In this document: positions 1-64,000 of the stretch, piece after piece
Numbering within the stretch: the stretch's first letter is position 1
Layout: every line of letters begins with the position of its first letter
From: Gigantopelta aegis
Taxonomy: Eukaryota; Mollusca; Gastropoda; Neomphalida; Peltospiridae
Length of the DNA: 64,000 nt
Direction: 5' to 3'
NCBI RefSeq assembly: GCF_016097555.1
Contig: NC_054703.1
Location: 15,942,390-16,006,389 of the forward strand
Notes under the pieces: model-generated
Seen by the model: only the letters and a program-made list of their open reading frames with translations
Databases searched by the model: none
What the model was told of the DNA's origin: nothing
Program-made: the position numbers and the translations under genes

Positions 1-850
1 ATATACTAGTATTCAGTTTTAAATAAATAAATAAATAAAATATGCAAACAAAGGAAATAAAGAAATAACACAGTTGACGGCAGATGTATCGGATAAAAAT
101 AAGACTATATCGAATTTGTATTTATGTTTGTTGTTGAGCACGCTCCTTATTGATCGAAAAATAGAATTCGGTGGAACTCACCTGGGACGCCACTTTAACC
201 GATCAAACTGGCCCTATTTATTTAACAATGCTCAGCATCCAAGTGGCCTTACATCATGTTACAGTGATTGACCCCGAAATGTCGATTGACCTCGTTGTAC
301 TGTGTCGTTTACCGAAATAGCAGTAGCCCATATGACAAGTGGAAATAATAACCATTAAATCGTATTTAGTTAAAAAAAAAAATTCAAGCAAGATAACAAG
401 TTATGAGAATAAACATGATACAGGTAATAGACCATAATCTTACCTGTGTTGTCAGCGCCTCATCGCTATGAAAAGAACTAGGTGATGAGGCCGACCTCAC
501 ATCCTGAAAATCAAACAGACGCGGTTTCGTCCCAGGTTATTCGCCGTATTCAAATTCGCAAGGACAATTCCGTCCCACATTTATTTCGTCCACGTCGTAT
601 TTTCTTGAATTGTGTCATTTTTGTTGTGATGTTTGTAGTTTTGTTCTGGTTGTTATTTATTTGTTTATTTCTATGTTGTTGTTTTTGTTTGCTTATTTTT
701 GGTGGGGTTTTTTTGTGTTATTTATTCATCTATTCATTCATTCATTCCAGTCGGATTGAAATCAGCTCTATCAACACTGGTTATATGTATAGTGGAGCTG
801 AATCCAATCAGATTGCAATTCGTTCATTCATTCATTCATTTTTTTTTATT
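1..850. other. Repeat-poor AT-rich stretch, no gene seen
   Basis: I see no exon with splice sites and family similarity here. Open frames are short and low in complexity. The T-rich part from about 600 to 730 reads as an artificial hydrophobic peptide. Confidence 0.5.
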
Positions 851-860
851 TATTTATTTA

Positions 861-864
<4 letters not shown>

Positions 865-944
<80 letters not shown>

Positions 945-967
945 TACATTGTGTATATATATATATA

Positions 968-1025
<58 letters not shown>

Positions 1026-1026
1026 T
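865..1026. repeat. Compound (ATT)n / (AT)n microsatellite
   Basis: An ATT trinucleotide run (about 865-926) passes into AT dinucleotide runs interrupted twice by a short CATTGTG-like spacer. Reading frames across it give poly-Leu, poly-Tyr or poly-Ile and are not genes. Confidence 0.95.
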
Positions 1027-1220
1027 TATTTAGTATTTGTTTTGTTTCAAAAACTTACTGAGTAAGGGTGTGGTACTATTACGTAATGCTCAAGAGAAGC
1101 CCGTAGGAGCGATGTAGTTTGACAGTCCCTAGTGGGGTGGGGTGTGGCACAAGCCATATTTTTATCTTGATTTTTATTTTGAGTAGGTGTTAGAATATAT
1201 GGGGTTAATTATTGTTAGAG

Positions 1221-1526
1221 GGGGCGGGACGTAGCCCAGTGGTAAAGCGCTTGCTTGATGCGCGGTCGGTTTTAGATCGATCCCCGTCGGTGGTCCCATT
1301 GGGCTATTTCTCGTTTCAGCCAGTGCACCACGACTGGTATATCAAAGGCCGTCGTATGTGCTAGCTTGTCTGTGGGATGGTGCATATAAAAGATCCCTTG
1401 CTACTAATGGAAAAATGTAGCGGGTTTCCTCTCTATGACTGTATCAAAATTACCAAATGTTCGACATCCAATAGCTGATGATTAATAAATCAATGTACTC
1501 TACTGGTGTCGTTAAACAAAACAAAT
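1221..1526 (+). mobile_element. tRNA-derived SINE, full length (family 1)
   Basis: The head contains GTAGCCCAGTGGTAAAGCGC, a Pol III A-box-like sequence, followed by a B-box-like GATCGATCCCC. The conserved body includes a CCAGTGCACCACGACTGG palindrome and ATAAAAGATCCCTTGCT. The tail is GACATCCAATAGCTGATGAT and GTCGTTAAACAAAACAAA. More than ten other copies occur in the window in both orientations, which defines the family. Confidence 0.9.
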
Positions 1527-1699
1527 TTTAACTTTTTATTTTTTACAGTATATGGGGTTAACTTTACATGTAGTTTCATAGTTCAAGTACAAAGATGTAA
1601 ATTAAGCCATATAAACTAGTTTCTAGAGGGGAGATACGGGTAATTAACAAACTGGGGTGTCTGTCTCAGTGTTGAGATAAGTGTGTTTATGTTTAGTTG

Positions 1700-1870
1700 T
1701 TGGCAGAACTTGAGGGCTCAGTGGGTAGGCGTAAGACCCTCTTCTTTCTCACTAACCACTAACCAACTAATAGCTAACCCACTGTCCTGCACAGATAGCT
1801 GAGGTGTGTGCCCAAGACAGCGTGCTTGAACATTAATTGGATATAAGCACGAAAATAAGTTGAAATGAAA
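1700..1870. repeat. SINE-variant half, shared with 8488-8625 in inverse orientation
   Basis: The stretch with GTGCCCAAGACAGCGTGCTTGA and GATATAAGCACGAAAATAAG is the reverse complement of bases near 8490-8560. It adjoins the GTATACTACC-type MITE at about 1870, so the two repeats are abutted or nested. Confidence 0.7.
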
Positions 1871-1871
1871 A

Positions 1872-2135
1872 GTAGCCTTGTGCTTGAAACATGTATGGGG
1901 TGCCTGTAAAAAAAGGACTCGAATTTTGTGCGGAACTATGGTAGACATAGACGCTACCCGTTATCTCAGAAATGAGCAGCTTGACCCCCAATTTTTTCTG
2001 ATTCAGTTAAGGATAAGGGGTGGTAGTATTTATATCCGTGGCTTTTATGTCGATTGATATGCCGCAGGTAGGAGTTTTAGCCACATATGTTACTATCCGT
2101 GTCTATGGGATTTGATATGGTAGTATACACCCTAC
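1872..2135 (-). mobile_element. Truncated copy of the GTATACTACC MITE
   Basis: This is the reverse complement of the left half of the MITE seen complete at 42147-42595, 51336-51784 and 53403-53845. It ends at the same terminus (GGTAGTATACACCC) and lacks the other half. Confidence 0.8.
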
Positions 2136-2312
2136 TGTTGGACATCAAAGTCCACCTGCCAAAGTTCACCCAGCGAACGTTTCGCTAATGTTCGTGAACC
2201 ATTTCGTTGGCTCCAAACGTGGCCATTTGGTTTAACGTGAAGCGCATAAACCAGTCTAGCGGATGTTTTTCACCTCGGTCTGGCTGAACTCGTCCCTTAT
2301 TAGTCGGTGTAG

Positions 2313-2652
2313 TCAAGGCTTTTAGATTATGGTAGCCCCACTCCCGTGACTAGTGATTTTCAATGTCGGGCTAGTAAATAACTACTATTGCTATGCCCGA
2401 CGGCTAGTGGGAAAAAGTCAAATGTTGCAGTTGTCTATTTTGTATATACGAATATCCTGCCCCCCCCCACCCCCCACCCCCACCCCAAACCCCCAATGTT
2501 AGTGTTTTTAAGCGCTATCTCCCTCTTTAGGTGACATCTGATTATTACTGTTATTTAGTAATATGCTAGTAAATTTTTAATCGTGGCTAGTAAATAATTA
2601 ATATCACTGATCCCATGGCTAGTGGATTTTATAAAAAAAAAATCTAGAAACC
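2313..2652 (+). mobile_element. MITE of the CAGGGCTTCTAGA family
   Basis: It runs from a degraded GCTTTTAGATTATGGTAGCC end to TAAAAAAAAAATCTAGAAACC. The internal GGCTAGTAAATAACTACTATTG is shared with copies at 9512, 20677, 41959 and 58028. Confidence 0.8.
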
Positions 2653-2692
2653 CTGGTGTAGTGTTATGGTCAATGCATGCTTTGATTGCCAA

Positions 2693-2930
2693 CTAGGCGC
2701 GTGTGCCGAGGCGGTGTGTGTGGGGGGGTGGGGTGGGGTGGGGGGTGCGCGTGTGTCTAGACCCACACACCCACTTCCCCCCGATATATTTTCTGTGGAA
2801 GCGGGACCCAATCCCGCCTCACCACTTAGAAACTTCACTCACCACAGTCTAGACACCCCCCCCCCCCCCTCCCCCTCCCTCCGCATAATTTTTTGCACAC
2901 CGCAAGTGCATGTGCTGGAATTTTAGCAGG
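2693..2930. mobile_element. GC-rich MITE with GGCGCGTGTGC-type ends
   Basis: It shares its ends and an internal CCCC/GGGG-rich core with copies near 10440, 33860 and 39362. The G- and C-homopolymer stretches make the surrounding open frames artificial. Confidence 0.6.
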
Positions 2931-3349
2931 GGACTGGGGTTGGGGTCTAGACAATGGTGAGCGAACTTTTTAGGAGGATCGAGTCGTACTCCCCGGGAAA
3001 ATGTATTGGGGAAAAAAAAAAAAAAACATTACTTGAGAAGGGAGGGGTTATGGGGAAAGACTTCCAAAAACCCACCCCCTGCACACGCGCTTTAACCTCA
3101 TACGAAACTGACATTTAAACTGACGCAATAGCGTTGATCGTACGCACACCAAATATGAACTGACAGGCGCTAAAAAGAAAGGAAGGAAATGTTTTATTTA
3201 ACGACGCACTCAACACATTATATTTACGGTTATATGACGTCAGAGACGCTAAAAAAAAAAAACCTCCACATATGCAAAATCAGAGCCGGTTTAAAGATCC
3301 GCTGAGCCTGTAGCACAAATAACAGTGGTGCCTCCTTCCCAGGATGACC

Positions 3350-3734
3350 GGCCTCGGTGGCGTCGTGGTAGGCCATCGGTCTACAGGCTGGTTGGTACTG
3401 GGTTAGGATCCCAGTCGAGGCATGGGATTTTTAATCCAGATACCGACTCCAAACCTGAGTGAGTGCTCCGCAAGGCTCAATGGGTAGGTGTAAACCACTT
3501 GCATCGACCAGTGATCCATAACTGGTTCAACAAAGGCCATGGTTTGTGCTATCCTGCCTGTGGGAAGCGCAAATAAAAGATCCCTTGCTGCTAATCGGAA
3601 GAGTAGCCCATATAATGGCGACAGCGGGTTTCCTCTCCAAATCTGTGTGGTCCTTAACCATATGTCTGACGCCATATAACCGTAAATAAAATGTGATGAG
3701 TGCGTCGTTAAATAAAACATTCCTTTCTTTCTTT
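3350..3734 (+). mobile_element. SINE, family 2, with 12-bp target duplication
   Basis: A different tRNA-like head (GGCCTCGGTGGCGTCGTGG) is joined to the common body. It is flanked by CCTTCCCAGGAT at 3334-3345 and 3735-3746, a clean retroposition duplication. The 3' end is GTCGTTAAATAAAACATTCC. Confidence 0.92.
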
Positions 3735-4149
3735 CCTTCCCAGGATATACATTTTGTAACCCCCTCGGAGAGATGGGAAAAATTACGTGGGGGAAATAAA
3801 TGTATACATCACCGCGGGGCCCGCTGAAACGCGGGGTCCACAGCACATGTAGCTGTGAAGCGAGTATCCTGCGAAATGCGGACTGGACACGGACAGTAGG
3901 ACTGGGCGAATCTACTGTTCAGTGCGTGACGCCATCGACCTAAATTTCAGTTTCGCGTGATGTCGACGACAAAGGAAGAACTGACCTTTAGGTGTTTGGG
4001 CTGGTCTGCGTGTCGGAATGACACAGACGAACAGATGGCGCTACCCGATACGAGTGTCGCGTACATGATTGTGTTTAGCCTAACCACACCACCAGAGCAC
4101 GTTGATTATTAATCATCAGCTACAGGATGTAAAAGATTTGATAATTCTC

Positions 4150-4258
4150 ACCAGAGGCGGATCTAGGGGGAGGGAGGACAGGACCCCTCTACAGTTATTG
4201 CGCCTCATGTCATTGGGCCCTCTCCCCCTAAAATGATTTTCTGGATCCGCCACTGCTG
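4150..4258. mobile_element. Short TIR element with GGCGGATC ends
   Basis: AGAGGCGGATCTAGG on the left is mirrored by CTGGATCCGCCACT on the right, with a GGGGAGGGAGG / CCCTCTCCCCC stem inside. The end motif resembles the element at 6758-7158. Confidence 0.6.
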
Positions 4259-4313
4259 ACATATACGGTAGTCTTAATAAGGTCAATTCATGCTTTGCAT
4301 GCCGACCTCGTGC

Positions 4314-4315
<2 letters not shown>

Positions 4316-4349
<34 letters not shown>
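4316..4349. repeat. Poly-T tract
   Basis: An uninterrupted homopolymer of about 30 T. Confidence 0.9.
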
Positions 4350-4350
<1 letters not shown>

Positions 4351-4418
4351 TATTTGTATTAGGTAAACGAAAAAGAGTTGAACGAACGGGCATCAAAATT
4401 TAATATGAACTGTATTAA

Positions 4419-4816
4419 AGGGACAGACCCTATGTTTTAAACGCTAAGGCATATTTTTCACTATTAGAGCCGTTTATGATCACTGAAATCAAACATTAGC
4501 TATATTTTATTGCTTAGATTATCCATTTCCATACAATCGAAGTGTTTCTGGTCATCCTGGTGTTTCCAATGCCACAAAATGCTTCTTTTTTTTTTTTTTT
4601 TAAACCGCACGTTCGTCTGAGAAGTAATGGTTATGTAGTCGTGTTTTAGTCTATTTTTAAGGGTATTTCAACGTCACAGACTCTTGTTTTACTCTGTTGT
4701 ATCCAAATGTCTTACAGGTTTGTAAATTAATCAAACTTAGTGTCGATTTTTACGGGTTGAAACAAGGGTCTAGGTGAAAAATATGCCTTAGTGTTTAAAA
4801 ACTGGGGTCTGTCCCT
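4419..4816. mobile_element. MITE with TTAA target sites and AGGGACAGACCC ends
   Basis: The inverted ends AGGGACAGACCC and GGGTCTGTCCCT are each flanked by TTAA (4415-4418 and 4817-4820). A TTAA duplication is typical of piggyBac-type transposition; the superfamily is inferred only from that. It is related in design to 32587-32938. Confidence 0.85.
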
Positions 4817-4894
4817 TTAAAACTAACTTGACTTCTTGAAAAATGAGCATTATGTTTCAAGAGAAGCAGGACTGGGCGAGTCGGCGGTGAAGTA

Positions 4895-5125
4895 TAAATC
4901 TAGCTTTAGAGAGGAAACCCGCTACATTTTCCCCATTAGTATCAAAGAATTTTTTATATGCACCATACCACAGACAGAACAGCACATACCACGGACTTTG
5001 ATATACCTTCCTTCCTTCTGTATGTTGGTGATATGAAAAACAAATAATTAAAATTAATAATTAGTTTGTTAACGTTTGTTTTGTTTAACGACACCACTAA
5101 AGCACATTGATATATAATTAATAAG
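4895..5125 (-). mobile_element. Broken SINE copy, family 1
   Basis: The segment AGAGGAAACCCGCTACATTTT through CACGGACTTTGATATACC is a reverse-strand SINE body. The tail TTTGTTTTGTTTAACGACACC lies at 5076-5100, separated by about 60 bp of other sequence, so the copy is rearranged. Confidence 0.75.
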
Positions 5126-5759
5126 TAAATAAATGAGCAAACATTCTGAGAGTACTGCTAAAGCAATATGTCCCCTATTCGGGCCCAACAGGCAACACAT
5201 TTTCGTTTATCTTAAATAGACCTTTTTCACATTCCACTGCGCATGTGCCTGTTGCGGGGTAACTCGAGGACGCAAACCGCGAACTCACGCGAGATCTCGC
5301 AAAAATAGACCTGGGAACAAGTTGGGGGGCATAGACAATGGGAGGCCACGCAATAGGAATGTGAACATCTCCATGATTAATTATTCTATCAGTAGGGAAC
5401 CCGAAAATTCTGCCGACATCCAACAAGACTTATTGGAGACATTTGTGAATTATTGGTTATCACGAAATAAAAAATATTTGGTTGTTAACACCCAAAAAAT
5501 CATCGGTTCGGATTCGTACGCAGTAAACATCGGATATGGACTGAAATAATATTAATGTGTGCGCGTGTGTATGTATGCATATATTTATTGTATTTAACAT
5601 GATTTAAATATTTATAAAGCATTATACAGATATTATTCAGGATTCTTGTCGGGATTTCTTTTCACCAAGTTATTTAAAATTTTGTTCGGTATTTCGAATC
5701 AAATTAAATGATACATATAAAATTTGAGCTATGGTATATAAAACATTACAATCAAGCCC

Positions 5760-5890
5760 GTAGGAACGATATTTGGAGTTGGAGGAGGGGAGGGGGCACA
5801 ATCAGTAGAGGAGATAGGGGGCAAAAGCCATATTTTAAACCGGGTTTATAAAAGGGGGGCTATAGTCCCTCCGACTTCTTGGTTGCTACC
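5760..5890. repeat. Extra block in copy A, related to 1095-1190 and 31340-31510
   Basis: The AGCCCGTAGGAACGATATTTGGAG-type block is absent at the equivalent point of copy B near 48035. It resembles GAAGCCCGTAGGAGCGATG at 1095 and GCAGGCCAGTAGGAACGAC at 31340. No clear inverted ends were identified. Confidence 0.5.
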
Positions 5891-6617
5891 GACGTTAGAA
5901 TGGTCAGAAATGTAACAGTATTGCATAAACAGCTATTTAAATTCGAAGCAAGATTATTTAACCTAAGAAAGATGTAAGTTTTATTTATAACAGATTAGAC
6001 TAGCCGACAGCTTGATAATATAGCTACAAACTCAGGATAGTCTCTTTATTATAAACTCATGAGGGTTTATTATGCGCAGTCATAAGGTACTTCGTTTGAA
6101 TGTTTGAAGCAAACATATTAAGTACCATGTTAGGCCCGTAGCCGGGGGTGGGGGTGGGGGGGGGGGGTGTCAGACAATCCCCCCACGCAGGATTGAGGGT
6201 TCCGCTCAAATGAAAAAAATCATCGGATTTTACATCTAAAAGTCCTTGTCCTCAAATGACCAGGATAACGTAGCAAGAACGTCTGTCTGAAATTCCATTT
6301 GCTGAAGGTTCGATCCTCCTCAGTGGGCCAGTTTGAGTATTTCCCGTCCCAACCAATGACCCATCAAAGGACGTCGTGTATGCTATCCTGTTTGTATGAG
6401 AAGTATGCCATGTATCATTTATTATAAATACATTGGTACGACTAAAAACAAACGGTTTCTTCTCGTGGCGCTGTGACCAGGCCATTTTACATGCATACCA
6501 CAACTTAATGCAACTTGTTAACGTATATTTCGCAACAACGTTTGTGTATTATTCTCGAGTGTAACCGGCGTCATCTCATTGTTTGGCAAGGGGTGTTTAT
6601 ATATATATATATATCTG

Positions 6618-6621
<4 letters not shown>

Positions 6622-6657
<36 letters not shown>
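6622..6657. repeat. (AC)n microsatellite
   Basis: A pure CA run following a short (AT)n at about 6598-6613. Confidence 0.95.
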
Positions 6658-6659
<2 letters not shown>

Positions 6660-6757
6660 GCTAATCATGCTGGCTACGGACCTGAACTTATATACAATAT
6701 TCAGGCGCGTGCGCAGGGGGAGGGAGGGGGGTTGGGGGTCGAAACCACCACCCCTGC

Positions 6758-7158
6758 CATGGGCGGATCCAGGTAATATTTTTAGGGGGGGACCAAAAAA
6801 GAAGGGCACATTGACTCGTCAAAAGGGCACCTTACTACAAGTTTTGATATTTACAATTAATATGAATTCCTACAGTTCTACGTCATAATATACTAGCAAT
6901 AATGAAGTAAATTGGCGTCACTCGCGTTAGAACCTCAATGGGGCCCCATTGAGACTCAATAACACAGACACATATCTGCAAGCTTGCGCATGTACACGAA
7001 AATCTTGATTTCATTTATCTACAATATAATTATTGTTTACTTAAAAAAAAAAAAATTCTACAAACAAAAAGGGCACTTGGACATTTTGAGGGCACTTGAA
7101 CAATTTTTTGGGGGGACGCGTCCCCCTGGTCCCCCCCCCCCCCTTGGATCCGCCCATG
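6758..7158. mobile_element. MITE with GGGCGGATCC ends, 5-bp target duplication
   Basis: CATGGGCGGATCCAGG on the left mirrors TTGGATCCGCCCATG on the right. CCTGC flanks both sides (6753-6757 and 7159-7163). The element is absent at the corresponding place in copy B. Confidence 0.85.
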
Positions 7159-7717
7159 CCTGCTCAAGGCGAAAATATTCTTGTCAGAAAGCAGCTCGAC
7201 TAGCCAGCAGAAAACACCTCAGAATAGCCCTAGTTGTAGGTTTTCGCGTGTGACGGCTCATATATGTTTTAAAACTTCGTAAATATCAGATATTATTTCA
7301 AGTGAAGTTGTATGTATCTGATATAAATGATAGTGAAAATAAAATAAAATAAAATAAAATAATAAATAAAATAAATAAATAAGTAAATAAATAAATAATA
7401 AATAAATAATTTGTGGATAGACATGTAACATTGATTAGTAGATGTACGACTGTCTTTTTTTTAATGAAACGATAAGGGGAAACTAGAGCTGTGATAAACG
7501 TCTATGTTAGTTAGGGGTTTTGTTGGGGGTTTTAGGGGGAAGGGGAGGCATAGTTTATTAAATTTTAAATACTGATACATGTGGAGAATTAAACCACTGG
7601 AAATCCGCGTGAATATTTAACTATAATTCTAATTTATTAAAAGTAGCAAACACATTCCACTAAAGTTAATTTTATTTTATGAATCTTTTAATTTTGCGTT
7701 GTTAAAATACCCTTGAC

Positions 7718-8152
7718 GGGCATCTTCATAAATCAAGGCTAATATTCGTTCCTCGTATTCAGCCTTGATACATGTAGTCAAGATTACTGATATCCACTAC
7801 TAGCGCCCTCTATTGGAAGAAAAGTTGTAACACCGATTATGTCCCTTACACGATGACATCGCTGACCAATCACAGCATCGGTAACATGTGACAATCTTGA
7901 AAGCAATATCAAAAATTAACCGCCGAAACCTTTTTTTTTAACATATCGTGACAAACACGACACGTTTCCACGGACGCTGACGCTGCCATCTTTGTTTACA
8001 ATAACATGGGAATCTATAAGGAGCGTTGCGATTCGTTGCAATCAGATCTCATCGCATCCAATAAAATTTAAGCATTTTGTGGCACGATTTCTTGACTACA
8101 TGTATCAAGGCTGAATACGAGGAACGAATATTAGCCTTGATTTAAGAAGATG
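7718..8152. mobile_element. 435-bp foldback MITE with 62-bp TIRs, 6-bp target duplication
   Basis: Arms 7721-7782 and 8091-8152 are inverted copies with about one mismatch. Each arm itself contains the palindrome ATCAAGGCT...AGCCTTGAT. CTTGAC occurs on both sides (7712-7717 and 8153-8158). Copy B retains the uninterrupted site, CCCTTGACAGGCAGC near 54166, which proves the insertion. Confidence 0.93.
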
Positions 8153-8487
8153 CTTGACAGGCGGCTCCAGAGACTTCGTCTTAGTTCAAGTTTCACTACT
8201 TTTGGTCTTAAGCCATTCCGATGTAAACTTTAGTAGACCATTTTTCGCAGACATTTTACCATCTTATTAGTTATACGAAATATGTACGTTAGTCGCTAGA
8301 GATTCACAGCTCCTACGAAGCTACCCACGACGCTCATGACAACTGTCGATCGTGCCCCCCAATTTTTATATAGCTTCGATACCGTCCAACTCGGCAAGGG
8401 ACAGTACTCTTCGCGCACATGCGCAATGGGAATGTGAAAGAGGTCTATTAAAGGGCCATAACTGTCAAAAATGGGTAAAATGCCATG

Positions 8488-8725
8488 AATATCATTTCAA
8501 CTTATTTTCGTGCTTATATCCAATTAAGGTTAAAGCACGCTGTCCTGGGCACAAACCTCAGCTATCAGGGCTGTTTGTCCAGGATAGTGGGTTAGTGTTG
8601 TGGCCTTACACCTACCCATTGAGCCCCTAAGAACTCGCTGTGTTGGAGCCGGTACCGGGCTGCGAACCCTGGACCTACCAAACTGTAGCCCGATGGCTTA
8701 ACCACTGCACCACTGAGGCCAGTCA
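8488..8725. mobile_element. SINE-like remnant with reverse-strand tRNA-like head
   Basis: It contains the TTTCGTGCTTATATCCAATTA block shared with 1830-1870 and ends with GATGGCTTAACCACTGCACCAC, the reverse complement of a tRNA-derived head. Confidence 0.6.
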
Positions 8726-8753
8726 GGGATATTGAACTTCATCTGTAACAGAA

Positions 8754-9050
8754 GGGGCGGTATTTAGATCATTCGGTTGAGCGCTCGCCTGAGGTACTGG
8801 CGTCGCAGGATCGAACCACCTCAGTGGATCCGTTCAACTGAGGTTTTTTCCTTGTTTAACCAGTGCACCACAACTGGTCAAAGGCCATGGTATGTACTTT
8901 TCTGTCCCAGGAAAAGTGCATATAAAAGATATAGAAAAATGTAGCGGGTTTCCTCTGTTGACTACGAGTAATAATTACCAAATGTTTTACATCCAATAGC
9001 TGATGATTAATTAATCAATGTGCACTAGTGGTGTCGGTAAACAAAACAAA
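8754..9050 (+). mobile_element. SINE, family 1, with 11-bp target duplication
   Basis: The head variant is GGGGCGGTATTTAGATCATT and the tail is GTGTCGGTAAACAAAACAAA. CTGTAACAGAA flanks both ends (8743-8753 and 9051-9061). Confidence 0.92.
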
Positions 9051-9059
9051 CTGTAACAG

Positions 9060-9355
9060 AAATGATAAAGTTGTACACAAAATTTCTTGAGGCATTGCGA
9101 AAAAGTCATGAAAACACATTTTCGTATCTCCTAAGTTCAAGGGCCATAACCCTGTCAAAAACGGATAAAACGCCATAAAAGTCAAACTTGGTCTATGAGT
9201 ACCGTATGTGATAAAGATACACACCAAATTTCAAATCAATATCTTGAGGTTCGGTAAACTATATATGTGGGACAGACGGAAAGACGGACAACAGCAAGAA
9301 CGGGAAGGAAACCGCTAGTCCCCTCCGGTGGGACCGGTATGGGACTAATAAGGTA
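9060..9355 (+). repeat. Interspersed repeat, GGGCCATAACCCTGTCAAAAA type
   Basis: It carries AAGTTCAAGGGCCATAAC and CAAATTTCAAATCAATATC blocks and ends with GGACAGACGGAAAGACGGAC and GGGACCGGTATGGGACTAAT. Related blocks occur at 8452-8530 and 13780-14090. It resembles a retroposon 3' part, but no coding remnant is visible. Confidence 0.6.
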
Positions 9356-9511
9356 ACACACTGTCAAATTAGACATTGTTTGTATGTTTTTCTAGCGCAA
9401 TCATTTTAATAATGTGAAAGGTAACACTTTAATTCACAATAATTACACATTGCATTTTCCAATTTTTGTAACTAAAAAAACCAAAATGTATTCCATGTAG
9501 TTTCTTGGTCA

Positions 9512-9812
9512 CAGGGCTTCTAGATTATGGTAGCCCCACACCCATGGCTACTAATATTCAATGATGGGCTAGTAAATAACTACTATTGCCATGCCCGATG
9601 GTTAGTGAAATGTTATTTTGTCAAATGTTGCAGTTCAGTCTATTTTGTGAATATAAATATCCTGTCCCCACCCCAATTTAGTAAAATTGTATTAACTTAA
9701 GTAAAGTAGGGGTAGTGAATTTTTAATCGTGGCTAGTCAAAAAAATAAAAATAAATAATAAATAAACAAATAAAAATAGCTTGTTGATTTTATAAAAGTT
9801 CTAGAAGCCCTG
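9512..9812 (+). mobile_element. MITE of the CAGGGCTTCTAGA family
   Basis: The inverted ends CAGGGCTTCTAGA and TCTAGAAGCCCTG are complete. The middle matches the copies at 2313 and 58028. Confidence 0.88.
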
Positions 9813-9990
9813 AACTCGGTCATTAGAGAATGTGCCAACAGTGGATTTACGACTACAAATCAGAGGACCAATGTTCCGATAGATGGCGACTATAGAAGAC
9901 ACAACCAATCGCATTTTTCCTCAACGCCCACCTAGCATCTGGTCAAATCAGTAGGTGTGTGACAGCATTAGCTAATTGAAGCCTTCAGTT

Positions 9991-10415
9991 GGAGGGACGG
10001 GATTTAGCTCAGTCGGCCAAGTGATCGCCCGAAGGTTGGACTATACCAATTAAAATCCCATAGGCGACCATGTTAACGTTTGTGTTTAAAAACATTATAT
10101 GCAATGTATCAACCAAACTATGACCCATAAATATCAGTACTACAACCCCTACCTCAAAGTATTAACTGCAGAAAATGGTATCTTTCATGGCTCATTTTCG
10201 GTATAACCAGATGTTTCTGCAACACCCCTAGTTTCGCACAAAATTTGAGTACTTTTGTTTACAGGTACCCCATACATGTTCCAAGCACAATGCTACTCGA
10301 CATGGTGGTACTACATCAAATAAAATTGCATACATTTTTACCAAATATTTGACATCCAATAGCCAATGATTAATTAAATCAATGTGCTAAAATGGTGTTG
10401 TTAAACAAAACAAAC
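9991..10415 (+). mobile_element. SINE split by a nested MITE
   Basis: The head (GACGGGATTTAGCTCAGTCGG) ends near 10037. The tail resumes at 10341 with CCAAATATTTGACATCCAATAG and ends in GTTGTTAAACAAAACAAAC. The sequence between belongs to the GTATACTACC MITE. Confidence 0.85.
10038..10340 (+). mobile_element. GTATACTACC MITE, shortened, nested in a SINE
   Basis: It begins ACTATACCAATTAAAATCCC and contains CCCCATACATGTTCCAAGC and ACTACATCAAATAAAATTGC, as in the complete copies. The right-hand 120 bp of the consensus is missing. Confidence 0.8.
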
Positions 10416-10439
10416 TTCTTCCTTAAGCTGGACAGCATG

Positions 10440-10625
10440 CTTTCAGGCACGTGTGCTGGGGGTTGGTTTCTGGGATTGAAACCCCTTCCTGCTCAAGCAA
10501 ATGTTTTCATTTTTTAAAATACATTTTCTGGGGGAAGCATGGCTTGACCCAAACCCTATAACATTTGCTCGCCACTGTCTAGACCCCCCCCCCCCACCGA
10601 TAAAATTCTTGCACACGCGCCTGGC
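10440..10625. mobile_element. GC-rich MITE, GGCACGTGTGC / GCACACGCGCC ends
   Basis: CAGGCACGTGTGCTGG on the left mirrors TTGCACACGCGCCTGG on the right. The core has GGGGAAGCATGGCTTGACCC and a poly-C run, as at 2693, 33860 and 39362. Confidence 0.75.
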
Positions 10626-13160
10626 TGTAATGGTCATTCATGGCTGAATTTTGGTATGAAATACAATAAAGAAGACAAGACAAGACAAAACATTGAAGAA
10701 TGAACAAAATTTAGTTTATATTGTTTTATTGCCTCTCCCAAGTTATATTATTAACAATATATATATATACATGAATATATAATTAAACCAATTGTATATC
10801 AATAAGTAATAGGTAGAAAACAAAATCATGTTTGTAAAAACACATCAAATTCATGAAATCTGTATGATCATAAATAAACTAGTTTTACATTACATTCAGT
10901 AAAATACACACATCGGAATGAAATTATTTTTCAATTTAGGTAACTTAACATTATTTTTCAAAACTTTTGGTAGCCAAGACAGGGGCATCGGAAGCAATTA
11001 AAAGTGGGTACGGCCATGAAAGCTATGTATATGATGAGATCTATACTATGCGAGCACCATAGAAAGCGAAAAACACCATAGGAAGCGAAAAACGTTCCTG
11101 GCCGTAACGCTTCCGACGCTGTTGAAGTAATTTCAAAAGCACAACAATAATTTTTAAATAGATAGATAACTATATCTTTAAATGTATAGATACTACTACT
11201 CTTTCGATAATTAGATAACTCTACGTTATCAGTGACTACATGCATAACAAGGACCATGTAAAAAAAAATCTAAACGTAACTAGGAGATAACGAAATGACG
11301 TCATTTTTTTCCAGTAGCTAGGTAACAATATTTTTTAACAGAAATGACTGAAAGGGGTAAGAACTAGAATTGTGTTTTAACAATGGTCTCGTTTTGAACA
11401 TGTTCACGAACAATAATTATAATTGATGACAATCATGGAATGTTTTGCAACACTTTCTCAATAATTAACCAGATGATTCTAACCAACACAACACAACATC
11501 TGTATGCATAATCGATCAAGCGAGAAATCTAAGCAAACGTTGCTTTTGAATTGGTGTATGTATTAATCCTTAAAATAAATTTTATCTAAAAATAGTGCAT
11601 ATTTTAAATTCATTCGATATATATACAACATATATTATATACTGACGTCCAAAAAAAACTATACCAAATAATCAGACTACTGAAATTTTTTTTTTTTTAA
11701 ATCTGTTGCATGTTTAAGAGTTTGAGAATCATATATTTTGGCATATTAAAAACAATATTTCATTTCATAAAAGCAGAAAGATATTTCACCATTTTATTTC
11801 CATTATCCAAATTATAGAGCAAACTAAATCAATTTTTTCTTGGTATAGTTTCTTTTTGCATCAGTATAGACTTAATAGATAGCTACTGCATGAATACAGA
11901 ATGAATATTTACAATGTCAGAATTTATTAAGCATTTGCACAGTACTTGTTGGAAAATACAATGTTTAAATAACCTTATATAGGTAGCACTATACCAAATA
12001 TCATCCATCTAGGTCAAAGTTCGAAGTGAACATGACACCAGTCCCGTCATTGTTAATAAATTGACAGGGTTTTAATTTTATCTGGCAATACTGTGTCAAG
12101 TACCCTTGCGAACTAAGGGTGTTGTAAAAACACCCAATTACATGTATATCAAAAAGGACACATGAAATGTTCCCCGTTCTTCGGTTAATACTCTGAGAGA
12201 GAGAGAGGTTGTTTTATTCATATTTTTAGGTCACATTTTGGTTGATATATTGCATACATAGAGATTATTATACAAGCTTGTGTGTCAGGATTATTGTATT
12301 GCCCGAGCGAGACCGAGAGTAATACATGAATTCAGACACGTTTCGTAAAATCAGTACGATTAGAGGGTCATAATTTCTTTATTATCCATATTATTTTTAT
12401 GAGTAACAAGGACCATGGAAACACGGTTCAAACGTAACTAAGATAAGAAATGATGTCATTTTAGTAAGCGTTTACAGTAGAGCATAGACTGGGTACGCCA
12501 CATTAAGTTATAACATCACTTCCAAAAATTATGTCATTCGCTGTGCACGTGAAATCATCATGACACACGTCATACTGGTTATACTGTATTTCCCTGTATA
12601 TTTTGAAATATGTGGATTTTTAGCCACATGTTAACATTGTTACCTGTGGGATTCCATTTGGTATAATGCAACCCGTAACAGTACATAAACCAGCTATAAA
12701 CTCAACTAGGTATGGGTTATTGGCTAGTTTTATAGATTGCAGTTTTGGATGGTGTCACTGTGACCGGGTTAAAGTATAAATGTAGTGGGTCTGACTAACA
12801 TAACGAAGTCAAGTTTCACGTAGCTCAACAATGTATAAACAAATGAGTTACTTAAAATAATTTTTCAATTAGCCTCTTGTTTATTTAACAATGAAATAAT
12901 TAGCAAAACTTTAAGATGCATATAGCGATTACGCAAGCAACTTAAAACTCCCGATTCCAGGCTTTTCATGATGTGAGTAGTTGCTCACTCACCTCATACT
13001 CACTCAAAGATGGAAAGTGTTTCTGCACTCACCTTTCATCAGTAAGTATGTGTCGTTATAATGTTTATTTTTTAAATGTGTGAAACTTCTCTTTATTTAA
13101 AACTTCTTACCTGGAATTACTATCAGGACATAATGACTTATTCGCAGACCTGTAAATCTA
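10626..13160. other. Intergenic AT-rich stretch, nothing coding seen
   Basis: I see only weak repeats: CAAGGACCATG...AACGTAACTA near 11250 recurs at 12404, and GTCAAAGTTCGAAGTG near 12013 resembles the right part of the GTATACTACC MITE. No exon with splice sites and family similarity was found. Confidence 0.4.
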
Positions 13161-13164
13161 TGAG

Positions 13165-13293
13165 CTGTCATGGAAAAATGTAGTGGGTTTCCGCTTTAAC
13201 ACTATATGTCAAAGATACCAAACGTTTGACATCCAATAGCCGATGATTAATAAATTAATGTGTTCTAGTGGTGTCATTAAACAAAACAAACTA
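13165..13293 (+). mobile_element. SINE 3' fragment
   Basis: Only the last third is present: AAAATGTAGTGGGTTTCC, GACATCCAATAGCCGATGAT and GTCATTAAACAAAACAAAC. Confidence 0.85.
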
Positions 13294-13631
13294 AACTCTT
13301 CTATGAGCTGTTGTGTGATTATCACTGGTGTGTTCATTGTGGACATTTTTCAACTACGAAAAACCAACTATAGATTGCTAGTTGATTTTATTGGTGGTTC
13401 ATGTACTGCATCACTACGTAAAGCATGTCTTAATGATGGCTGTGGATCTATTAATAGTCCGGGACTGGAGTCGCCATGGCCTTCACAAAGTCATTATACG
13501 GAACTTGACCATGAGGAGACAACCCAACAGACTGGAACAGGGAATCAACTGGAAGAAAAGAAAAATAAGCATGTTAATTTTTTTTTTTTTTAAACAACCA
13601 TTCTGAGAGTACTGCTAAAGCAATACATGTC

Positions 13632-13766
13632 AGGGCTTTAGCTAGGATTTTTTGTTTTGGGGGGGGGGGGGGGGGCAATTGAGTAGTTAATAGTCTAAAA
13701 CTCCATAAACCGACTTTTGGGGGGGGGGGGGGGGGGACAAGTGCCCCCCTGCTAGCTACGGCCCTG
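13632..13766. mobile_element. Short MITE with two poly-G tracts
   Basis: CAGGGCTTTAGCTAGGA on the left mirrors GCTAGCTACGGCCCTG on the right, with long G runs inside. Confidence 0.7.
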
Positions 13767-13779
13767 CATGTACCCTACC

Positions 13780-14130
13780 ATGCTCAAACTGCTTTTGTAT
13801 CTGCTAAGTTCAAGGGCCATAACTCTGTCAAAAATAACTGGTCAATTGCCATGAAAGTCAAATTTGTTTCATAATATTGCATGATAAAGTTATACCCAAA
13901 CATTTAGCTCAATATCTTGAGACATTATGAAAGAAAAGTCCAGAAAACACATTTTCATAGTTCCTACATTCAAGAGCTGGGCCAAGTGAAAAATAGGTAA
14001 ATTGCCATGGAAGTCAAACTTGATCTGTAACCGTACATGATTAAGCTATATACAAAATTTCAGCTCAATATCTCAAGGCATTGTGAAAAAAAACCATCCT
14101 ATTAAGAAAGATTCACTTGTACAAGTAAAT
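13780..14130. repeat. Degenerate tandem repeat of the GGGCCATAACTCTGTC family
   Basis: Three diverged ~110-bp blocks each contain a variant of TTCAAGGGCCATAACTCTGTC, then CATGGAAGTCAAACTTGATC, then CTCAATATCTTGAGGCATT. Related to 9060-9355. Confidence 0.65.
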
Positions 14131-14206
14131 TATGGCTGACCAGACTGTAACAGTTTAAACACATTCTGTACATACTGTATTCCAGCAGACATACTGGGTC
14201 CTGATT

Positions 14207-14697
14207 CAGGCATCGAAATAAGCATTGTGTCTGGTAACCCATTTACAGGTTACCACAAAATACAGTCTGGTAACCTATAGGTTTCCACAACTATATTAAA
14301 GTTAGAATTGAATTCCTGTTACTACTACGCGGTCGTTCTGAAATTGTAACGGTGCGCGCGAACATCAGTACGAGAAACGAAATCTGGAAGTAAATTTATC
14401 TAGTGGGCGCTGCTTAAACGCGGATTGCCAAAATTGCTTTGCAATTGCACAAGTGCGCACGAACATCGGTGCAATTTTGTACGAGAAAACAAAACGCGGA
14501 CATAAATTCATCTAGTGGACGCTGCTTAAACGCGGAGTGACTTGCGCGCGAACATCGATACAATTCCTGACGAGATAATGAAACGCAAAAGTCCTGAATG
14601 CATTGCCTGGTTTACGTTGAGAAACGTTGAAATTTTTCTAAGATGTGGTAACCTCCCGGTAACCTGAACGACCGTTCTCGACTTATTTCGATGCCTG
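14207..14697. mobile_element. 491-bp TIR element, 5-bp target duplication, internal repeats
   Basis: CAGGCATCGAAATAAG and CTTATTTCGATGCCTG form perfect 16-bp inverted ends. TGATT flanks both (14202-14206, 14698-14702). The interior holds about three copies of a roughly 120-bp CpG-rich unit with GCGCGAACATC and TAGTGG[G/A]CGCTGCTTAAACGC. Confidence 0.9.
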
Positions 14698-14929
14698 TGA
14701 TTGTTTGTTCAACTCCAACATTAGGCTTAGTATCAGGGATACAGTTTGTGTTAACATATATTCTGGAGTACCGTACATATAATGCACATTGCAAAATATG
14801 TCTAGGTATTCAAAATTTCACCAAACTATCTGTTAAATTTTAAAAATTGAAGAAACTAAGCAATTATTTGCACAAAATAGCAATGACTATATGAAATTAT
14901 TTTGCCAAATTAAAACATAATTTGCCACC

Positions 14930-15262
14930 TGATGCACGGTCAGCTTAGAATCAATCCCCGTTAATCATCCCATTGAGTTATTTATAATTCCAGCCAGTGC
15001 AACATGACTGGTATATCAACGGCCATCGTATGTGCTATCCTGTCTAAAAGATATCTTGCTACTAATGGAAACATGTAGCGGGTTTCCTCTGTGAGATTTA
15101 TTTGTTTACATTTACCATAGTCTGACACCCAATAGCCGATGTATTTTTCGTGCTGGGGTGTCATTAAACATCTATTCTATTCAAATTTACCAAATGTTTG
15201 ACATGCAATAGTCAATGATTAATAAATCAACGTGTTATAGTGGTGTTGTTGACCAAAACAAA
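14930..15262 (+). mobile_element. SINE fragments in series
   Basis: A headless SINE (14930-15170) with a variant tail, GGTGTCATTAAAC, is followed by a second family 1 tail (15185-15262). Confidence 0.75.
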
Positions 15263-15289
15263 CTTTTACGTTTTCTTTTACCTTCGGAG

Positions 15290-15605
15290 GCAGGACGTAG
15301 CCCAGTAGTAAAGCGCTCACTCGATGCACGGTCGGTCTTGGATTGATCCTCGTCAGTGGGCCCATTGGGCTATTTCTCGTTCCAGTCAGTGCACCACAAC
15401 TGGCATATCAAAGACTGTGGTATGTACTATCCTGTCTATGGGATGGTGCATATAAAAGATCACTTGCTGCTAATCGAAAAGAGTAGCCCATGAAGTGACG
15501 ACAGCGGGTTTCCTCTCTCAATATCTGTGTGGTCCGTAACCATATGTCTGACGTTGTATAACAGTCAATAAAATGTGTTGAGTGCATCGTTAAATAAAAC
15601 ATTTC
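15290..15605 (+). mobile_element. SINE, hybrid of family 1 head and family 2 tail
   Basis: The GTAGCCCAGTAGTAAAGCGC head is joined to the family 2 tail (TGTGTGGTCCGTAACCATATG, CATCGTTAAATAAAACATT), so heads and tails are exchanged between families. Confidence 0.88.
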
Positions 15606-15853
15606 CTTCCTTCGTTAAACATCTATTCTATTCTATTCTTCTGTAAGACTACCAGTGTTCTCGCTGGGTGAAAATTAAAGGAGGGCGGCCGCGCAGCACC
15701 ACACCTTTCAAAAAAAAAAAAAAAAAGTTGGGGGGAGAGCTTGGTGGTTACCATGTTGTTGTGTGTTGACAGACTTTTTGGAAAGACATACTCCTTATTT
15801 TGATTACAAAAAGTGTATACAAAATACAAGACTTCTGCACTGACTCTCGTGAG

Positions 15854-16801
15854 ATGAAGTTGTGTTTGGAGAACGTGGAGATTACTCTCCCCCCCACCCT
15901 AGGGGCTGTGTTGCGATCGCTTGGGCCTTTGTCCAAGTACAAGATCGAACACAATGGCGACTCTGCGACCGTCACGCTCATATATGGCAGTGACCGGAAG
16001 AACCGCGCACCCAGCAGAAGACGGAGGAGGCGACCCAAGACTTCACAGGGGGGACCAAACTTGGCGGCTCAACCGCCAGGGGCGGTCCCACCTGTTCCGA
16101 AGAGGAGGACGGGACTTAGAGTGGCGCAGGGTGATCCAAACTCGGTGGCTAAACCACCAGGGGCGGTTCAGTCTGCACAACCTCGACCAACTCGACCGAA
16201 GCACTCGCCAGGAACCATCCAGGAGGGACCAAAGCTGTCAGCTCCACTGACAGTGGCGGTCCCTTCTGTTGAGGAACCGCCAAAGATGGACACGGGCCAC
16301 GTGGTCACTCATGACCCACCGGCGAGCCCACCACCACCACCTCCGGTAGTTGTTGTTGCAGACACGGTGGCAGACCAGCGAGAATTCAAGAGGAGGAAGA
16401 TGTCATCGACCACCATACCGAAGACGTCTGATGAATCCGATTGGATTCTCGTTTGCGACAAACTGCCAACCAAGTACACAGGGGCGGTTATCGGTGACTT
16501 CACCGATAACAAACACCTCAAGGGACCTTGGAACGACAATCACTGGCGCCAACTTCCAACCGGACAAGGGAAGTACCAGCTACAAGGTGCCCTAAACTCC
16601 GACAAACTCTACGTGACAGCCCAGCAGGAAGGACTGTACAGGCAGGGGCTCCTGATGCCATCGATGTCAAATGGGACCATACACCGCATCCTAAAGATGG
16701 TTCTACGAGACATCTACCCAGGAGCCATCGACCGCAACATCCAGGCCTTGACTGAAGGACTCCCCAACTTCAAGCCTGAACAGTCCATCAACTCGCCATG
16801 A
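15854..16801 (+). CDS. Retroposon-encoded protein, ORF1-like, function unknown
   Basis: A 315-residue intact frame. An upstream in-frame ATG at 15800 lies outside the element's target duplication, so 15854 is the better start. Residues about 50-60 are very Arg-rich (a run of RRRRRR). The next ~90 residues contain three imperfect repeats built on GPNLAAQPPGAV-like segments. A Pro run and a VVVV stretch follow near residues 160-175. The C-terminal ~110 residues look like a compact domain (DWILVCDKLP, GPWNDNHWRQLP, LYRQGLLMPS). I recognise no catalytic motif or zinc knuckle. A basic, Pro-rich N-terminus is compatible with a nucleic-acid-binding ORF1/Gag-like protein, but this is inference. Base composition is clearly richer in GC than the flanks. 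The region also encodes strong DNA/RNA hairpins, listed separately. Confidence 0.6.
   Translation: MKLCLENVEITLPPTLGAVLRSLGPLSKYKIEHNGDSATVTLIYGSDRKNRAPSRRRRRRPKTSQGGPNLAAQPPGAVPPVPKRRTGLRVAQGDPNSVAKPPGAVQSAQPRPTRPKHSPGTIQEGPKLSAPLTVAVPSVEEPPKMDTGHVVTHDPPASPPPPPPVVVVADTVADQREFKRRKMSSTTIPKTSDESDWILVCDKLPTKYTGAVIGDFTDNKHLKGPWNDNHWRQLPTGQGKYQLQGALNSDKLYVTAQQEGLYRQGLLMPSMSNGTIHRILKMVLRDIYPGAIDRNIQALTEGLPNFKPEQSINSP
16062..16254 (+). repeat. Three hairpins in register with protein repeats
   Basis: Stems GGCGG/CCGCC (16063-16077), GGTGG/CCACC (16144-16158) and CTGTCAG/CTGACAG (16235-16253) each enclose a 5-nt loop. The stem sequences differ but stay paired. Each stem is followed within a few bases by (G)GGCGGT. 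Confidence 0.75.
16487..16510 (+). repeat. Perfect 11-bp inverted repeat inside the retroposon ORF
   Basis: GTTATCGGTGA and TCACCGATAAC are separated by two bases. The stem lies in the coding frame at about residue 215, again directly after GGGGCG. Confidence 0.85.
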
Positions 16802-17835
16802 GTCCTGCTGCGCCAACCTTAACTAGGATAGGTAACCTCCTTTTTGGGCTTAGTTGGACTTTAAACATTTTTCGATCGAGCTTCCAAATTCTTATGTTTA
16901 TTTTTTTATAAATAGTCCAACGCATTTTACTTTGGCGCCCGTTCAATTGCTCAAATCACCTTAAAACCTTTTCGGCCGAGCAGTCAAACTTATTTTTGGG
17001 TTTAAACTCTTAGTCCGGACATGATGTTAGGTGCAGTTATTCTCCGTAGACTTAGGTTTTTCTAGTTAGATCCGAAGGAATCGAAATTCAGCCAGTCAGA
17101 ACACGGCCCATTTTCGGTGTCTACTAGTCGGTCCGCGCAGTCGCTGGACGCTACTAAATACTTATTCCAAATTCCGCCCACTTCAAACTCAATCCCCCCC
17201 ACCCCCCCTCTTGTCCTGGACTTAGTCACTGGCAAAGGCCAGAGATTAAGCCCAGGACAGGCGTGCGTGAAACCTTTGTGGTATATATGCACGTTAAACC
17301 GTTTACCTTACCTTACAAAATACAAGCAGACTCGTCTTTTAATTGAACCGAAGATGTTATCGGACTGATATTCACTGGCAGTTCCGGTTTTGCTGAACCG
17401 ATCAAAGTTTTAATATTATTATTTTAATAAAGATTTCAAGATATATGAAAAACAAAAAAAAGACGTTTGTGTGATCCCCTAATGTCGAAAACATTTTTTG
17501 TTATTTCCATCTTCATCGAATGAATCGATCGCTGTGATAAAATATCGCCAGCTGATAAAAAATAGTTTCGTTTTTGTAGTGGCGGTGTATATATTATTTG
17601 GCACCCAAGATGAATGATTTTAATGCTAAACACTACCACTTCCGTTGATTTTATAAGCGGTCATATCCCCCCAAAATGAAAAGTTTACCATATGTTATAA
17701 GAACTGCTGAATAAACAGAATGACAGAAATTAAAAATCGTCAGTTATAATCAATTATATCTGTAACTGAGGACAAAATATCAGACGACAGTTAGTGGAAA
17801 CAAAAGGTAGAGTGACCCTTCTGATCACGTGACAA

Positions 17836-17849
17836 ATTTGGCGCCAAAT
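17836..17849. promoter_or_regulatory. E2F-like palindrome ATTTGGCGCCAAAT
   Basis: A perfect 14-bp palindrome containing the E2F core TTTGGCGC on both strands. No promoter or gene start was found next to it, so function is unsupported. Confidence 0.25.
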
Positions 17850-18416
17850 AAGTGGGGAGTTTTCAGTTGGAGATTGCCGAATCCATAAAAAATAAAAATG
17901 TTTTCATTGCTCAAATAAAATGTAACTTTTATTGTGTGTATTAAACATACAAATGAATACAGGTATGGGACAAAATAGAGGCTGTTAAAAATACTATTAA
18001 ATTACGTTATGGTAACTGTCGTAAATGTTTCGTCAGTTGCTTTTTCGTACACAACACGGCTTGTTTCCTTTGATGTCCAGTGTGCAGACTGATCGTTGTG
18101 GGGTTTTTTTATGTGTGGAAAAAAAGTGTGCATTTGGAATTAACGGAGATAGGTGCTGGAAAATATAGTAGGGTGCTGGAAAATAAAGAGGGGCGCAGAA
18201 AAATAAAGGAGGGCGGATAACGTGAAAGGAGGGTGGCAAAATGCAATAGCAGGGCATGCCGCCTCGCTTAAATGGAGCAGCGAGAACACTGACTGCACAT
18301 CAAATTTACCAAATGTTTGACATCCAATAGCCAATCATGCAATGATTAATAATCAACGTGTTATAGTGGTGTTGTTGACCAAAACAAACTTTTAACCTTT
18401 TCTTTTACCTTCCACT

Positions 18417-18975
18417 CTCAATATCTGTGTGGTCCTTAACCATATGCCTGATGCCATATAACCAGGGTTGAAATTTACTTTTTTTTACCACTATCCCAAA
18501 GGAATAGTTAATTTAAAAAAAACACTATTCCATCTAAAAATGTACTATCCCTTCAATTATTAATGTACCACTAGTTTCCTCACTGTGCTACGTCGCCCTG
18601 TACAACACTGCGTAACGAACAATTGTTTATATACCAGTCTATGCATTACTGTGTACTAGCTGGAATTACAAACGAACTCACTCCAAACATTAGTTTCAAT
18701 CAAAAAGACGTTTATTTTGTACCGGTAAGTGCATGAGAAAGGTCTTAGTAGCACGAGGATTTGTTCTGCAGAAAAATGTATCTGGACTGAAGGAAAAGCG
18801 TAAGCGGAATAGTCGCAGGCGATTTTCACTTTCACGATGGAATATTGGAAGAATTGTTTTACTATTCTGTTTCAAAATTTACTATTTGCAGAATAGCGTA
18901 AAATTCGACCCTTGATAACCGTAAATAAAATGTGTTGAGTGCGTCGTTAAATAAAACATTCCTTTCAATTTCTTT
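18417..18975 (+). mobile_element. SINE 3' part split by a MITE
   Basis: The family 2 tail runs to ...GATGCCATATAACC at 18463 and resumes at 18915 with ATAACCGTAAATAAAATG, ending GTCGTTAAATAAAACATT. A separate SINE tail lies just upstream at 18300-18393. Confidence 0.88.
18464..18914. mobile_element. 451-bp MITE, ATAACC target duplication
   Basis: The ends AGGGTTGAAATTTA and AAATTCGACCCTTG are inverted. ATAACC is duplicated (18458-18463 and 18915-18920), and other SINE copies show the single uninterrupted ATAACCGTAAAT site. End design and 6-bp duplication match 59267-59614. Confidence 0.9.
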
Positions 18976-18982
18976 CTTTTAC

Positions 18983-19168
18983 CTTCGTGTCTACTGAGTT
19001 TCTCGCCGAGGTTCATGAGGATGTGTTTCATCTCGGCGCCGGGGATGTATCCTCGTTTGTGTACGTCCTGTGCCGTGAATCCAGCCAGTAGTTCCCGTGC
19101 ACAGTTCTCCACCTTGCTGTGTTCGTGCATGATGTCGAGGAATGACGCGAAGTCGATGCGGCCGTCAC
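18983..19168 (-). CDS. CALML4: CALML4 exon (EF-hands 2 and 3)
   Basis: 186 nt, entered in phase 1 from acceptor TTGTAG|GTGACGG and left at donor CGAAG|GTAAAAG. It encodes DGRIDFASFLDIMHEHSK and then the GYIPGAEMKHILMNLGEKL helix-loop region. It ends one base into a codon, which in CALML4 proteins is the Val after the KLTHKE-type motif. Confidence 0.88.
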
Positions 19169-22100
19169 CTACAACACAGACAAGTCTGTCACAAACTCGT
19201 AACACACACAATAGAAATTAGTTGGAATTTCATCACAGTACATTCTCCATGGTCTTTATTTTAAAGGCATACTGTCACAGATTTAAGGACCTTGGCCCAT
19301 GCCAAGACTTTAAGGTTTATAAGCACGGGGCCTAATTTCTCTAAAAATGGATAATAAATAAAAATTACATTAATTGTTAGAAACCAAAAACTAGCTTATA
19401 AAACTTAAGTCTAGAAACCAAATCTAGCTATCGCATCACCTCAACTGAACCATGATGGAGTGAAATCCATGTCATTCCTCTCACCGCTCAGCCATTTTAG
19501 TTTTTGAATTATGGACCATTGCCATAATTTTATTATTTTTTCAAAATGTCATTAATAAATGGAGTATGGTGGTTATGAAGATGGTTGAATAAAGTACATT
19601 TAGGGGCAAATCAAATGATATTTGTTCAGGTAATACTTTGTTAGACCATTAAAGAGGTCAGTGGTCTGTGACAACATGCTTTTACGGTCTTGCATACCAA
19701 AGGCTATCAGTTTGCAATCATTGTAGGAGTTTCCCCACTTATACGCCCATCTATAAATAGGTCAGTGGTCTGTGACAACATGGCTTTAAAGATGCATGAC
19801 CTGCCATGTGCGAAATCAATTTGTCAGAGATTTATTCAGGATTTTTTTTTGCCAGGTTCCCATGTCTGATGAGGTTAGGAAAATGAGCTTGAGTAAATCA
19901 TCCTTGGGATATTTGTTCAGACCACTGAATGATGCCGTACATCACTGTTGAATCAATTTATTGGAACAGACATAATGAAACACAGTGAAACCTCTCAGAA
20001 CCGGACCCTCTATAAACCGGAATCCCCTCAAAACCAGACCCTCTATAAACCAAAATCCACTCAAAACCAGATATTTTTCATGGTCCCTTAAACGCTTTTT
20101 AAATATCTGTACAGAAGAGAACCTTCATAAACATGATACCACTTAACATCAATGGGTCATTTGTTTACAGCCAACAAGACTTGTAATAGTTGTATAATTG
20201 AGTGTAATGTTTTGATGAGATTTAGTTGAAGTGTGTGGCATCACACTATATCACATTACCGTTGAGATCATTTCTGAAATTTGATTTACTAAATATCGAA
20301 ATAAAATGTTATTTTATAGGATAAATAGAATTAGCTACTCATGGTTTTTTTTATATATGTAAAATATCAACCTTGTCTAGTTAATCGGTATTTGTCTCGG
20401 AGATTTACTAAATATCAAAATAAAATGTTATTTTACAAGTGTTATAGGATAAATAGAATTAGCTACTCATGGGTTTTTTATATATGTAAAATATGAACCT
20501 TGTCTAGTTAATCGGTATTTGTCTCGGAGATTTACTAAATATCAAAATAAAACGTTATTTTAGAAGTGTTATAGGATAAATAGAATTAGCTACTCATGGT
20601 TTTTTTTATATATGTAAAATATCAACCTTGTCTAGTTAATCGGTATTTGTCTTGGCAGAGCCAAATACCGATTAACCAGGACTTCTAGAATTTTATTTAT
20701 AAAACCCCACTTATAGCCATGAGATCAGTGATTTAAAAATTTTACTAGCCACGAATAAAAATTCACTAGATCTACTTTATATAAATACAATTTTATTAGT
20801 AAAGATAGACCTAAAAAATCCATAGATTTTTTTATAATTTTAATTTTTTTTTTGGGGGGGGGGGGGGTGGAGAGATTCATATTTACATAATAGACTTAAA
20901 TGCAACATTTGATAAAAAAAAATTCACTAGCCATCAGACAAGGCTATAGTATTTATTCACTAGCCCATCATTGAATACTACTAGCCATTAGGGAGAGGCC
21001 TTGATATACATGTAACCAGCATTATAATTGGGAATAAATATTGTTTAAACCAATACCACTAGCCATGGGAGTGGGGCTACCATAATCTAGAAGCCCTGGA
21101 TTAACATAAACTTGACTGATATTTTACATATTAAAAAACACTTGTGGCGAATCCTCTATCTATATTTTGAGCAGGAGTTCGACCCGTACCCCCTTTCAAT
21201 GAATAGTGTTAGTTTTAAGGTTAGGCTTAGGGTTAGTCTTAGAGACTTTGATATAGAGAAGTACGGGTCAAACTCTTTCCATATTTCGAGCCCTGTTCTA
21301 CCTGGGATCAGCACCTGGATAGTACGACACCTACTTGAAACATGTTTCTTGAAATACTTGGACACCTCTTCCTTGGTTGGACTGTAGAACAGCGACCTCA
21401 TTATTATGCTGAGGTCAGCTTCATTTGTGACCTGACCTTTCTTGGCATGAAAGTAAAAGCATTCCTTAAATTCTGCAAAGATGAAAGTAAAACAAGTCCA
21501 TAAATTCTGCAAAGATGAAGGTAAACGAAGTCCATAAATTCTGCAAAGATGAAGGTAAACAAAGTCCATAAATTCTGCGAAGATGAAAGTAAACGAAGTC
21601 CATAAATTCTGCAAAGATGAAAGTAAAACAAGTTCATAAATTCTGCAAAGATGAAAGTAAAACAAGTCCATAAATTCTGCAAAGATGAAGGTAAACGAAG
21701 TCCATAAATTCTGTAAAGATGAAGGTAAACGAAGTCCATAAATTCTGCAAAGATGAAAGTAAACGAAGTCCATAAATTCTGCAAAGATGAAAGTAAAACA
21801 AGTTCATAAATTCTGCAAAGATGAAAGTAAAACAAGTCCATAAATTCTGCAAAGATGAAGGTAAACGAAGTCCATAAATTCTGCGAAGATGAAAGTAAAC
21901 GAAGTCCATAAATTCTGCAAAGATGAAAGTAAAACAAGTTCATAAATTCTGCAAAGATGAAAGTAAAACAAGTCCATAAATTCTGCAAAGATGAAGGTAA
22001 ACGAAGTCCATAAATTCTGTAAAGATGAAGGTAAACGAAGTCCATAAATTCTGCAAAGATGAAGGTAAACGAAGTCCATAAATTCTGTAAAGATGAAGGT

Positions 22101-25100
22101 AAACGAAGTCCATAAATTCTGCAAAGATGAAAGTAAACGAAGTCCATAAATTCTGCAAAGATGAAAGTAAAACAAGTTCATAAATTCTGCAAAGATGAAA
22201 GTAAAAGAAGTCCATAAATTCTGCAAAAATGAAAGAAAAAGAAGTCCATAAATTCTGCAAAGAAAACAAATATGATTATAACAGGCCTCTGAGAATGATC
22301 ATTTCATTTGCATGTTGCTCGCGCGAATCTAATTTTACATAACCTATTTTTTTGTCCGCGCAAAATTTGGAACACCATTTACTTGGATATAACAACCACT
22401 TCCAGGGTTTCTGCCAGAAAGAAATTTTTGGGTATGGCGCTATGGAATTGAATGCAACCATAGACAACAGGAGGTATGGTGGGCCTCCCGCAGAAAGAAA
22501 ATGGGTTAATTTTAGCGTTAGGGTTAATAAAATCATACAGTAATGAATGATAAGAGTAAATAATTTTGTCAAAAGGTTAACTTTCAAACAATAAAATACG
22601 TAAACAAAATTGGGTATGGTGCCATACCATATAAGGTCAGCTCCAACAATAGGGTCATTACTATCATATTTTTCGCGACTATCCCATTTCTACTCTCTAC
22701 CTTTTATTACTATATATTAAAAATTATTAATTATGTTAAATATTTTATGCCATTAAACATTGTTATTATGCTTTAGATATATATGATTATGAATATTGTC
22801 TGATGTCCATCTTGTTTAGGAGAGCACTTATATACATGTACGCTCTGCTTTTGATTCTTTTTTTTATCAATAAAATATCTCAAAACAATACCTGTTTTAC
22901 CCTCTAGTAGAAACACTTCAATTGCCCACGGCAATCAGCAATGCTGTGTAGTTTTTAATTCTCTACAAACCTTTTTTGCCTTGGACTATTATTCAGGGGT
23001 TTTTTCAATGGCATGGCTTTTTTGCTGTGGACATTTTCTTAATTACAGAGGTTGTATAACTAGTTAGGCAAAAAGCTAATGGGTTACTTGGATTTATTTC
23101 TATTCAACCGATAAATGGGTCACGCAGATTGTCAATTCTCAGAGGCCTGTAATTAATAACTTGTAGTAAAAAAAGAAAGGAATGTTTTATTTAACGACGC
23201 ACTCAACACATTTTATTTACGGTTATATGGCGTCAGACATATGGTTAAGGATCACACAGATTTTGAGAGGAAACCCGCTGTCGCCACTACATGGGCTACT
23301 CTTCCGATTAGCAACAAGGGATCTTTTATTTGCGCTTCCCACAGGCAGGATAACACAAACCATGGCCTTTGTTGAACCAGTTATGGATCACTGGTCGGTG
23401 CAAGTGGTTTACACCTACCCATTGAGCCTTGCGGAGCACTCACTCAGGGTTTGGAGTCGGTATCTGGATTAAAAATCCCATGCCTCGACTGGGATCCGAA
23501 CCCAGTACCTACCAGCCTGTAGACCGATGGCCTGTCACAACGCCACCGAGGCCAGTAACTTGTAGTAAATTCCACAGTATGAAAAAAGGTATTCCCTGTG
23601 GAAAGGACAATAAGTATTCTCTAATTCCAATCCCCACTTTTTACTATTCTCTTTCCAGGGCTAGCTCTGGGTTAGCCCGAGTACTCTGATGATTTAAGAG
23701 AGCTAGACGGACATTAGCCTGAGTACTCTGACTGTAAGAGAGCTAGACGGACATTAGCCCGAGTACTCTGATTGTAAGATAGCTAGACGGACATTTGGAC
23801 ATAAATACGCTCTTATTACAGTCAGAGACCAAGCTATGTATTTTTTTGGCAATTGCCGACAACCAAAAAGTTGTCAAAGATTTCCGCTCTAATACCACAA
23901 CAATCCTATGTTTGACGTTTTTCGAGTTACTTGATTAAAAAAAATTCAGATATTAATCACTAATACACACACTACAGAAAGAAACCCGACAGCGCCCACA
24001 TTCAGCTGAGCTTCGGCAAACTCCGGACAGCAGAATTCTAAGTTCGCCGACCTATATCGTGACGTTGCGTCACATGATCGCCCACTCAGCCATTCCGTCT
24101 TCCAGAGTTTGCCGAAGCTTAGCTGAATGTGGGTGCTGTCGGGTTTCTTTCTGTAGTGTGTGTATTAGTGATTGCTCTGGGTGAGCAAAATATTTCACCA
24201 AATTTTCTATTAAACTTCAAAAATTGCAGAAATCAAGTTATTTTCTTTAAAATGTCAATTATTACATGGTATTATTTCACCAAATTAAAACAAAATTCAC
24301 CAACTGCTTTTAAAATTCGCAACTGGCGAATTTGGCGAGTGTCAGAGCTAGTCCTGTGTTTCTATCAAATAATTATGAACAGTAATGAATAAGGCCAAGA
24401 GAATGAAAGTTATAGATTTGCGTCAGAACAATTTTAAAAACACATGAGGGTTTTTTTCATTTTTCATTATTTTTATTGAGTCCAAATGAGGTTGACACAT
24501 CAAGAGTTCAGCAATTTTTGTCAATGTTTGAAATATACTGCTTCCTGCTTAAGGATTCAATGCTCTACTGGGCTACACTTCAGAATTTATGACGGAGATG
24601 GCAGTTTTGGCGCAAAGGACCTCGTAGACATTACCACTATTGACGATTTGTGCAAATAATGAAAATTGTCAGCGGTATCTGTCACAGCATGCGGGCAGTG
24701 GACACAAATCTATAACTTTCATTCTCATGGCTCACTTGGTAGAGTGAAATGCTCGAGTTGAAGGATCAAACCCTCGGTAAACATCTTCTCTGACTGGCTT
24801 TCTTCCCATCCTAACCACTGGCACCAGGCATATCATGATGATGATGCGTGGTCCAGATGGATTATGGCATATGATATCAAATATTGGTAAAACTTAGCCC
24901 GAGTACTCTGACTGTAAGAGAGCTAGACGGACATTTGGACATAAACACGCTCTCATTACAGTCAGAGACCAACCTATGTCTTTTTTTGGCAATTCCTGAC
25001 TACCAAACGGTAGGCAACGAGTCCCGCTCTAATACCACAACAATCCTATGTTTGACGTCAAATACCTTTACATCAATCATTTTCGAGTTAAGTGATACCA

Positions 25101-26103
25101 AAAAATCCACATATTAATCACTAATACACATACTACAGAAAGAAACTCGACAGCACCCACATTCAGCTACGCTTCGTGACACTCCGTCGCAACAATTGCA
25201 AAGCTTGGCGATCTATTTCGAGACGTAGACCACGTGATCGCGCACTGGGCGATTCCGCCTTGTGCAGCAGTTACAGGGGCCGTCTCATATCAAGCGAAGT
25301 TACAACATGGAAGAGTTGGCTAATGCCGTTTTGGATGAATTTGGATTTCATTACGTCATTAAACCAAAACAATTACACATTATTGATTCCATTTTGAATT
25401 TGAAGGATACATTTGGGGTGTTATCGACAGGATACGGCAAAAGTATGTGCTACGTACTGCCTCCTCTTATGAGACGACCCCTGTAACTGCTGCACAAGGC
25501 GGAATCGCCCAGTCTCGAAATAGATCGCCGAGCTTTGTAATTGTTGCGACGGAGTGTCACGAAGCGTAGCTGAATGTGGGTGCTGTCGAGTTTCTTTCTG
25601 TAGTATGTGTATTAGTGATTAATATGTGGATTGTTTGGTATCACTTAACTCGAAAATGATTGATGTAAAGGTATTTGATGTCAAACATAGGATTGTTGTG
25701 GTATTAGAGCGGGACTCGTTGCCTACCGTTTGGTAGTCAGGAATTGCCAAAAAAAGACATAGGTTGGTCTCTGACTGTAATGAGAGCGTGTTTATGTCCA
25801 AATGTCCGTCTAGCTCTCTTACAGTCAGAGTACTCGGGCTAGTAAAACTGGACTGCATTGTGACTGTCTGGGAATGTGTATGCCTATATAAAAGAATCTT
25901 TGGCATTGTTGTTAATGCAAAAATGCAGTCAACTGTTTCCTCTAAGACTAGTCTTAACGGTGTCGTTACACAAAACTTCAACTTAATAAAGCGGTAACCT
26001 GTCAATGGCAGAACAAATAGGGGAGGGGCAGACTGGGTCAAGAATGTGACTAAAAATTACAAAATATCTTACCATCTATTTTTTGCTGACTGAAGAAACG
26101 TGC
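18983..26103 (-). CDS. CALML4: Calmodulin-like protein 4 homologue (EF-hand), partial gene of three exons
   Basis: Joining 26103-26073, 21472-21335 and 19168-18983 on the minus strand gives 355 nt with consistent phases and about 118 residues: ARFFSQQKID-EFKECFYF..., a degenerate first EF-hand (HAKKGQVTNEADL), a second (SSDGRIDFASFLDIMHEH) and the start of a third (VHKRGYIPGAEMKHIL...LGEKLSRHE). This follows the vertebrate CALML4 layout closely: KFLSQDQINEYKECF, DGNGELDFSTFLTIMH and LGEKLTHKEV segments are known of that family. CALML4 is a calmodulin/light-chain-like protein, in mammals a myosin light chain of brush-border intermicrovillar complexes; that role here is inferred only. Loop residues needed for calcium are largely lost, as in the family. 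The exon with the initiator ATG (expected immediately before the GCA CGT of 26103) and the last exon (about 30 residues) were not found. An array of acceptor copies lies upstream of the second exon. Confidence 0.88.
19263..19800. mobile_element. TIR element, TTAAAGGCATACTGTCACAG family
   Basis: The left end TTAAAGGCATACTGTCACAG is mirrored by CTGTGACAACATG[G]CTTTAA on the right. The interior (AATGGAGTATGGTGGTTATG) matches the interrupted copy at 27611-29236. A second right-end copy near 19675 suggests internal duplication. Confidence 0.8.
19981..20675. repeat. CAGTGAAACCTCT fragment and three ~125-bp tandem repeats
   Basis: 19981-20110 looks like one end of a pogo/Tigger-like MITE (CAGTGAAACCTCTCAGAACC, repeated CTCTATAAACC). 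From 20283 three copies of a 119-127-bp unit follow (GATTTACTAAATATC...GTTAATCGGTATTTG). The last closes in an inverted repeat with CAAATACCGATTAAC. Confidence 0.75.
20677..21098 (-). mobile_element. MITE of the CAGGGCTTCTAGA family
   Basis: Ends CAGGACTTCTAGA and ATCTAGAAGCCCTG, reverse orientation relative to 58028. It contains a G homopolymer at about 20857. Confidence 0.87.
21335..21472 (-). CDS. CALML4: CALML4 exon (EF-hand 1)
   Basis: 138 nt from acceptor CTTTGCAG|AATTTAAGG to donor TTTCAA|GTAGGTG. It encodes EFKECFYFHAKKGQV, then a helix with ADLSIIMRSLFYSPTKEEV and KYFKKHVS. Phase 1 on both sides matches the neighbours. Its first ~28 nt are the apparent source of the array at 21473-22268. 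Confidence 0.88.
21473..22268 (-). repeat. 34-bp tandem array made of the CALML4 exon acceptor and exon start
   Basis: About 23 head-to-tail units of 34 bp. On the minus strand each reads AATTTATGGACTT, then [C/G]TTTACTTTCAT, then CTTTGCAG, so each unit ends in a usable-looking AG acceptor followed by a near copy of the exon start (AATTTAAGGAATGCTTTTACTTTCAT). The last unit abuts the true exon. The long open frames across it are a by-product of the unit. Confidence 0.93.
22395..22630 (+). mobile_element. MITE fragment, GTTTCTGCCAGA family
   Basis: It starts GGGTTTCTGCCAGAAAGAAA and contains GGTATGGCGCTATGGAATTG, shared with 41107 and (inverted) 41683-41923. Confidence 0.75.
23171..23555 (-). 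mobile_element. SINE, family 2, full length, 14-bp target duplication
   Basis: Reverse-strand copy of the family at 3350. TAACTTGTAGTAAA flanks it at 23157-23170 and 23556-23569. Confidence 0.93.
23656..24356. mobile_element. MITE (CAGGGCTAGCTCTG ends) carrying a nested TIR element
   Basis: CAGGGCTAGCTC on the left mirrors GAGCTAGTCCTG on the right. The body, ATTTCACCAAATTTTC..., resembles 14805-14925. It is split at GCTCTGGGT by the element at 23673-24174. Confidence 0.8.
23673..24174. mobile_element. TAGCCCGAG TIR element, small member, right end shortened
   Basis: Flanked by CTCTGGGT (23665-23672 and 24175-24182), an 8-bp duplication. It starts TAGCCCGAGTACTCTG, with that end repeated three times, and has inverted arms of about 70 bp (23957-24028 and 24101-24171). 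The last ~240 bp of the family's right arm are absent. Confidence 0.85.
24895..25841. mobile_element. 947-bp foldback element with ~370-bp TIRs, helicase fragment inside
   Basis: Left arm 24895-25291 and right arm 25469-25841 are inverted copies, with about 24 bp extra in the left. The ends are TAGCCCGAG and CTCGGGCTA. GTAAAACT is duplicated at 24887-24894 and 25842-25849; 8-bp duplications fit hAT-like or P-like transposition. The 177-bp spacer encodes a helicase-like peptide and is unrelated to the arms. Confidence 0.93.
25307..25486 (+). pseudogene. RecQ-like helicase N-terminal fragment in a transposon
   Basis: The spacer codes from ATG for MEELANAVLDEFGF, then KPKQLHIIDSIL, then TFGVLSTGYGKSMCYVLPPL. 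This is the Q-motif-like lead-in and Walker A (motif I) region of RecQ-family DNA helicases, where the usual form is LPTGYGKS; the proline is Ser here. The frame then runs into the right arm and stops at 25486. Only about 55 residues are present, so no helicase activity is possible. The source could be a host gene or a helicase carried by another transposon; the piece looks like one exon. Confidence 0.75.
26073..26103 (-). CDS. CALML4: CALML4 short N-terminal exon
   Basis: 31 nt between acceptor TATTTTCAG|GCACG and donor AGATG|GTAAGA. It encodes ARFFSQQKID plus the first base of the next codon, continuing exactly into EFKECF of the next exon. In CALML4 proteins this segment follows the initiator Met directly (MAKFLSQDQIN in vertebrates), so the upstream exon should end in ATG. 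Confidence 0.82.
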
Positions 26104-26351
26104 CTGAAAATACAAACATACAACAGTGAAAAACAGAAACAAGCGACGACAAAAATTCGATAAACCTAAGCAAATAAAATCAGATTTTAAAGATATCCCT
26201 ACCATTTTTTTTCTTTCCTAAAACATGAACAACTGGTTTTGTTCCAAATTTAGCATTAGGCGTAACAATAATTATGAATCGGTTGTTGTTAAAAAATCTT
26301 TCAAAAAGTTGAATGAAACTATATACTGGATAAGGAATACCACTGAGTTCA

Positions 26352-26354
<3 letters not shown>

Positions 26355-26434
<80 letters not shown>
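26355..26434. repeat. (AT)n microsatellite
   Basis: About 40 uninterrupted AT dinucleotides next to the 3' end of a SINE. Confidence 0.95.
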
Positions 26435-26435
<1 letters not shown>

Positions 26436-26437
<2 letters not shown>

Positions 26438-26722
26438 GTTTTTTTGTTTAACGACACCACTAGAGCACGTTGATTTATTAATAATCGGCTGTTGGATGTC
26501 AAACATTGGGTCATTTTGACATATAGTCTCAGAGAGGAAACCCGTTACATTTTCCCATCAGTAGACAGGATAGCACATATCACGACCTTTGATATACCAG
26601 TCGTGGCGCACTAGCTGGAACGAAAAATAGCCCAATGGCCACACCGACAGGGATCGATCCCAAACCGACCACGCATCAAGCGAGCGTTTTACCACTGGGC
26701 TACGTCCCGCCGTCCCCACCCC
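26436..26722 (-). mobile_element. SINE, family 1, full length
   Basis: Reverse-strand copy from TTGTTTAACGACACCACTAG to the head GTTTTACCACTGGGCTACGT. Confidence 0.92.
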
Positions 26723-27610
26723 TGAATTCATAAATTCGCGGTTTCGTCTCTACTAATTACTATATTTAAACCGACGATTAATTTTTTTTTTTTTTTTTTT
26801 TAAATACTACTAATAATAATAAAAAAAATAAAATAAAAAATAAACCGACAGTATAAATTTTAAAGGGTAGTTCAACAATACACAATACTTAACGCTTTGG
26901 GTGGAGGTTAGAACACGGGGTATGTTATGAAACGTTACAGGGGAGGGAGTTTCAAAAGTTGCAAAACAGGCGTTTTCAAAACATGTCCAATTTTTATTTA
27001 TGACGTAAAATGCAGTTGCATGCTATTTAGTATTATTACAAAATCTTAAATAAAACAGTAAAAGTAAAGTAAAGTTTGTTTTATTTAACGACGCCACTAA
27101 ATAAAACAGAAAATCCACATTACTATTAGTCAAACTAGGCTACGTCATAATGTCACGGAAAGCGGGGTGGGAGATTCAACGTTACGGGAGGATATGAAAA
27201 TGCCTAATTTTGCTTTACATAATTGTACGTATGAAAGTATGACTAGTATGGTATATATTTAATCATAATGCATTTAGAACAGATGCATTCACATCATATA
27301 TGTACGGACTCTTTTTCAGGGGGTCAGATTGGCTTTTGCCCAAATGAAACGAAAATGCCCGAATTCGGATAACAGCATTTATTCATATTAGCATTACTGC
27401 CAAACAGCTATATTGAGTTGCAAACGAATCACTATACGCACTTTTACGTGGATTACAACTAATTTTGAGGGTAGAATGATGGAAATAGACCTACATGGTA
27501 AAAAGGTATCGTACTTTTTCCCGAATATCTATATCATTTTCGCCCGAATTTCAGGGTTTGCGTTATCGTACGCTTATGATCCATCTTCACCATCGCTCGC
27601 CCTGGCTATA
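26723..27610. other. Intergenic, nothing coding seen
   Basis: Contains T- and A-rich runs (about 26779-26850) and a SINE tail scrap at 27062-27105 (GTTTATTTAACGACGCCACTA style). No exon recognised. Confidence 0.5.
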
Positions 27611-29236
27611 TTAAAGGCATACTGTCACAGATTTAAGGACCTTACTTCTCTAAAAATGGATAATAACTAAAAATTACATTAATTGTTGCATTAGAAGAAG
27701 TTTGCTGGCGTGGCGGTCTATTTTTAGATTAAAAAATCATTTATGACGCGCATCCGTCTAAATATAGACTAGTTATCTGACTGTCTGTGACCGAGCCGGA
27801 CTAGACCATTACAGAGAAGGGGTGTAATCGTAAAATCGAGAAATTGATACATTTGTTTACAAACTTTGACGTTTTCACAATCTAATTAAAATTAGCTCCA
27901 CTATTACATGTGGATCTAAAGACAGCCAGTTGGAGCTCATGTCCACCAATCAAAACCTTACTTGCAGAATCCTGCCAGTGATTTAAAAATAATTTGAAAA
28001 CATTCCGAATTATCCTGAGGGTATACGACATGTTTCGTGTGAATTACGAATGCCTTAAAACATGTTTTATTTTATAAAATAAATAATTTGTAATGTAAAA
28101 CTGAAGACTGATTTAGTTTTATTTTATTTTATAAATAAATAAATAATTTTTAATGTAAAATTGAAGACTGATAACCACCCCGTACGTATTGGTATGGTTC
28201 GCTGTACTGCGGTCACTAAAATAGACTCGCCCGATATTTTTAGAATTTGTATGCTCCCAAATAACGTTATAAAAGGCGAAGTGTGATTGGTCAATATTTA
28301 AATTATTATTTACAGACGAAATGTTACCTGGACATTGGGGACTACGCAGTGTTGTTAATTTTAAATCACTGGCAGGATTCTGCAAGTAAGGTTTTGATTG
28401 GTGGACATGAGCTCCAACTGGCTGTCTTTAGATCCACATGTAATAGTGGAGCTAATTTTAATTAGATTGACGTTTTCACTAAGTTCGCAACAACAGAAAT
28501 ATGGAGTGCGCATGCGCTGAGAGTAAGAAAGTTCGTAAACTTCACTTTTTTCAATTAAAAAATGACGGATTATAATCTGCACCAATCAAAAAAATATTTA
28601 CACTGATAGCTCGGCAAGTATCTTAGGCATTAATTGGCTAGCGAACTGGGATGAAACCGCCTCCTGTCAAAATGCTTGACATTGGGAATCCCTTCGATTT
28701 TAGCAGGGAACCCTCAAGCTTTTCCATTAGGAATGAAATTTAAACGATTTAAAAACATGAAAAATGACGGTGGAAAAATCAATCAGAAAAATATAACAAA
28801 ACTATTTTCGGGTAGAAAAATTGTTAAAATTCGATATTCTGGGAGAACTGGCTCGCGATTGCAGTTTTATTAAAATAAAAATGGCGTTGACAGTGAAAAA
28901 GCCAGTATTAAAACGTTACTTAACCATTGAATTTAATTAGGTCAGCGCTCAATGATCAAACTTCTTCTAATGGAAACCAAATCTAGCTATTGCATCACCT
29001 TAACTGAACTATGATGGAGTGAAATCCATGTCAACCTTCTCGGCAATTTTATTTTTTGAATTATGGACCATTGCCATAATTCAATTATTTTTACAAAATA
29101 TCATTAATAAATGGAGTATGGTGGTTATGAAGACGGTTGAATAAAGTACATTTAGGGACAAATCAAATTATTTATGTTCAGGTAATACTTTATTAGACCA
29201 TTAAATAGATCAGTGGTCTGTGACAATATGCCTTTA
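27611..29236. mobile_element. TTAAAGGCATACTGTCACAG element split by a 1.28-kb foldback
   Basis: Left end TTAAAGGCATACTGTCACAG and right end CTGTGACAATATGCCTTTAA are inverted. The flanking interior matches 19263-19800, where the equivalent site is uninterrupted. The insert is 27689-28972. Confidence 0.87.
27689..28972. mobile_element. 1.28-kb foldback element, CATTAGAAGAAGTTTG ends
   Basis: CATTAGAAGAAGTTTG on the left mirrors CAAACTTCTTCTAATG on the right. Inside, arms 27878-27987 and 28359-28469 are about 110-bp inverted copies (TGGATCTAAAGACAGCCAG / CTGGCTGTCTTTAGATCCA). No coding frame recognised. Confidence 0.85.
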
Positions 29237-29432
29237 ACCAATCTATAGTCCGTCCCATCGTTCTATAAAATTTCGCTTTGGTTTGACGTAAGAATAAAAG
29301 TAAAAGTGTTTTGGAATTACAAAACAATACTATTTTTGTGTACAACTTACAAACAATCGGCTCAGAAATAAATAATTTGTAGTACATTTCATAGTATAAA
29401 AAGGGGCGCTTTCTATGGGATTGACTATAAGT

Positions 29433-29436
<4 letters not shown>

Positions 29437-29475
<39 letters not shown>
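29437..29475. repeat. (TG)n microsatellite
   Basis: A pure GT run followed by G/T-rich sequence to about 29600 that holds no gene. Confidence 0.95.
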
Positions 29476-29479
<4 letters not shown>

Positions 29480-29962
29480 GCACGCATGCGTATGTTTTTT
29501 GTTGGGTTGTGTGGGGTTTTTTGGTTTGTTTGTTGTTGTTGTTTTGTTGGGGTTTTTTTTTAATTTAATTTTTTTTTTTGGGGGGGGAGGGGGGTCAGTT
29601 TCGCGTGATGTGTGTGTGTGTTTTGTTGGGAGGAGTGCGGGGACTGGTAAGGCCTATTTCTCATAATTACATGAACATTAATACATATCATAATTATGCA
29701 TGTCCATGTATTTTGTTTGAATTTACTTTACACCGATGTGCATGTAATCACTTAAAACTATGTTAAATAACAAATATGGCAGCATCTATTGAGGTTGTAT
29801 TTATGGAATTCGTATTTGTATGCAATTTTTACATCACGTGTGAACGGTAGTGGACTGGACCCGAGCGCAAAAAGATCCTTGTGAAGTTCGACATCTGGTA
29901 AGAACCAATTAAGAAGGTTGTCGACAGTGCGAATCAAAAGAGGAGAAGCGACCAGAACCATT

Positions 29963-30177
29963 CAGGGGCGTAGCGTGATCTGGACCTGGGGGGAGGGGGG
30001 GGGGGGGATTCGAATATGAACCAAGTGGACCTTTTTCTATTTTGTTTTTGCACCACCGAAAACTCTATATGTATAAACCTGTATGTTTTAGTTCTGAAAG
30101 TGGACCATTTGCTTCAGCGGGGGGGGGGGGGGGGGGGGGGGGTCGAATCTCCCCTAGCCCCCCTAGCCTACGCCCCT
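29963..30177. mobile_element. Short MITE with CAGGGGCGTAG ends
   Basis: CAGGGGCGTAGCGTG on the left mirrors GCCTACGCCCCTG on the right. Two G homopolymers lie inside. Design resembles 13632-13766. Confidence 0.7.
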
Positions 30178-30220
30178 GCCACTGGAAAGTGTTCAAAAGG
30201 TCTTGCATATTATATTATAG

Positions 30221-30224
30221 ATGC

Positions 30225-30260
<36 letters not shown>

Positions 30261-30662
30261 CATCATTATTATCATCATTATTATCATCATTATTATTATT
30301 ATTATCATCATTATTATTATTATTATCATCATTATTATCATCATTATTATCATCATTATTATTATTATTATTATTATCATCATTATTATCATCATTATTA
30401 TCATCATTATTATCATCATTATTATTATTATTATTATCATCATTATTATCATCATTATTATCATCATTATCATTATTATTATTATTATTATCATCATTAT
30501 TATCATCATTATTATCATCATTATTATCATCATTATTATTATTATCATCATTATTATTATCATTATTATCATCATTATTATTATTATCATCATTATTATC
30601 ATCATTATTATCATCATTATTATCATCATTATTATCATCATTATTATTATTATTATTATTAA
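30221..30662. repeat. (TTA/TCA)n trinucleotide array
   Basis: About 147 triplets of TTA and TCA. TCA TCA doublets recur in a 12-bp higher-order unit (TTATTATCATCA). All frames on both strands stay open and give homopolymeric peptides of over 140 residues; none is a gene. Confidence 0.97.
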
Positions 30663-30869
30663 ATAGTCCGATCCTCTCTTCTTCCTAGTATTTATTTTTG
30701 GACTGTCTTTTTAAAATGCTCCAAATTATATAAATATTGGGCCGAGCAGTTAATTCTTTTTTATTTTTGGCTTGTAACTCCGGGTTTTTTGTGGGTTTTT
30801 TGTTTGTTTTTTTAAATTCTATTAATTTTTTTGCTAATTTCAAAATGATGCCCATTTTTAACTCTACTC

Positions 30870-30926
<57 letters not shown>

Positions 30927-31020
30927 ATTCCGAGTCAGGCCACCGATCTTATCAGAGGTCGGACTCTGGATGGGCGTGTTCGAAACCCTTGTGGTATATG
31001 AGCACGTTAAACTAGTTATC
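30663..31020 (+). mobile_element. 3' fragment of the retroposon family at 15831
   Basis: AAATAGTCC, GGGCCGAGCAGT and TTGTGGTATATGAGCACGTTAAAC are shared with 16900-17300, ending in a TCTATCTATC tail instead of TTACC. A poly-C run of nearly 60 (30869-30926) interrupts it. Confidence 0.75.
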
Positions 31021-31189
31021 TATCTATCTGTCTATCTATATATAGATGCTAAGCAACCCATGTTTGAATACATGTATAATTATGTGTGGTCAGGTTTATT
31101 GAACATTGTAAACTCACGGTCTAAAGTTTTTAATTCGTTCTCACGTTTTTGAGTCAGAACATCTCATTTTAATAATAACTAACTGACAA

Positions 31190-31512
31190 GGGAGGAATGT
31201 TTTATATAACAACGCACCCAACACATTTTAATTAGACCATGCGGTTATATATGCCATAATATGGCGTCGGATATATCGCTAAGGATCACACAGATAATGA
31301 GAGATAAACCGGCTGTGAAGAGGGACTAATTGACAGTGCGAAAGCAGGCCAGTAGGAACGACATTTGGAGGGACACATTCTCTAGTCATAGAAAGGTCGT
31401 TAGCTGGGGTGGGGATGGGGGGTGTGGGATGGAGCAAAAGTCAGAATTTCATCTGATTATATTACAGAGTAGCCTCTTTCCTTGGTTTCTACGGGCCTGC
31501 CGACACCCATAA
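31190..31512. repeat. Reverse SINE scrap followed by an AGTAGGAACGA block
   Basis: 31190-31320 is a diverged reverse SINE tail (GGAATGTTTTATATAACAACG). 31340-31510 resembles the extra block in copy A. Confidence 0.6.
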
Positions 31513-32582
31513 CCGTTAATTTGTTGTCAAGTATCTGTACCTTAGGCTATTACCTTTGGCAATACACTTGTGTATGAATTGAATAGTTACTTATTTTTCA
31601 TGAATCTCTTTATTTATTTATTTATTTATTTATATCGTACTGATAAAAAGTGTCTGAGGCAGGTTTTCAGGAGTGGGGTGAGAGTGGGGTAGAACCTCCC
31701 CTAGCTACAGTGTCCTCAAGCTTGTTTCAGAAAATATAAACAGGGCAGGCTTGGAGAACACTAGACATAACCCCCATTCTCCCGCTTCAAGCAATTTTTT
31801 AAAAATAAAATAAGTATTTTCTTGGGGAGTATGACCCTATACCCCGAAACAAATTCGCCCATCAGTCTAAACCCTCTACTCTTGCAGACGTGTGAGATTG
31901 ACGTCATTAAAAATAAATAATCCTTATCCGCATCAAATCCGGCGTCTAATTTGTATAATGTAGACAAGGGAGATAACTTAACAACGTATTTGTTTTCGTA
32001 GCAGAAGACAACCATGAATGTGTATAAACGTGTTTATAAATATTAACATTGCATTAGTGATTAGTGATGCTATTTGCGAGTAACAGGTCAACAGAATAAA
32101 CCGCCTGTCAGTTAGTAATTCAGCTATAGATCGGTCACTACGAGCAGCAGTGCATTTTATTACGTCGATCAGGTATTGGTGAAACGGTTCTTCCAAACTG
32201 GATCAAAGGTCAATTCTTTTCGTTAGAGGTGGCTATACACAGGCCAGTAGTGGCCGTTACGTGGTACACAATCTGGACAGTTTCGTAGACCACTTTCCAT
32301 GGATAACGTTTTGCAAAGCTAGAAGCACCCACTCTATAAATGTTACATCACGTCACCCTTCTGTAACCCCCTCCCTCCCCCTCCTTTTACTGTGACCATT
32401 CATGAATTTGAATGAATGACGTAACGTCGGCTACCATGTTTTGGTGAATGCATTGATTATTGTCAATAATACACACATTTTAAACTTTGTGAGTCTGTTT
32501 ACATAGTTATTAAAACCTTGTATGCATTTTGTATTTTTTAACCAAACAATTTTACCATTGAATAACCATTCATTTGCTTAAC
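31513..32582. other. Intergenic stretch between divergent genes
   Basis: No exon recognised. This interval and 32.9-35.9 kb should contain the promoters and first exons of CALML4 (minus) and the carrier gene (plus), but I cannot place them. Confidence 0.4.
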
Positions 32583-32586
32583 TTAA

Positions 32587-32938
32587 AGGGACATTCCTGA
32601 GTTTGCTGCATTATGATTATAAGACAATTAAACTTACATATTAAATGTATTTTCTGGTTTAGAATATCAGTGTCTGTATATTCAATGTGTTTCTGGTCGT
32701 CTTAATATTTGCAAAAAGCCCAAAGTGGATTTTGTCTTCAAATAATTTCGTAAAATATGTTAGGAAATAAAATGAATATAACTCAGTACAAATATATTAG
32801 AACGATCAGAAACACGTTTAATATACAGCTACTAATATTTTATGCAGACAAATATATTTGATATGTAATTACAATCGTTAAAAAGTCTCTGTTAGTCGAT
32901 AACATCTTAAAAGTTGCAGCAAACTCAGGAATGTCCCT
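32587..32938. mobile_element. MITE, AGGGACATTCCTGAG ends, TTAA target sites
   Basis: AGGGACATTCCTGAGTTTGC and GCAAACTCAGGAATGTCCCT are inverted ends, each flanked by TTAA. The right half recurs at 49560-49738. Confidence 0.92.
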
Positions 32939-33714
32939 TTAATAAACAATCAGACTTGTTTACATTCATGTTCCAAAAATATTATACTTAATTTAGTATT
33001 AATACAGTCAGGTATGCAGGACTTTTAATGCAGAGGGAGGTGTGAATTCCATGTCATGGGACCAACAATGTCTAAGAAAAAAAAACCCTGAAAATGTGTT
33101 ATTTAAATTTGCAAAGGGGGACCTACATTTTACACTGAATTTTAGTCTAATGTTTCCCAATATACATTTACATATTTGCTAAACAAAAATACTTAAAACT
33201 ACATTCCCTGGAATATTTTTATTATAGAACAGAAAATCCAATTACGTTTGGTGCATATATGACACCGCACTCTGAATTGGTTTCACTATGCTGGCTTATC
33301 CAGGTCAAAAACAAAGCCAGCATTTTGAAAGTGGGACACTTTTGACAGGCTTGTACCGATCTCGGTTTTCATTAGCTTATCACAAGTATATAATTCCCCC
33401 AAAGGAGATCACGTGAGATTTTGCAATTTTTTAACAAATTTAACTCTCTTGATTGAGGGGTCATCTCATATTTCCAAAACATATTTATATCCATAGAGGT
33501 ATGGTACAACGCCTTTCCAGGGGTCGGTGAGTGGGGGATTTGCCTAGAAATTTTGACAGTGGCCAGCTGTTGGCATACGTGTTACATGTAAGGGGGTGTT
33601 ACTAATTATGTAATGCTCTAGGGGTAGAGGAAGAGGGTACTCTGTTCAATTTACGTAACATTTTTCAAGACTATGTGTTATTTTTATTCATTACTTAGAC
33701 CTAAAAAGGTGTTT

Positions 33715-34072
33715 TTTGGAAATGCACGGTCAGTCTAGGATCGATCCCCATCGGCGGGTATACAAAAAGACCATGGTATGTGATATCCTGTCTGTGGGAT
33801 GGTACATATAAAAACGATCCCTTGTTAAAAAAAAATGTAGCAGGTTTCCAAGGCACGTGTGCAGGGATTTCAGCGGGGTTGGGGTTATAGACTGTGTTGA
33901 GCGAAGTTTATATGGGGCCATGCTTCCCCAAAAAATACATTTCAAATTTTTTTAAGCTTGGGCAAGTAAGGGTTTCAACCCCCAATACCCTTCCCCTGCA
34001 CATGCACCCAATTCCTCTTTAAGATTATATGTCAAAATTACCAAATGTTAGACATCTAACAGCAGATGGAAG
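33715..34072 (+). mobile_element. SINE split by a GC-rich MITE
   Basis: The body breaks at AGCAGGTTTCC (33851) and resumes at 34022 with ATTATATGTCAAAATTACC. The insert, 33852-34015, starts AAGGCACGTGTGCAGGG and ends CCTGCACATGCACC. Confidence 0.8.
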
Positions 34073-34484
34073 GAAGGATAGGATATGTTTTATTTAACAA
34101 TGCACTCAACACATTTTATTTACGGTTGTATGGGGTCGGATGATTATTAAGTCAATATGCTTTATCTTTGATGTCGTTAAACAATCCCCCCCCCCCCCCC
34201 CCCAATTTTACCCTTTCCAAACAAAATAATATTTATTTGAATTTGTCGATTTTAACACATAAAATTAAAAAGTGAAAACGTTCATTGTCTACTTTAGTAT
34301 ATTTTATTTTAAAAATATATACATGATTAATGTGTTACTAGTATACAAACTAAACTTTGAAAGTTCTACTAACACTTTATAAAATATCAATTCTGAAATA
34401 GGAAGGTACGACTGTCGATAATACGTTGTCAAGATCAAACCGGTTTTAACTAAAGACTCTATAAGTACCGCATCCTCAACCGAA

Positions 34485-34645
34485 CGTTCTTCGTACAGTG
34501 CAAGCTTTCTCTTTTAATTTTTTGAGACAAACCCTACAATTTGAAATTGGCAAACGCACAGGCTGTCGTTTGTGCTTTGCCGAGCTATGGCGGCACAGGC
34601 GACGAATCAAGCATATACGTTTGACGATATCTGTTCATAACGAAC
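34485..34645. promoter_or_regulatory. CpG-rich patch, candidate promoter or first exon
   Basis: About a dozen CpG lie in 160 bp, against a CpG-poor background. It includes GAGCTATGGCGGCACAGGCG, which opens a 17-codon frame. It lies 1.3 kb upstream of the first coding exon of the carrier gene. A first exon here is plausible but unproven. Confidence 0.25.
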
Positions 34646-34949
34646 ACACACAACTTTTTTAAAAGTGCATTTGAGCTTGTATTTCACATTTGTACATGAT
34701 GTTATAATATGGTAACCAGAGAATGTAACTTTAAATGTTTAAATGTATTAGATCAGTATTGATCAGGAAATAATATGCATCATGTATTATTACACTGGTC
34801 AAAATTAATGGTGGTTAGATGCCTTAAATTCCTTTAAATATTTTTAGTTAACTCAAACATCAAGATATTGTTACAGTTTGTCATAGGATTATACATGTAT
34901 GTGTAACAGCTTATTTACTTGATTGTTTTGATACAAGTTCTTGGTCTGT

Positions 34950-35049
<100 letters not shown>

Positions 35050-35130
35050 CAGGTCGTACTATGGCTTTGTCTTTACATCCATAAACTATTAATTTCTGGA
35101 GCATATCTATTTTATCAATTCATATAGGAT

Positions 35131-35620
35131 TATCGAATCATAGTCACTTCATACCATGGTCATTTCATACCATCCATTTCGTACCATATACTGCTTGGTC
35201 ATTTCATACCATAGCTAGTCATTTCGTACAAGTATATTGCCACAAAGATGCAGTGTTTTTTATTATTATTATTTTATTTTTTTAAACTTTATTTGATTTA
35301 TTACGGTAGTTGGAAGTTCAGAACACGTTTTTTTTATTTCCAATGAACCAACATAATGGACTAAATATTTTGTTATTTATTAGGCCTTTTCAAAATGTTA
35401 ACAGTTAAAATTTGGTTTGAAATGTAATGTTATTTTGTAAAAGACACTATCGGGGTGATTTCACGTCTGAAATTGACACACTTTTATGGTACAAAATGAC
35501 TCAGTTATGGTACCAAATGATCAAGGTACGAAATGACTAGGGTACAAAATGACTTTGCAATGGTACGATATTACCAGGGTGCAAAACGACCAAATTAGGT
35601 ATGAAATGACTAGCACCTGG
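35131..35620. mobile_element. Foldback built of GGTACGAAATGAC-type repeats
   Basis: 35131-35235 carries four or five copies of GTCATTTCGTACCAT-like 14-mers. 35485-35615 carries six of the inverse form (ATGGTACAAAATGAC). Together they form inverted arms around a T-rich centre, as in MITEs with subterminal repeats. Confidence 0.65.
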
Positions 35621-35946
35621 ATTATCAGATCTAGCATGCAAGAACATTAACATGGAATGGTGATGTGTTGCATACCAAAACTAGGTCACAGCGACCTACC
35701 ACCATTTTCAGGTATATCAATCACTGGTACTCTTGTAGTGATAGAAATAAGCAGAATTTTATACTAGTGCACCTGACTTGTCCACCAGTATTTTGATTTG
35801 TCCAGTTTTATTCAAGTGCAAGAACAATGTTGTTGATTGCTCAAAAAGACAAATGGACAAGTGCTTATTTCGAACGCTGCTCTTGTTTGTTTTTGTTTTC
35901 CCACGTAGCACATGCTTTAACATGTAACTCTTTTGTTTGTTTTCAG

Positions 35947-36104
35947 AATGGAAAAATGTTGATAACATTGCCATGGGAACAGGGGTGACAGAAACTGTCT
36001 TCAAAGCGCCTGAGCTCCCGATAGAGTTGGTCTCCTCCATGGGGAGTACGGTGAGGTCAAAAGAAGAACATTTTCATCATGAGGAGCACAGAATTAACGC
36101 CAAG
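35947..36104 (+). CDS. SLC25A42: SLC25A42 first coding exon (start ATG at 35973)
   Basis: Acceptor TTGTTTTCAG|AATGG and donor GCCAAG|GTGAGG bound a 158-nt exon; coding is 35973-36104, 44 codons, ending in phase 0. Two earlier ATGs (35948, 35956) open frames that stop within 11 codons, so they are upstream mini-ORFs. The ATG at 35973 gives MGTGVTET, matching the conserved MGNGVKEG start of vertebrate SLC25A42, which settles the start. An untranslated exon must lie upstream. Confidence 0.88.
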
Positions 36105-39100
36105 GTGAGGAGACCGTCTCAGCTGTTTGTTTTCTGTGGCAGGACGTAGCTCGGGTGGTAGAGCACCTATCTGAGGTGGGTGGGACGTAGCTCGGTGGTA
36201 GAGCACCTATCTGAGGTGGGCAGGACGTAGCTCGGTGGTAGAGCACCTATCTGAGGTGGGCAGGATGTAGCTCAGTGGTAGAGCAACTATCTGAGGTGGG
36301 CAGGACGTAGCTCGGGTGGTAGAGCACCTATCTGAGGTGGGCAGGACGTAGCTCGGGTGGTAGAGCACCTATCTGAGGTGGGCAGGACGTAGCTCGGTGG
36401 TAGAGCACCTATCTGAGGTGGGCAGGACGTAGCTCGGTGGTAGAGCACCTATCTGAGGTGGGCAGGACGTAGCTCGGTGATAAGCACCTATCTGAGGTGG
36501 GCAGGACGTAGCTCGGTGATAAGCACCTATCTGAGGTGGGCAGGACGTAGCTCGGTGATAAGCACCTATCTGAGGTGGGCAGGACGTAGCTCGGTGATAA
36601 GCACCTATCTGAGGTGGGCAGACGAGCTCGGTGATAAGCTATCTGAGGTGGGCAGGACGTAGCTCGGTGATAAGCACCTATCTGAGGTGGGCAGGACGTA
36701 GCTCGGGTGGTAGAGCACCTATCTGAGGTGGGCGGGACGTAGCTCGGTGGTAGAGCACCTATCTGAGGTGGGCGGGACGTAGCTCGGGTGGTAGAGCACC
36801 TATCTGAGGTGGGCGGGACGTAGCTCGGTGGTAGAGCACCTATCTGAGGTGGGCAGGACGTAGCTCGGTGGTAGAGCACCTATCTGAGGTGGGCAGGACG
36901 TAGCTCGGTGGTAGAGCACCTATCTGAGGTGGGCAGGACGTAGCTCGGGTGGTAGAGCACCTATCTGAGGTGGGCAGGACGTAGCTCGGTGATAAGCACC
37001 TATCTGAGGTGGGTGGGACGTAGCTCGGGTGGTAGAGCACCTATCTGAGGTGGGCAGGACGTAGCTCGGTGATAAGCACCTATCTGAGGTGGGTGGGACG
37101 TAGCTCGGTGGTAGAGCACCTATCTGAGGTGGGCAGGACGTAGCTCGGTGATAAGCACCTATCTGAGGTGGGCAGGACGTAGCTCGGTGGTAGAGCACCT
37201 ATCTGAGGTGGGCAGGACGTAGCTCGGTGATAAGCACCTATCTGAGGTGGGCAGGACGTAGCTCGGTGGTAGAGCACCTATCTGAGGTGGGCAGGACGTA
37301 GCTCGGTGATAAGCACCTATCTGAGGTGGGCAGGACGTAGCTCGGTGATAAGCACCTATCTGAGGTGGGCAGGACGTAGCTCGGGTGGTAGAGCACCTAT
37401 CTGAGGTGGGCGGGACGTAGCTCGGTGGTAGAGCACCTATCTGAGGTGGGCGGGACGTAGCTCGGGTGGTAGAGCACCTATCTGAGGTGGGCGGGACGTA
37501 GCTCGGTGGTAGAGCACCTATCTGAGGTGGGCGGGACGTAGCTCGGTGGTAGAGCACCTATCTGAGGTGGGCGGGACGTAGCTCGGTGGTAGAGCACCTA
37601 TCTGAGGTGGGCGGGACGTAGCTCGGTGGTAGAGCACCTATCTGAGGTGGGCGGGACGTAGCTCGGGTGGTAGAGCACCTATCTGAGGTGGGCGGGACGT
37701 AGCTCGGGTGGTAGAGCACCTATCTGAGGTGGGCAGGACGTAGCTCGGGTGGTAGAGCACCTATCTGAGGTGGGCGGGACATAGCTCGGGTGGTAGAGCA
37801 CATATCTGAGGTGGGCGCGATGTAGCTCAGTGATAGAGCACCTATCTGAGGTGGGCAGGACGTAGCTCGGGTGGTAGAGCACCTATCTGAGGTGGGTGGG
37901 ACGTAGCTTGGTGGTAGAGCACCTATCTGAGGTGGGCAGGACGTAGCTCGGGTGATAGAGCACCTATCTGAGGTGGGCAGGACGTAGCTCGGGTGATAGA
38001 GCACCTATCTGAGGTGGGCGGGACGTAGCTCGGGTGATAGAGCACCTATCTGAGGTGGGCAGGACGTAGCTCGGGTGATAGAGCACCTATCTGAGGTGGG
38101 CAGGACGTAGCTCGGGTGATAGAGCACCTATCTGAGGTGGGCGGGACGTAGCTCAGTGATAGAGCACCTATCTGAGGTGGGCGCGATGTAGCTCGGTGGT
38201 AGAGCACCTATCTGAGGATGTAGCCCAGTGGTAAAGCGGTCAGTTTGTGATCGATCGATCCCTGTCGGTAGGCCCATTGGGCTATTTCTCATTCCAGCCA
38301 GTGCATCACGACGGGTATATCAAAGGCCGTGGTGTGTGCTATCCTGTCTGTAGGATGGTGCTTACAAGAGATCCCTTGCTACAAATGGTGAAATGTAGCA
38401 GGTTTCCTCTTTAATGTCAAAGTTACCAAATGTTTGACATCCATTAATAAATCAGTGTGCGCTAGTAAAACAAACGTTTAACTGTCTGAGGTGTTTTGGT
38501 TTGCAGGATTGATTGCTCTCAATGGACTTCCATGGTTCAACCAGTTCCCAGCGCTCAATTTTTACAGTCCGGTTGTCTGTGACGACCTAATATTCAGTCT
38601 GGCAACTTAATTCTATGATACTAGTTGCCCATCGGACGACTAACCTTTTTACACCAAACGGCAAGTTGTGTCCCATAATAATGTGCAGTTTCCTTGCCCA
38701 CAATCACTTTGAAACTGTTGTTATCTAAAGCGTCAGTCAATAAGTCGAAATCACTTGGGTTTGTTTGCCACTCGGAAGTCTTTGGCCTATTCTGTGAGAC
38801 ATCGAAAAAAATCGTAATTGGCTGAAGTATTCCGAATAGGAAACATTCCAGTGCACTCAATTGGAACATAGAATTCGATTGGAAAATAGCTGAAAATTGC
38901 TTTTGATGTTTCAGTACCCAGTGTGCTGTCTTTTATCAGACTCCGTTTTGGATTAATCCTCTTATTTCTAATTTTTTTAATTCACATTTGGACTTACAAA
39001 AAAAAGAGAAGAATTGAACTGTGTATCTGTGTATCAATTGTGTGTTTTGAATTTTATTCTGGTCATTATCATTCCCAAAAAATTTGGCGTTTCCAAATTT

Positions 39101-42100
39101 AAAATTTCTAATACAAAACCTTTTAAAATATTAAAAAGTGAGGTATTTTATTGTCAGACAGTACATATTACATTTTACAGTGACAGCATATTAATTCCAA
39201 ACCTGTTGGCTGCTATTTTATTGGAAGATAAATATAACTATTTTCAAAGCATGGATGAGCTCTGAGTTCCCCATGACTAGTTTATCAAATTCTGTGATGT
39301 GTACTGGGAAAGTGCAAATAAAAATCACTTGCTGCTTTCCAGGAGAAGTAGTTTGTGTCTCAGCATGCTGTGTAGGGGGGGTCATGGGTTGAAACACACA
39401 CACCCTCTCATGTTCAAGCAATGACAAAAAATATGTATATATATTTTCTAGGGAAGCATGACTCGACCCCATCCCCCAACTTCATTCACCACAGTCAAGA
39501 TTCCCCCCCTCCCAGCATAAATTACTGCACACACGCCCGGTGTCGTTTTTCATTCTTAACTTGACTAAGTTCTTATCAAAATAACTTATTTTTGCAATTG
39601 TTCATACCTAACAGGCTGTCAACCGTAACAAAATCATCATGTCTTGTATGATACCTGTAACATGATATATTTCCATAACGATGGCTCAACAATTGTTTGT
39701 ATCTCGCAGGTTGCCAACCATAACAAAATCATGTATTGTATTATATCTACATGTATAACATGATACATGTATATTGTCATAACGATGGCTCAACAATTGT
39801 TTGTATCTTGCAGAATGCCAACCACAACAAAATCATAATGTTTGTATAGAATGCCAACCACAACAAAATCAAAATGTTTGTATAGAATGCCAACCACAAC
39901 AAAATCATAATGTTTGTATAGAATGCCAACCACAACAAAATCAAAATGTTTGTACAGAATGCCAACCACAACAAAATCATAATGTTTGTATAGAATGCCA
40001 ACCACAACAAAATCATAATGTTTGTATAGAATGCCAAACACAACAAAATCATGTTTGTATTATACCTATAACATGATACATACATGTATATTGCCATGAC
40101 GATGGTTCAACAATCGTTCGTATATCTCGCAGGTTGCCAACCATAACAAAATCATAATGTTTGTATAGAATGCCAACCACAACAAAATCATAATGTTTGT
40201 ATAGAATGCCAAACACAACAAAATCATGTTTGTATTATACCTATAACATGATACATACATGTATATTGCCATGACGATGGTTCAACAATTGTTCGTATAT
40301 CTCGCAGGTTGCCAACCATAACAAAATCATCACATCGCTGATGGCAGGATCTACAGCTGGTGCTGTTGCCAAGACAGTGATTGCGCCACTGGATCGCACA
40401 AAGATATATTTCCAGAGTGAGTAGATGTTTTTTGTACATTTGTGTGATTCGCGACATTGTTATTTGACCAATAGGGGCGGAACGTAGCCCAGTGGTAAAA
40501 TGCTCACTTGATGTGCGGTCGGTTTGGGATCGATCCCCGTCGGTGGGACAATTGGGCTATTTCTCGTTCCAACCAATATACCTCGACTGGTATATCAAAG
40601 GCTTTGGTATGGTGCAGATAAAAGATCCCTTGCTACTAATGGAAATATTATAGCGGGTTTCCTCTCTATGACGGTGTCATAATGACCATATGTTTGACAT
40701 CCAATAGTCGATGATTAATAAATCAATGTGCTCTAGTGGTGTTGTTAAACAAAAACAACGTTATATGACCAGTATTTAAAGCTGAACTCCTGACGATAGT
40801 TTTAAAATCTGAAGCTATAGGTATAACCTAAAGGAAACTTTTTAATATTTAATGCTGCAGTCTTTAAGTATATTTTAACTTGAAGTTGCTGTTTTAAGGA
40901 TATTTCAGTTTTTGATGCTGCAGTCTCGATTGCACAAAAATGCATTTCCAGATTGAGTAGGTCTTTGCTGTACATTTGTTTTTGTGATTTGTCACATTGT
41001 TATATTAACAGCATTTAAAACTGAACTCCTGGGGATAGTTTTAAAATCTGAAGCTATCTAAAGGATATTTTTGATATTCAATGCTGTAAGTCTTTAGGTA
41101 TACAGTGTTTCTGCCAGAAAGAAATTTTTGGGTATGGCGCTATGGAATTGAATGCAGCCACAGTCAACAGTGGGTATAGGGGGCCTCCCTCAGAATGAAA
41201 ATGGGTTACGTTTAGGGTTAGGGTTAAGAAAATCATACATTAATAAAAAGAGTAATTAATTTTGTCAAAAGGTTAACTTTAAAAAAAAAATCTGCCAAAA
41301 AATTTGAAACCCTACGACAAAAACCCTGGTATATTTTTAATATAAAGTTGTGTTTTTTAAGGATTTTTTCGTTTTTAAACCTGCAGTCTCAATTGTTTTG
41401 AAATCTAAAACAGCAGTGTCAATGAAGATTTTGTTGTTTTATTGTGTGTAAATAACAAACATGGAAAGAAACACAAAATGTGTGATACTAAATTTGTAGA
41501 GTACCATATGGTTAAAAAACTGCCATAAGCATTATCATTGGTAAGTACAGTGAAACGCTTCAAAACGGGACTTTCTGTAAACCAGAAATACCTCAAAACT
41601 ATATATTTTTCAGTCCCTGTTCAAATATAAATCAAATCTAGACCAGATACCCCTTAAAACCAGACTTTTTACTTGGCCCATCAGTGTTTCTGCCAGAGGG
41701 TAAAACAGGTATGGTGCCATACTCAAATTTTTGGGCAGATTTTTTTTAAGTTAACCTTTTGACAAAATTAATTATTTTTATCATTACTATATGATTTTCT
41801 TAACTCTGACCCTAAACGTAACCCATTTTCTTTGTGGGGGTGTCCCCCCATACCCCCTGTTGACTGTGATTGCATTCAATTCCATAGCGCCATACCCAAA
41901 AATTTCTTCCTCGCAGAAACACTACTCATGGGTGTCCGGTTTAGAAATGTTTTACTGTCAGTGCTTCTAGATTATGGTAGCCCCACCTCCATGGCTAGTT
42001 ATATTCAATGTTGGGTTAGTAAATAACTAATATTGCCATGCCCAATGGCTAGTGAATGTTTTCTCTCAAATATTGCAGTTAAGTCTATTTTATAAATATG

Positions 42101-45100
42101 AATATGCTACCCCCCACCCCAATCCCCCAGTGTTAGTGCTTTTAAGGGTGTATACTACCAAATCAAATCCCATAGACGACAATAGTAACATATGTGGCTA
42201 AAACTCCTACCTGCAACGTATCAACCGACATAAACGCCACGGATATAAATACTACCACCCCTTACACTTAAAATGAATCAGAAAAAAATGGGGGTCAAGC
42301 TGCTCGTTTCTGAGATAACGGGTAGCGTCTATGACTACCCTAGTTTCGCACAAAATTCGAGTACTTTTTTTTACAGGTACCCCATACATGTTTCAAGCAC
42401 AAGGCTACTTGACACATTGGTACTAGATGAAATAAAATTGCACATTTTTTTTACCCAGATGAAACTATTATTTTTTACAACCAACACACTCACATTTATA
42501 ACCAATCACAGGACTTGTGGTGTTCACTTCTCTATCAAAAGTTTGGTGCACCTCGAACTTTGACCCAGCCGGAAGTTATTTGGTTTAGTACTACCGTAAG
42601 CTCTCTCTCCCTCTTTGGGTGACATATCTGATTATTACTATTATTTAGTAAAATTGTATTAACCTAAAGTAAAGTAGGACTAGTGAATTTTTAATTGTGG
42701 CTAGTAAATTTTTAAAATCACTGATCCCATGGCTAGTGTATTTTATAAAAATTCTAGAAGCCCTGACTCTATCATTATATCTTCAAATAGCATATATAAT
42801 ATATAACAAAATGAGACTGGGCTGAAGACCGAGTACATTTGTGCATATATTTTTGACCTAATGTTTTTCCAAGCTTGTTTTAGCATGGTGCAGTATGTAC
42901 CGTGTCTCAATAGCCTAGTACCATCTTGCCTTAATCAGCCCTGAGATTAAACATGCCTTTTTCAATAATTAATCATCAAATTACATTAAAGTTTATAAAA
43001 CACTCAGTAATGTATTATCAATTAATAACATATACCTGTTAAATATATTTTACCTTTGCATTTATTAACCTTTATACTACTGGATTAATTTTTGACAAAA
43101 ACAACATTGAGTGGGTACAAGTTTATAATTTGTACTCACATATATTCACTTAACTGTTTTAAAAATACATAAAATAAAGTGTATATTTGGACCAGTAGGT
43201 ATTATTTTCTATGGGTTGTTCTGATTTTTCTGATATTTTAGATCAGTTAATTTTTTCAATTCAAGTTTGCATTTACCATAGTTTGACACCCAATAGCCGA
43301 TGTACTTTTCATGCTAGGGTGTCATTAAACATTCATTCATTGAATTTTTTCAAATTTTAGCTAGCAACTCCAGATTTTCATTCTATGAAGCGTTGAGGTT
43401 TCTCGTGCACACATTCCACAAAGAAGGCTTTCTGGCACTGTGGCGTGGTAACTCGGCAACCATGGCTCGTATTGTCCCATATGCGGCTGTGCAGTACATG
43501 GCTCATGAACAGTACAAGATTCTGCTGCAGACGGACAAAACCAGAAAGTGAGTGACAGATGACGGACAGCTTGTAACTCCACCCACCTGCCAGTCACTGA
43601 TTAAAACTCTGCCTTATTTCCTCACTTAGCCATTATTTTATTACTTATATCCACCTGTCAGTCACTGATGACAAACATTACGCTTTGTTTCCTAATTATA
43701 TCCACCTGTCCGTTACTGATAATAAACACTCTATGCGACATGCAAAAAACAAAAGGCAGTCCATTTTTAAGACCTACACCTAGCAGATGAAATAAAAGGT
43801 TTGCAAAAATCATTAAAAAAATCACAGGCAAATTTTCAGGAGAGCGATGTATGAACAATTATCTCATATGCTGTTTAACTTGTTATTCTGTTATATTTTT
43901 ATTCCATGATTCTCTAAAATACATCTCAGAGATCTTAATTTTTCACACACTATCCCAAATCATCCTCTCTCCCTGTGCAATATTTTTCCAGCAGTCCATA
44001 CATATTTTTTTTTTGAATTTTTATATTGATGTTGATCATCACTTTATTTGTTTATTTACCATAGTTTGACACCCAACAGCCGATGTATTTTTCATGCTGA
44101 GGTGTCGTTAAACATTCATTCATTCATTGTTAGCAAATGAATGAATGAATCTTTAATGACACCCCAGTACGAAAAATACATCAGCTATTGGGTGTCGAAT
44201 TATGGTAAATGCAAAAAAAATTGATGATCAACATCAGTATAAAAATTCAAGATTTAAATAAAAACAGTGTAAAGAACTGAAAAATTACCGAGTCCTATCA
44301 ATCTGACAGAAGTAAGGGCTGTTCCAAAATTGATCAAACATGAAAGGAGGGCTCGAAATAGAAAGTAAAATGTGGCTGCTATTAGCAGGTCAAAATAAAT
44401 ATGTCTTGCTAACAATGACCCCTGCGCATGTTGTAACCTCACCATGGTGCAGGGGTGTAACATTCTATTTGAGAATGGCTAATACAGCACAACATTGAAA
44501 TTTTGAGTAAAGTCAGTATCTATCTGTGATATTTGTATTAGTTGTGTATTTTATTGTATTTTTCCTTCTTGTTTCCAGACATCTTCCCCCAGGTAGAAGA
44601 TTTCTGGCTGGATCTCTAGCAGGAGTGTCATCGGTCGCGTGTACATACCCACTAGACATGGTGCGAGCCAGGATGGCGGTCACCGTTAGAGAAAAGTATG
44701 ACTTTATTATAGGGTGGGCCTGAAAATAAATATTTTATTATAGGGTGGGCCTGAAAAGAAATATTTTATTTTAGGATGGGCCTGAAAGAAAAATAGTATT
44801 TTAGGGTGGGCCTGAAAAGAAAGATTTTATTATAGGCCTGAAAAGTAAGTTTTTATAGGTTGGGCCTGAAAGAAATATTTTATTATAGGATGAGACTGAA
44901 AAGAAAGATTGTATTGTAGGGTGGACCTGTGAAAAGTAAGATTTTGTTATAGGATGGATGTGCCTGAAAAGTAAGATTTTATTGTAGGTTGGGCCAGAGA
45001 AGTAAGATTTCCATACAGGGTGGACCTCCATGTTAAGCCTATATCACATTATATGACGCGACACAACTCAACTCAACAGTTAAGTCGCATTCATGTAGTG

Positions 45101-45983
45101 TGTATTGAAAAACCATCCATCGGCGACAGATTTTTAGTTGGCCTGACTGCATTTGACACGACCGAACATGTTCAGTCGCAGACAACGGCCGTTGTATAGT
45201 GTGAACGGGTCTGCGACTGTTGCGTCGTGTAGTGTGAACGGTTTACACGAGACTATGTCTACCGGTATCCAATGGAATGTCTACATTTCATCATGTGACA
45301 TAAAAGTTACAATGGCGGATTTATTCAGGACAGAGAAATAGACCATTTCGCAGTCTGTAGCGCCACCTGCATAGCTATGAAAACGAGGCTGGGCGCTGTA
45401 AACAAACAATTATTGCCGTTGATTAACATGGGATGTGAGATTTTGGTTTTTTCTAAAATTAAGAACACAATTCAGAATGGTTCACAACATTGGTTCTGTG
45501 TTTAATTGTGGTCACCAGAGGAGTCGTAGAGTGGACTGTACTGCTTTTTATACATTTTCTAAAGATATAACATTTTAGGCCTATTGAGGCTGGTATTTAC
45601 GCCGTGTCAATCAGTATTGTTAAAACATTTTTTAAAGCATCCATGGAAACCATAAAGGAATTCTGATAAATATACAGTTCATGTTGTCGTCATTTTTATA
45701 AACCATCAGATTTGAAAAGAAGAAGTTATAGGTGCAGAACGTGGTAGGGGGCAGGACCCATGCCCTCTCGCCCGCATTTCCCCCGTTATTGTTCTCTGGC
45801 TGTAAATGCTGTACTAGAACGTCTGAAAGTCAAACATTTGCTGAGGGAGCATGTCTCAAATTCTTTATATCCCCCAGATTTCCATCCCATGTAACTCCTT
45901 ATTCCAGATCATTGCTAATAAACAGAAAGCATCTGAGGGAGAAGGCAGCTGTTAAATGTCAGATCATGTAATAAATTTATATG

Positions 45984-46057
<74 letters not shown>

Positions 46058-46966
46058 TCTGTTTGGAATTTTGTGTGTTGTGTATGTGGGGGGGGGAGTA
46101 AACCTATTTGTGGATAAGTATGCATATGGCAAACACCCAGTCATATTTACCGGTAAATACTAACTTGTTACTTATTCCGTAGTCCAAAAAGTGTCAGAAT
46201 GACCATATGTTTGACGTCCAATAGCCGATGATAAGATAAAAAATCAATGTGCTCTAGCGGCGTCGTTAAATAAAACAAACTTTACTTTTTTATTCCGTAG
46301 TCCCATCTCTCAGACCCTCGTACCACGGTTCGTTCATGAATTAGGCTAAGTAACATTCTAGTGGGGAGGGAAAGGGATTTCATAGGGGTGTTATGAAACA
46401 TGGGAATGAGGGAGGTGTTTGTCAAGAGTTATATATCATGTTTATTTATAAATTAAAATGCAGCTAATCATTGCTGTTGTGTTTTTTAACTGATGATTTT
46501 CTCTCCAGTGGTATTATTACCACACAAACATTAATACAAAATCTTATAATATTAGTGAAAATATGTCTTGGGAGAGGTTATGTATTGAATGTTACATAAT
46601 TTTCGAGTAGTAGCCTTAGCGTTACAGAAGGTCACATGATTATGGGAGGAGGTCATCTGAAAAGGAGCTTTTAAAATACTTTTTCCTACTAGTGAATAGT
46701 TGGAGGTTCTTATTACTTAGAGAGATCTCAAGTGGTGAATGTAAAGCATTTTAAAAGTATTGTGTCATGAATGAAATACATCACTGGTTAGCATGATCAT
46801 CAGAAGAAAATTAGTCTTGTCGGAAGATGCCAACAATTGGATGTGCCAGTAATATATTAATTGTCCCTCCTATTATTTTCAGATTCCTGCTACTCACTTC
46901 AGGCGCATTGTGACTGACTCTCCCTCCCCCCCCCCCCCCTCTTTCTCACTCACTCACTCACTCTCT

Positions 46967-47058
<92 letters not shown>

Positions 47059-50000
47059 CTCTCTCTCTCTATCTATCTCTCTCTCAACTTCAAATGAAGA
47101 TTGCCAATAGAATGGGTTCTCGTTGGCACTAACAACATACACCATTGTGAACATACATTATATAAGCATTTATTTTCACTCAAAAATTGAAAACATTTCC
47201 GTCTCAGTTTTTTGCTATATGACCGCATCTGGCTGTAGTACCGGTCCGAACAGGTGGTTCATTAACCGATTCACTCCGGCTGTCTCTTGCACTATACACC
47301 CATGTCCCAAAATGTCAAATCACAATATTACAAAATAGCATGGGCAAAATACAGCCAGAAGGCTTACCATTAAGCATACATATTGTTTTAATTCATCATC
47401 ATATCCTAGAAGTGAATATGTAAACCATAACTTGTGTCACAATAACTCTCACCAGGAAGTGATCTGTGTAGCGAGACCAGTGCCGTGTTGGACCCGTCTT
47501 AGATTTTTAAAAGGGGGATAATAGACCTCTCTCACATTCCACTGCGCATGTGCCCATTGCGTGGTAACTTGAGGACGCAAACCGCGAACTCACGCGAGAT
47601 CTCGCAAAAATAGACCTGGGAACAAGTTGGGGGGCATAGAAAATGGGAGGCCACGCAGTAAGAATGTGAATATCTCCATGATTAATTATTCTATCAGTAG
47701 GGAACCCAAAAATTCTGTCGACATCCAACAAGACTTATTGGTGACATTTGTGAATTATTGTTTATCATGAAATAAAAAATATTTGGTTGTTAACACCCCA
47801 AAAACCATCAGTTCGGATTCGTACGCAATAAATATCGGATATGGACTGAAATAATATTAATGTGTGCGCGCGTGTATGTATGCAGATATTTATTGTATTT
47901 AACATGATTTAAATATTTATAAAGCATTATACAGATAAATACATTCAGGATTCTTGTCGGGATTTCTTTTCACCAAGTTATTTAAATTTTTGTTCAGTAT
48001 TTGGAATAAAATTAAATGATACATATGAAATTTGAAATTTGAAATCGGTTGCTACCGACCTGAGAATGGTCAGAAATGTAACTGTATTGCATATACAGCT
48101 ATTTAAATTCGAAGCAAGATGACTTAACCTAAGAAAGATGTAAGTTTTATTTATAACAGATTAGACTAGCCGCCAGCTTTATAATAAAGAGACCATCCTG
48201 AGTTTGTAGCTATATTATCAACTCATGAGGGTTTATTATGCGCAGTCATAAGGTACTTCGTTTGAATGTTTGAAGCAAACATATTAAGTACCATGTCAGG
48301 CCCGTAGCCGGGGGGGGGATTGAGAGTTCTGCTCAAAGTAAAGTAAAGTAAAGTTTGTTTTATTTAACGACACCACTAGAGCACATTGATTTTTTATCTT
48401 ATCATCGGCTATTGGACGTCAAACATATGATCATTCGGACACTGTTTTTTTAGAGGAAATCCGCTGTCTCCATATAGGCTACTCTTTTACGACAGGCAGC
48501 AAGGGATCTTTTATTTGCACTTCCCACAGGCAGGATAGCACAAACCATGGCCTTTGTTGAACCAGTTATGGATCACTGGTCGGTGCAAGTGGTTTACACC
48601 TACCCATTGCGCCTTGCGGAGCACTCACTCAGGGTTTGAAGGCGGTATCTGGATTAAAAATCCCATGCCTCGACTGGGATGCGAACCCAGTACCTACCAG
48701 CCTGTAGACCGATGGCCTTACCACGACTCCACCGAGGCCGGTAGTTCTGCTCAAATGAAAAATAAATCAATCGGATTTTACATATAAAAGTCCTTGTCCC
48801 CAGATAACCAGAATAACATAGCAAGAACATCTGTCTGAGTTTCCATTTGCTGAAAGTTTGATTTTCCTCAGTGGGCCCGTTTAATTATTTCCCGTCCCAA
48901 CCAATGACCCATCAAAGGACGTCGTGTATGCTATCCTGTTTGTGGGATGTGAGAAGTATGCCATGTATCATTTATTATAAATACATTGGTACGACTGAAA
49001 ACAAACCGTTTCTTGTCGTGGCTCTGTGACCAGGCCATTTTACATGCATACCACAACTTAATGCAACTTGTGTATTATTCTCGAGTGTAACCGGCGTCAT
49101 CTCATTGTTTGGCAAGGGTTTCTTTCTATCTATCTATCTATCTATCAGTATATATATATATACAGTGGACTCTGTCTAAACTGGATTCTGTGTAATCCGG
49201 ATCTTTGCATAAACCGGTCCATTTCTAAAGTCCCATCCAGCTACCGTTTATCTCTTAGGTATAAATCTCTGCCTAATCCGTACTCTGTCTACTCCTGATC
49301 AAAAATCAAGAACGAAAAAAACGTTCATGCATTAATTATCTCTGTCTACACCGGATTGGGATTTGACTGAACGACCGGCTGCTAAATTAGTTGAACAATG
49401 ATCGTCAATTGCCAAATAATCAGGACGTTGTCGCAAGATCAAATACAAAATGTAATCGCACTCGTGTGAAGTTTACTCTTATTGCGGTAGGCCGTTAGAT
49501 CTGGATTTTGTATTCAAATACATGTAATTTCGAACATACGAATAAATTTAATAATGTTTTAGGAAATAAAATGAAATTTAACCTAGTACAAATATTAGAA
49601 CGACCAGAAACACGTTTAATATGCAGCCACTAATATTTTATGCAGAAAAATATATTTGATATGTAATTACAATCGTTAAAAAGTCTGTTAGTTGATAACA
49701 TCTTAAAAATTGCAGCAAACTCAGAAATGTCCCTTTAAGTATATTTTTATGTCTGCGAAATAATCAATTGCAAGTCTGGCTTGTATGACTGTGTTTTCCA
49801 ACCATCCTTGGGTTCAAATGTCATTGTTGATCGCGAGTTATCGATCATTCAAGAACCATAATTCTGGATGAACTCTGTCTAAACCGGGCCTCTATGTAAA
49901 CTGGACTGTTTCGACGGTACGAAGTGAGTCCCGTTTAGACAGAGTCCACTGTACATGTATATATATATAAATCTGGGGGAACTCCCTCCCCCCACTGTCT

Positions 50001-53000
50001 ATGGCTACGTGCCTTCGGCGCTAACGGTTGATAAATTACATTTACATGAAATTGTGATCCCCACCCCCACCCCCCACCCCTGCTAATCATGCTGGCTACA
50101 GGCCTGAAGTTATATACAATATTCATAAGTTAGACCAAACATCAAATTAGGATTGTATCGGGTTGCATGGGTCTACCACTCTGGAAAAGTTGCTGAACTT
50201 TATGTTATGTATAATCATGTATATTATAAAATCGTGTGATACTTGCATACCATATCGGTATGTAGGACTTCTCCCAATGATTGTAAATGTGTATCAAAGT
50301 ATTGATGGTATCGCTAACGATCTCGACCACGGTTCTCGGGTACAAAATACAAAATAGTAACCAAACACTGTTGTACATACAGATATATGTTTACTTCAAA
50401 CTGATCTTCATGTAAAGAAGAAGATGTCATCTTCTAAATTCTTCAAAACAAACAACGCAAACAGCATGTCAACTTTTACTTCCGCATTTAAATGTGATGT
50501 CAAACTTTGAGCCACGTTTACTTGGTTTCTGACGTCATGCCAAGTTGTAGGTTTTCGCTTGTGACGGCTCATATATGTTTTAAAACTTTGTAAATATCAA
50601 ATATTATTTCAAGTGAAGTTGTATGTATCTGATATAAATGATAGTGAAAATAAAATGAAATAGTAAATAAATTAAGATAGATAAATAAGTAAAATAAATT
50701 AATACATAAATAAATACTTTGTGGATAGACATGTAACATTGATTAGTAGTTGTACAACTGTCTGTTTTTTTAATGAAACGATAATGGGAAAATAGAGCTG
50801 TGATAAAGGTCTGTGTGAGTTAAAGTCTGAACCAAAATGTTAACAACTACTATAAATTGCTCTCCTACCTCTATTTTTCGTTAGATTTTACTGACATTTT
50901 GTCCAGACAGAAATCTCGAAAAAAACATTACAATGACACAGATTCCACATACTAGATGATAAGCATGTCATCTATATCGACTTCGCTAAGATCGCATAGG
51001 GCAAAAAGCATATAAATTTGTGCCGTCTGCCATTTTGACTTTTTATGGAATACTCTCTAAGAGGGGTGAAAGGATATGACTTAATCTAACAACGTCATAA
51101 CATGTTATAATATAAAAGCAAACGTGATGATGTCATATTATTAAAAAAAATTATTATTATTTTTTTTTATTTGTTTACCAGTAGAGATTTCATATTAATT
51201 GTGTTACATACTTTGGAGGCTTTCACCCCTCTTGAAGAGTATTCCATAAAAAGGCAAAATGGCAGACGGCAGAAAACTGCATGTATTTTGCCCTATGCGA
51301 TCTCAGCGAAGTTGATACTGGCGACTTCATTACAGGGTGTATACTACCAAATCAAATCCCATAGACGACAATAGTAACATATACGGCTAAAACTCCTACC
51401 TGCAACGTATCAACCGACATAAACGCCACGGATATAAATACTACCACCCCTTACACTCAAAGTGAATCAGAAAAAAATGGGGGTCAAGCTGCTCGTTTCT
51501 GAGATAACGGGTTGCATCTATGACTACCCTAGTTTCACACAAAATTTGAGTACTTTCTTTTACAGGTACCCCATACATGTTTCAAGCACAATGCTACCTG
51601 ACACATTGGTACTAGATGAAATAAAATTGCACATTTATTTTACCCAGATGAAACTATTATTTTTTACAACCAACACACTCACATTTATAACCAATCACAG
51701 GACTTGTGGTGTTCACTTCTCTATCAAAAGTTCGGTGCACCTCGAACTTTGACCCAGCCGGAAGTTATTTGGTATAGTACTACCTATACTGATAACATAC
51801 ATTTTTCAAAAAGTGTCCAGCTATGTGTCTTTATGACAACCAGGATCTGGTGTATTCTGACATAAACTGACAACCTCACTGAAACTCTTGTTTCTACAGT
51901 GCAACCTAATATAATGTACACCTCAAAAAGCAGATATATTGCATATAGTTTTGTACAAATGCAATATGTCATATTAAACAACAAAATGTTTTAAAATAAA
52001 ACTCCTGAAGATATTTACTTTCAGTTGGGTGTGTGTACTCAGGTATATATGTAGAGACAACAAAGATAGTCAGAGTACCTCTACCCCTTTAAAGAATTCC
52101 ATTAAAACATATGCACTTGATTGACCCCTAGATTATGAAGACCTTGACAGGCACATCAAAGAAATATCAGTATTAAAAAAATACACTGTCTGAGGAAGGA
52201 AACACAAACATGACTGTACCTGTATGAAGTAATGACTTAATGTCCTGAACATTAGTGTTGGGAGGAAATCCTGTATGCTGGGTGTGGGTGTCTTCAAGTT
52301 ACCAGGTGTGGGAATTTCAAATCCATCGGCCATGCTGATTTTCATAATGAACCATCAAAACCATTGGCAGCCACCAATATTCCTGACTATATTTTATTTA
52401 TAGCCTACTGTAGTTGGAGGTTTTAATAGTTGTGATATCTGGAATAATCATGCAGCTTTAACACATTTATTTTTGATTAATTACTGAAAAAAACTATTTT
52501 TAAATGACAAAATTACCCGAACATCTATTTTCTTGCATTAGTTTCTAATCCGGATGAATACAATATGTACATTAGATGTATTCCTACAATCTGTAATCCA
52601 GCAATTTATTTAGCTAGTAACATTAGGTAATACAGCTTTAACAATAAAATAAATTATCAACTTAATCCAAGGCAGATAATCAAATCTGAAAAAATTGGTT
52701 CTGAATCTAGTATAAACTCAAAATGCTTTCCATGAGAGCTAACTAAGTGATTATTAAGAAACAAAAATTATCTGGAGATCTAAGTATATGTTTAACAACC
52801 TTACTGTTATGTACAAATAAGAACAGAAGGCACAATAGTGACAACAAATTTAATTATGTTTTTGGTAAAGTTTTTCTTCAAATTTACTTTAAATTTTCCA
52901 TAAAACTACAAATTTGTCTAAAATATGACTTAGCACCCTATAAATATGTCAAAATGACAATAAAAATCAACTTCTTTACAAATTTGAGTTTTCAGAATTT

Positions 53001-56000
53001 CATACATAAAAAATTAACAATGTTAATGGAAACTAAAGACATTAACCCACTATTGGCACATGCTATTTTTAATATAAAAATAAATTGCTATTAAAATCTT
53101 AGTTCAGGTTGCCTATATATAATACCATATTTAAGAGCAGTTGCATATGGCAAGTCAAATACCATGTAAAAAGAAATTATTGAAATCTTTACAGTATGAA
53201 TTATAGGCCAAAACCAACTTTTCTTCAGTGCTAACTTTGATTCAAACTCCATTCAGAGCCAGGTACAGAGATTATTGTCAAGGTCAAGGTCATTGTGAAC
53301 TTACATGATCGAGTGATGGCTAATTAATCAACCAGTATAGTTTAATTAAATAAAATGACAAAATCATAATATTTTTTATTATGAACTGAATATGTGCTAT
53401 AGGGTGTATACTACCAAATCAAATCCCATAGACGACAATAGTAACATCTAAAACTCCTACCTGCAACGTATCAACCGACATAAACGCCACGGATATAAAT
53501 ACTACCACCCCTTACACTCAAAGTGAATCAGAAAAAAATGGGGGTCAAGCTGCTCGTTTCTGAGATAACGGGTAGCGTCTATGACTACCCTAGTTTCGCA
53601 CAAAATTTGAGTACTTTTTTTTACAGGTACCCCATACATGTTTCAAGCACAAGGCTACCTGACACATTGGTACTAGATGAAATAAAATTGCACATTTATT
53701 TTACCCAGATGAAACTATTATTTTTTACAACCAACACACTCACATTTATAACCAACCACAGGACTTGTGGTGTTCACTTCTCTATCAAAAGTTCGGTGCA
53801 CCTCGAACTTTGACCCAGCCGGAAGTTATTTGGTATAGTACTACCTACAGTCTATATGTGGAATCTGTGTCATTGTAATGGTTTTTTCACAACTTGTGTC
53901 TGGAAATGGTAATTAAAGGTAACAGAGTAATTTATCGTAGTTGTTAACAATTTGGTTCTAACTTATGGGTTTTGTTGGGGGTTTTAGGGGGAAGGGGAGG
54001 CATATTTGATTAAATTTTAAATACTGATACATGTGGAGAATTAAACATCACTGGAAATTCGCATGAATATTTAACTATAATTCTAATTTATTAAAAGTAG
54101 CAAACACATTTCACTAAACTTAATTTTATTTTATGAATCTTTTAATTTTGCATTGTTAAAATACCCTTGACAGGCAGCTCCAAGAGACTTCGTCTAAGTT
54201 AATGTTTCATTGCTTTTGGTCTTAAACCATTCCGATGTAAACTTTAGTAGACCGTTTTTTGCAGCCATTTTAACATCTTATACAAAATATGTACATTAGT
54301 CACTAGAGATTCACAGCTCCTACGAAGCTAAATGTACTCACGACGCTCATGACAACTGTCGATCATGTGCCCTAATTTGTATATAGCCTTGATACCGTCC
54401 AATTCGGCAAGGGACGGTACTCTTCGCGCACATGCACAATGGGAATGTGATAGAGGTCTATTAACAAGACCTTTCTTTTTCAGTTGAGTTGAGTCGCGTC
54501 ATATAGTGTGAACGGATTTTAGACACGACCGATTGGTCAGCGATCGTGACCCGCGACCGTCCAGTTGAGTCGCGTCGTATACTGTGATCTAGGCTTTAAT
54601 TATGATATGAACTCCCATAGATCAAGAGACTTTAAATTTTGACAGTTTTATTCTTCTGGATAATTTTTCCTTTTAGCTTCTGTCTACTTACTACAGGTTA
54701 CTGGTTTAAAATTGCTGTATATACATATTGTAGGCTCAAAATTGCTGCATATACATAATGTAGGCTCAAAATTGCTGTATATACATATTGTAGGCTCACA
54801 ATTGCTGTAGGTGAGCATTTTGCCTATGGCAAAAATGTTTTTAAAATTGCTAGAATCAACAACTAACTGTTACATTCTAGCTTAACATGAAAAGCTCTAG
54901 AACGTGATGTATATATAAAAGAAAGGAATGTTTTAAAATACATATACCTCTGGTGAATACCTAACATAATGTGGCATTTCATGTTAATTAAAAAAATAAC
55001 AATAAATTGTTGTTTTTTGGGGGGGTTTTAATGGGGATTTTTTGTTTTGTAGGAGGTTTTCAGGCTAAATAATTAAGAGTAGGAAAGTTACATACAGCTG
55101 TATATTTCTATCTTTGTAAAAGTCGTAATCGCCCTTAGCCGATAAAGGTCCCCATGGGGGGCCGAGCAACTGTTAATTTTCAACCCTGTTTATATGCAAA
55201 CATTTTTTTCCTGTTTACAGTAAACTAAAGATTTTTCCACTCCCTATTAATTTTTTGTGAATATGTTTTTTATCGTACAATTTTCCTGCAACAGTCTTGT
55301 TGATTTTTAATTACTCGTAAGTTGTTAATACTAAATATATTTTTTAAGGTATCACAATCTGAAGGAGATATTCTGGAAGATATACAAAGAGGAAGGAATT
55401 CGGACGCTGTATCGCGGATTCACTCCCACAATCCTCGGATCCATCCCGTATTCTGGCACGAGTTTCTTCACGTACGAGTCACTGAAGAAAATGCATGCAG
55501 GTATACATTTAATGATTTACTGATATTTAAAAATGTGTTGGCTGCGCATTTTAATTGTAACAATTTTATAGCTTAACAAATTTGCTATTGGTTAAGAGCA
55601 TTTTATGCATGTTAGGGTTTGTCGTTAAACACATCAGTTCACCCATCCATCCATCCATCCGTCCATCCAAAACCCACCCATCCATCCATTCATCCATTCA
55701 TCTTTCCATTTATTATCCTATCATCCACCCGTCTGTCCATCCATCCGTTCACCCACCCGTCCAACAATCTATTTTTCCGTATGTCCATCCGTTATCTTAT
55801 CATCAATCCATCCCTCCATACATCCATTCATTCGTCTCTCCATATATCTTCTCATCCATATGTCCATCCATCCATCCAAACCCACCAACTCATCCATCCA
55901 TTCACCCATCCATCTTTCCATCTGTTATCCACCCATCTGTCCGTCCATTCATCCATTCACCTGTCCGTCCAACCATCTTTCCATCTGTCTATCCGTTAAC

Positions 56001-59000
56001 CTATCATCAGTTCATCCGTCCATCCCTATATCTTCCTGTCTGTCCATCCATCCCATCTATTTATTCCAAATCATGGATTTTAGTATGATCTGATTGTGTC
56101 ATACAAATGAATCAGCAAGGGAAAGATCTCTCTCTTCAATGTTGTTAAATACTTTATATTAAACGTTTGGATTATAAATACTATTTACAGTTTGGAAAAT
56201 TTAGTAAGGAAATATATAACCGAATTCGAGTTGAGTCCGATAAAACGGGGGCTCTTTAAAAGCATTGTATTTACTAGTATATGATTTTTAAATTGGCAGT
56301 TTGTCTCACCTGTACAAAGTTTGTTTTGTTTAATGACACCACTAGAGCACATTGATTTATTAATCATCGGCCATTGGCTGTCAAACATGTGGTAATTTTG
56401 ACAGTCATAGAGAGGAAACCCGCTACATTTTTTTTCCCATTAGTAGCAAGGGATCTTTTATATGCACCATTCCACAGACATGATAGCACATACCACAGTC
56501 TTTGCTATACCAGTCGTGGTGCACTGGCTGGAACAAGAAATAGCCCAGTGGGCCCACCAACAGGGATCGATCCCAAACCGACCGCACATCAAGCGAGCGC
56601 TTTACCACTAGCCTACATTGTACATCCCGCCCCCCACCTGTATGAAGTGAAAGGATGAGATTTACATGTATGGGGATGGGGATGTGAGAGCTACATGGAA
56701 ACGTGTAAATGCGCTTAAATTCCATTTCGTCTATTAAAAAAACCCCACCAAAACATGATGTTCAATACCGTTGATCACACAAGGTTCATTTGCATGGTTT
56801 CACGGTTTCATATTTATGATGTGTACCTTATATTATAAGTTATAACCAGTTTAGATTTGTTAGCATTAAATGCAATTTTTGGCAGTTCCAGGGGTTGTAA
56901 ACAACAATTTTCCTTCAGGGGCCCTTGAGCGGCCCCTGGACCCCGGCCGCAGTAAAGTGTTTGTGTTCCAGCCCCTCTCACATCCCTGCATGTAGGTGTT
57001 ATATTTTTGGCAGTGGTGATGACATCACCATTTGCTTTTAGCTCTATAAATCTCACGTTGATGAAACTTGGTTTATAGTTATGTTCATCCCAGTGCTTGT
57101 TGGAAATTTAAATTTAAATTATACTTTTTTTAAAGTTTATTTTTTTAAAACTTATTTTATAAAGCATGCATTGAGATGCAGCTATTGGTGATAATGAATA
57201 AGTAGACAAGACAATTGATTCTCCAGAATTATTTTTTATGATTTAATAATTTTAATGTTTTGGTGTGATATTAACCGTTATATTTCAGAGTATAACAAGG
57301 GCCCGTCTCCTATGGAGAGATTATGTTTTGGTGTGTGATATTAACTGTTATATTTCAGAGTATAACAAGGGCAAAGTCCCATCTCCTATGGAGAGATTAT
57401 GTTTTGGTGTGTGATATTAACTGTAATATTTCAGAGTATAACAAGGGCAAGAACCCGTCTCCTATGGAGAGATTGTGTTTTGGTGTGTGATATTAACTGT
57501 TATATTTCAGAGTATAACAAGGGCAAAGTCCCGTCTCCTATGGAGAGATTATGTTTTGGTGTGTGATATTAACTGTTATATTTCAGAGTATAACAAGGGC
57601 AAAGTCCCGTCTCCTATGGAGAGATTATGTTTTGGTGTGTGATATTAACTGTTATATTTCAGAGTATAACAAGGGCAAGAACCCGTCTCCTATGGAGAGA
57701 TTATGTTTTGGTGTGTGATATTAACTGTTATATTTCAGAGTATAACAAGGGCAAGGACACGTCTCCTATGGAGAGATTTTGTTTTGGTGTGTGATATTAA
57801 CTGTTATATTTCAGAGTATAACAAGGGCAAGGACCCGTCTCCTATGGAAAGATTTTGTTTTGGTGTGTGATATTAACTATTACATGTATATTTCAGAGTA
57901 TAACAAGGGCAAGGACCCGTCTCCTATGGAGAGATTGTGTTTTGGTGCTACTGCTGGTCTCCTCGGTCAGTCGGCTTCGTATCCGCTCGACATCATACGA
58001 CGCAGAATGCAGACTGCCGGTAAGTTACAGGGCTTCTAGATTATGGTAGCCCCACTCCCATGGCTAGTGATATTCAGTGTTGGGCTAGTGAATAACTACT
58101 ATTGCCATGACCGACGGGGCTTCTAGATTATGGTAGCCCCACTCCCATGGCTAGTGATATTCAATGTTGGGCTAGTAATTAACTATTATTGCCATCCCCG
58201 ATGGCTAGTGATATGTTTTTTTGTTCAATATTGCAGTTAAGTCTTATTTTGTAAATATGAATATCCTGTCCCCACCCCACCTCCTAATGTTAGTGTTTTT
58301 AAGCTCGATCTCCCTCTTTAGGTGACATATCTGATTATTACTATTATTTAGTAAAACTGTATTAACTTAAAGTAAAGTAGGGCTAGTGAATTTTTAAACG
58401 TGGCTAGTAAATTTTTGAAAGCACTGATCCCATGGCTAGTGGATTTTATAAAAATTCTAGAAGCCCTGTAAATTACTTAAATAATATTGTTCATTGTTAC
58501 AAACACACAGTTTCAAATTCCGCACAACATCATACGACACAGAATAATATTGTTCATTGTTACAAACACACAGTTTCAAATTCCGCACAACATCATACGA
58601 CACAGAATAATATTGTTCATTGTTACAAACACACAGTTTCAAATTCCGCACAACATCATACGACACAGAATAATATTGTTCATTGTTACAAACACACAGT
58701 TTCAAATTCCGCACAACATCATACGACACAGAATAATATTGTTCATTGTTACAAACACACAGTTTCAAATTCCACACAACATCATACGACACAGAATAAT
58801 ATTGTTCATTGTTACAAACACAGTTTCAAATTCCGCACAACATCATACGACACAGAATAATATTGTTCATTGTTACAAACACACAGTTTCAAATTCCGCA
58901 CAACATCATACGACACAGAATAATATTGTTAATTAGTGGAAACCGTTTCATAAAATAATTAAAGATAAATTATTAGAAACAGTTTCATTTCTGCTAGATG

Positions 59001-59963
59001 TTATTTGAGTGAGATTTCTTATTCCGTTATACTAGTATATATTGCTATAAATATATTTACAAAGTAGATGTCAGATGAAAGTTAGATGATGGTTTTCTTA
59101 GAAGGGTACAAACTCGGGTTTTTTCATAATTCTTTTTGTCAACTTACGGTTCGATGAAAAATACAGTATCTATGACTGCACTTCATCAACATCACTGACG
59201 CCATATAACCGTAAATAAAATGTGTTGAATGTGTCGTTAAATAAAGCATTTCCCTCTTCCTTCTTTCAGGGTTCAAACCTAACGGCGGTACCGACGGCAA
59301 TTGCCGTCGTTGAGATATAAATTGCCATAGGTAGAGAGCATCACCGATGGCACTTTTGTGCCGTCGGTAAAGCTCCTCAACAATGGTGAAATGTATACAC
59401 CTGGTGTACATTATCTGCCAATATTTAACATTTGCGCATTTAAAAGATGTCTACATATAACAAGATAGCCTTTCAGTCAGGTTTATTTGCTGCAAATGTC
59501 ACTTTTAAAACAATTGCCATAGGCAGGCTCAAAATTGCCATTGGAGGACAGTTTCACCCATTGCAATTCTTTTAAAAATTGCTGAGGGAGACAAATTCTT
59601 AAGTTCGAGCCCTGTTCTTTTCATCAACATCAAAGTAAACAAGATAAAACTTTGAGCCACATTTACCCTTGTTTCTGATGTCATGCTATGTTGTAGGTTT
59701 TCTCATGTTATGGCTCACACATATTATATGTTGTTTTTGTTTTGTCTACAGGAGTGACCGGGCATGCCAACGACTATACGAGTATTATTGGAACGGCCAC
59801 GCGTGTGATACGAGATGAGGGCTTCATCCGCGGCATGTACAAGGGGCTCAGTATGAACTGGATCAAAGGACCGATCGCCGTCGGCCTCAGCTTCACCACG
59901 TTTGATATCACCGTGCGGTGGCTGAGGTCGTTCGAGTTCTTCCATATAGACGACGAGTCGTAG
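35973..59963 (+). CDS. SLC25A42: Mitochondrial coenzyme A / ADP-type carrier, seven coding exons, complete
   Basis: Join of 35973-36104, 40308-40416, 43361-43547, 44579-44695, 55349-55500, 57897-58019 and 59752-59963: 1032 nt, 343 residues plus stop, every junction GT-AG and in phase. The protein has three ~100-residue mitochondrial carrier repeats with signatures [14 protein letters not shown] and PLDIIRRR, each preceded by a Gly/Ala-rich odd-numbered helix ([31 protein letters not shown]). [21 protein letters not shown] near the C-terminus is the SLC25A42 hallmark. The family imports CoA into the mitochondrial matrix in exchange for adenine nucleotides across the inner membrane. Human SLC25A42 has 318 residues; the extra length here is in the N-terminus and tail. 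The substrate is inferred from family. Intron 4 (10.7 kb) is packed with nested transposons, and four exons border tandem arrays copied from their own edges. Confidence 0.95.
36138..38217 (+). repeat. 40-bp minisatellite made of a SINE head, about 52 copies
   Basis: The unit is GGCAGGACGTAGCTCGGTGG then TAGAGCACCTATCTGAGGTG. TAGCTCGGTGGTAGAGC is a tRNA A-box-like motif, the same head found on the family SINEs. Variants have GGGTGG for GGTGG or lose two bases (GGTGATAAGC). The last unit runs directly into an intact SINE body at 38218, showing the source. It lies 33 bp into intron 1 of SLC25A42. Confidence 0.95.
38210..38475 (+). mobile_element. SINE, family 1, source of the adjoining array
   Basis: It begins GATGTAGCCCAGTGGTAAAG and has the full body, with the tail shortened to TAGTAAAACAAACG. 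Confidence 0.88.
39362..39545. mobile_element. GC-rich MITE fragment, CACACACGCCCGG end
   Basis: The core GGGAAGCATGACTCGACCCC and TTCACCACAGTCAAGATTCC match the copies at 10440 and 33852. Confidence 0.65.
39605..40307 (+). repeat. Two-level tandem array copied from the SLC25A42 exon 2 boundary
   Basis: Four copies of an acceptor plus exon start occur (…CTCGCAG|GTTGCCAACCATAACAAAATCAT): a diverged one at 39615, then 39708, 40133 and the true exon at 40308; one at 39814 has CAG|AATGCC. Within them a 36-bp unit (AATGCCAACCACAACAAAAT, then CATAATGTTTGTATAG) is repeated seven times from 39814 and twice from 40169. Each unit ends in AG, and in the exon frame each ends in a TAG stop. Confidence 0.92.
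40308..40416 (+). CDS. SLC25A42: SLC25A42 exon 2
   Basis: 109 nt, acceptor ATCTCGCAG|GTTGCC, donor TTCCAGA|GTGAGT. It encodes [20 protein letters not shown] and [16 protein letters not shown]: transmembrane helix 1 and the first carrier signature. Confidence 0.93.
40475..40762 (+). mobile_element. SINE, family 1, full length
   Basis: Head GGGGCGGAACGTAGCCCAGT, tail GTTGTTAAACAAAAACAAC. It lies in intron 2. Confidence 0.92.
41107..41330 (+). mobile_element. MITE fragment, GTTTCTGCCAGA family
   Basis: AGTGTTTCTGCCAGAAAG end and GGTATGGCGCTATGGAATTG body as at 22395. The right part is altered. Confidence 0.75.
41548..41957. mobile_element. Pogo/Tigger-like MITE carrying a nested MITE
   Basis: CAGTGAAACGCTTCAAAACG and a right end GTTTAGAAATGTTTTACTG are inverted, with TA before the left end. 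Repeated AAACCAGA blocks are typical of such ends. It contains the element 41683-41923. Confidence 0.75.
41683..41923 (-). mobile_element. GTTTCTGCC MITE, complete, nested
   Basis: AGTGTTTCTGCC and GCAGAAACACT are inverted ends. The body is the reverse complement of 22395 and 41107. Confidence 0.82.
41959..42765 (+). mobile_element. CAGGGCTTCTAGA MITE split by a GTATACTACC MITE
   Basis: Starts CAGTGCTTCTAGATTATGG and ends TTCTAGAAGCCCTG. The site GTTTTTAAGC...TCTCCCTCTTT, continuous at 2500 and 58300, is broken here by 42147-42595. Confidence 0.88.
42147..42595 (+). mobile_element. GTATACTACC MITE, complete (copy 1)
   Basis: Ends GGTGTATACTACCAAAT and ATTTGGTTTAGTACTACC are imperfect inverted repeats. 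A TAA(G) repeat flanks it. It contains a 96-codon frame, also open in the copies at 51336 and 53403, with no recognised product. Confidence 0.87.
42780..43265. other. Intron 2 AT-rich stretch, nothing seen
   Basis: No repeat family or coding signal recognised between the MITE and the SINE-tail scrap at 43268-43345 (ACACCCAATAGCCGATGTAC). Confidence 0.5.
43361..43547 (+). CDS. SLC25A42: SLC25A42 exon 3
   Basis: 187 nt, acceptor AAATTTTAG|CTAGC, donor CAGAAA|GTGAGT. It encodes the matrix helix and helix 2 of repeat 1, including [20 protein letters not shown], the [D/E]GxxxxxxG-type loop of carriers, and [13 protein letters not shown]. Confidence 0.94.
44012..44250. repeat. ~110-bp inverted repeat in intron 3
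   Basis: Arms 44012-44120 and 44135-44250 share GATGTTGATCATCA, TTTACCATA, ACACCCAA[C/T]AGC and CATTCATTCATT in inverse orientation. It is two SINE-tail copies head to head. Confidence 0.85.
44579..44695 (+). CDS. SLC25A42: SLC25A42 exon 4
   Basis: 117 nt, acceptor TGTTTCCAG|ACATC, donor GAGAAAA|GTATGA. It encodes [20 protein letters not shown] and [19 protein letters not shown]: helix 3 and the second carrier signature. The donor is weaker than the GTAAGA forms in the array just downstream. Confidence 0.94.
44696..45034 (+). repeat. ~31-bp tandem array copied from the SLC25A42 exon 4 donor
   Basis: About 11 units, each CCTGAAAA followed by GTAAGATTTTATTATAGG or GAAATATTTTATTATAGG, then GTGGG. 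The true exon end reads GAGAAAA|GTATGACTTTATTATAGG, so the first unit includes the real donor. Four units carry a consensus-like A|GTAAG, better than the authentic site. Confidence 0.9.
45477..45578 (+). pseudogene. Possible THAP-like zinc-finger start, decayed
   Basis: A 33-codon frame, [18 protein letters not shown] then [12 protein letters not shown], resembles the C-x(n)-C start of THAP domains with FYTFSKD in place of FHRFPKD. It stops after ITF. THAP domains occur in P-type transposases, which would fit the surrounding TIR element. Too short for certainty. Confidence 0.3.
45986..46056. repeat. (AT)n microsatellite
   Basis: About 35 TA dinucleotides. Confidence 0.95.
46190..46287 (+). 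mobile_element. SINE 3' fragment
   Basis: GAATGACCATATGTTTGACG, CCAATAGCCGATGA and GTCGTTAAATAAAACAAAC. Confidence 0.85.
46288..46915. other. Intron 4 segment, nothing coding seen
   Basis: AT-rich with no repeat family that I recognise. Confidence 0.5.
46964..47095. repeat. (CT)n microsatellite
   Basis: About 60 CT dinucleotides with a few interruptions, preceded by a poly-C run at 46926. Confidence 0.95.
48338..48742 (-). mobile_element. SINE in copy B, 13-bp target duplication, empty site in copy A
   Basis: AGTTCTGCTCAAA flanks it (48325-48337, 48743-48755). Copy A has the uninterrupted equivalent GGTTCCGCTCAAATGAA near 6200. The head is family 2, the tail family 1 (GTTTTATTTAACGACACC). 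Confidence 0.95.
49161..49951. mobile_element. Pogo/Tigger-like 0.8-kb element, TA duplication
   Basis: CAGTGGACTCTGTCTAAACT and GTTTAGACAGAGTCCACTG are inverted ends flanked by TA. The AAACCGG/ATCCGGAT repeats near both ends are typical. It holds half of a TTAA MITE (49560-49738, as in 32760-32938). No transposase remains. Confidence 0.88.
50957..51335. repeat. Foldback with ~100-bp arms
   Basis: GATCGCATAGGGCAAAA, GCCGTCTGCCATTTTG and TATGGAATACTCT on the left recur in inverse order and strand between 51216 and 51320. Confidence 0.85.
51336..51784 (+). mobile_element. GTATACTACC MITE, complete (copy 2)
   Basis: Near identical to 42147-42595 and 53403-53845, with the same ends and open 96-codon frame. 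Confidence 0.88.
53403..53845 (+). mobile_element. GTATACTACC MITE, complete (copy 3)
   Basis: Same ends. It lacks the ATAT(G/A)(T/C)GG bases near its left end that copies 1 and 2 carry. A TA on both sides fits a TA duplication. Confidence 0.88.
54715..54800 (+). repeat. ~30-bp tandem repeat upstream of exon 5
   Basis: About three units of CTCAAAATTGCTGTATATAC then ATATTGTAGG. Each ends in TAGG, a possible acceptor, but the unit does not resemble exon 5. Confidence 0.8.
54801..55348. other. End of intron 4, no gene
   Basis: AT-rich sequence with a G run at about 55018. A scrap related to the 59267 MITE (TGAGCATTTTGCCTATGGC) lies at 54812. Confidence 0.5.
55349..55500 (+). CDS. SLC25A42: SLC25A42 exon 5
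   Basis: 152 nt, acceptor TTTTTTAAG|GTATCAC, donor CATGCAG|GTATAC. It encodes [40 protein letters not shown] and [10 protein letters not shown]: the matrix helix, helix 4 and the EEG...YRG loop of repeat 2. Confidence 0.94.
55636..56065. repeat. (CCAT)n-like degenerate tetranucleotide array
   Basis: Dozens of CCAT, CCGT and TCAT tetramers over 430 bp in intron 5. Frames read as artificial Ser/His/Pro/Ile-rich peptides of over 120 residues. Confidence 0.94.
56315..56634 (-). mobile_element. SINE, family 1, full length, 8-bp target duplication
   Basis: CACCTGTA flanks it at 56307-56314 and 56635-56642. It runs from GTTTTGTTTAATGACACC to the head CGCTTTACCACTAGCCTAC. Confidence 0.92.
56643..57250. 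other. Intron 5 stretch without features
   Basis: No coding or repeat family recognised. Confidence 0.5.
57251..57896 (+). repeat. Nine decoy copies of the SLC25A42 exon 6 start, 76-bp array
   Basis: Units begin at 57289, 57359, 57435, 57511, 57587, 57663, 57739 and 57815, with a leading partial from 57251, and lead into the true exon at 57897. Most are 76 bp: TTATATTTCAG acceptor, the first 48 nt of exon 6 (AGTATAACAAGGGCAAGGAC...CTATGGAGAG...TGTTTTG), then GTGTGTGATATTAACTG. The exon part varies at one codon (GAC, AAC or GTC). Each copy meets an in-frame TGA right after the exon-like part. Confidence 0.95.
57897..58019 (+). CDS. SLC25A42: SLC25A42 exon 6
   Basis: 123 nt, acceptor ATATTTCAG|AGTATAAC, donor TGCCG|GTAAGT. 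It encodes [20 protein letters not shown] then [21 protein letters not shown]: helix 5 and the third carrier signature. It is the only copy in the array that continues past TTTTGGTG into GCTACTGCTGG, which identifies it as the real exon. Confidence 0.94.
58028..58468 (+). mobile_element. CAGGGCTTCTAGA MITE 8 bp after the exon 6 donor, TA duplication
   Basis: Perfect ends CAGGGCTTCTAGA and TCTAGAAGCCCTG, flanked by TA on both sides. Its first ~85 bp are duplicated in tandem at 58118. The insertion leaves the donor GTAAGTTA intact. Confidence 0.93.
58480..58930 (+). repeat. 63-bp tandem array, about seven units, with exon 6-like segment
   Basis: The unit is AATAATATTGTTCATTGTTA, then CAAACACACAGTTTCAAATT, then CCGCACAACATCATACGACACAG. 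The part CCGCACAACATCATACGACACAGAAT matches CCGCTCGACATCATACGACGCAGAAT in exon 6 at 24 of 26 positions. 63 bp is 21 codons, so frames stay open on both strands. Confidence 0.9.
59197..59266 (+). mobile_element. SINE tail fragment
   Basis: GACGCCATATAACCGTAAAT and GTCGTTAAATAAAGCATTTC, cut by the MITE at 59267. Confidence 0.8.
59267..59614. mobile_element. 348-bp MITE, TTCTTT target duplication
   Basis: CAGGGTTCAAACCTAA and TTAAGTTCGAGCCCTG are inverted ends. TTCTTT is duplicated on both sides (59261-59266 and 59615-59620). Internal AATTGCC blocks recur. Confidence 0.9.
59752..59963 (+). CDS. SLC25A42: SLC25A42 exon 7 with stop codon
   Basis: 212 nt from acceptor TTGTCTACAG|GAGTG. It encodes [60 protein letters not shown] and [10 protein letters not shown], stop TAG at 59961-59963. 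[13 protein letters not shown] is the most conserved SLC25A42 segment. Confidence 0.95.
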
Positions 59964-60060
59964 CATTGGGAAATTAAATAGGAGTCATAGCACTGTGAAA
60001 TGAAAGACGAGTCGTAGCATTGGGAAATCAAATACGAGTCGTAGCATTGTGAAATCAGAT
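59952..60060 (+). repeat. 27-bp tandem repeat of the SLC25A42 stop-codon region
   Basis: GAGTCGTAGCATTGGGAAAT[T/C]-type units begin at 59955, 59982, 60009 and 60036, exactly 27 bp apart. The first contains the real stop codon; later units repeat it in frame. Confidence 0.93.
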
Positions 60061-61480
60061 GCTAAATCAACCGATAAACTATTGGTGAAAAAACTAGGGT
60101 GATCATCGATGTAAATAGTATTTTATATACAATGTCTGTACAGTGGTTTGAAGTCAATTTTATTGAATCTGTCCATATTGGTAGTGAATCACAGTATATT
60201 AGAAATATAGTAGAAAGTCTGTGATATATACAGATGGTTTTTCAGATGGTATCACTGTTTGAGTGTTTGTCCATATCATTAGAGAGTTATAGTGTATTGA
60301 CAGCAATTGGTAACAGTGTGAATTGCAGTATTAAAGAAATATAGTAGAAAGTCTGTGATATATACAGATGGTTTTCATGATAGTTTTTTTTACAGATGGT
60401 ATCACTGTCCATGTCAGTGGATAGTTATAGTGTATTGACAACAATTGGTAACAGTTAAATAACAGTTAAAAAATTATATTATTTGGGGGGGATCATCAAT
60501 GTAAAAAGTATGTTATACAATATTGTGTATAGTTAATTTGCAGTTGGTTTTATTTCAGTTCTATTTCTCGCTCTAGTCAGTGCACCACAACTGGTACATC
60601 AAAGGCCGTGGTATATGCTATCTTGTCTATGGGATGGTGCATATAAAAGATCCCTTGTTGCTAATCGAAAAGAGTAGCCCATGAAGTGGCGACAGCAGGG
60701 TTCCTACCTCAATATCTGTGTGATCCTTAACCATATGTCCGATGCCATATAACCGTAAATAAAATGTGTTGAGTGCACCATTAAATAAACCATTATTTTT
60801 TTGCTTTCATTGAAGTTGTCCATGTCGGTGTTCAGTTGTAGTGTATAGAAAACAACTGATACAATCTTTGTGATCATCAATGTAAAAAGTATTAAATTAT
60901 GTCATGTTTTATACTGTTAGTTTGTGCTCGATTTCATTGTTTGAATTTGTCCATATCATTCGTCAATCGTAACATATTGAAAACATCCGCTAGACGTTGC
61001 AGGCCATAATCTAGCTAGCGAAATGGGTATTTTTATTTTCCCAAAAGTCAGCTCAAGTCACCGAGTTATTAGCAGTAATGAGAAGTCGAAGTCGCCTTAA
61101 TATTTTGGATCTAATCCGATTTCAAAAACAAACATTAGAAGTTGGTGATCATTCATATGACAAGTATATTACACAATGTTTGTACTGTTAATTTTCAGTC
61201 CATTCAGATCTTTGAATTTTTCTGTCAGTGGTGAATTGACTACAAAGTACCTGTCTATATAAATGATCACTTATTGTTACTCATTTGCATTCAATGCACT
61301 ATGCCGATGCCATATAGCCATAAATAAAATGTGTTAAGAGCGTCATTAAATAAAACATTTCCTTTCATTGCTCTATGATTCACAGCTGGTGAGAATAAAT
61401 TCAAACAGTTACTACCGACTGCAAATTAACTATGTAAAACACATATTCTAAACTCAAAGCAAATGGCTATATAAAGTACA
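60061..61480. other. 3' flank or 3' UTR of SLC25A42, with repeats
   Basis: Probably part of the 3' UTR, but no polyadenylation site can be assigned with confidence. It holds a duplicated ~145-bp block (60195-60315 and 60340-60450), a SINE (60555-60800) and a SINE tail (61297-61365). Confidence 0.5.
60555..60800 (+). mobile_element. SINE lacking its head
   Basis: It starts TCTATTTCTCGCTCTAGTCA and ends CACCATTAAATAAACCATT. Confidence 0.85.
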
Positions 61481-62340
61481 TGACCGGCTGTTGGATACCA
61501 TTTATTTTACAGCAAGTCTTTAAAATGTTTCTAATGAACAAAAGCAAGTTGGATACATCAGTGTGCCATTTTGGTTTAAAAAATCTAAGTGTTATAAGGA
61601 CTCCCTGTTTGCAAATCTTTAGAGCCTGCCACCAACCCAGCGAGCCCTGCCATGTAGCTCCAGTAGAACAGAAGATACACTACATGTCGTGCATGAAATC
61701 ATGAAAAAGATCGCTATTCAAGACTGTCTTTTCCCAGGATTTTGAAATATATGTTGACTGTGTCATTTTGAAGAATCAGTGTAATTTGTACAAATAACGT
61801 TTTCGATTGCAAGCCAAGCTAGAGAGTCCTATATGATTTTGGCGAGTCTCGGGCTCCCGGACTGTCCTCAAAATCACACACTGTACATTTTTAAACAGTG
61901 AGTTGTAAGACAAATGGTATCTTACAGACGTGAATTTAGTTTCTATTTCTTACATATACTCAAAAACCAGGTTTAGAACAAATTTAAACATCTTTTCCAA
62001 CAAACTTATTTTATTTACTGTTCTTTTGCTTGTAGCTAACTTATGCGTCAGTTTCAGGTTAACCTGTACGTCACAGGTCAATCTAAATTGATCATGCTTG
62101 TTTTTCATTGGATGGTATGGCTGTTGCAACTGGGTCATCACCTAGGAGCAGCCAGTCGTATGTATTTATATTATTATCACACATATATGTGTTATTACTG
62201 TGTGTTATTATAAATAACGAATGGTGTTCTCACCAACAAGCGTGTTAGACTCTCTTTTTTTTTTAACTTTGATGATTACAGACTTTCTGGCAGTTTTCAT
62301 CAACATAAAATATTTTGCTTTGGATTTAGGAAGTGTTGAG
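61481..62340. other. Unique-looking flank, no gene seen
   Basis: Open frames of 60-75 codons exist but show no family resemblance. Confidence 0.45.
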
Positions 62341-62665
62341 TGCAGTCATTTTATACTGAACAAAGTGAACCGTCAGTTTATGTGAATTTGAAAAAGTACT
62401 GTGTGTGATTATTTTTCCATAAACGAAGTATCAAAGTGGACCAATGCCAAAGTTGAATCGTCAGTTTATGTGTATTTGAAAAAATGCAGTGTATGTTTAT
62501 TTTGCTATAAGTAAAGTATCACACTGGATAAGTTCTATGGTTTACATGTGCATTTGAAAAAGTGCTGAGTATGATTATGTTTCCATAAACGAAGTAACAA
62601 ACTGGATAAATTCTAATGAGAGCCGTCAGTTTACATGGATTTGAAAAAGTGTTGTGTGTGGTTAT
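62341..62665 (+). repeat. Diverged ~88-bp tandem repeat, about 3.5 units
   Basis: GTCAGTTTA[T/C]... followed by TTTGAAAAAGTGCTG and TTTCCATAAACGAAGTA recurs at about 62370, 62461, 62540 and 62627. Confidence 0.8.
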
Positions 62666-62930
62666 TTTGCACGGAACAAATTACGTCTTGCTGCGTGTGT
62701 TATCTCTGAATATATTCTTGAAACTGTTCAATGAGTGTGTAACGCCAGACAAATTTGATATCAAAACAGTCATCAAAGTGCTTCTTGAAGTTACTTACCA
62801 CTAAACAAGTTTCACACATGATACTACTGATCCAGTTCTGGTCAGCTAGACAATCTGTGATGATCAATTGAAGAATTCATTTCTTAAACATGATTTAGAC
62901 CAGTTTTCAGTTTTTGGAGTTAGCAGTGTG

Positions 62931-63202
62931 AGTAAGACTCAACAATGCGGCAATAAAGAGTCCGTCAAAACCCATTTCTTTATACTCTATCCTGACCTCT
63001 GACCTTTGGCATTTTCCCCCCTTTCGTTCATTGAACAGGATGTTGAAACAGTGCTTCATGTGTATGTTAGTAAGACTCAACAATGTGGCAATAAAGAGTC
63101 CGTCAAAACCCATTTCTTTATACTCTATCCTGACCTCTGACCTTTGGCATTTTCCCCCCTTTCGTTCATTGAACAGGATGTTGAAACAGTGCTTCATGTG
63201 TG
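62931..63202 (+). repeat. 138-bp tandem duplication
   Basis: AGTAAGACTCAACAATG... begins at 62931 and again at 63069 and is nearly identical through TTGAAACAGTGCTTCATGTG. Confidence 0.95.
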
Positions 63203-63757
63203 ATATATACTATGTTACATTGCAAAACCATGGGTTTCTTCTTCAAAATAATGAAATGGATATGTTGGGTTTGGAAAATGTACTCTTCAGTTTATGCTGT
63301 CAAATTGTGTGGATTTATAATATACATTTGGCTCGAACCCCGTCGGTGCTTGAGAAAGTGTTCGACCCATCGGGTAGTTCGACCTAACTATTCGGTCACC
63401 ACGGTGTAAGTGTGTCTCAAGACTTTGTTTTTCCTTTGATTGTTACAGTGTATTCAACCCATCCGATTCTACTCTAGTTACATGTACTTCACAGATTTTC
63501 ACCTTTCAAGGATGAAAAGCCTCCACAATACCAGAATTTTAGCACCACCCATAAACTGTTATTTTCCTTTTTCTTCAGGAAACAGTCATTCATGTGAACA
63601 TTTTTTTTTTCTCATGGTGGTTGTGCAATTTTAAAGTCTTGTGGACTGCCAATAGTCATGAACTGCCATTAGTCATAAATTGCCAGTCGATTAGGTGATT
63701 AATTTATTTATGGCCCTTGAACTTGGGAGATAAGAATATTTGTAGGGTCCGGTAGGG

Positions 63758-64000
63758 GACATGTATTGCTTTAAGGGGCATTCTCATTATACAATTGGTC
63801 AAACTGACTTGTCACATGCGATCGAATTGTACTTTATTGCTTGAAGGGCATTCTCATAATGCGATTAGTCACACTGACTTGTCACATGCCATCGAATCGT
63901 ACTTTATTGCTTTAAGGGGCATTCTCATAATGCGATTAGTCACACTGACTTGTCACATGTGATCGAATTGTACTTTATTGCTTTAAGGGGCATTCTCATA
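63758..64000 (+). repeat. 70-71-bp tandem repeat running off the window
   Basis: TACTTTATTGCTTTAAGGGG, CATTCTCATAATGCGATTAG and TCACACTGACTTGTCACATG recur with starts at 63830, 63900 and 63971; a preceding unit begins near 63758. The array continues beyond the end. Confidence 0.93.

Follow-up and report, generated by a model that had tools for sequence, protein, structure and literature searches.

Tandem arrays built from the border of an authentic exon have been described in amphioxus, where they are called mirages (parts of PMC3087553). Passages of two amphioxus reports place them in Adh3, globin, PGBD5 and troponin C genes, with unit lengths ranging from 10-72 bp in Adh3 to 150-160 bp in the globins (PMC3087553, PMC3902484). 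As excerpted for the globins, mirages occur at both 5' and 3' borders, their units are 81-100% identical, two haplotypes carry 6 and 3 units, respectively, and RT-PCR suggests that the genes are spliced regularly (PMC3087553). Two kinds of border duplication are also described in humans. The CBS variant c.844_845ins68 is a 68-bp duplication of the intron 7/exon 8 junction from which, according to part of one report, normal mRNA is made via the more distal site (PMC2630376), and internal tandem repeats with units averaging 30 bp are reported, in sections of another, at exon-intron boundaries within segmental duplications (PMC2812944). For molluscan mirages, the literature yielded no such title among the matches listed. 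An earlier, sequence-only reading of the locus studied here had described six arrays seeded by coding-exon edges and knew of no named system of this kind, a statement that the amphioxus precedent overturns.

Host genes and array survey

The window, a 64,000-nt stretch of the Gigantopelta aegis genome, contains two genes that bear such arrays, a seven-exon SLC25A42-like carrier on the forward strand and a CALML4-like neighbour on the reverse strand. In our gene model, carrier exons 2 to 7 lie at 40308-40416, 43361-43547, 44579-44695, 55349-55500, 57897-58019 and 59752-59963, and exon 1 (35973-36104) is placed by reading frame and ATG alone. The coding sequence is a single open frame of 1032 nt with GT...AG at 6/6 introns, and its product matches Pfam Mito_carr (4.7e-72). 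Using a human SLC25A42 sequence as the tblastn query, we found 54-69% identity across exons 2-7 and no match to exon 1. The CALML4-like gene was modelled with exon 2 at 21472-21335, whose authentic acceptor border at 21472 is intact, exon 3 at 19168-18983 and a last exon at about 13549-13452, and a hand-joined piece of it matches EF-hand_7 (3.2e-13).

Tandem Repeats Finder returned 57 rows for the window, and eight loci passed a filter of ≥20 for period, ≥3.5 for copy number and ≥90 for length. These comprise all six of the arrays reported earlier (6/6), a 52-unit array resembling a SINE head and a TCCA-type array. Five of the six sit at splice borders of the carrier and CALML4-like genes and the sixth at a stop codon; the repeat unit itself crosses the junction in four, namely those at the starts of CALML4 exon 2, carrier exon 2 and carrier exon 6 and at the end of carrier exon 4. 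Each border is itself intact, and every additional copy falls on its non-coding side. The longest array in the window is the 52-unit one, which has 40-bp units, covers ~2.1 kb (36138-38217, forward strand) and starts 34 bp past the exon 1 donor. By eye it looks like the head of a tRNA-derived SINE. To relate arrays to exons we aligned 60 exon bases locally to each array and compared the best score with the maximum over 300 shuffles, and on this measure the SINE-like array has no exon match (score 14, shuffle maximum 23).

Several other features of the window were recorded in passing. An open frame of 343 aa from stop to stop, which contains basic and proline-rich stretches (15770-16801, forward strand), is possibly derived from a retroelement, a short open frame at 25238-25486 (forward strand) looks by eye like part of a RecQ-type helicase, and a TTA-triplet array of 435 bp and 145 units by Tandem Repeats Finder (30227-30661) leaves several frames open. 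A 25-base repeat motif occurs in 10 copies at no more than three mismatches.

Structure of the arrays at acceptors, donors and the stop codon

The three acceptor-side arrays agree with the sequence-only reading, in that each has a unit spanning the acceptor. Next to CALML4 exon 2, the unit of the 34-bp array (21473-22263, reverse strand) consists of the last 8 nt of the intron, acceptor included, and the first 26 nt of the exon, all 26 of which are matched in the exon-to-array comparison (score 37, shuffle maximum 29). This places 23 decoy acceptors upstream of exon 2, or 24 borders if the authentic one is counted, at an unbroken 34-bp spacing and with AG kept in 23/23. By approximate weight tables, the decoys score 10.2-11.5 and the authentic acceptor 10.9. 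The array is homogenised, with 7 of 34 columns variable among 22 units, and the exon copy differs from the best-matching unit at 3/26 exon positions; in this, the sole array tested for it, inner units are homogenised and edge units divergent, which is a mirage trait. The carrier exon 2 array (39595-40307, forward strand) is nested, with 36-bp units inside larger units of ~95-175 bp, and holds 12 decoy acceptors, with the first ~23 exon nt repeated after each (score 46, shuffle maximum 28; 23 nt identical). Upstream of carrier exon 6, a 76-bp unit (57255-57896, forward strand) joins ~25 nt of intron end, with the acceptor, to ~51 nt of exon start (score 97, shuffle maximum 24; 51 nt with one mismatch), giving 8 decoys. 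By the same approximate tables, decoy scores are 3.2-9.8 for exon 2 (authentic site, 7.2) and 6.0-8.0 for exon 6 (authentic site, 6.0). In total AG is kept in 43/43 decoy acceptors (23 CALML4, 12 exon 2, 8 exon 6), where the searches for CALML4 and exon 6 required AG and the regular spacing shows that no unit was skipped.

The remaining claims about array position held in part. The 31-bp array at the end of carrier exon 4 (44696-45034, forward strand) does start at the donor, but its periodicity begins just 5 nt inside the exon and the exon-only 60-nt match scores 14 against a shuffle maximum of 21. Likewise, the 27-bp array at the end of exon 7 (59952-60057, forward strand; 3.9 units) does span the carrier stop codon and extend into the 3' UTR, but it takes in 12 coding nt within exon 7, where there is no splice border, and its exon bases score 24, equal to the shuffle maximum of 24. 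Because neither score is better than shuffles, overlap with the exon is shown in these two cases only by contiguous periodicity, over 5 and 12 exon nt, respectively. Among the exon 4 decoy copies, GT is kept in 4/10, as GTAAG, and lost in 6/10; the decoy GTAAG resembles the textbook consensus more closely than does the authentic GTATG, in a comparison made by motif and not by score.

The array assigned earlier to the end of carrier exon 6 is a tandem array with exon 6 sequence, but the exon edge and donor are absent from its unit. It consists of 7.3 units of 63 bp (58480-58934, forward strand) and starts 460 bp downstream of exon 6, and its unit matches an internal piece of the exon (57982-58008) at 24/27 nt, stopping 11 nt short of the exon end (score 39, shuffle maximum 20). 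A 441-bp terminal-inverted-repeat element (58028-58468, forward strand) with ends CAGGGCTTCTAGA...TCTAGAAGCCCTG and flanks TAAGTTA / TAAATTA occupies the intervening sequence from +9 of intron 6. Since this element lies between exon 6 and the array, the start of the array was probably near +13 of intron 6 prior to the insertion. Four other full-length CAGGGCTTCTAGA/TCTAGAAGCCCTG pairings are found in the window, two with exact 7-bp flanking duplications and two without exact ones; the other inverted-repeat elements of the family are located at 2314-2655, 9512-9812, 20677-21098 and 41959-42765. The copy at 58028 also contains an internal 87-bp tandem duplication.

In a further border duplicate, absent from the sequence-only reading, the exon 2 donor edge recurs in degenerate form (40925-41003, forward strand); this copy comprises 28 exon and 47 intron nt at 78% identity over a 79-column alignment, with GT changed to TT. 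The intron sequence past the exon 2 border is repeated again beyond a SINE-like insert, which was read by eye, and the copy is therefore part of an older and larger duplication that the insert has split. Across the locus, the match of border copies to their exons is uneven, at 78% for the exon 2 donor, 24/27 for the exon 6 piece, 50/51 for the exon 6 start and 23/23 for the exon 2 start.

Origin of the arrays and competing explanations

We consider it likely that these arrays are mirage-type minisatellites, generated by tandem duplication at a border, expansion by unequal exchange or slippage, and selection for one intact border. A local tandem duplication would happen to cross an exon border, capturing intron end and exon start or exon end and intron start, after which in-register unequal exchange or slippage would enlarge the duplicate and homogenise its copies on the intron side, which can tolerate them. 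Meanwhile, selection would keep the single intact border that adjoins the rest of the exon. Splicing would ignore the decoys, probably via exon definition, in which an exon is delimited by whichever splice site lies closest to its opposite end. That the process was duplication and exchange, and that the arrays differ in age, is what we infer from three observations: the homogenised CALML4 array stands beside a divergent authentic copy, divergence among border copies is uneven, and one array was later parted from its exon by a transposon whose flanking duplication has diverged. Against such an origin, the exon 6 end units, which lack a donor, need an extra deletion step, and the stop-codon array is off splice borders. 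Microhomology was rejected as an origin, as the arrays share no pattern: at exon 6 the array has the same 10 bases at both ends and the CALML4 array consists of whole units. Were decoys used, an in-frame open extension would result for 3/23 in CALML4, 0/8 at exon 6, 0/12 at exon 2 and 0/4 at exon 4. An intact carrier protein thus requires splicing at the site beside the intact exon.

Simple random duplication accounts poorly for the number of border arrays. In a unit-level seeding test, each array was represented by one randomly placed seed unit, with 40000 draws per array set (floor 2.5e-5) and 19 edges, two stop codons among them; in 'gene span' runs, edge positions were random and their number true. 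Border-containing seeds were expected 0.20-0.55 times and observed 4 times on a strict splice definition, 5 times with the stop codon and 6 times by the count of the sequence-only reading, corresponding across array sets to p values of 7.5e-5 to 1.7e-3, 2.5e-5 to 1.7e-4 and 2.5e-5 to 5e-5, respectively. Random placement of full-length arrays gave p values of 0.006-0.027 for containing an edge and 0.0005-0.010 for lying within 50 bp of one. A crude control that compared edges with tiles differs little, because tiles within arrays count (7/19 vs 216/1027 at 60 bits, 9/19 vs 243/1027 at 50, 9/19 vs 272/1027 at 40 and 11/19 vs 320/1027 at 30).

We also compared splice junctions with 3666 control points, which were taken every 10 nt and hence are non-independent, leaving out the six border arrays, points within 80 nt of edges and the copy of the exon 2 donor; ten other arrays contributed their first unit only. 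A local direct duplicate of at least 36 bits is present within 1 kb at 6/17 junctions vs 255/3666 points (p 7e-4) and, at the same threshold within 3 kb, at 6/17 vs 541/3666 (p 0.03). One of these junctions, the exon 6 donor, passes a threshold of at least 45 bits only via the inner duplicate of the transposon, its exon-piece match being 36.5 bits. A match at the carrier exon 3 acceptor proved to be a dispersed repeat that stops 5 nt before the border and was dropped from the 6/17; counting it would give 7/17, for which p is 8e-5 at 1 kb and 0.008 at 3 kb. The window was picked post hoc for these arrays, so all of these p values overstate the case. Thus, the earlier claim that arrays fall on exon borders more often than by chance stands as an in-window excess, with weaker backing from the local-duplicate control (p 7e-4 to 0.03), and something may raise the rate or survival of duplications at borders.

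One candidate is that exon borders are hotspots of tandem duplication through transcription or splicing, by way of R-loops, pausing or breakage. The local excess of border-seeded arrays, the 1-kb comparison and the recurrence within one gene at differing divergence fit this idea, whereas two of the arrays (the one at the stop codon and the one with donor-less exon 6 units) are at no splice border, the exon 4 array touches just 5 exon nt, and the longest array, 34 bp past a donor, has no exon match. In addition, the control weakens at 3 kb, the tile control is nearly flat, and every case comes from two neighbouring genes in a window chosen post hoc. We regard hotspots of this kind as unlikely. 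As for the splice-linked duplication process first proposed for the locus, most arrays do carry border sequence, in excess of random seeding, and the stop-codon, donor-less exon 6 and exon 4 arrays do not follow from it; the process is not supported here and stands as an unlikely candidate. It is doubtful, if somewhat less so, that in this lineage borders are real duplication hotspots at which single genes gather many mirages over time. If true, such hotspots would continually supply new splice sites and introns, and the resulting arrays would offer a natural experiment in how the spliceosome chooses among as many as 24 acceptors with similar scores.

It is very unlikely that selection retains the arrays as regulatory decoys, whether as alternative acceptors or as extra coding repeats. 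Retention of AG in every decoy acceptor and the open in-frame extensions of three CALML4 decoys could be taken in its favour, but homogenisation by itself keeps AG, and we do not read the 43/43 as selection because the units are homogenised. Moreover, the exon 6, exon 2 and exon 4 decoys yield no open in-frame exon, six exon 4 copies and the duplicate of the exon 2 donor have lost GT, and a donor is missing from the exon 6 end unit. Finally, creation of the repeats by mis-assembly or transcript-guided gap filling is highly improbable: one amphioxus globin mirage was apparently misassembled in a draft genome (passages of PMC3087553), but here the units differ in patterned ways and include both intron and exon sequence, and inserted elements have split an array in one case and a duplicate in another.

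Comparison with human border duplications and amphioxus mirages

Under the preferred reading, mirage-type duplication with selection for one intact border, the locus bears on intron gain via tandem duplication. If mirages exist outside lancelets, border duplication would extend more widely among animals, and a gene with so dense a set allows both the rate of border duplication and the choice of the authentic site among near-identical decoys to be tested. Human CBS makes such a choice for one duplicated junction, as part of its description indicates (PMC2630376), and excerpted amphioxus RT-PCR data suggest likewise (PMC3087553). The name of a second CBS variant, the VNTR c.1444_1467+7, implies a 31-bp donor-border unit of 24 exon and 7 intron nt, which is similar to the exon 4 array; the CBS cases differ in being polymorphisms in one human gene, and the 31-bp array here has only 5 exon nt. 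The minisatellites of human segmental duplications are alike in that some lie at borders and are able to form new introns, and differ in belonging to young human paralogs with transcript support (sections of PMC2812944).

The closest likeness is to mirages, which the amphioxus passages describe as tandem units that straddle an acceptor or donor border and adjoin the authentic one, with AG or GT in many but not all units and concerted evolution within an array (PMC3087553, PMC3902484). A unit that spans the intron-exon border, the defining feature, is found at the acceptors of CALML4 exon 2 and of carrier exons 2 and 6 and, marginally, with its 5 exon nt, at the exon 4 donor, and is lacking in the exon 6 end array, whose unit has no border, and in the stop-codon array. 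The authentic border is also intact beside the arrays, as the open carrier frame with its six GT...AG introns and the CALML4 acceptor attest. Judged by structure, the four arrays at CALML4 exon 2, carrier exons 2 and 4 and the start of carrier exon 6 qualify as mirages, the exon 4 array marginally so. The locus differs from its amphioxus counterparts in number and density, with 23 CALML4 decoys as compared with the 6 and 3 units excerpted for the two globin haplotypes (PMC3087553), and with one gene that bears a degenerate duplicate and five arrays, of which one is at the stop codon, next to a neighbour with a single array.
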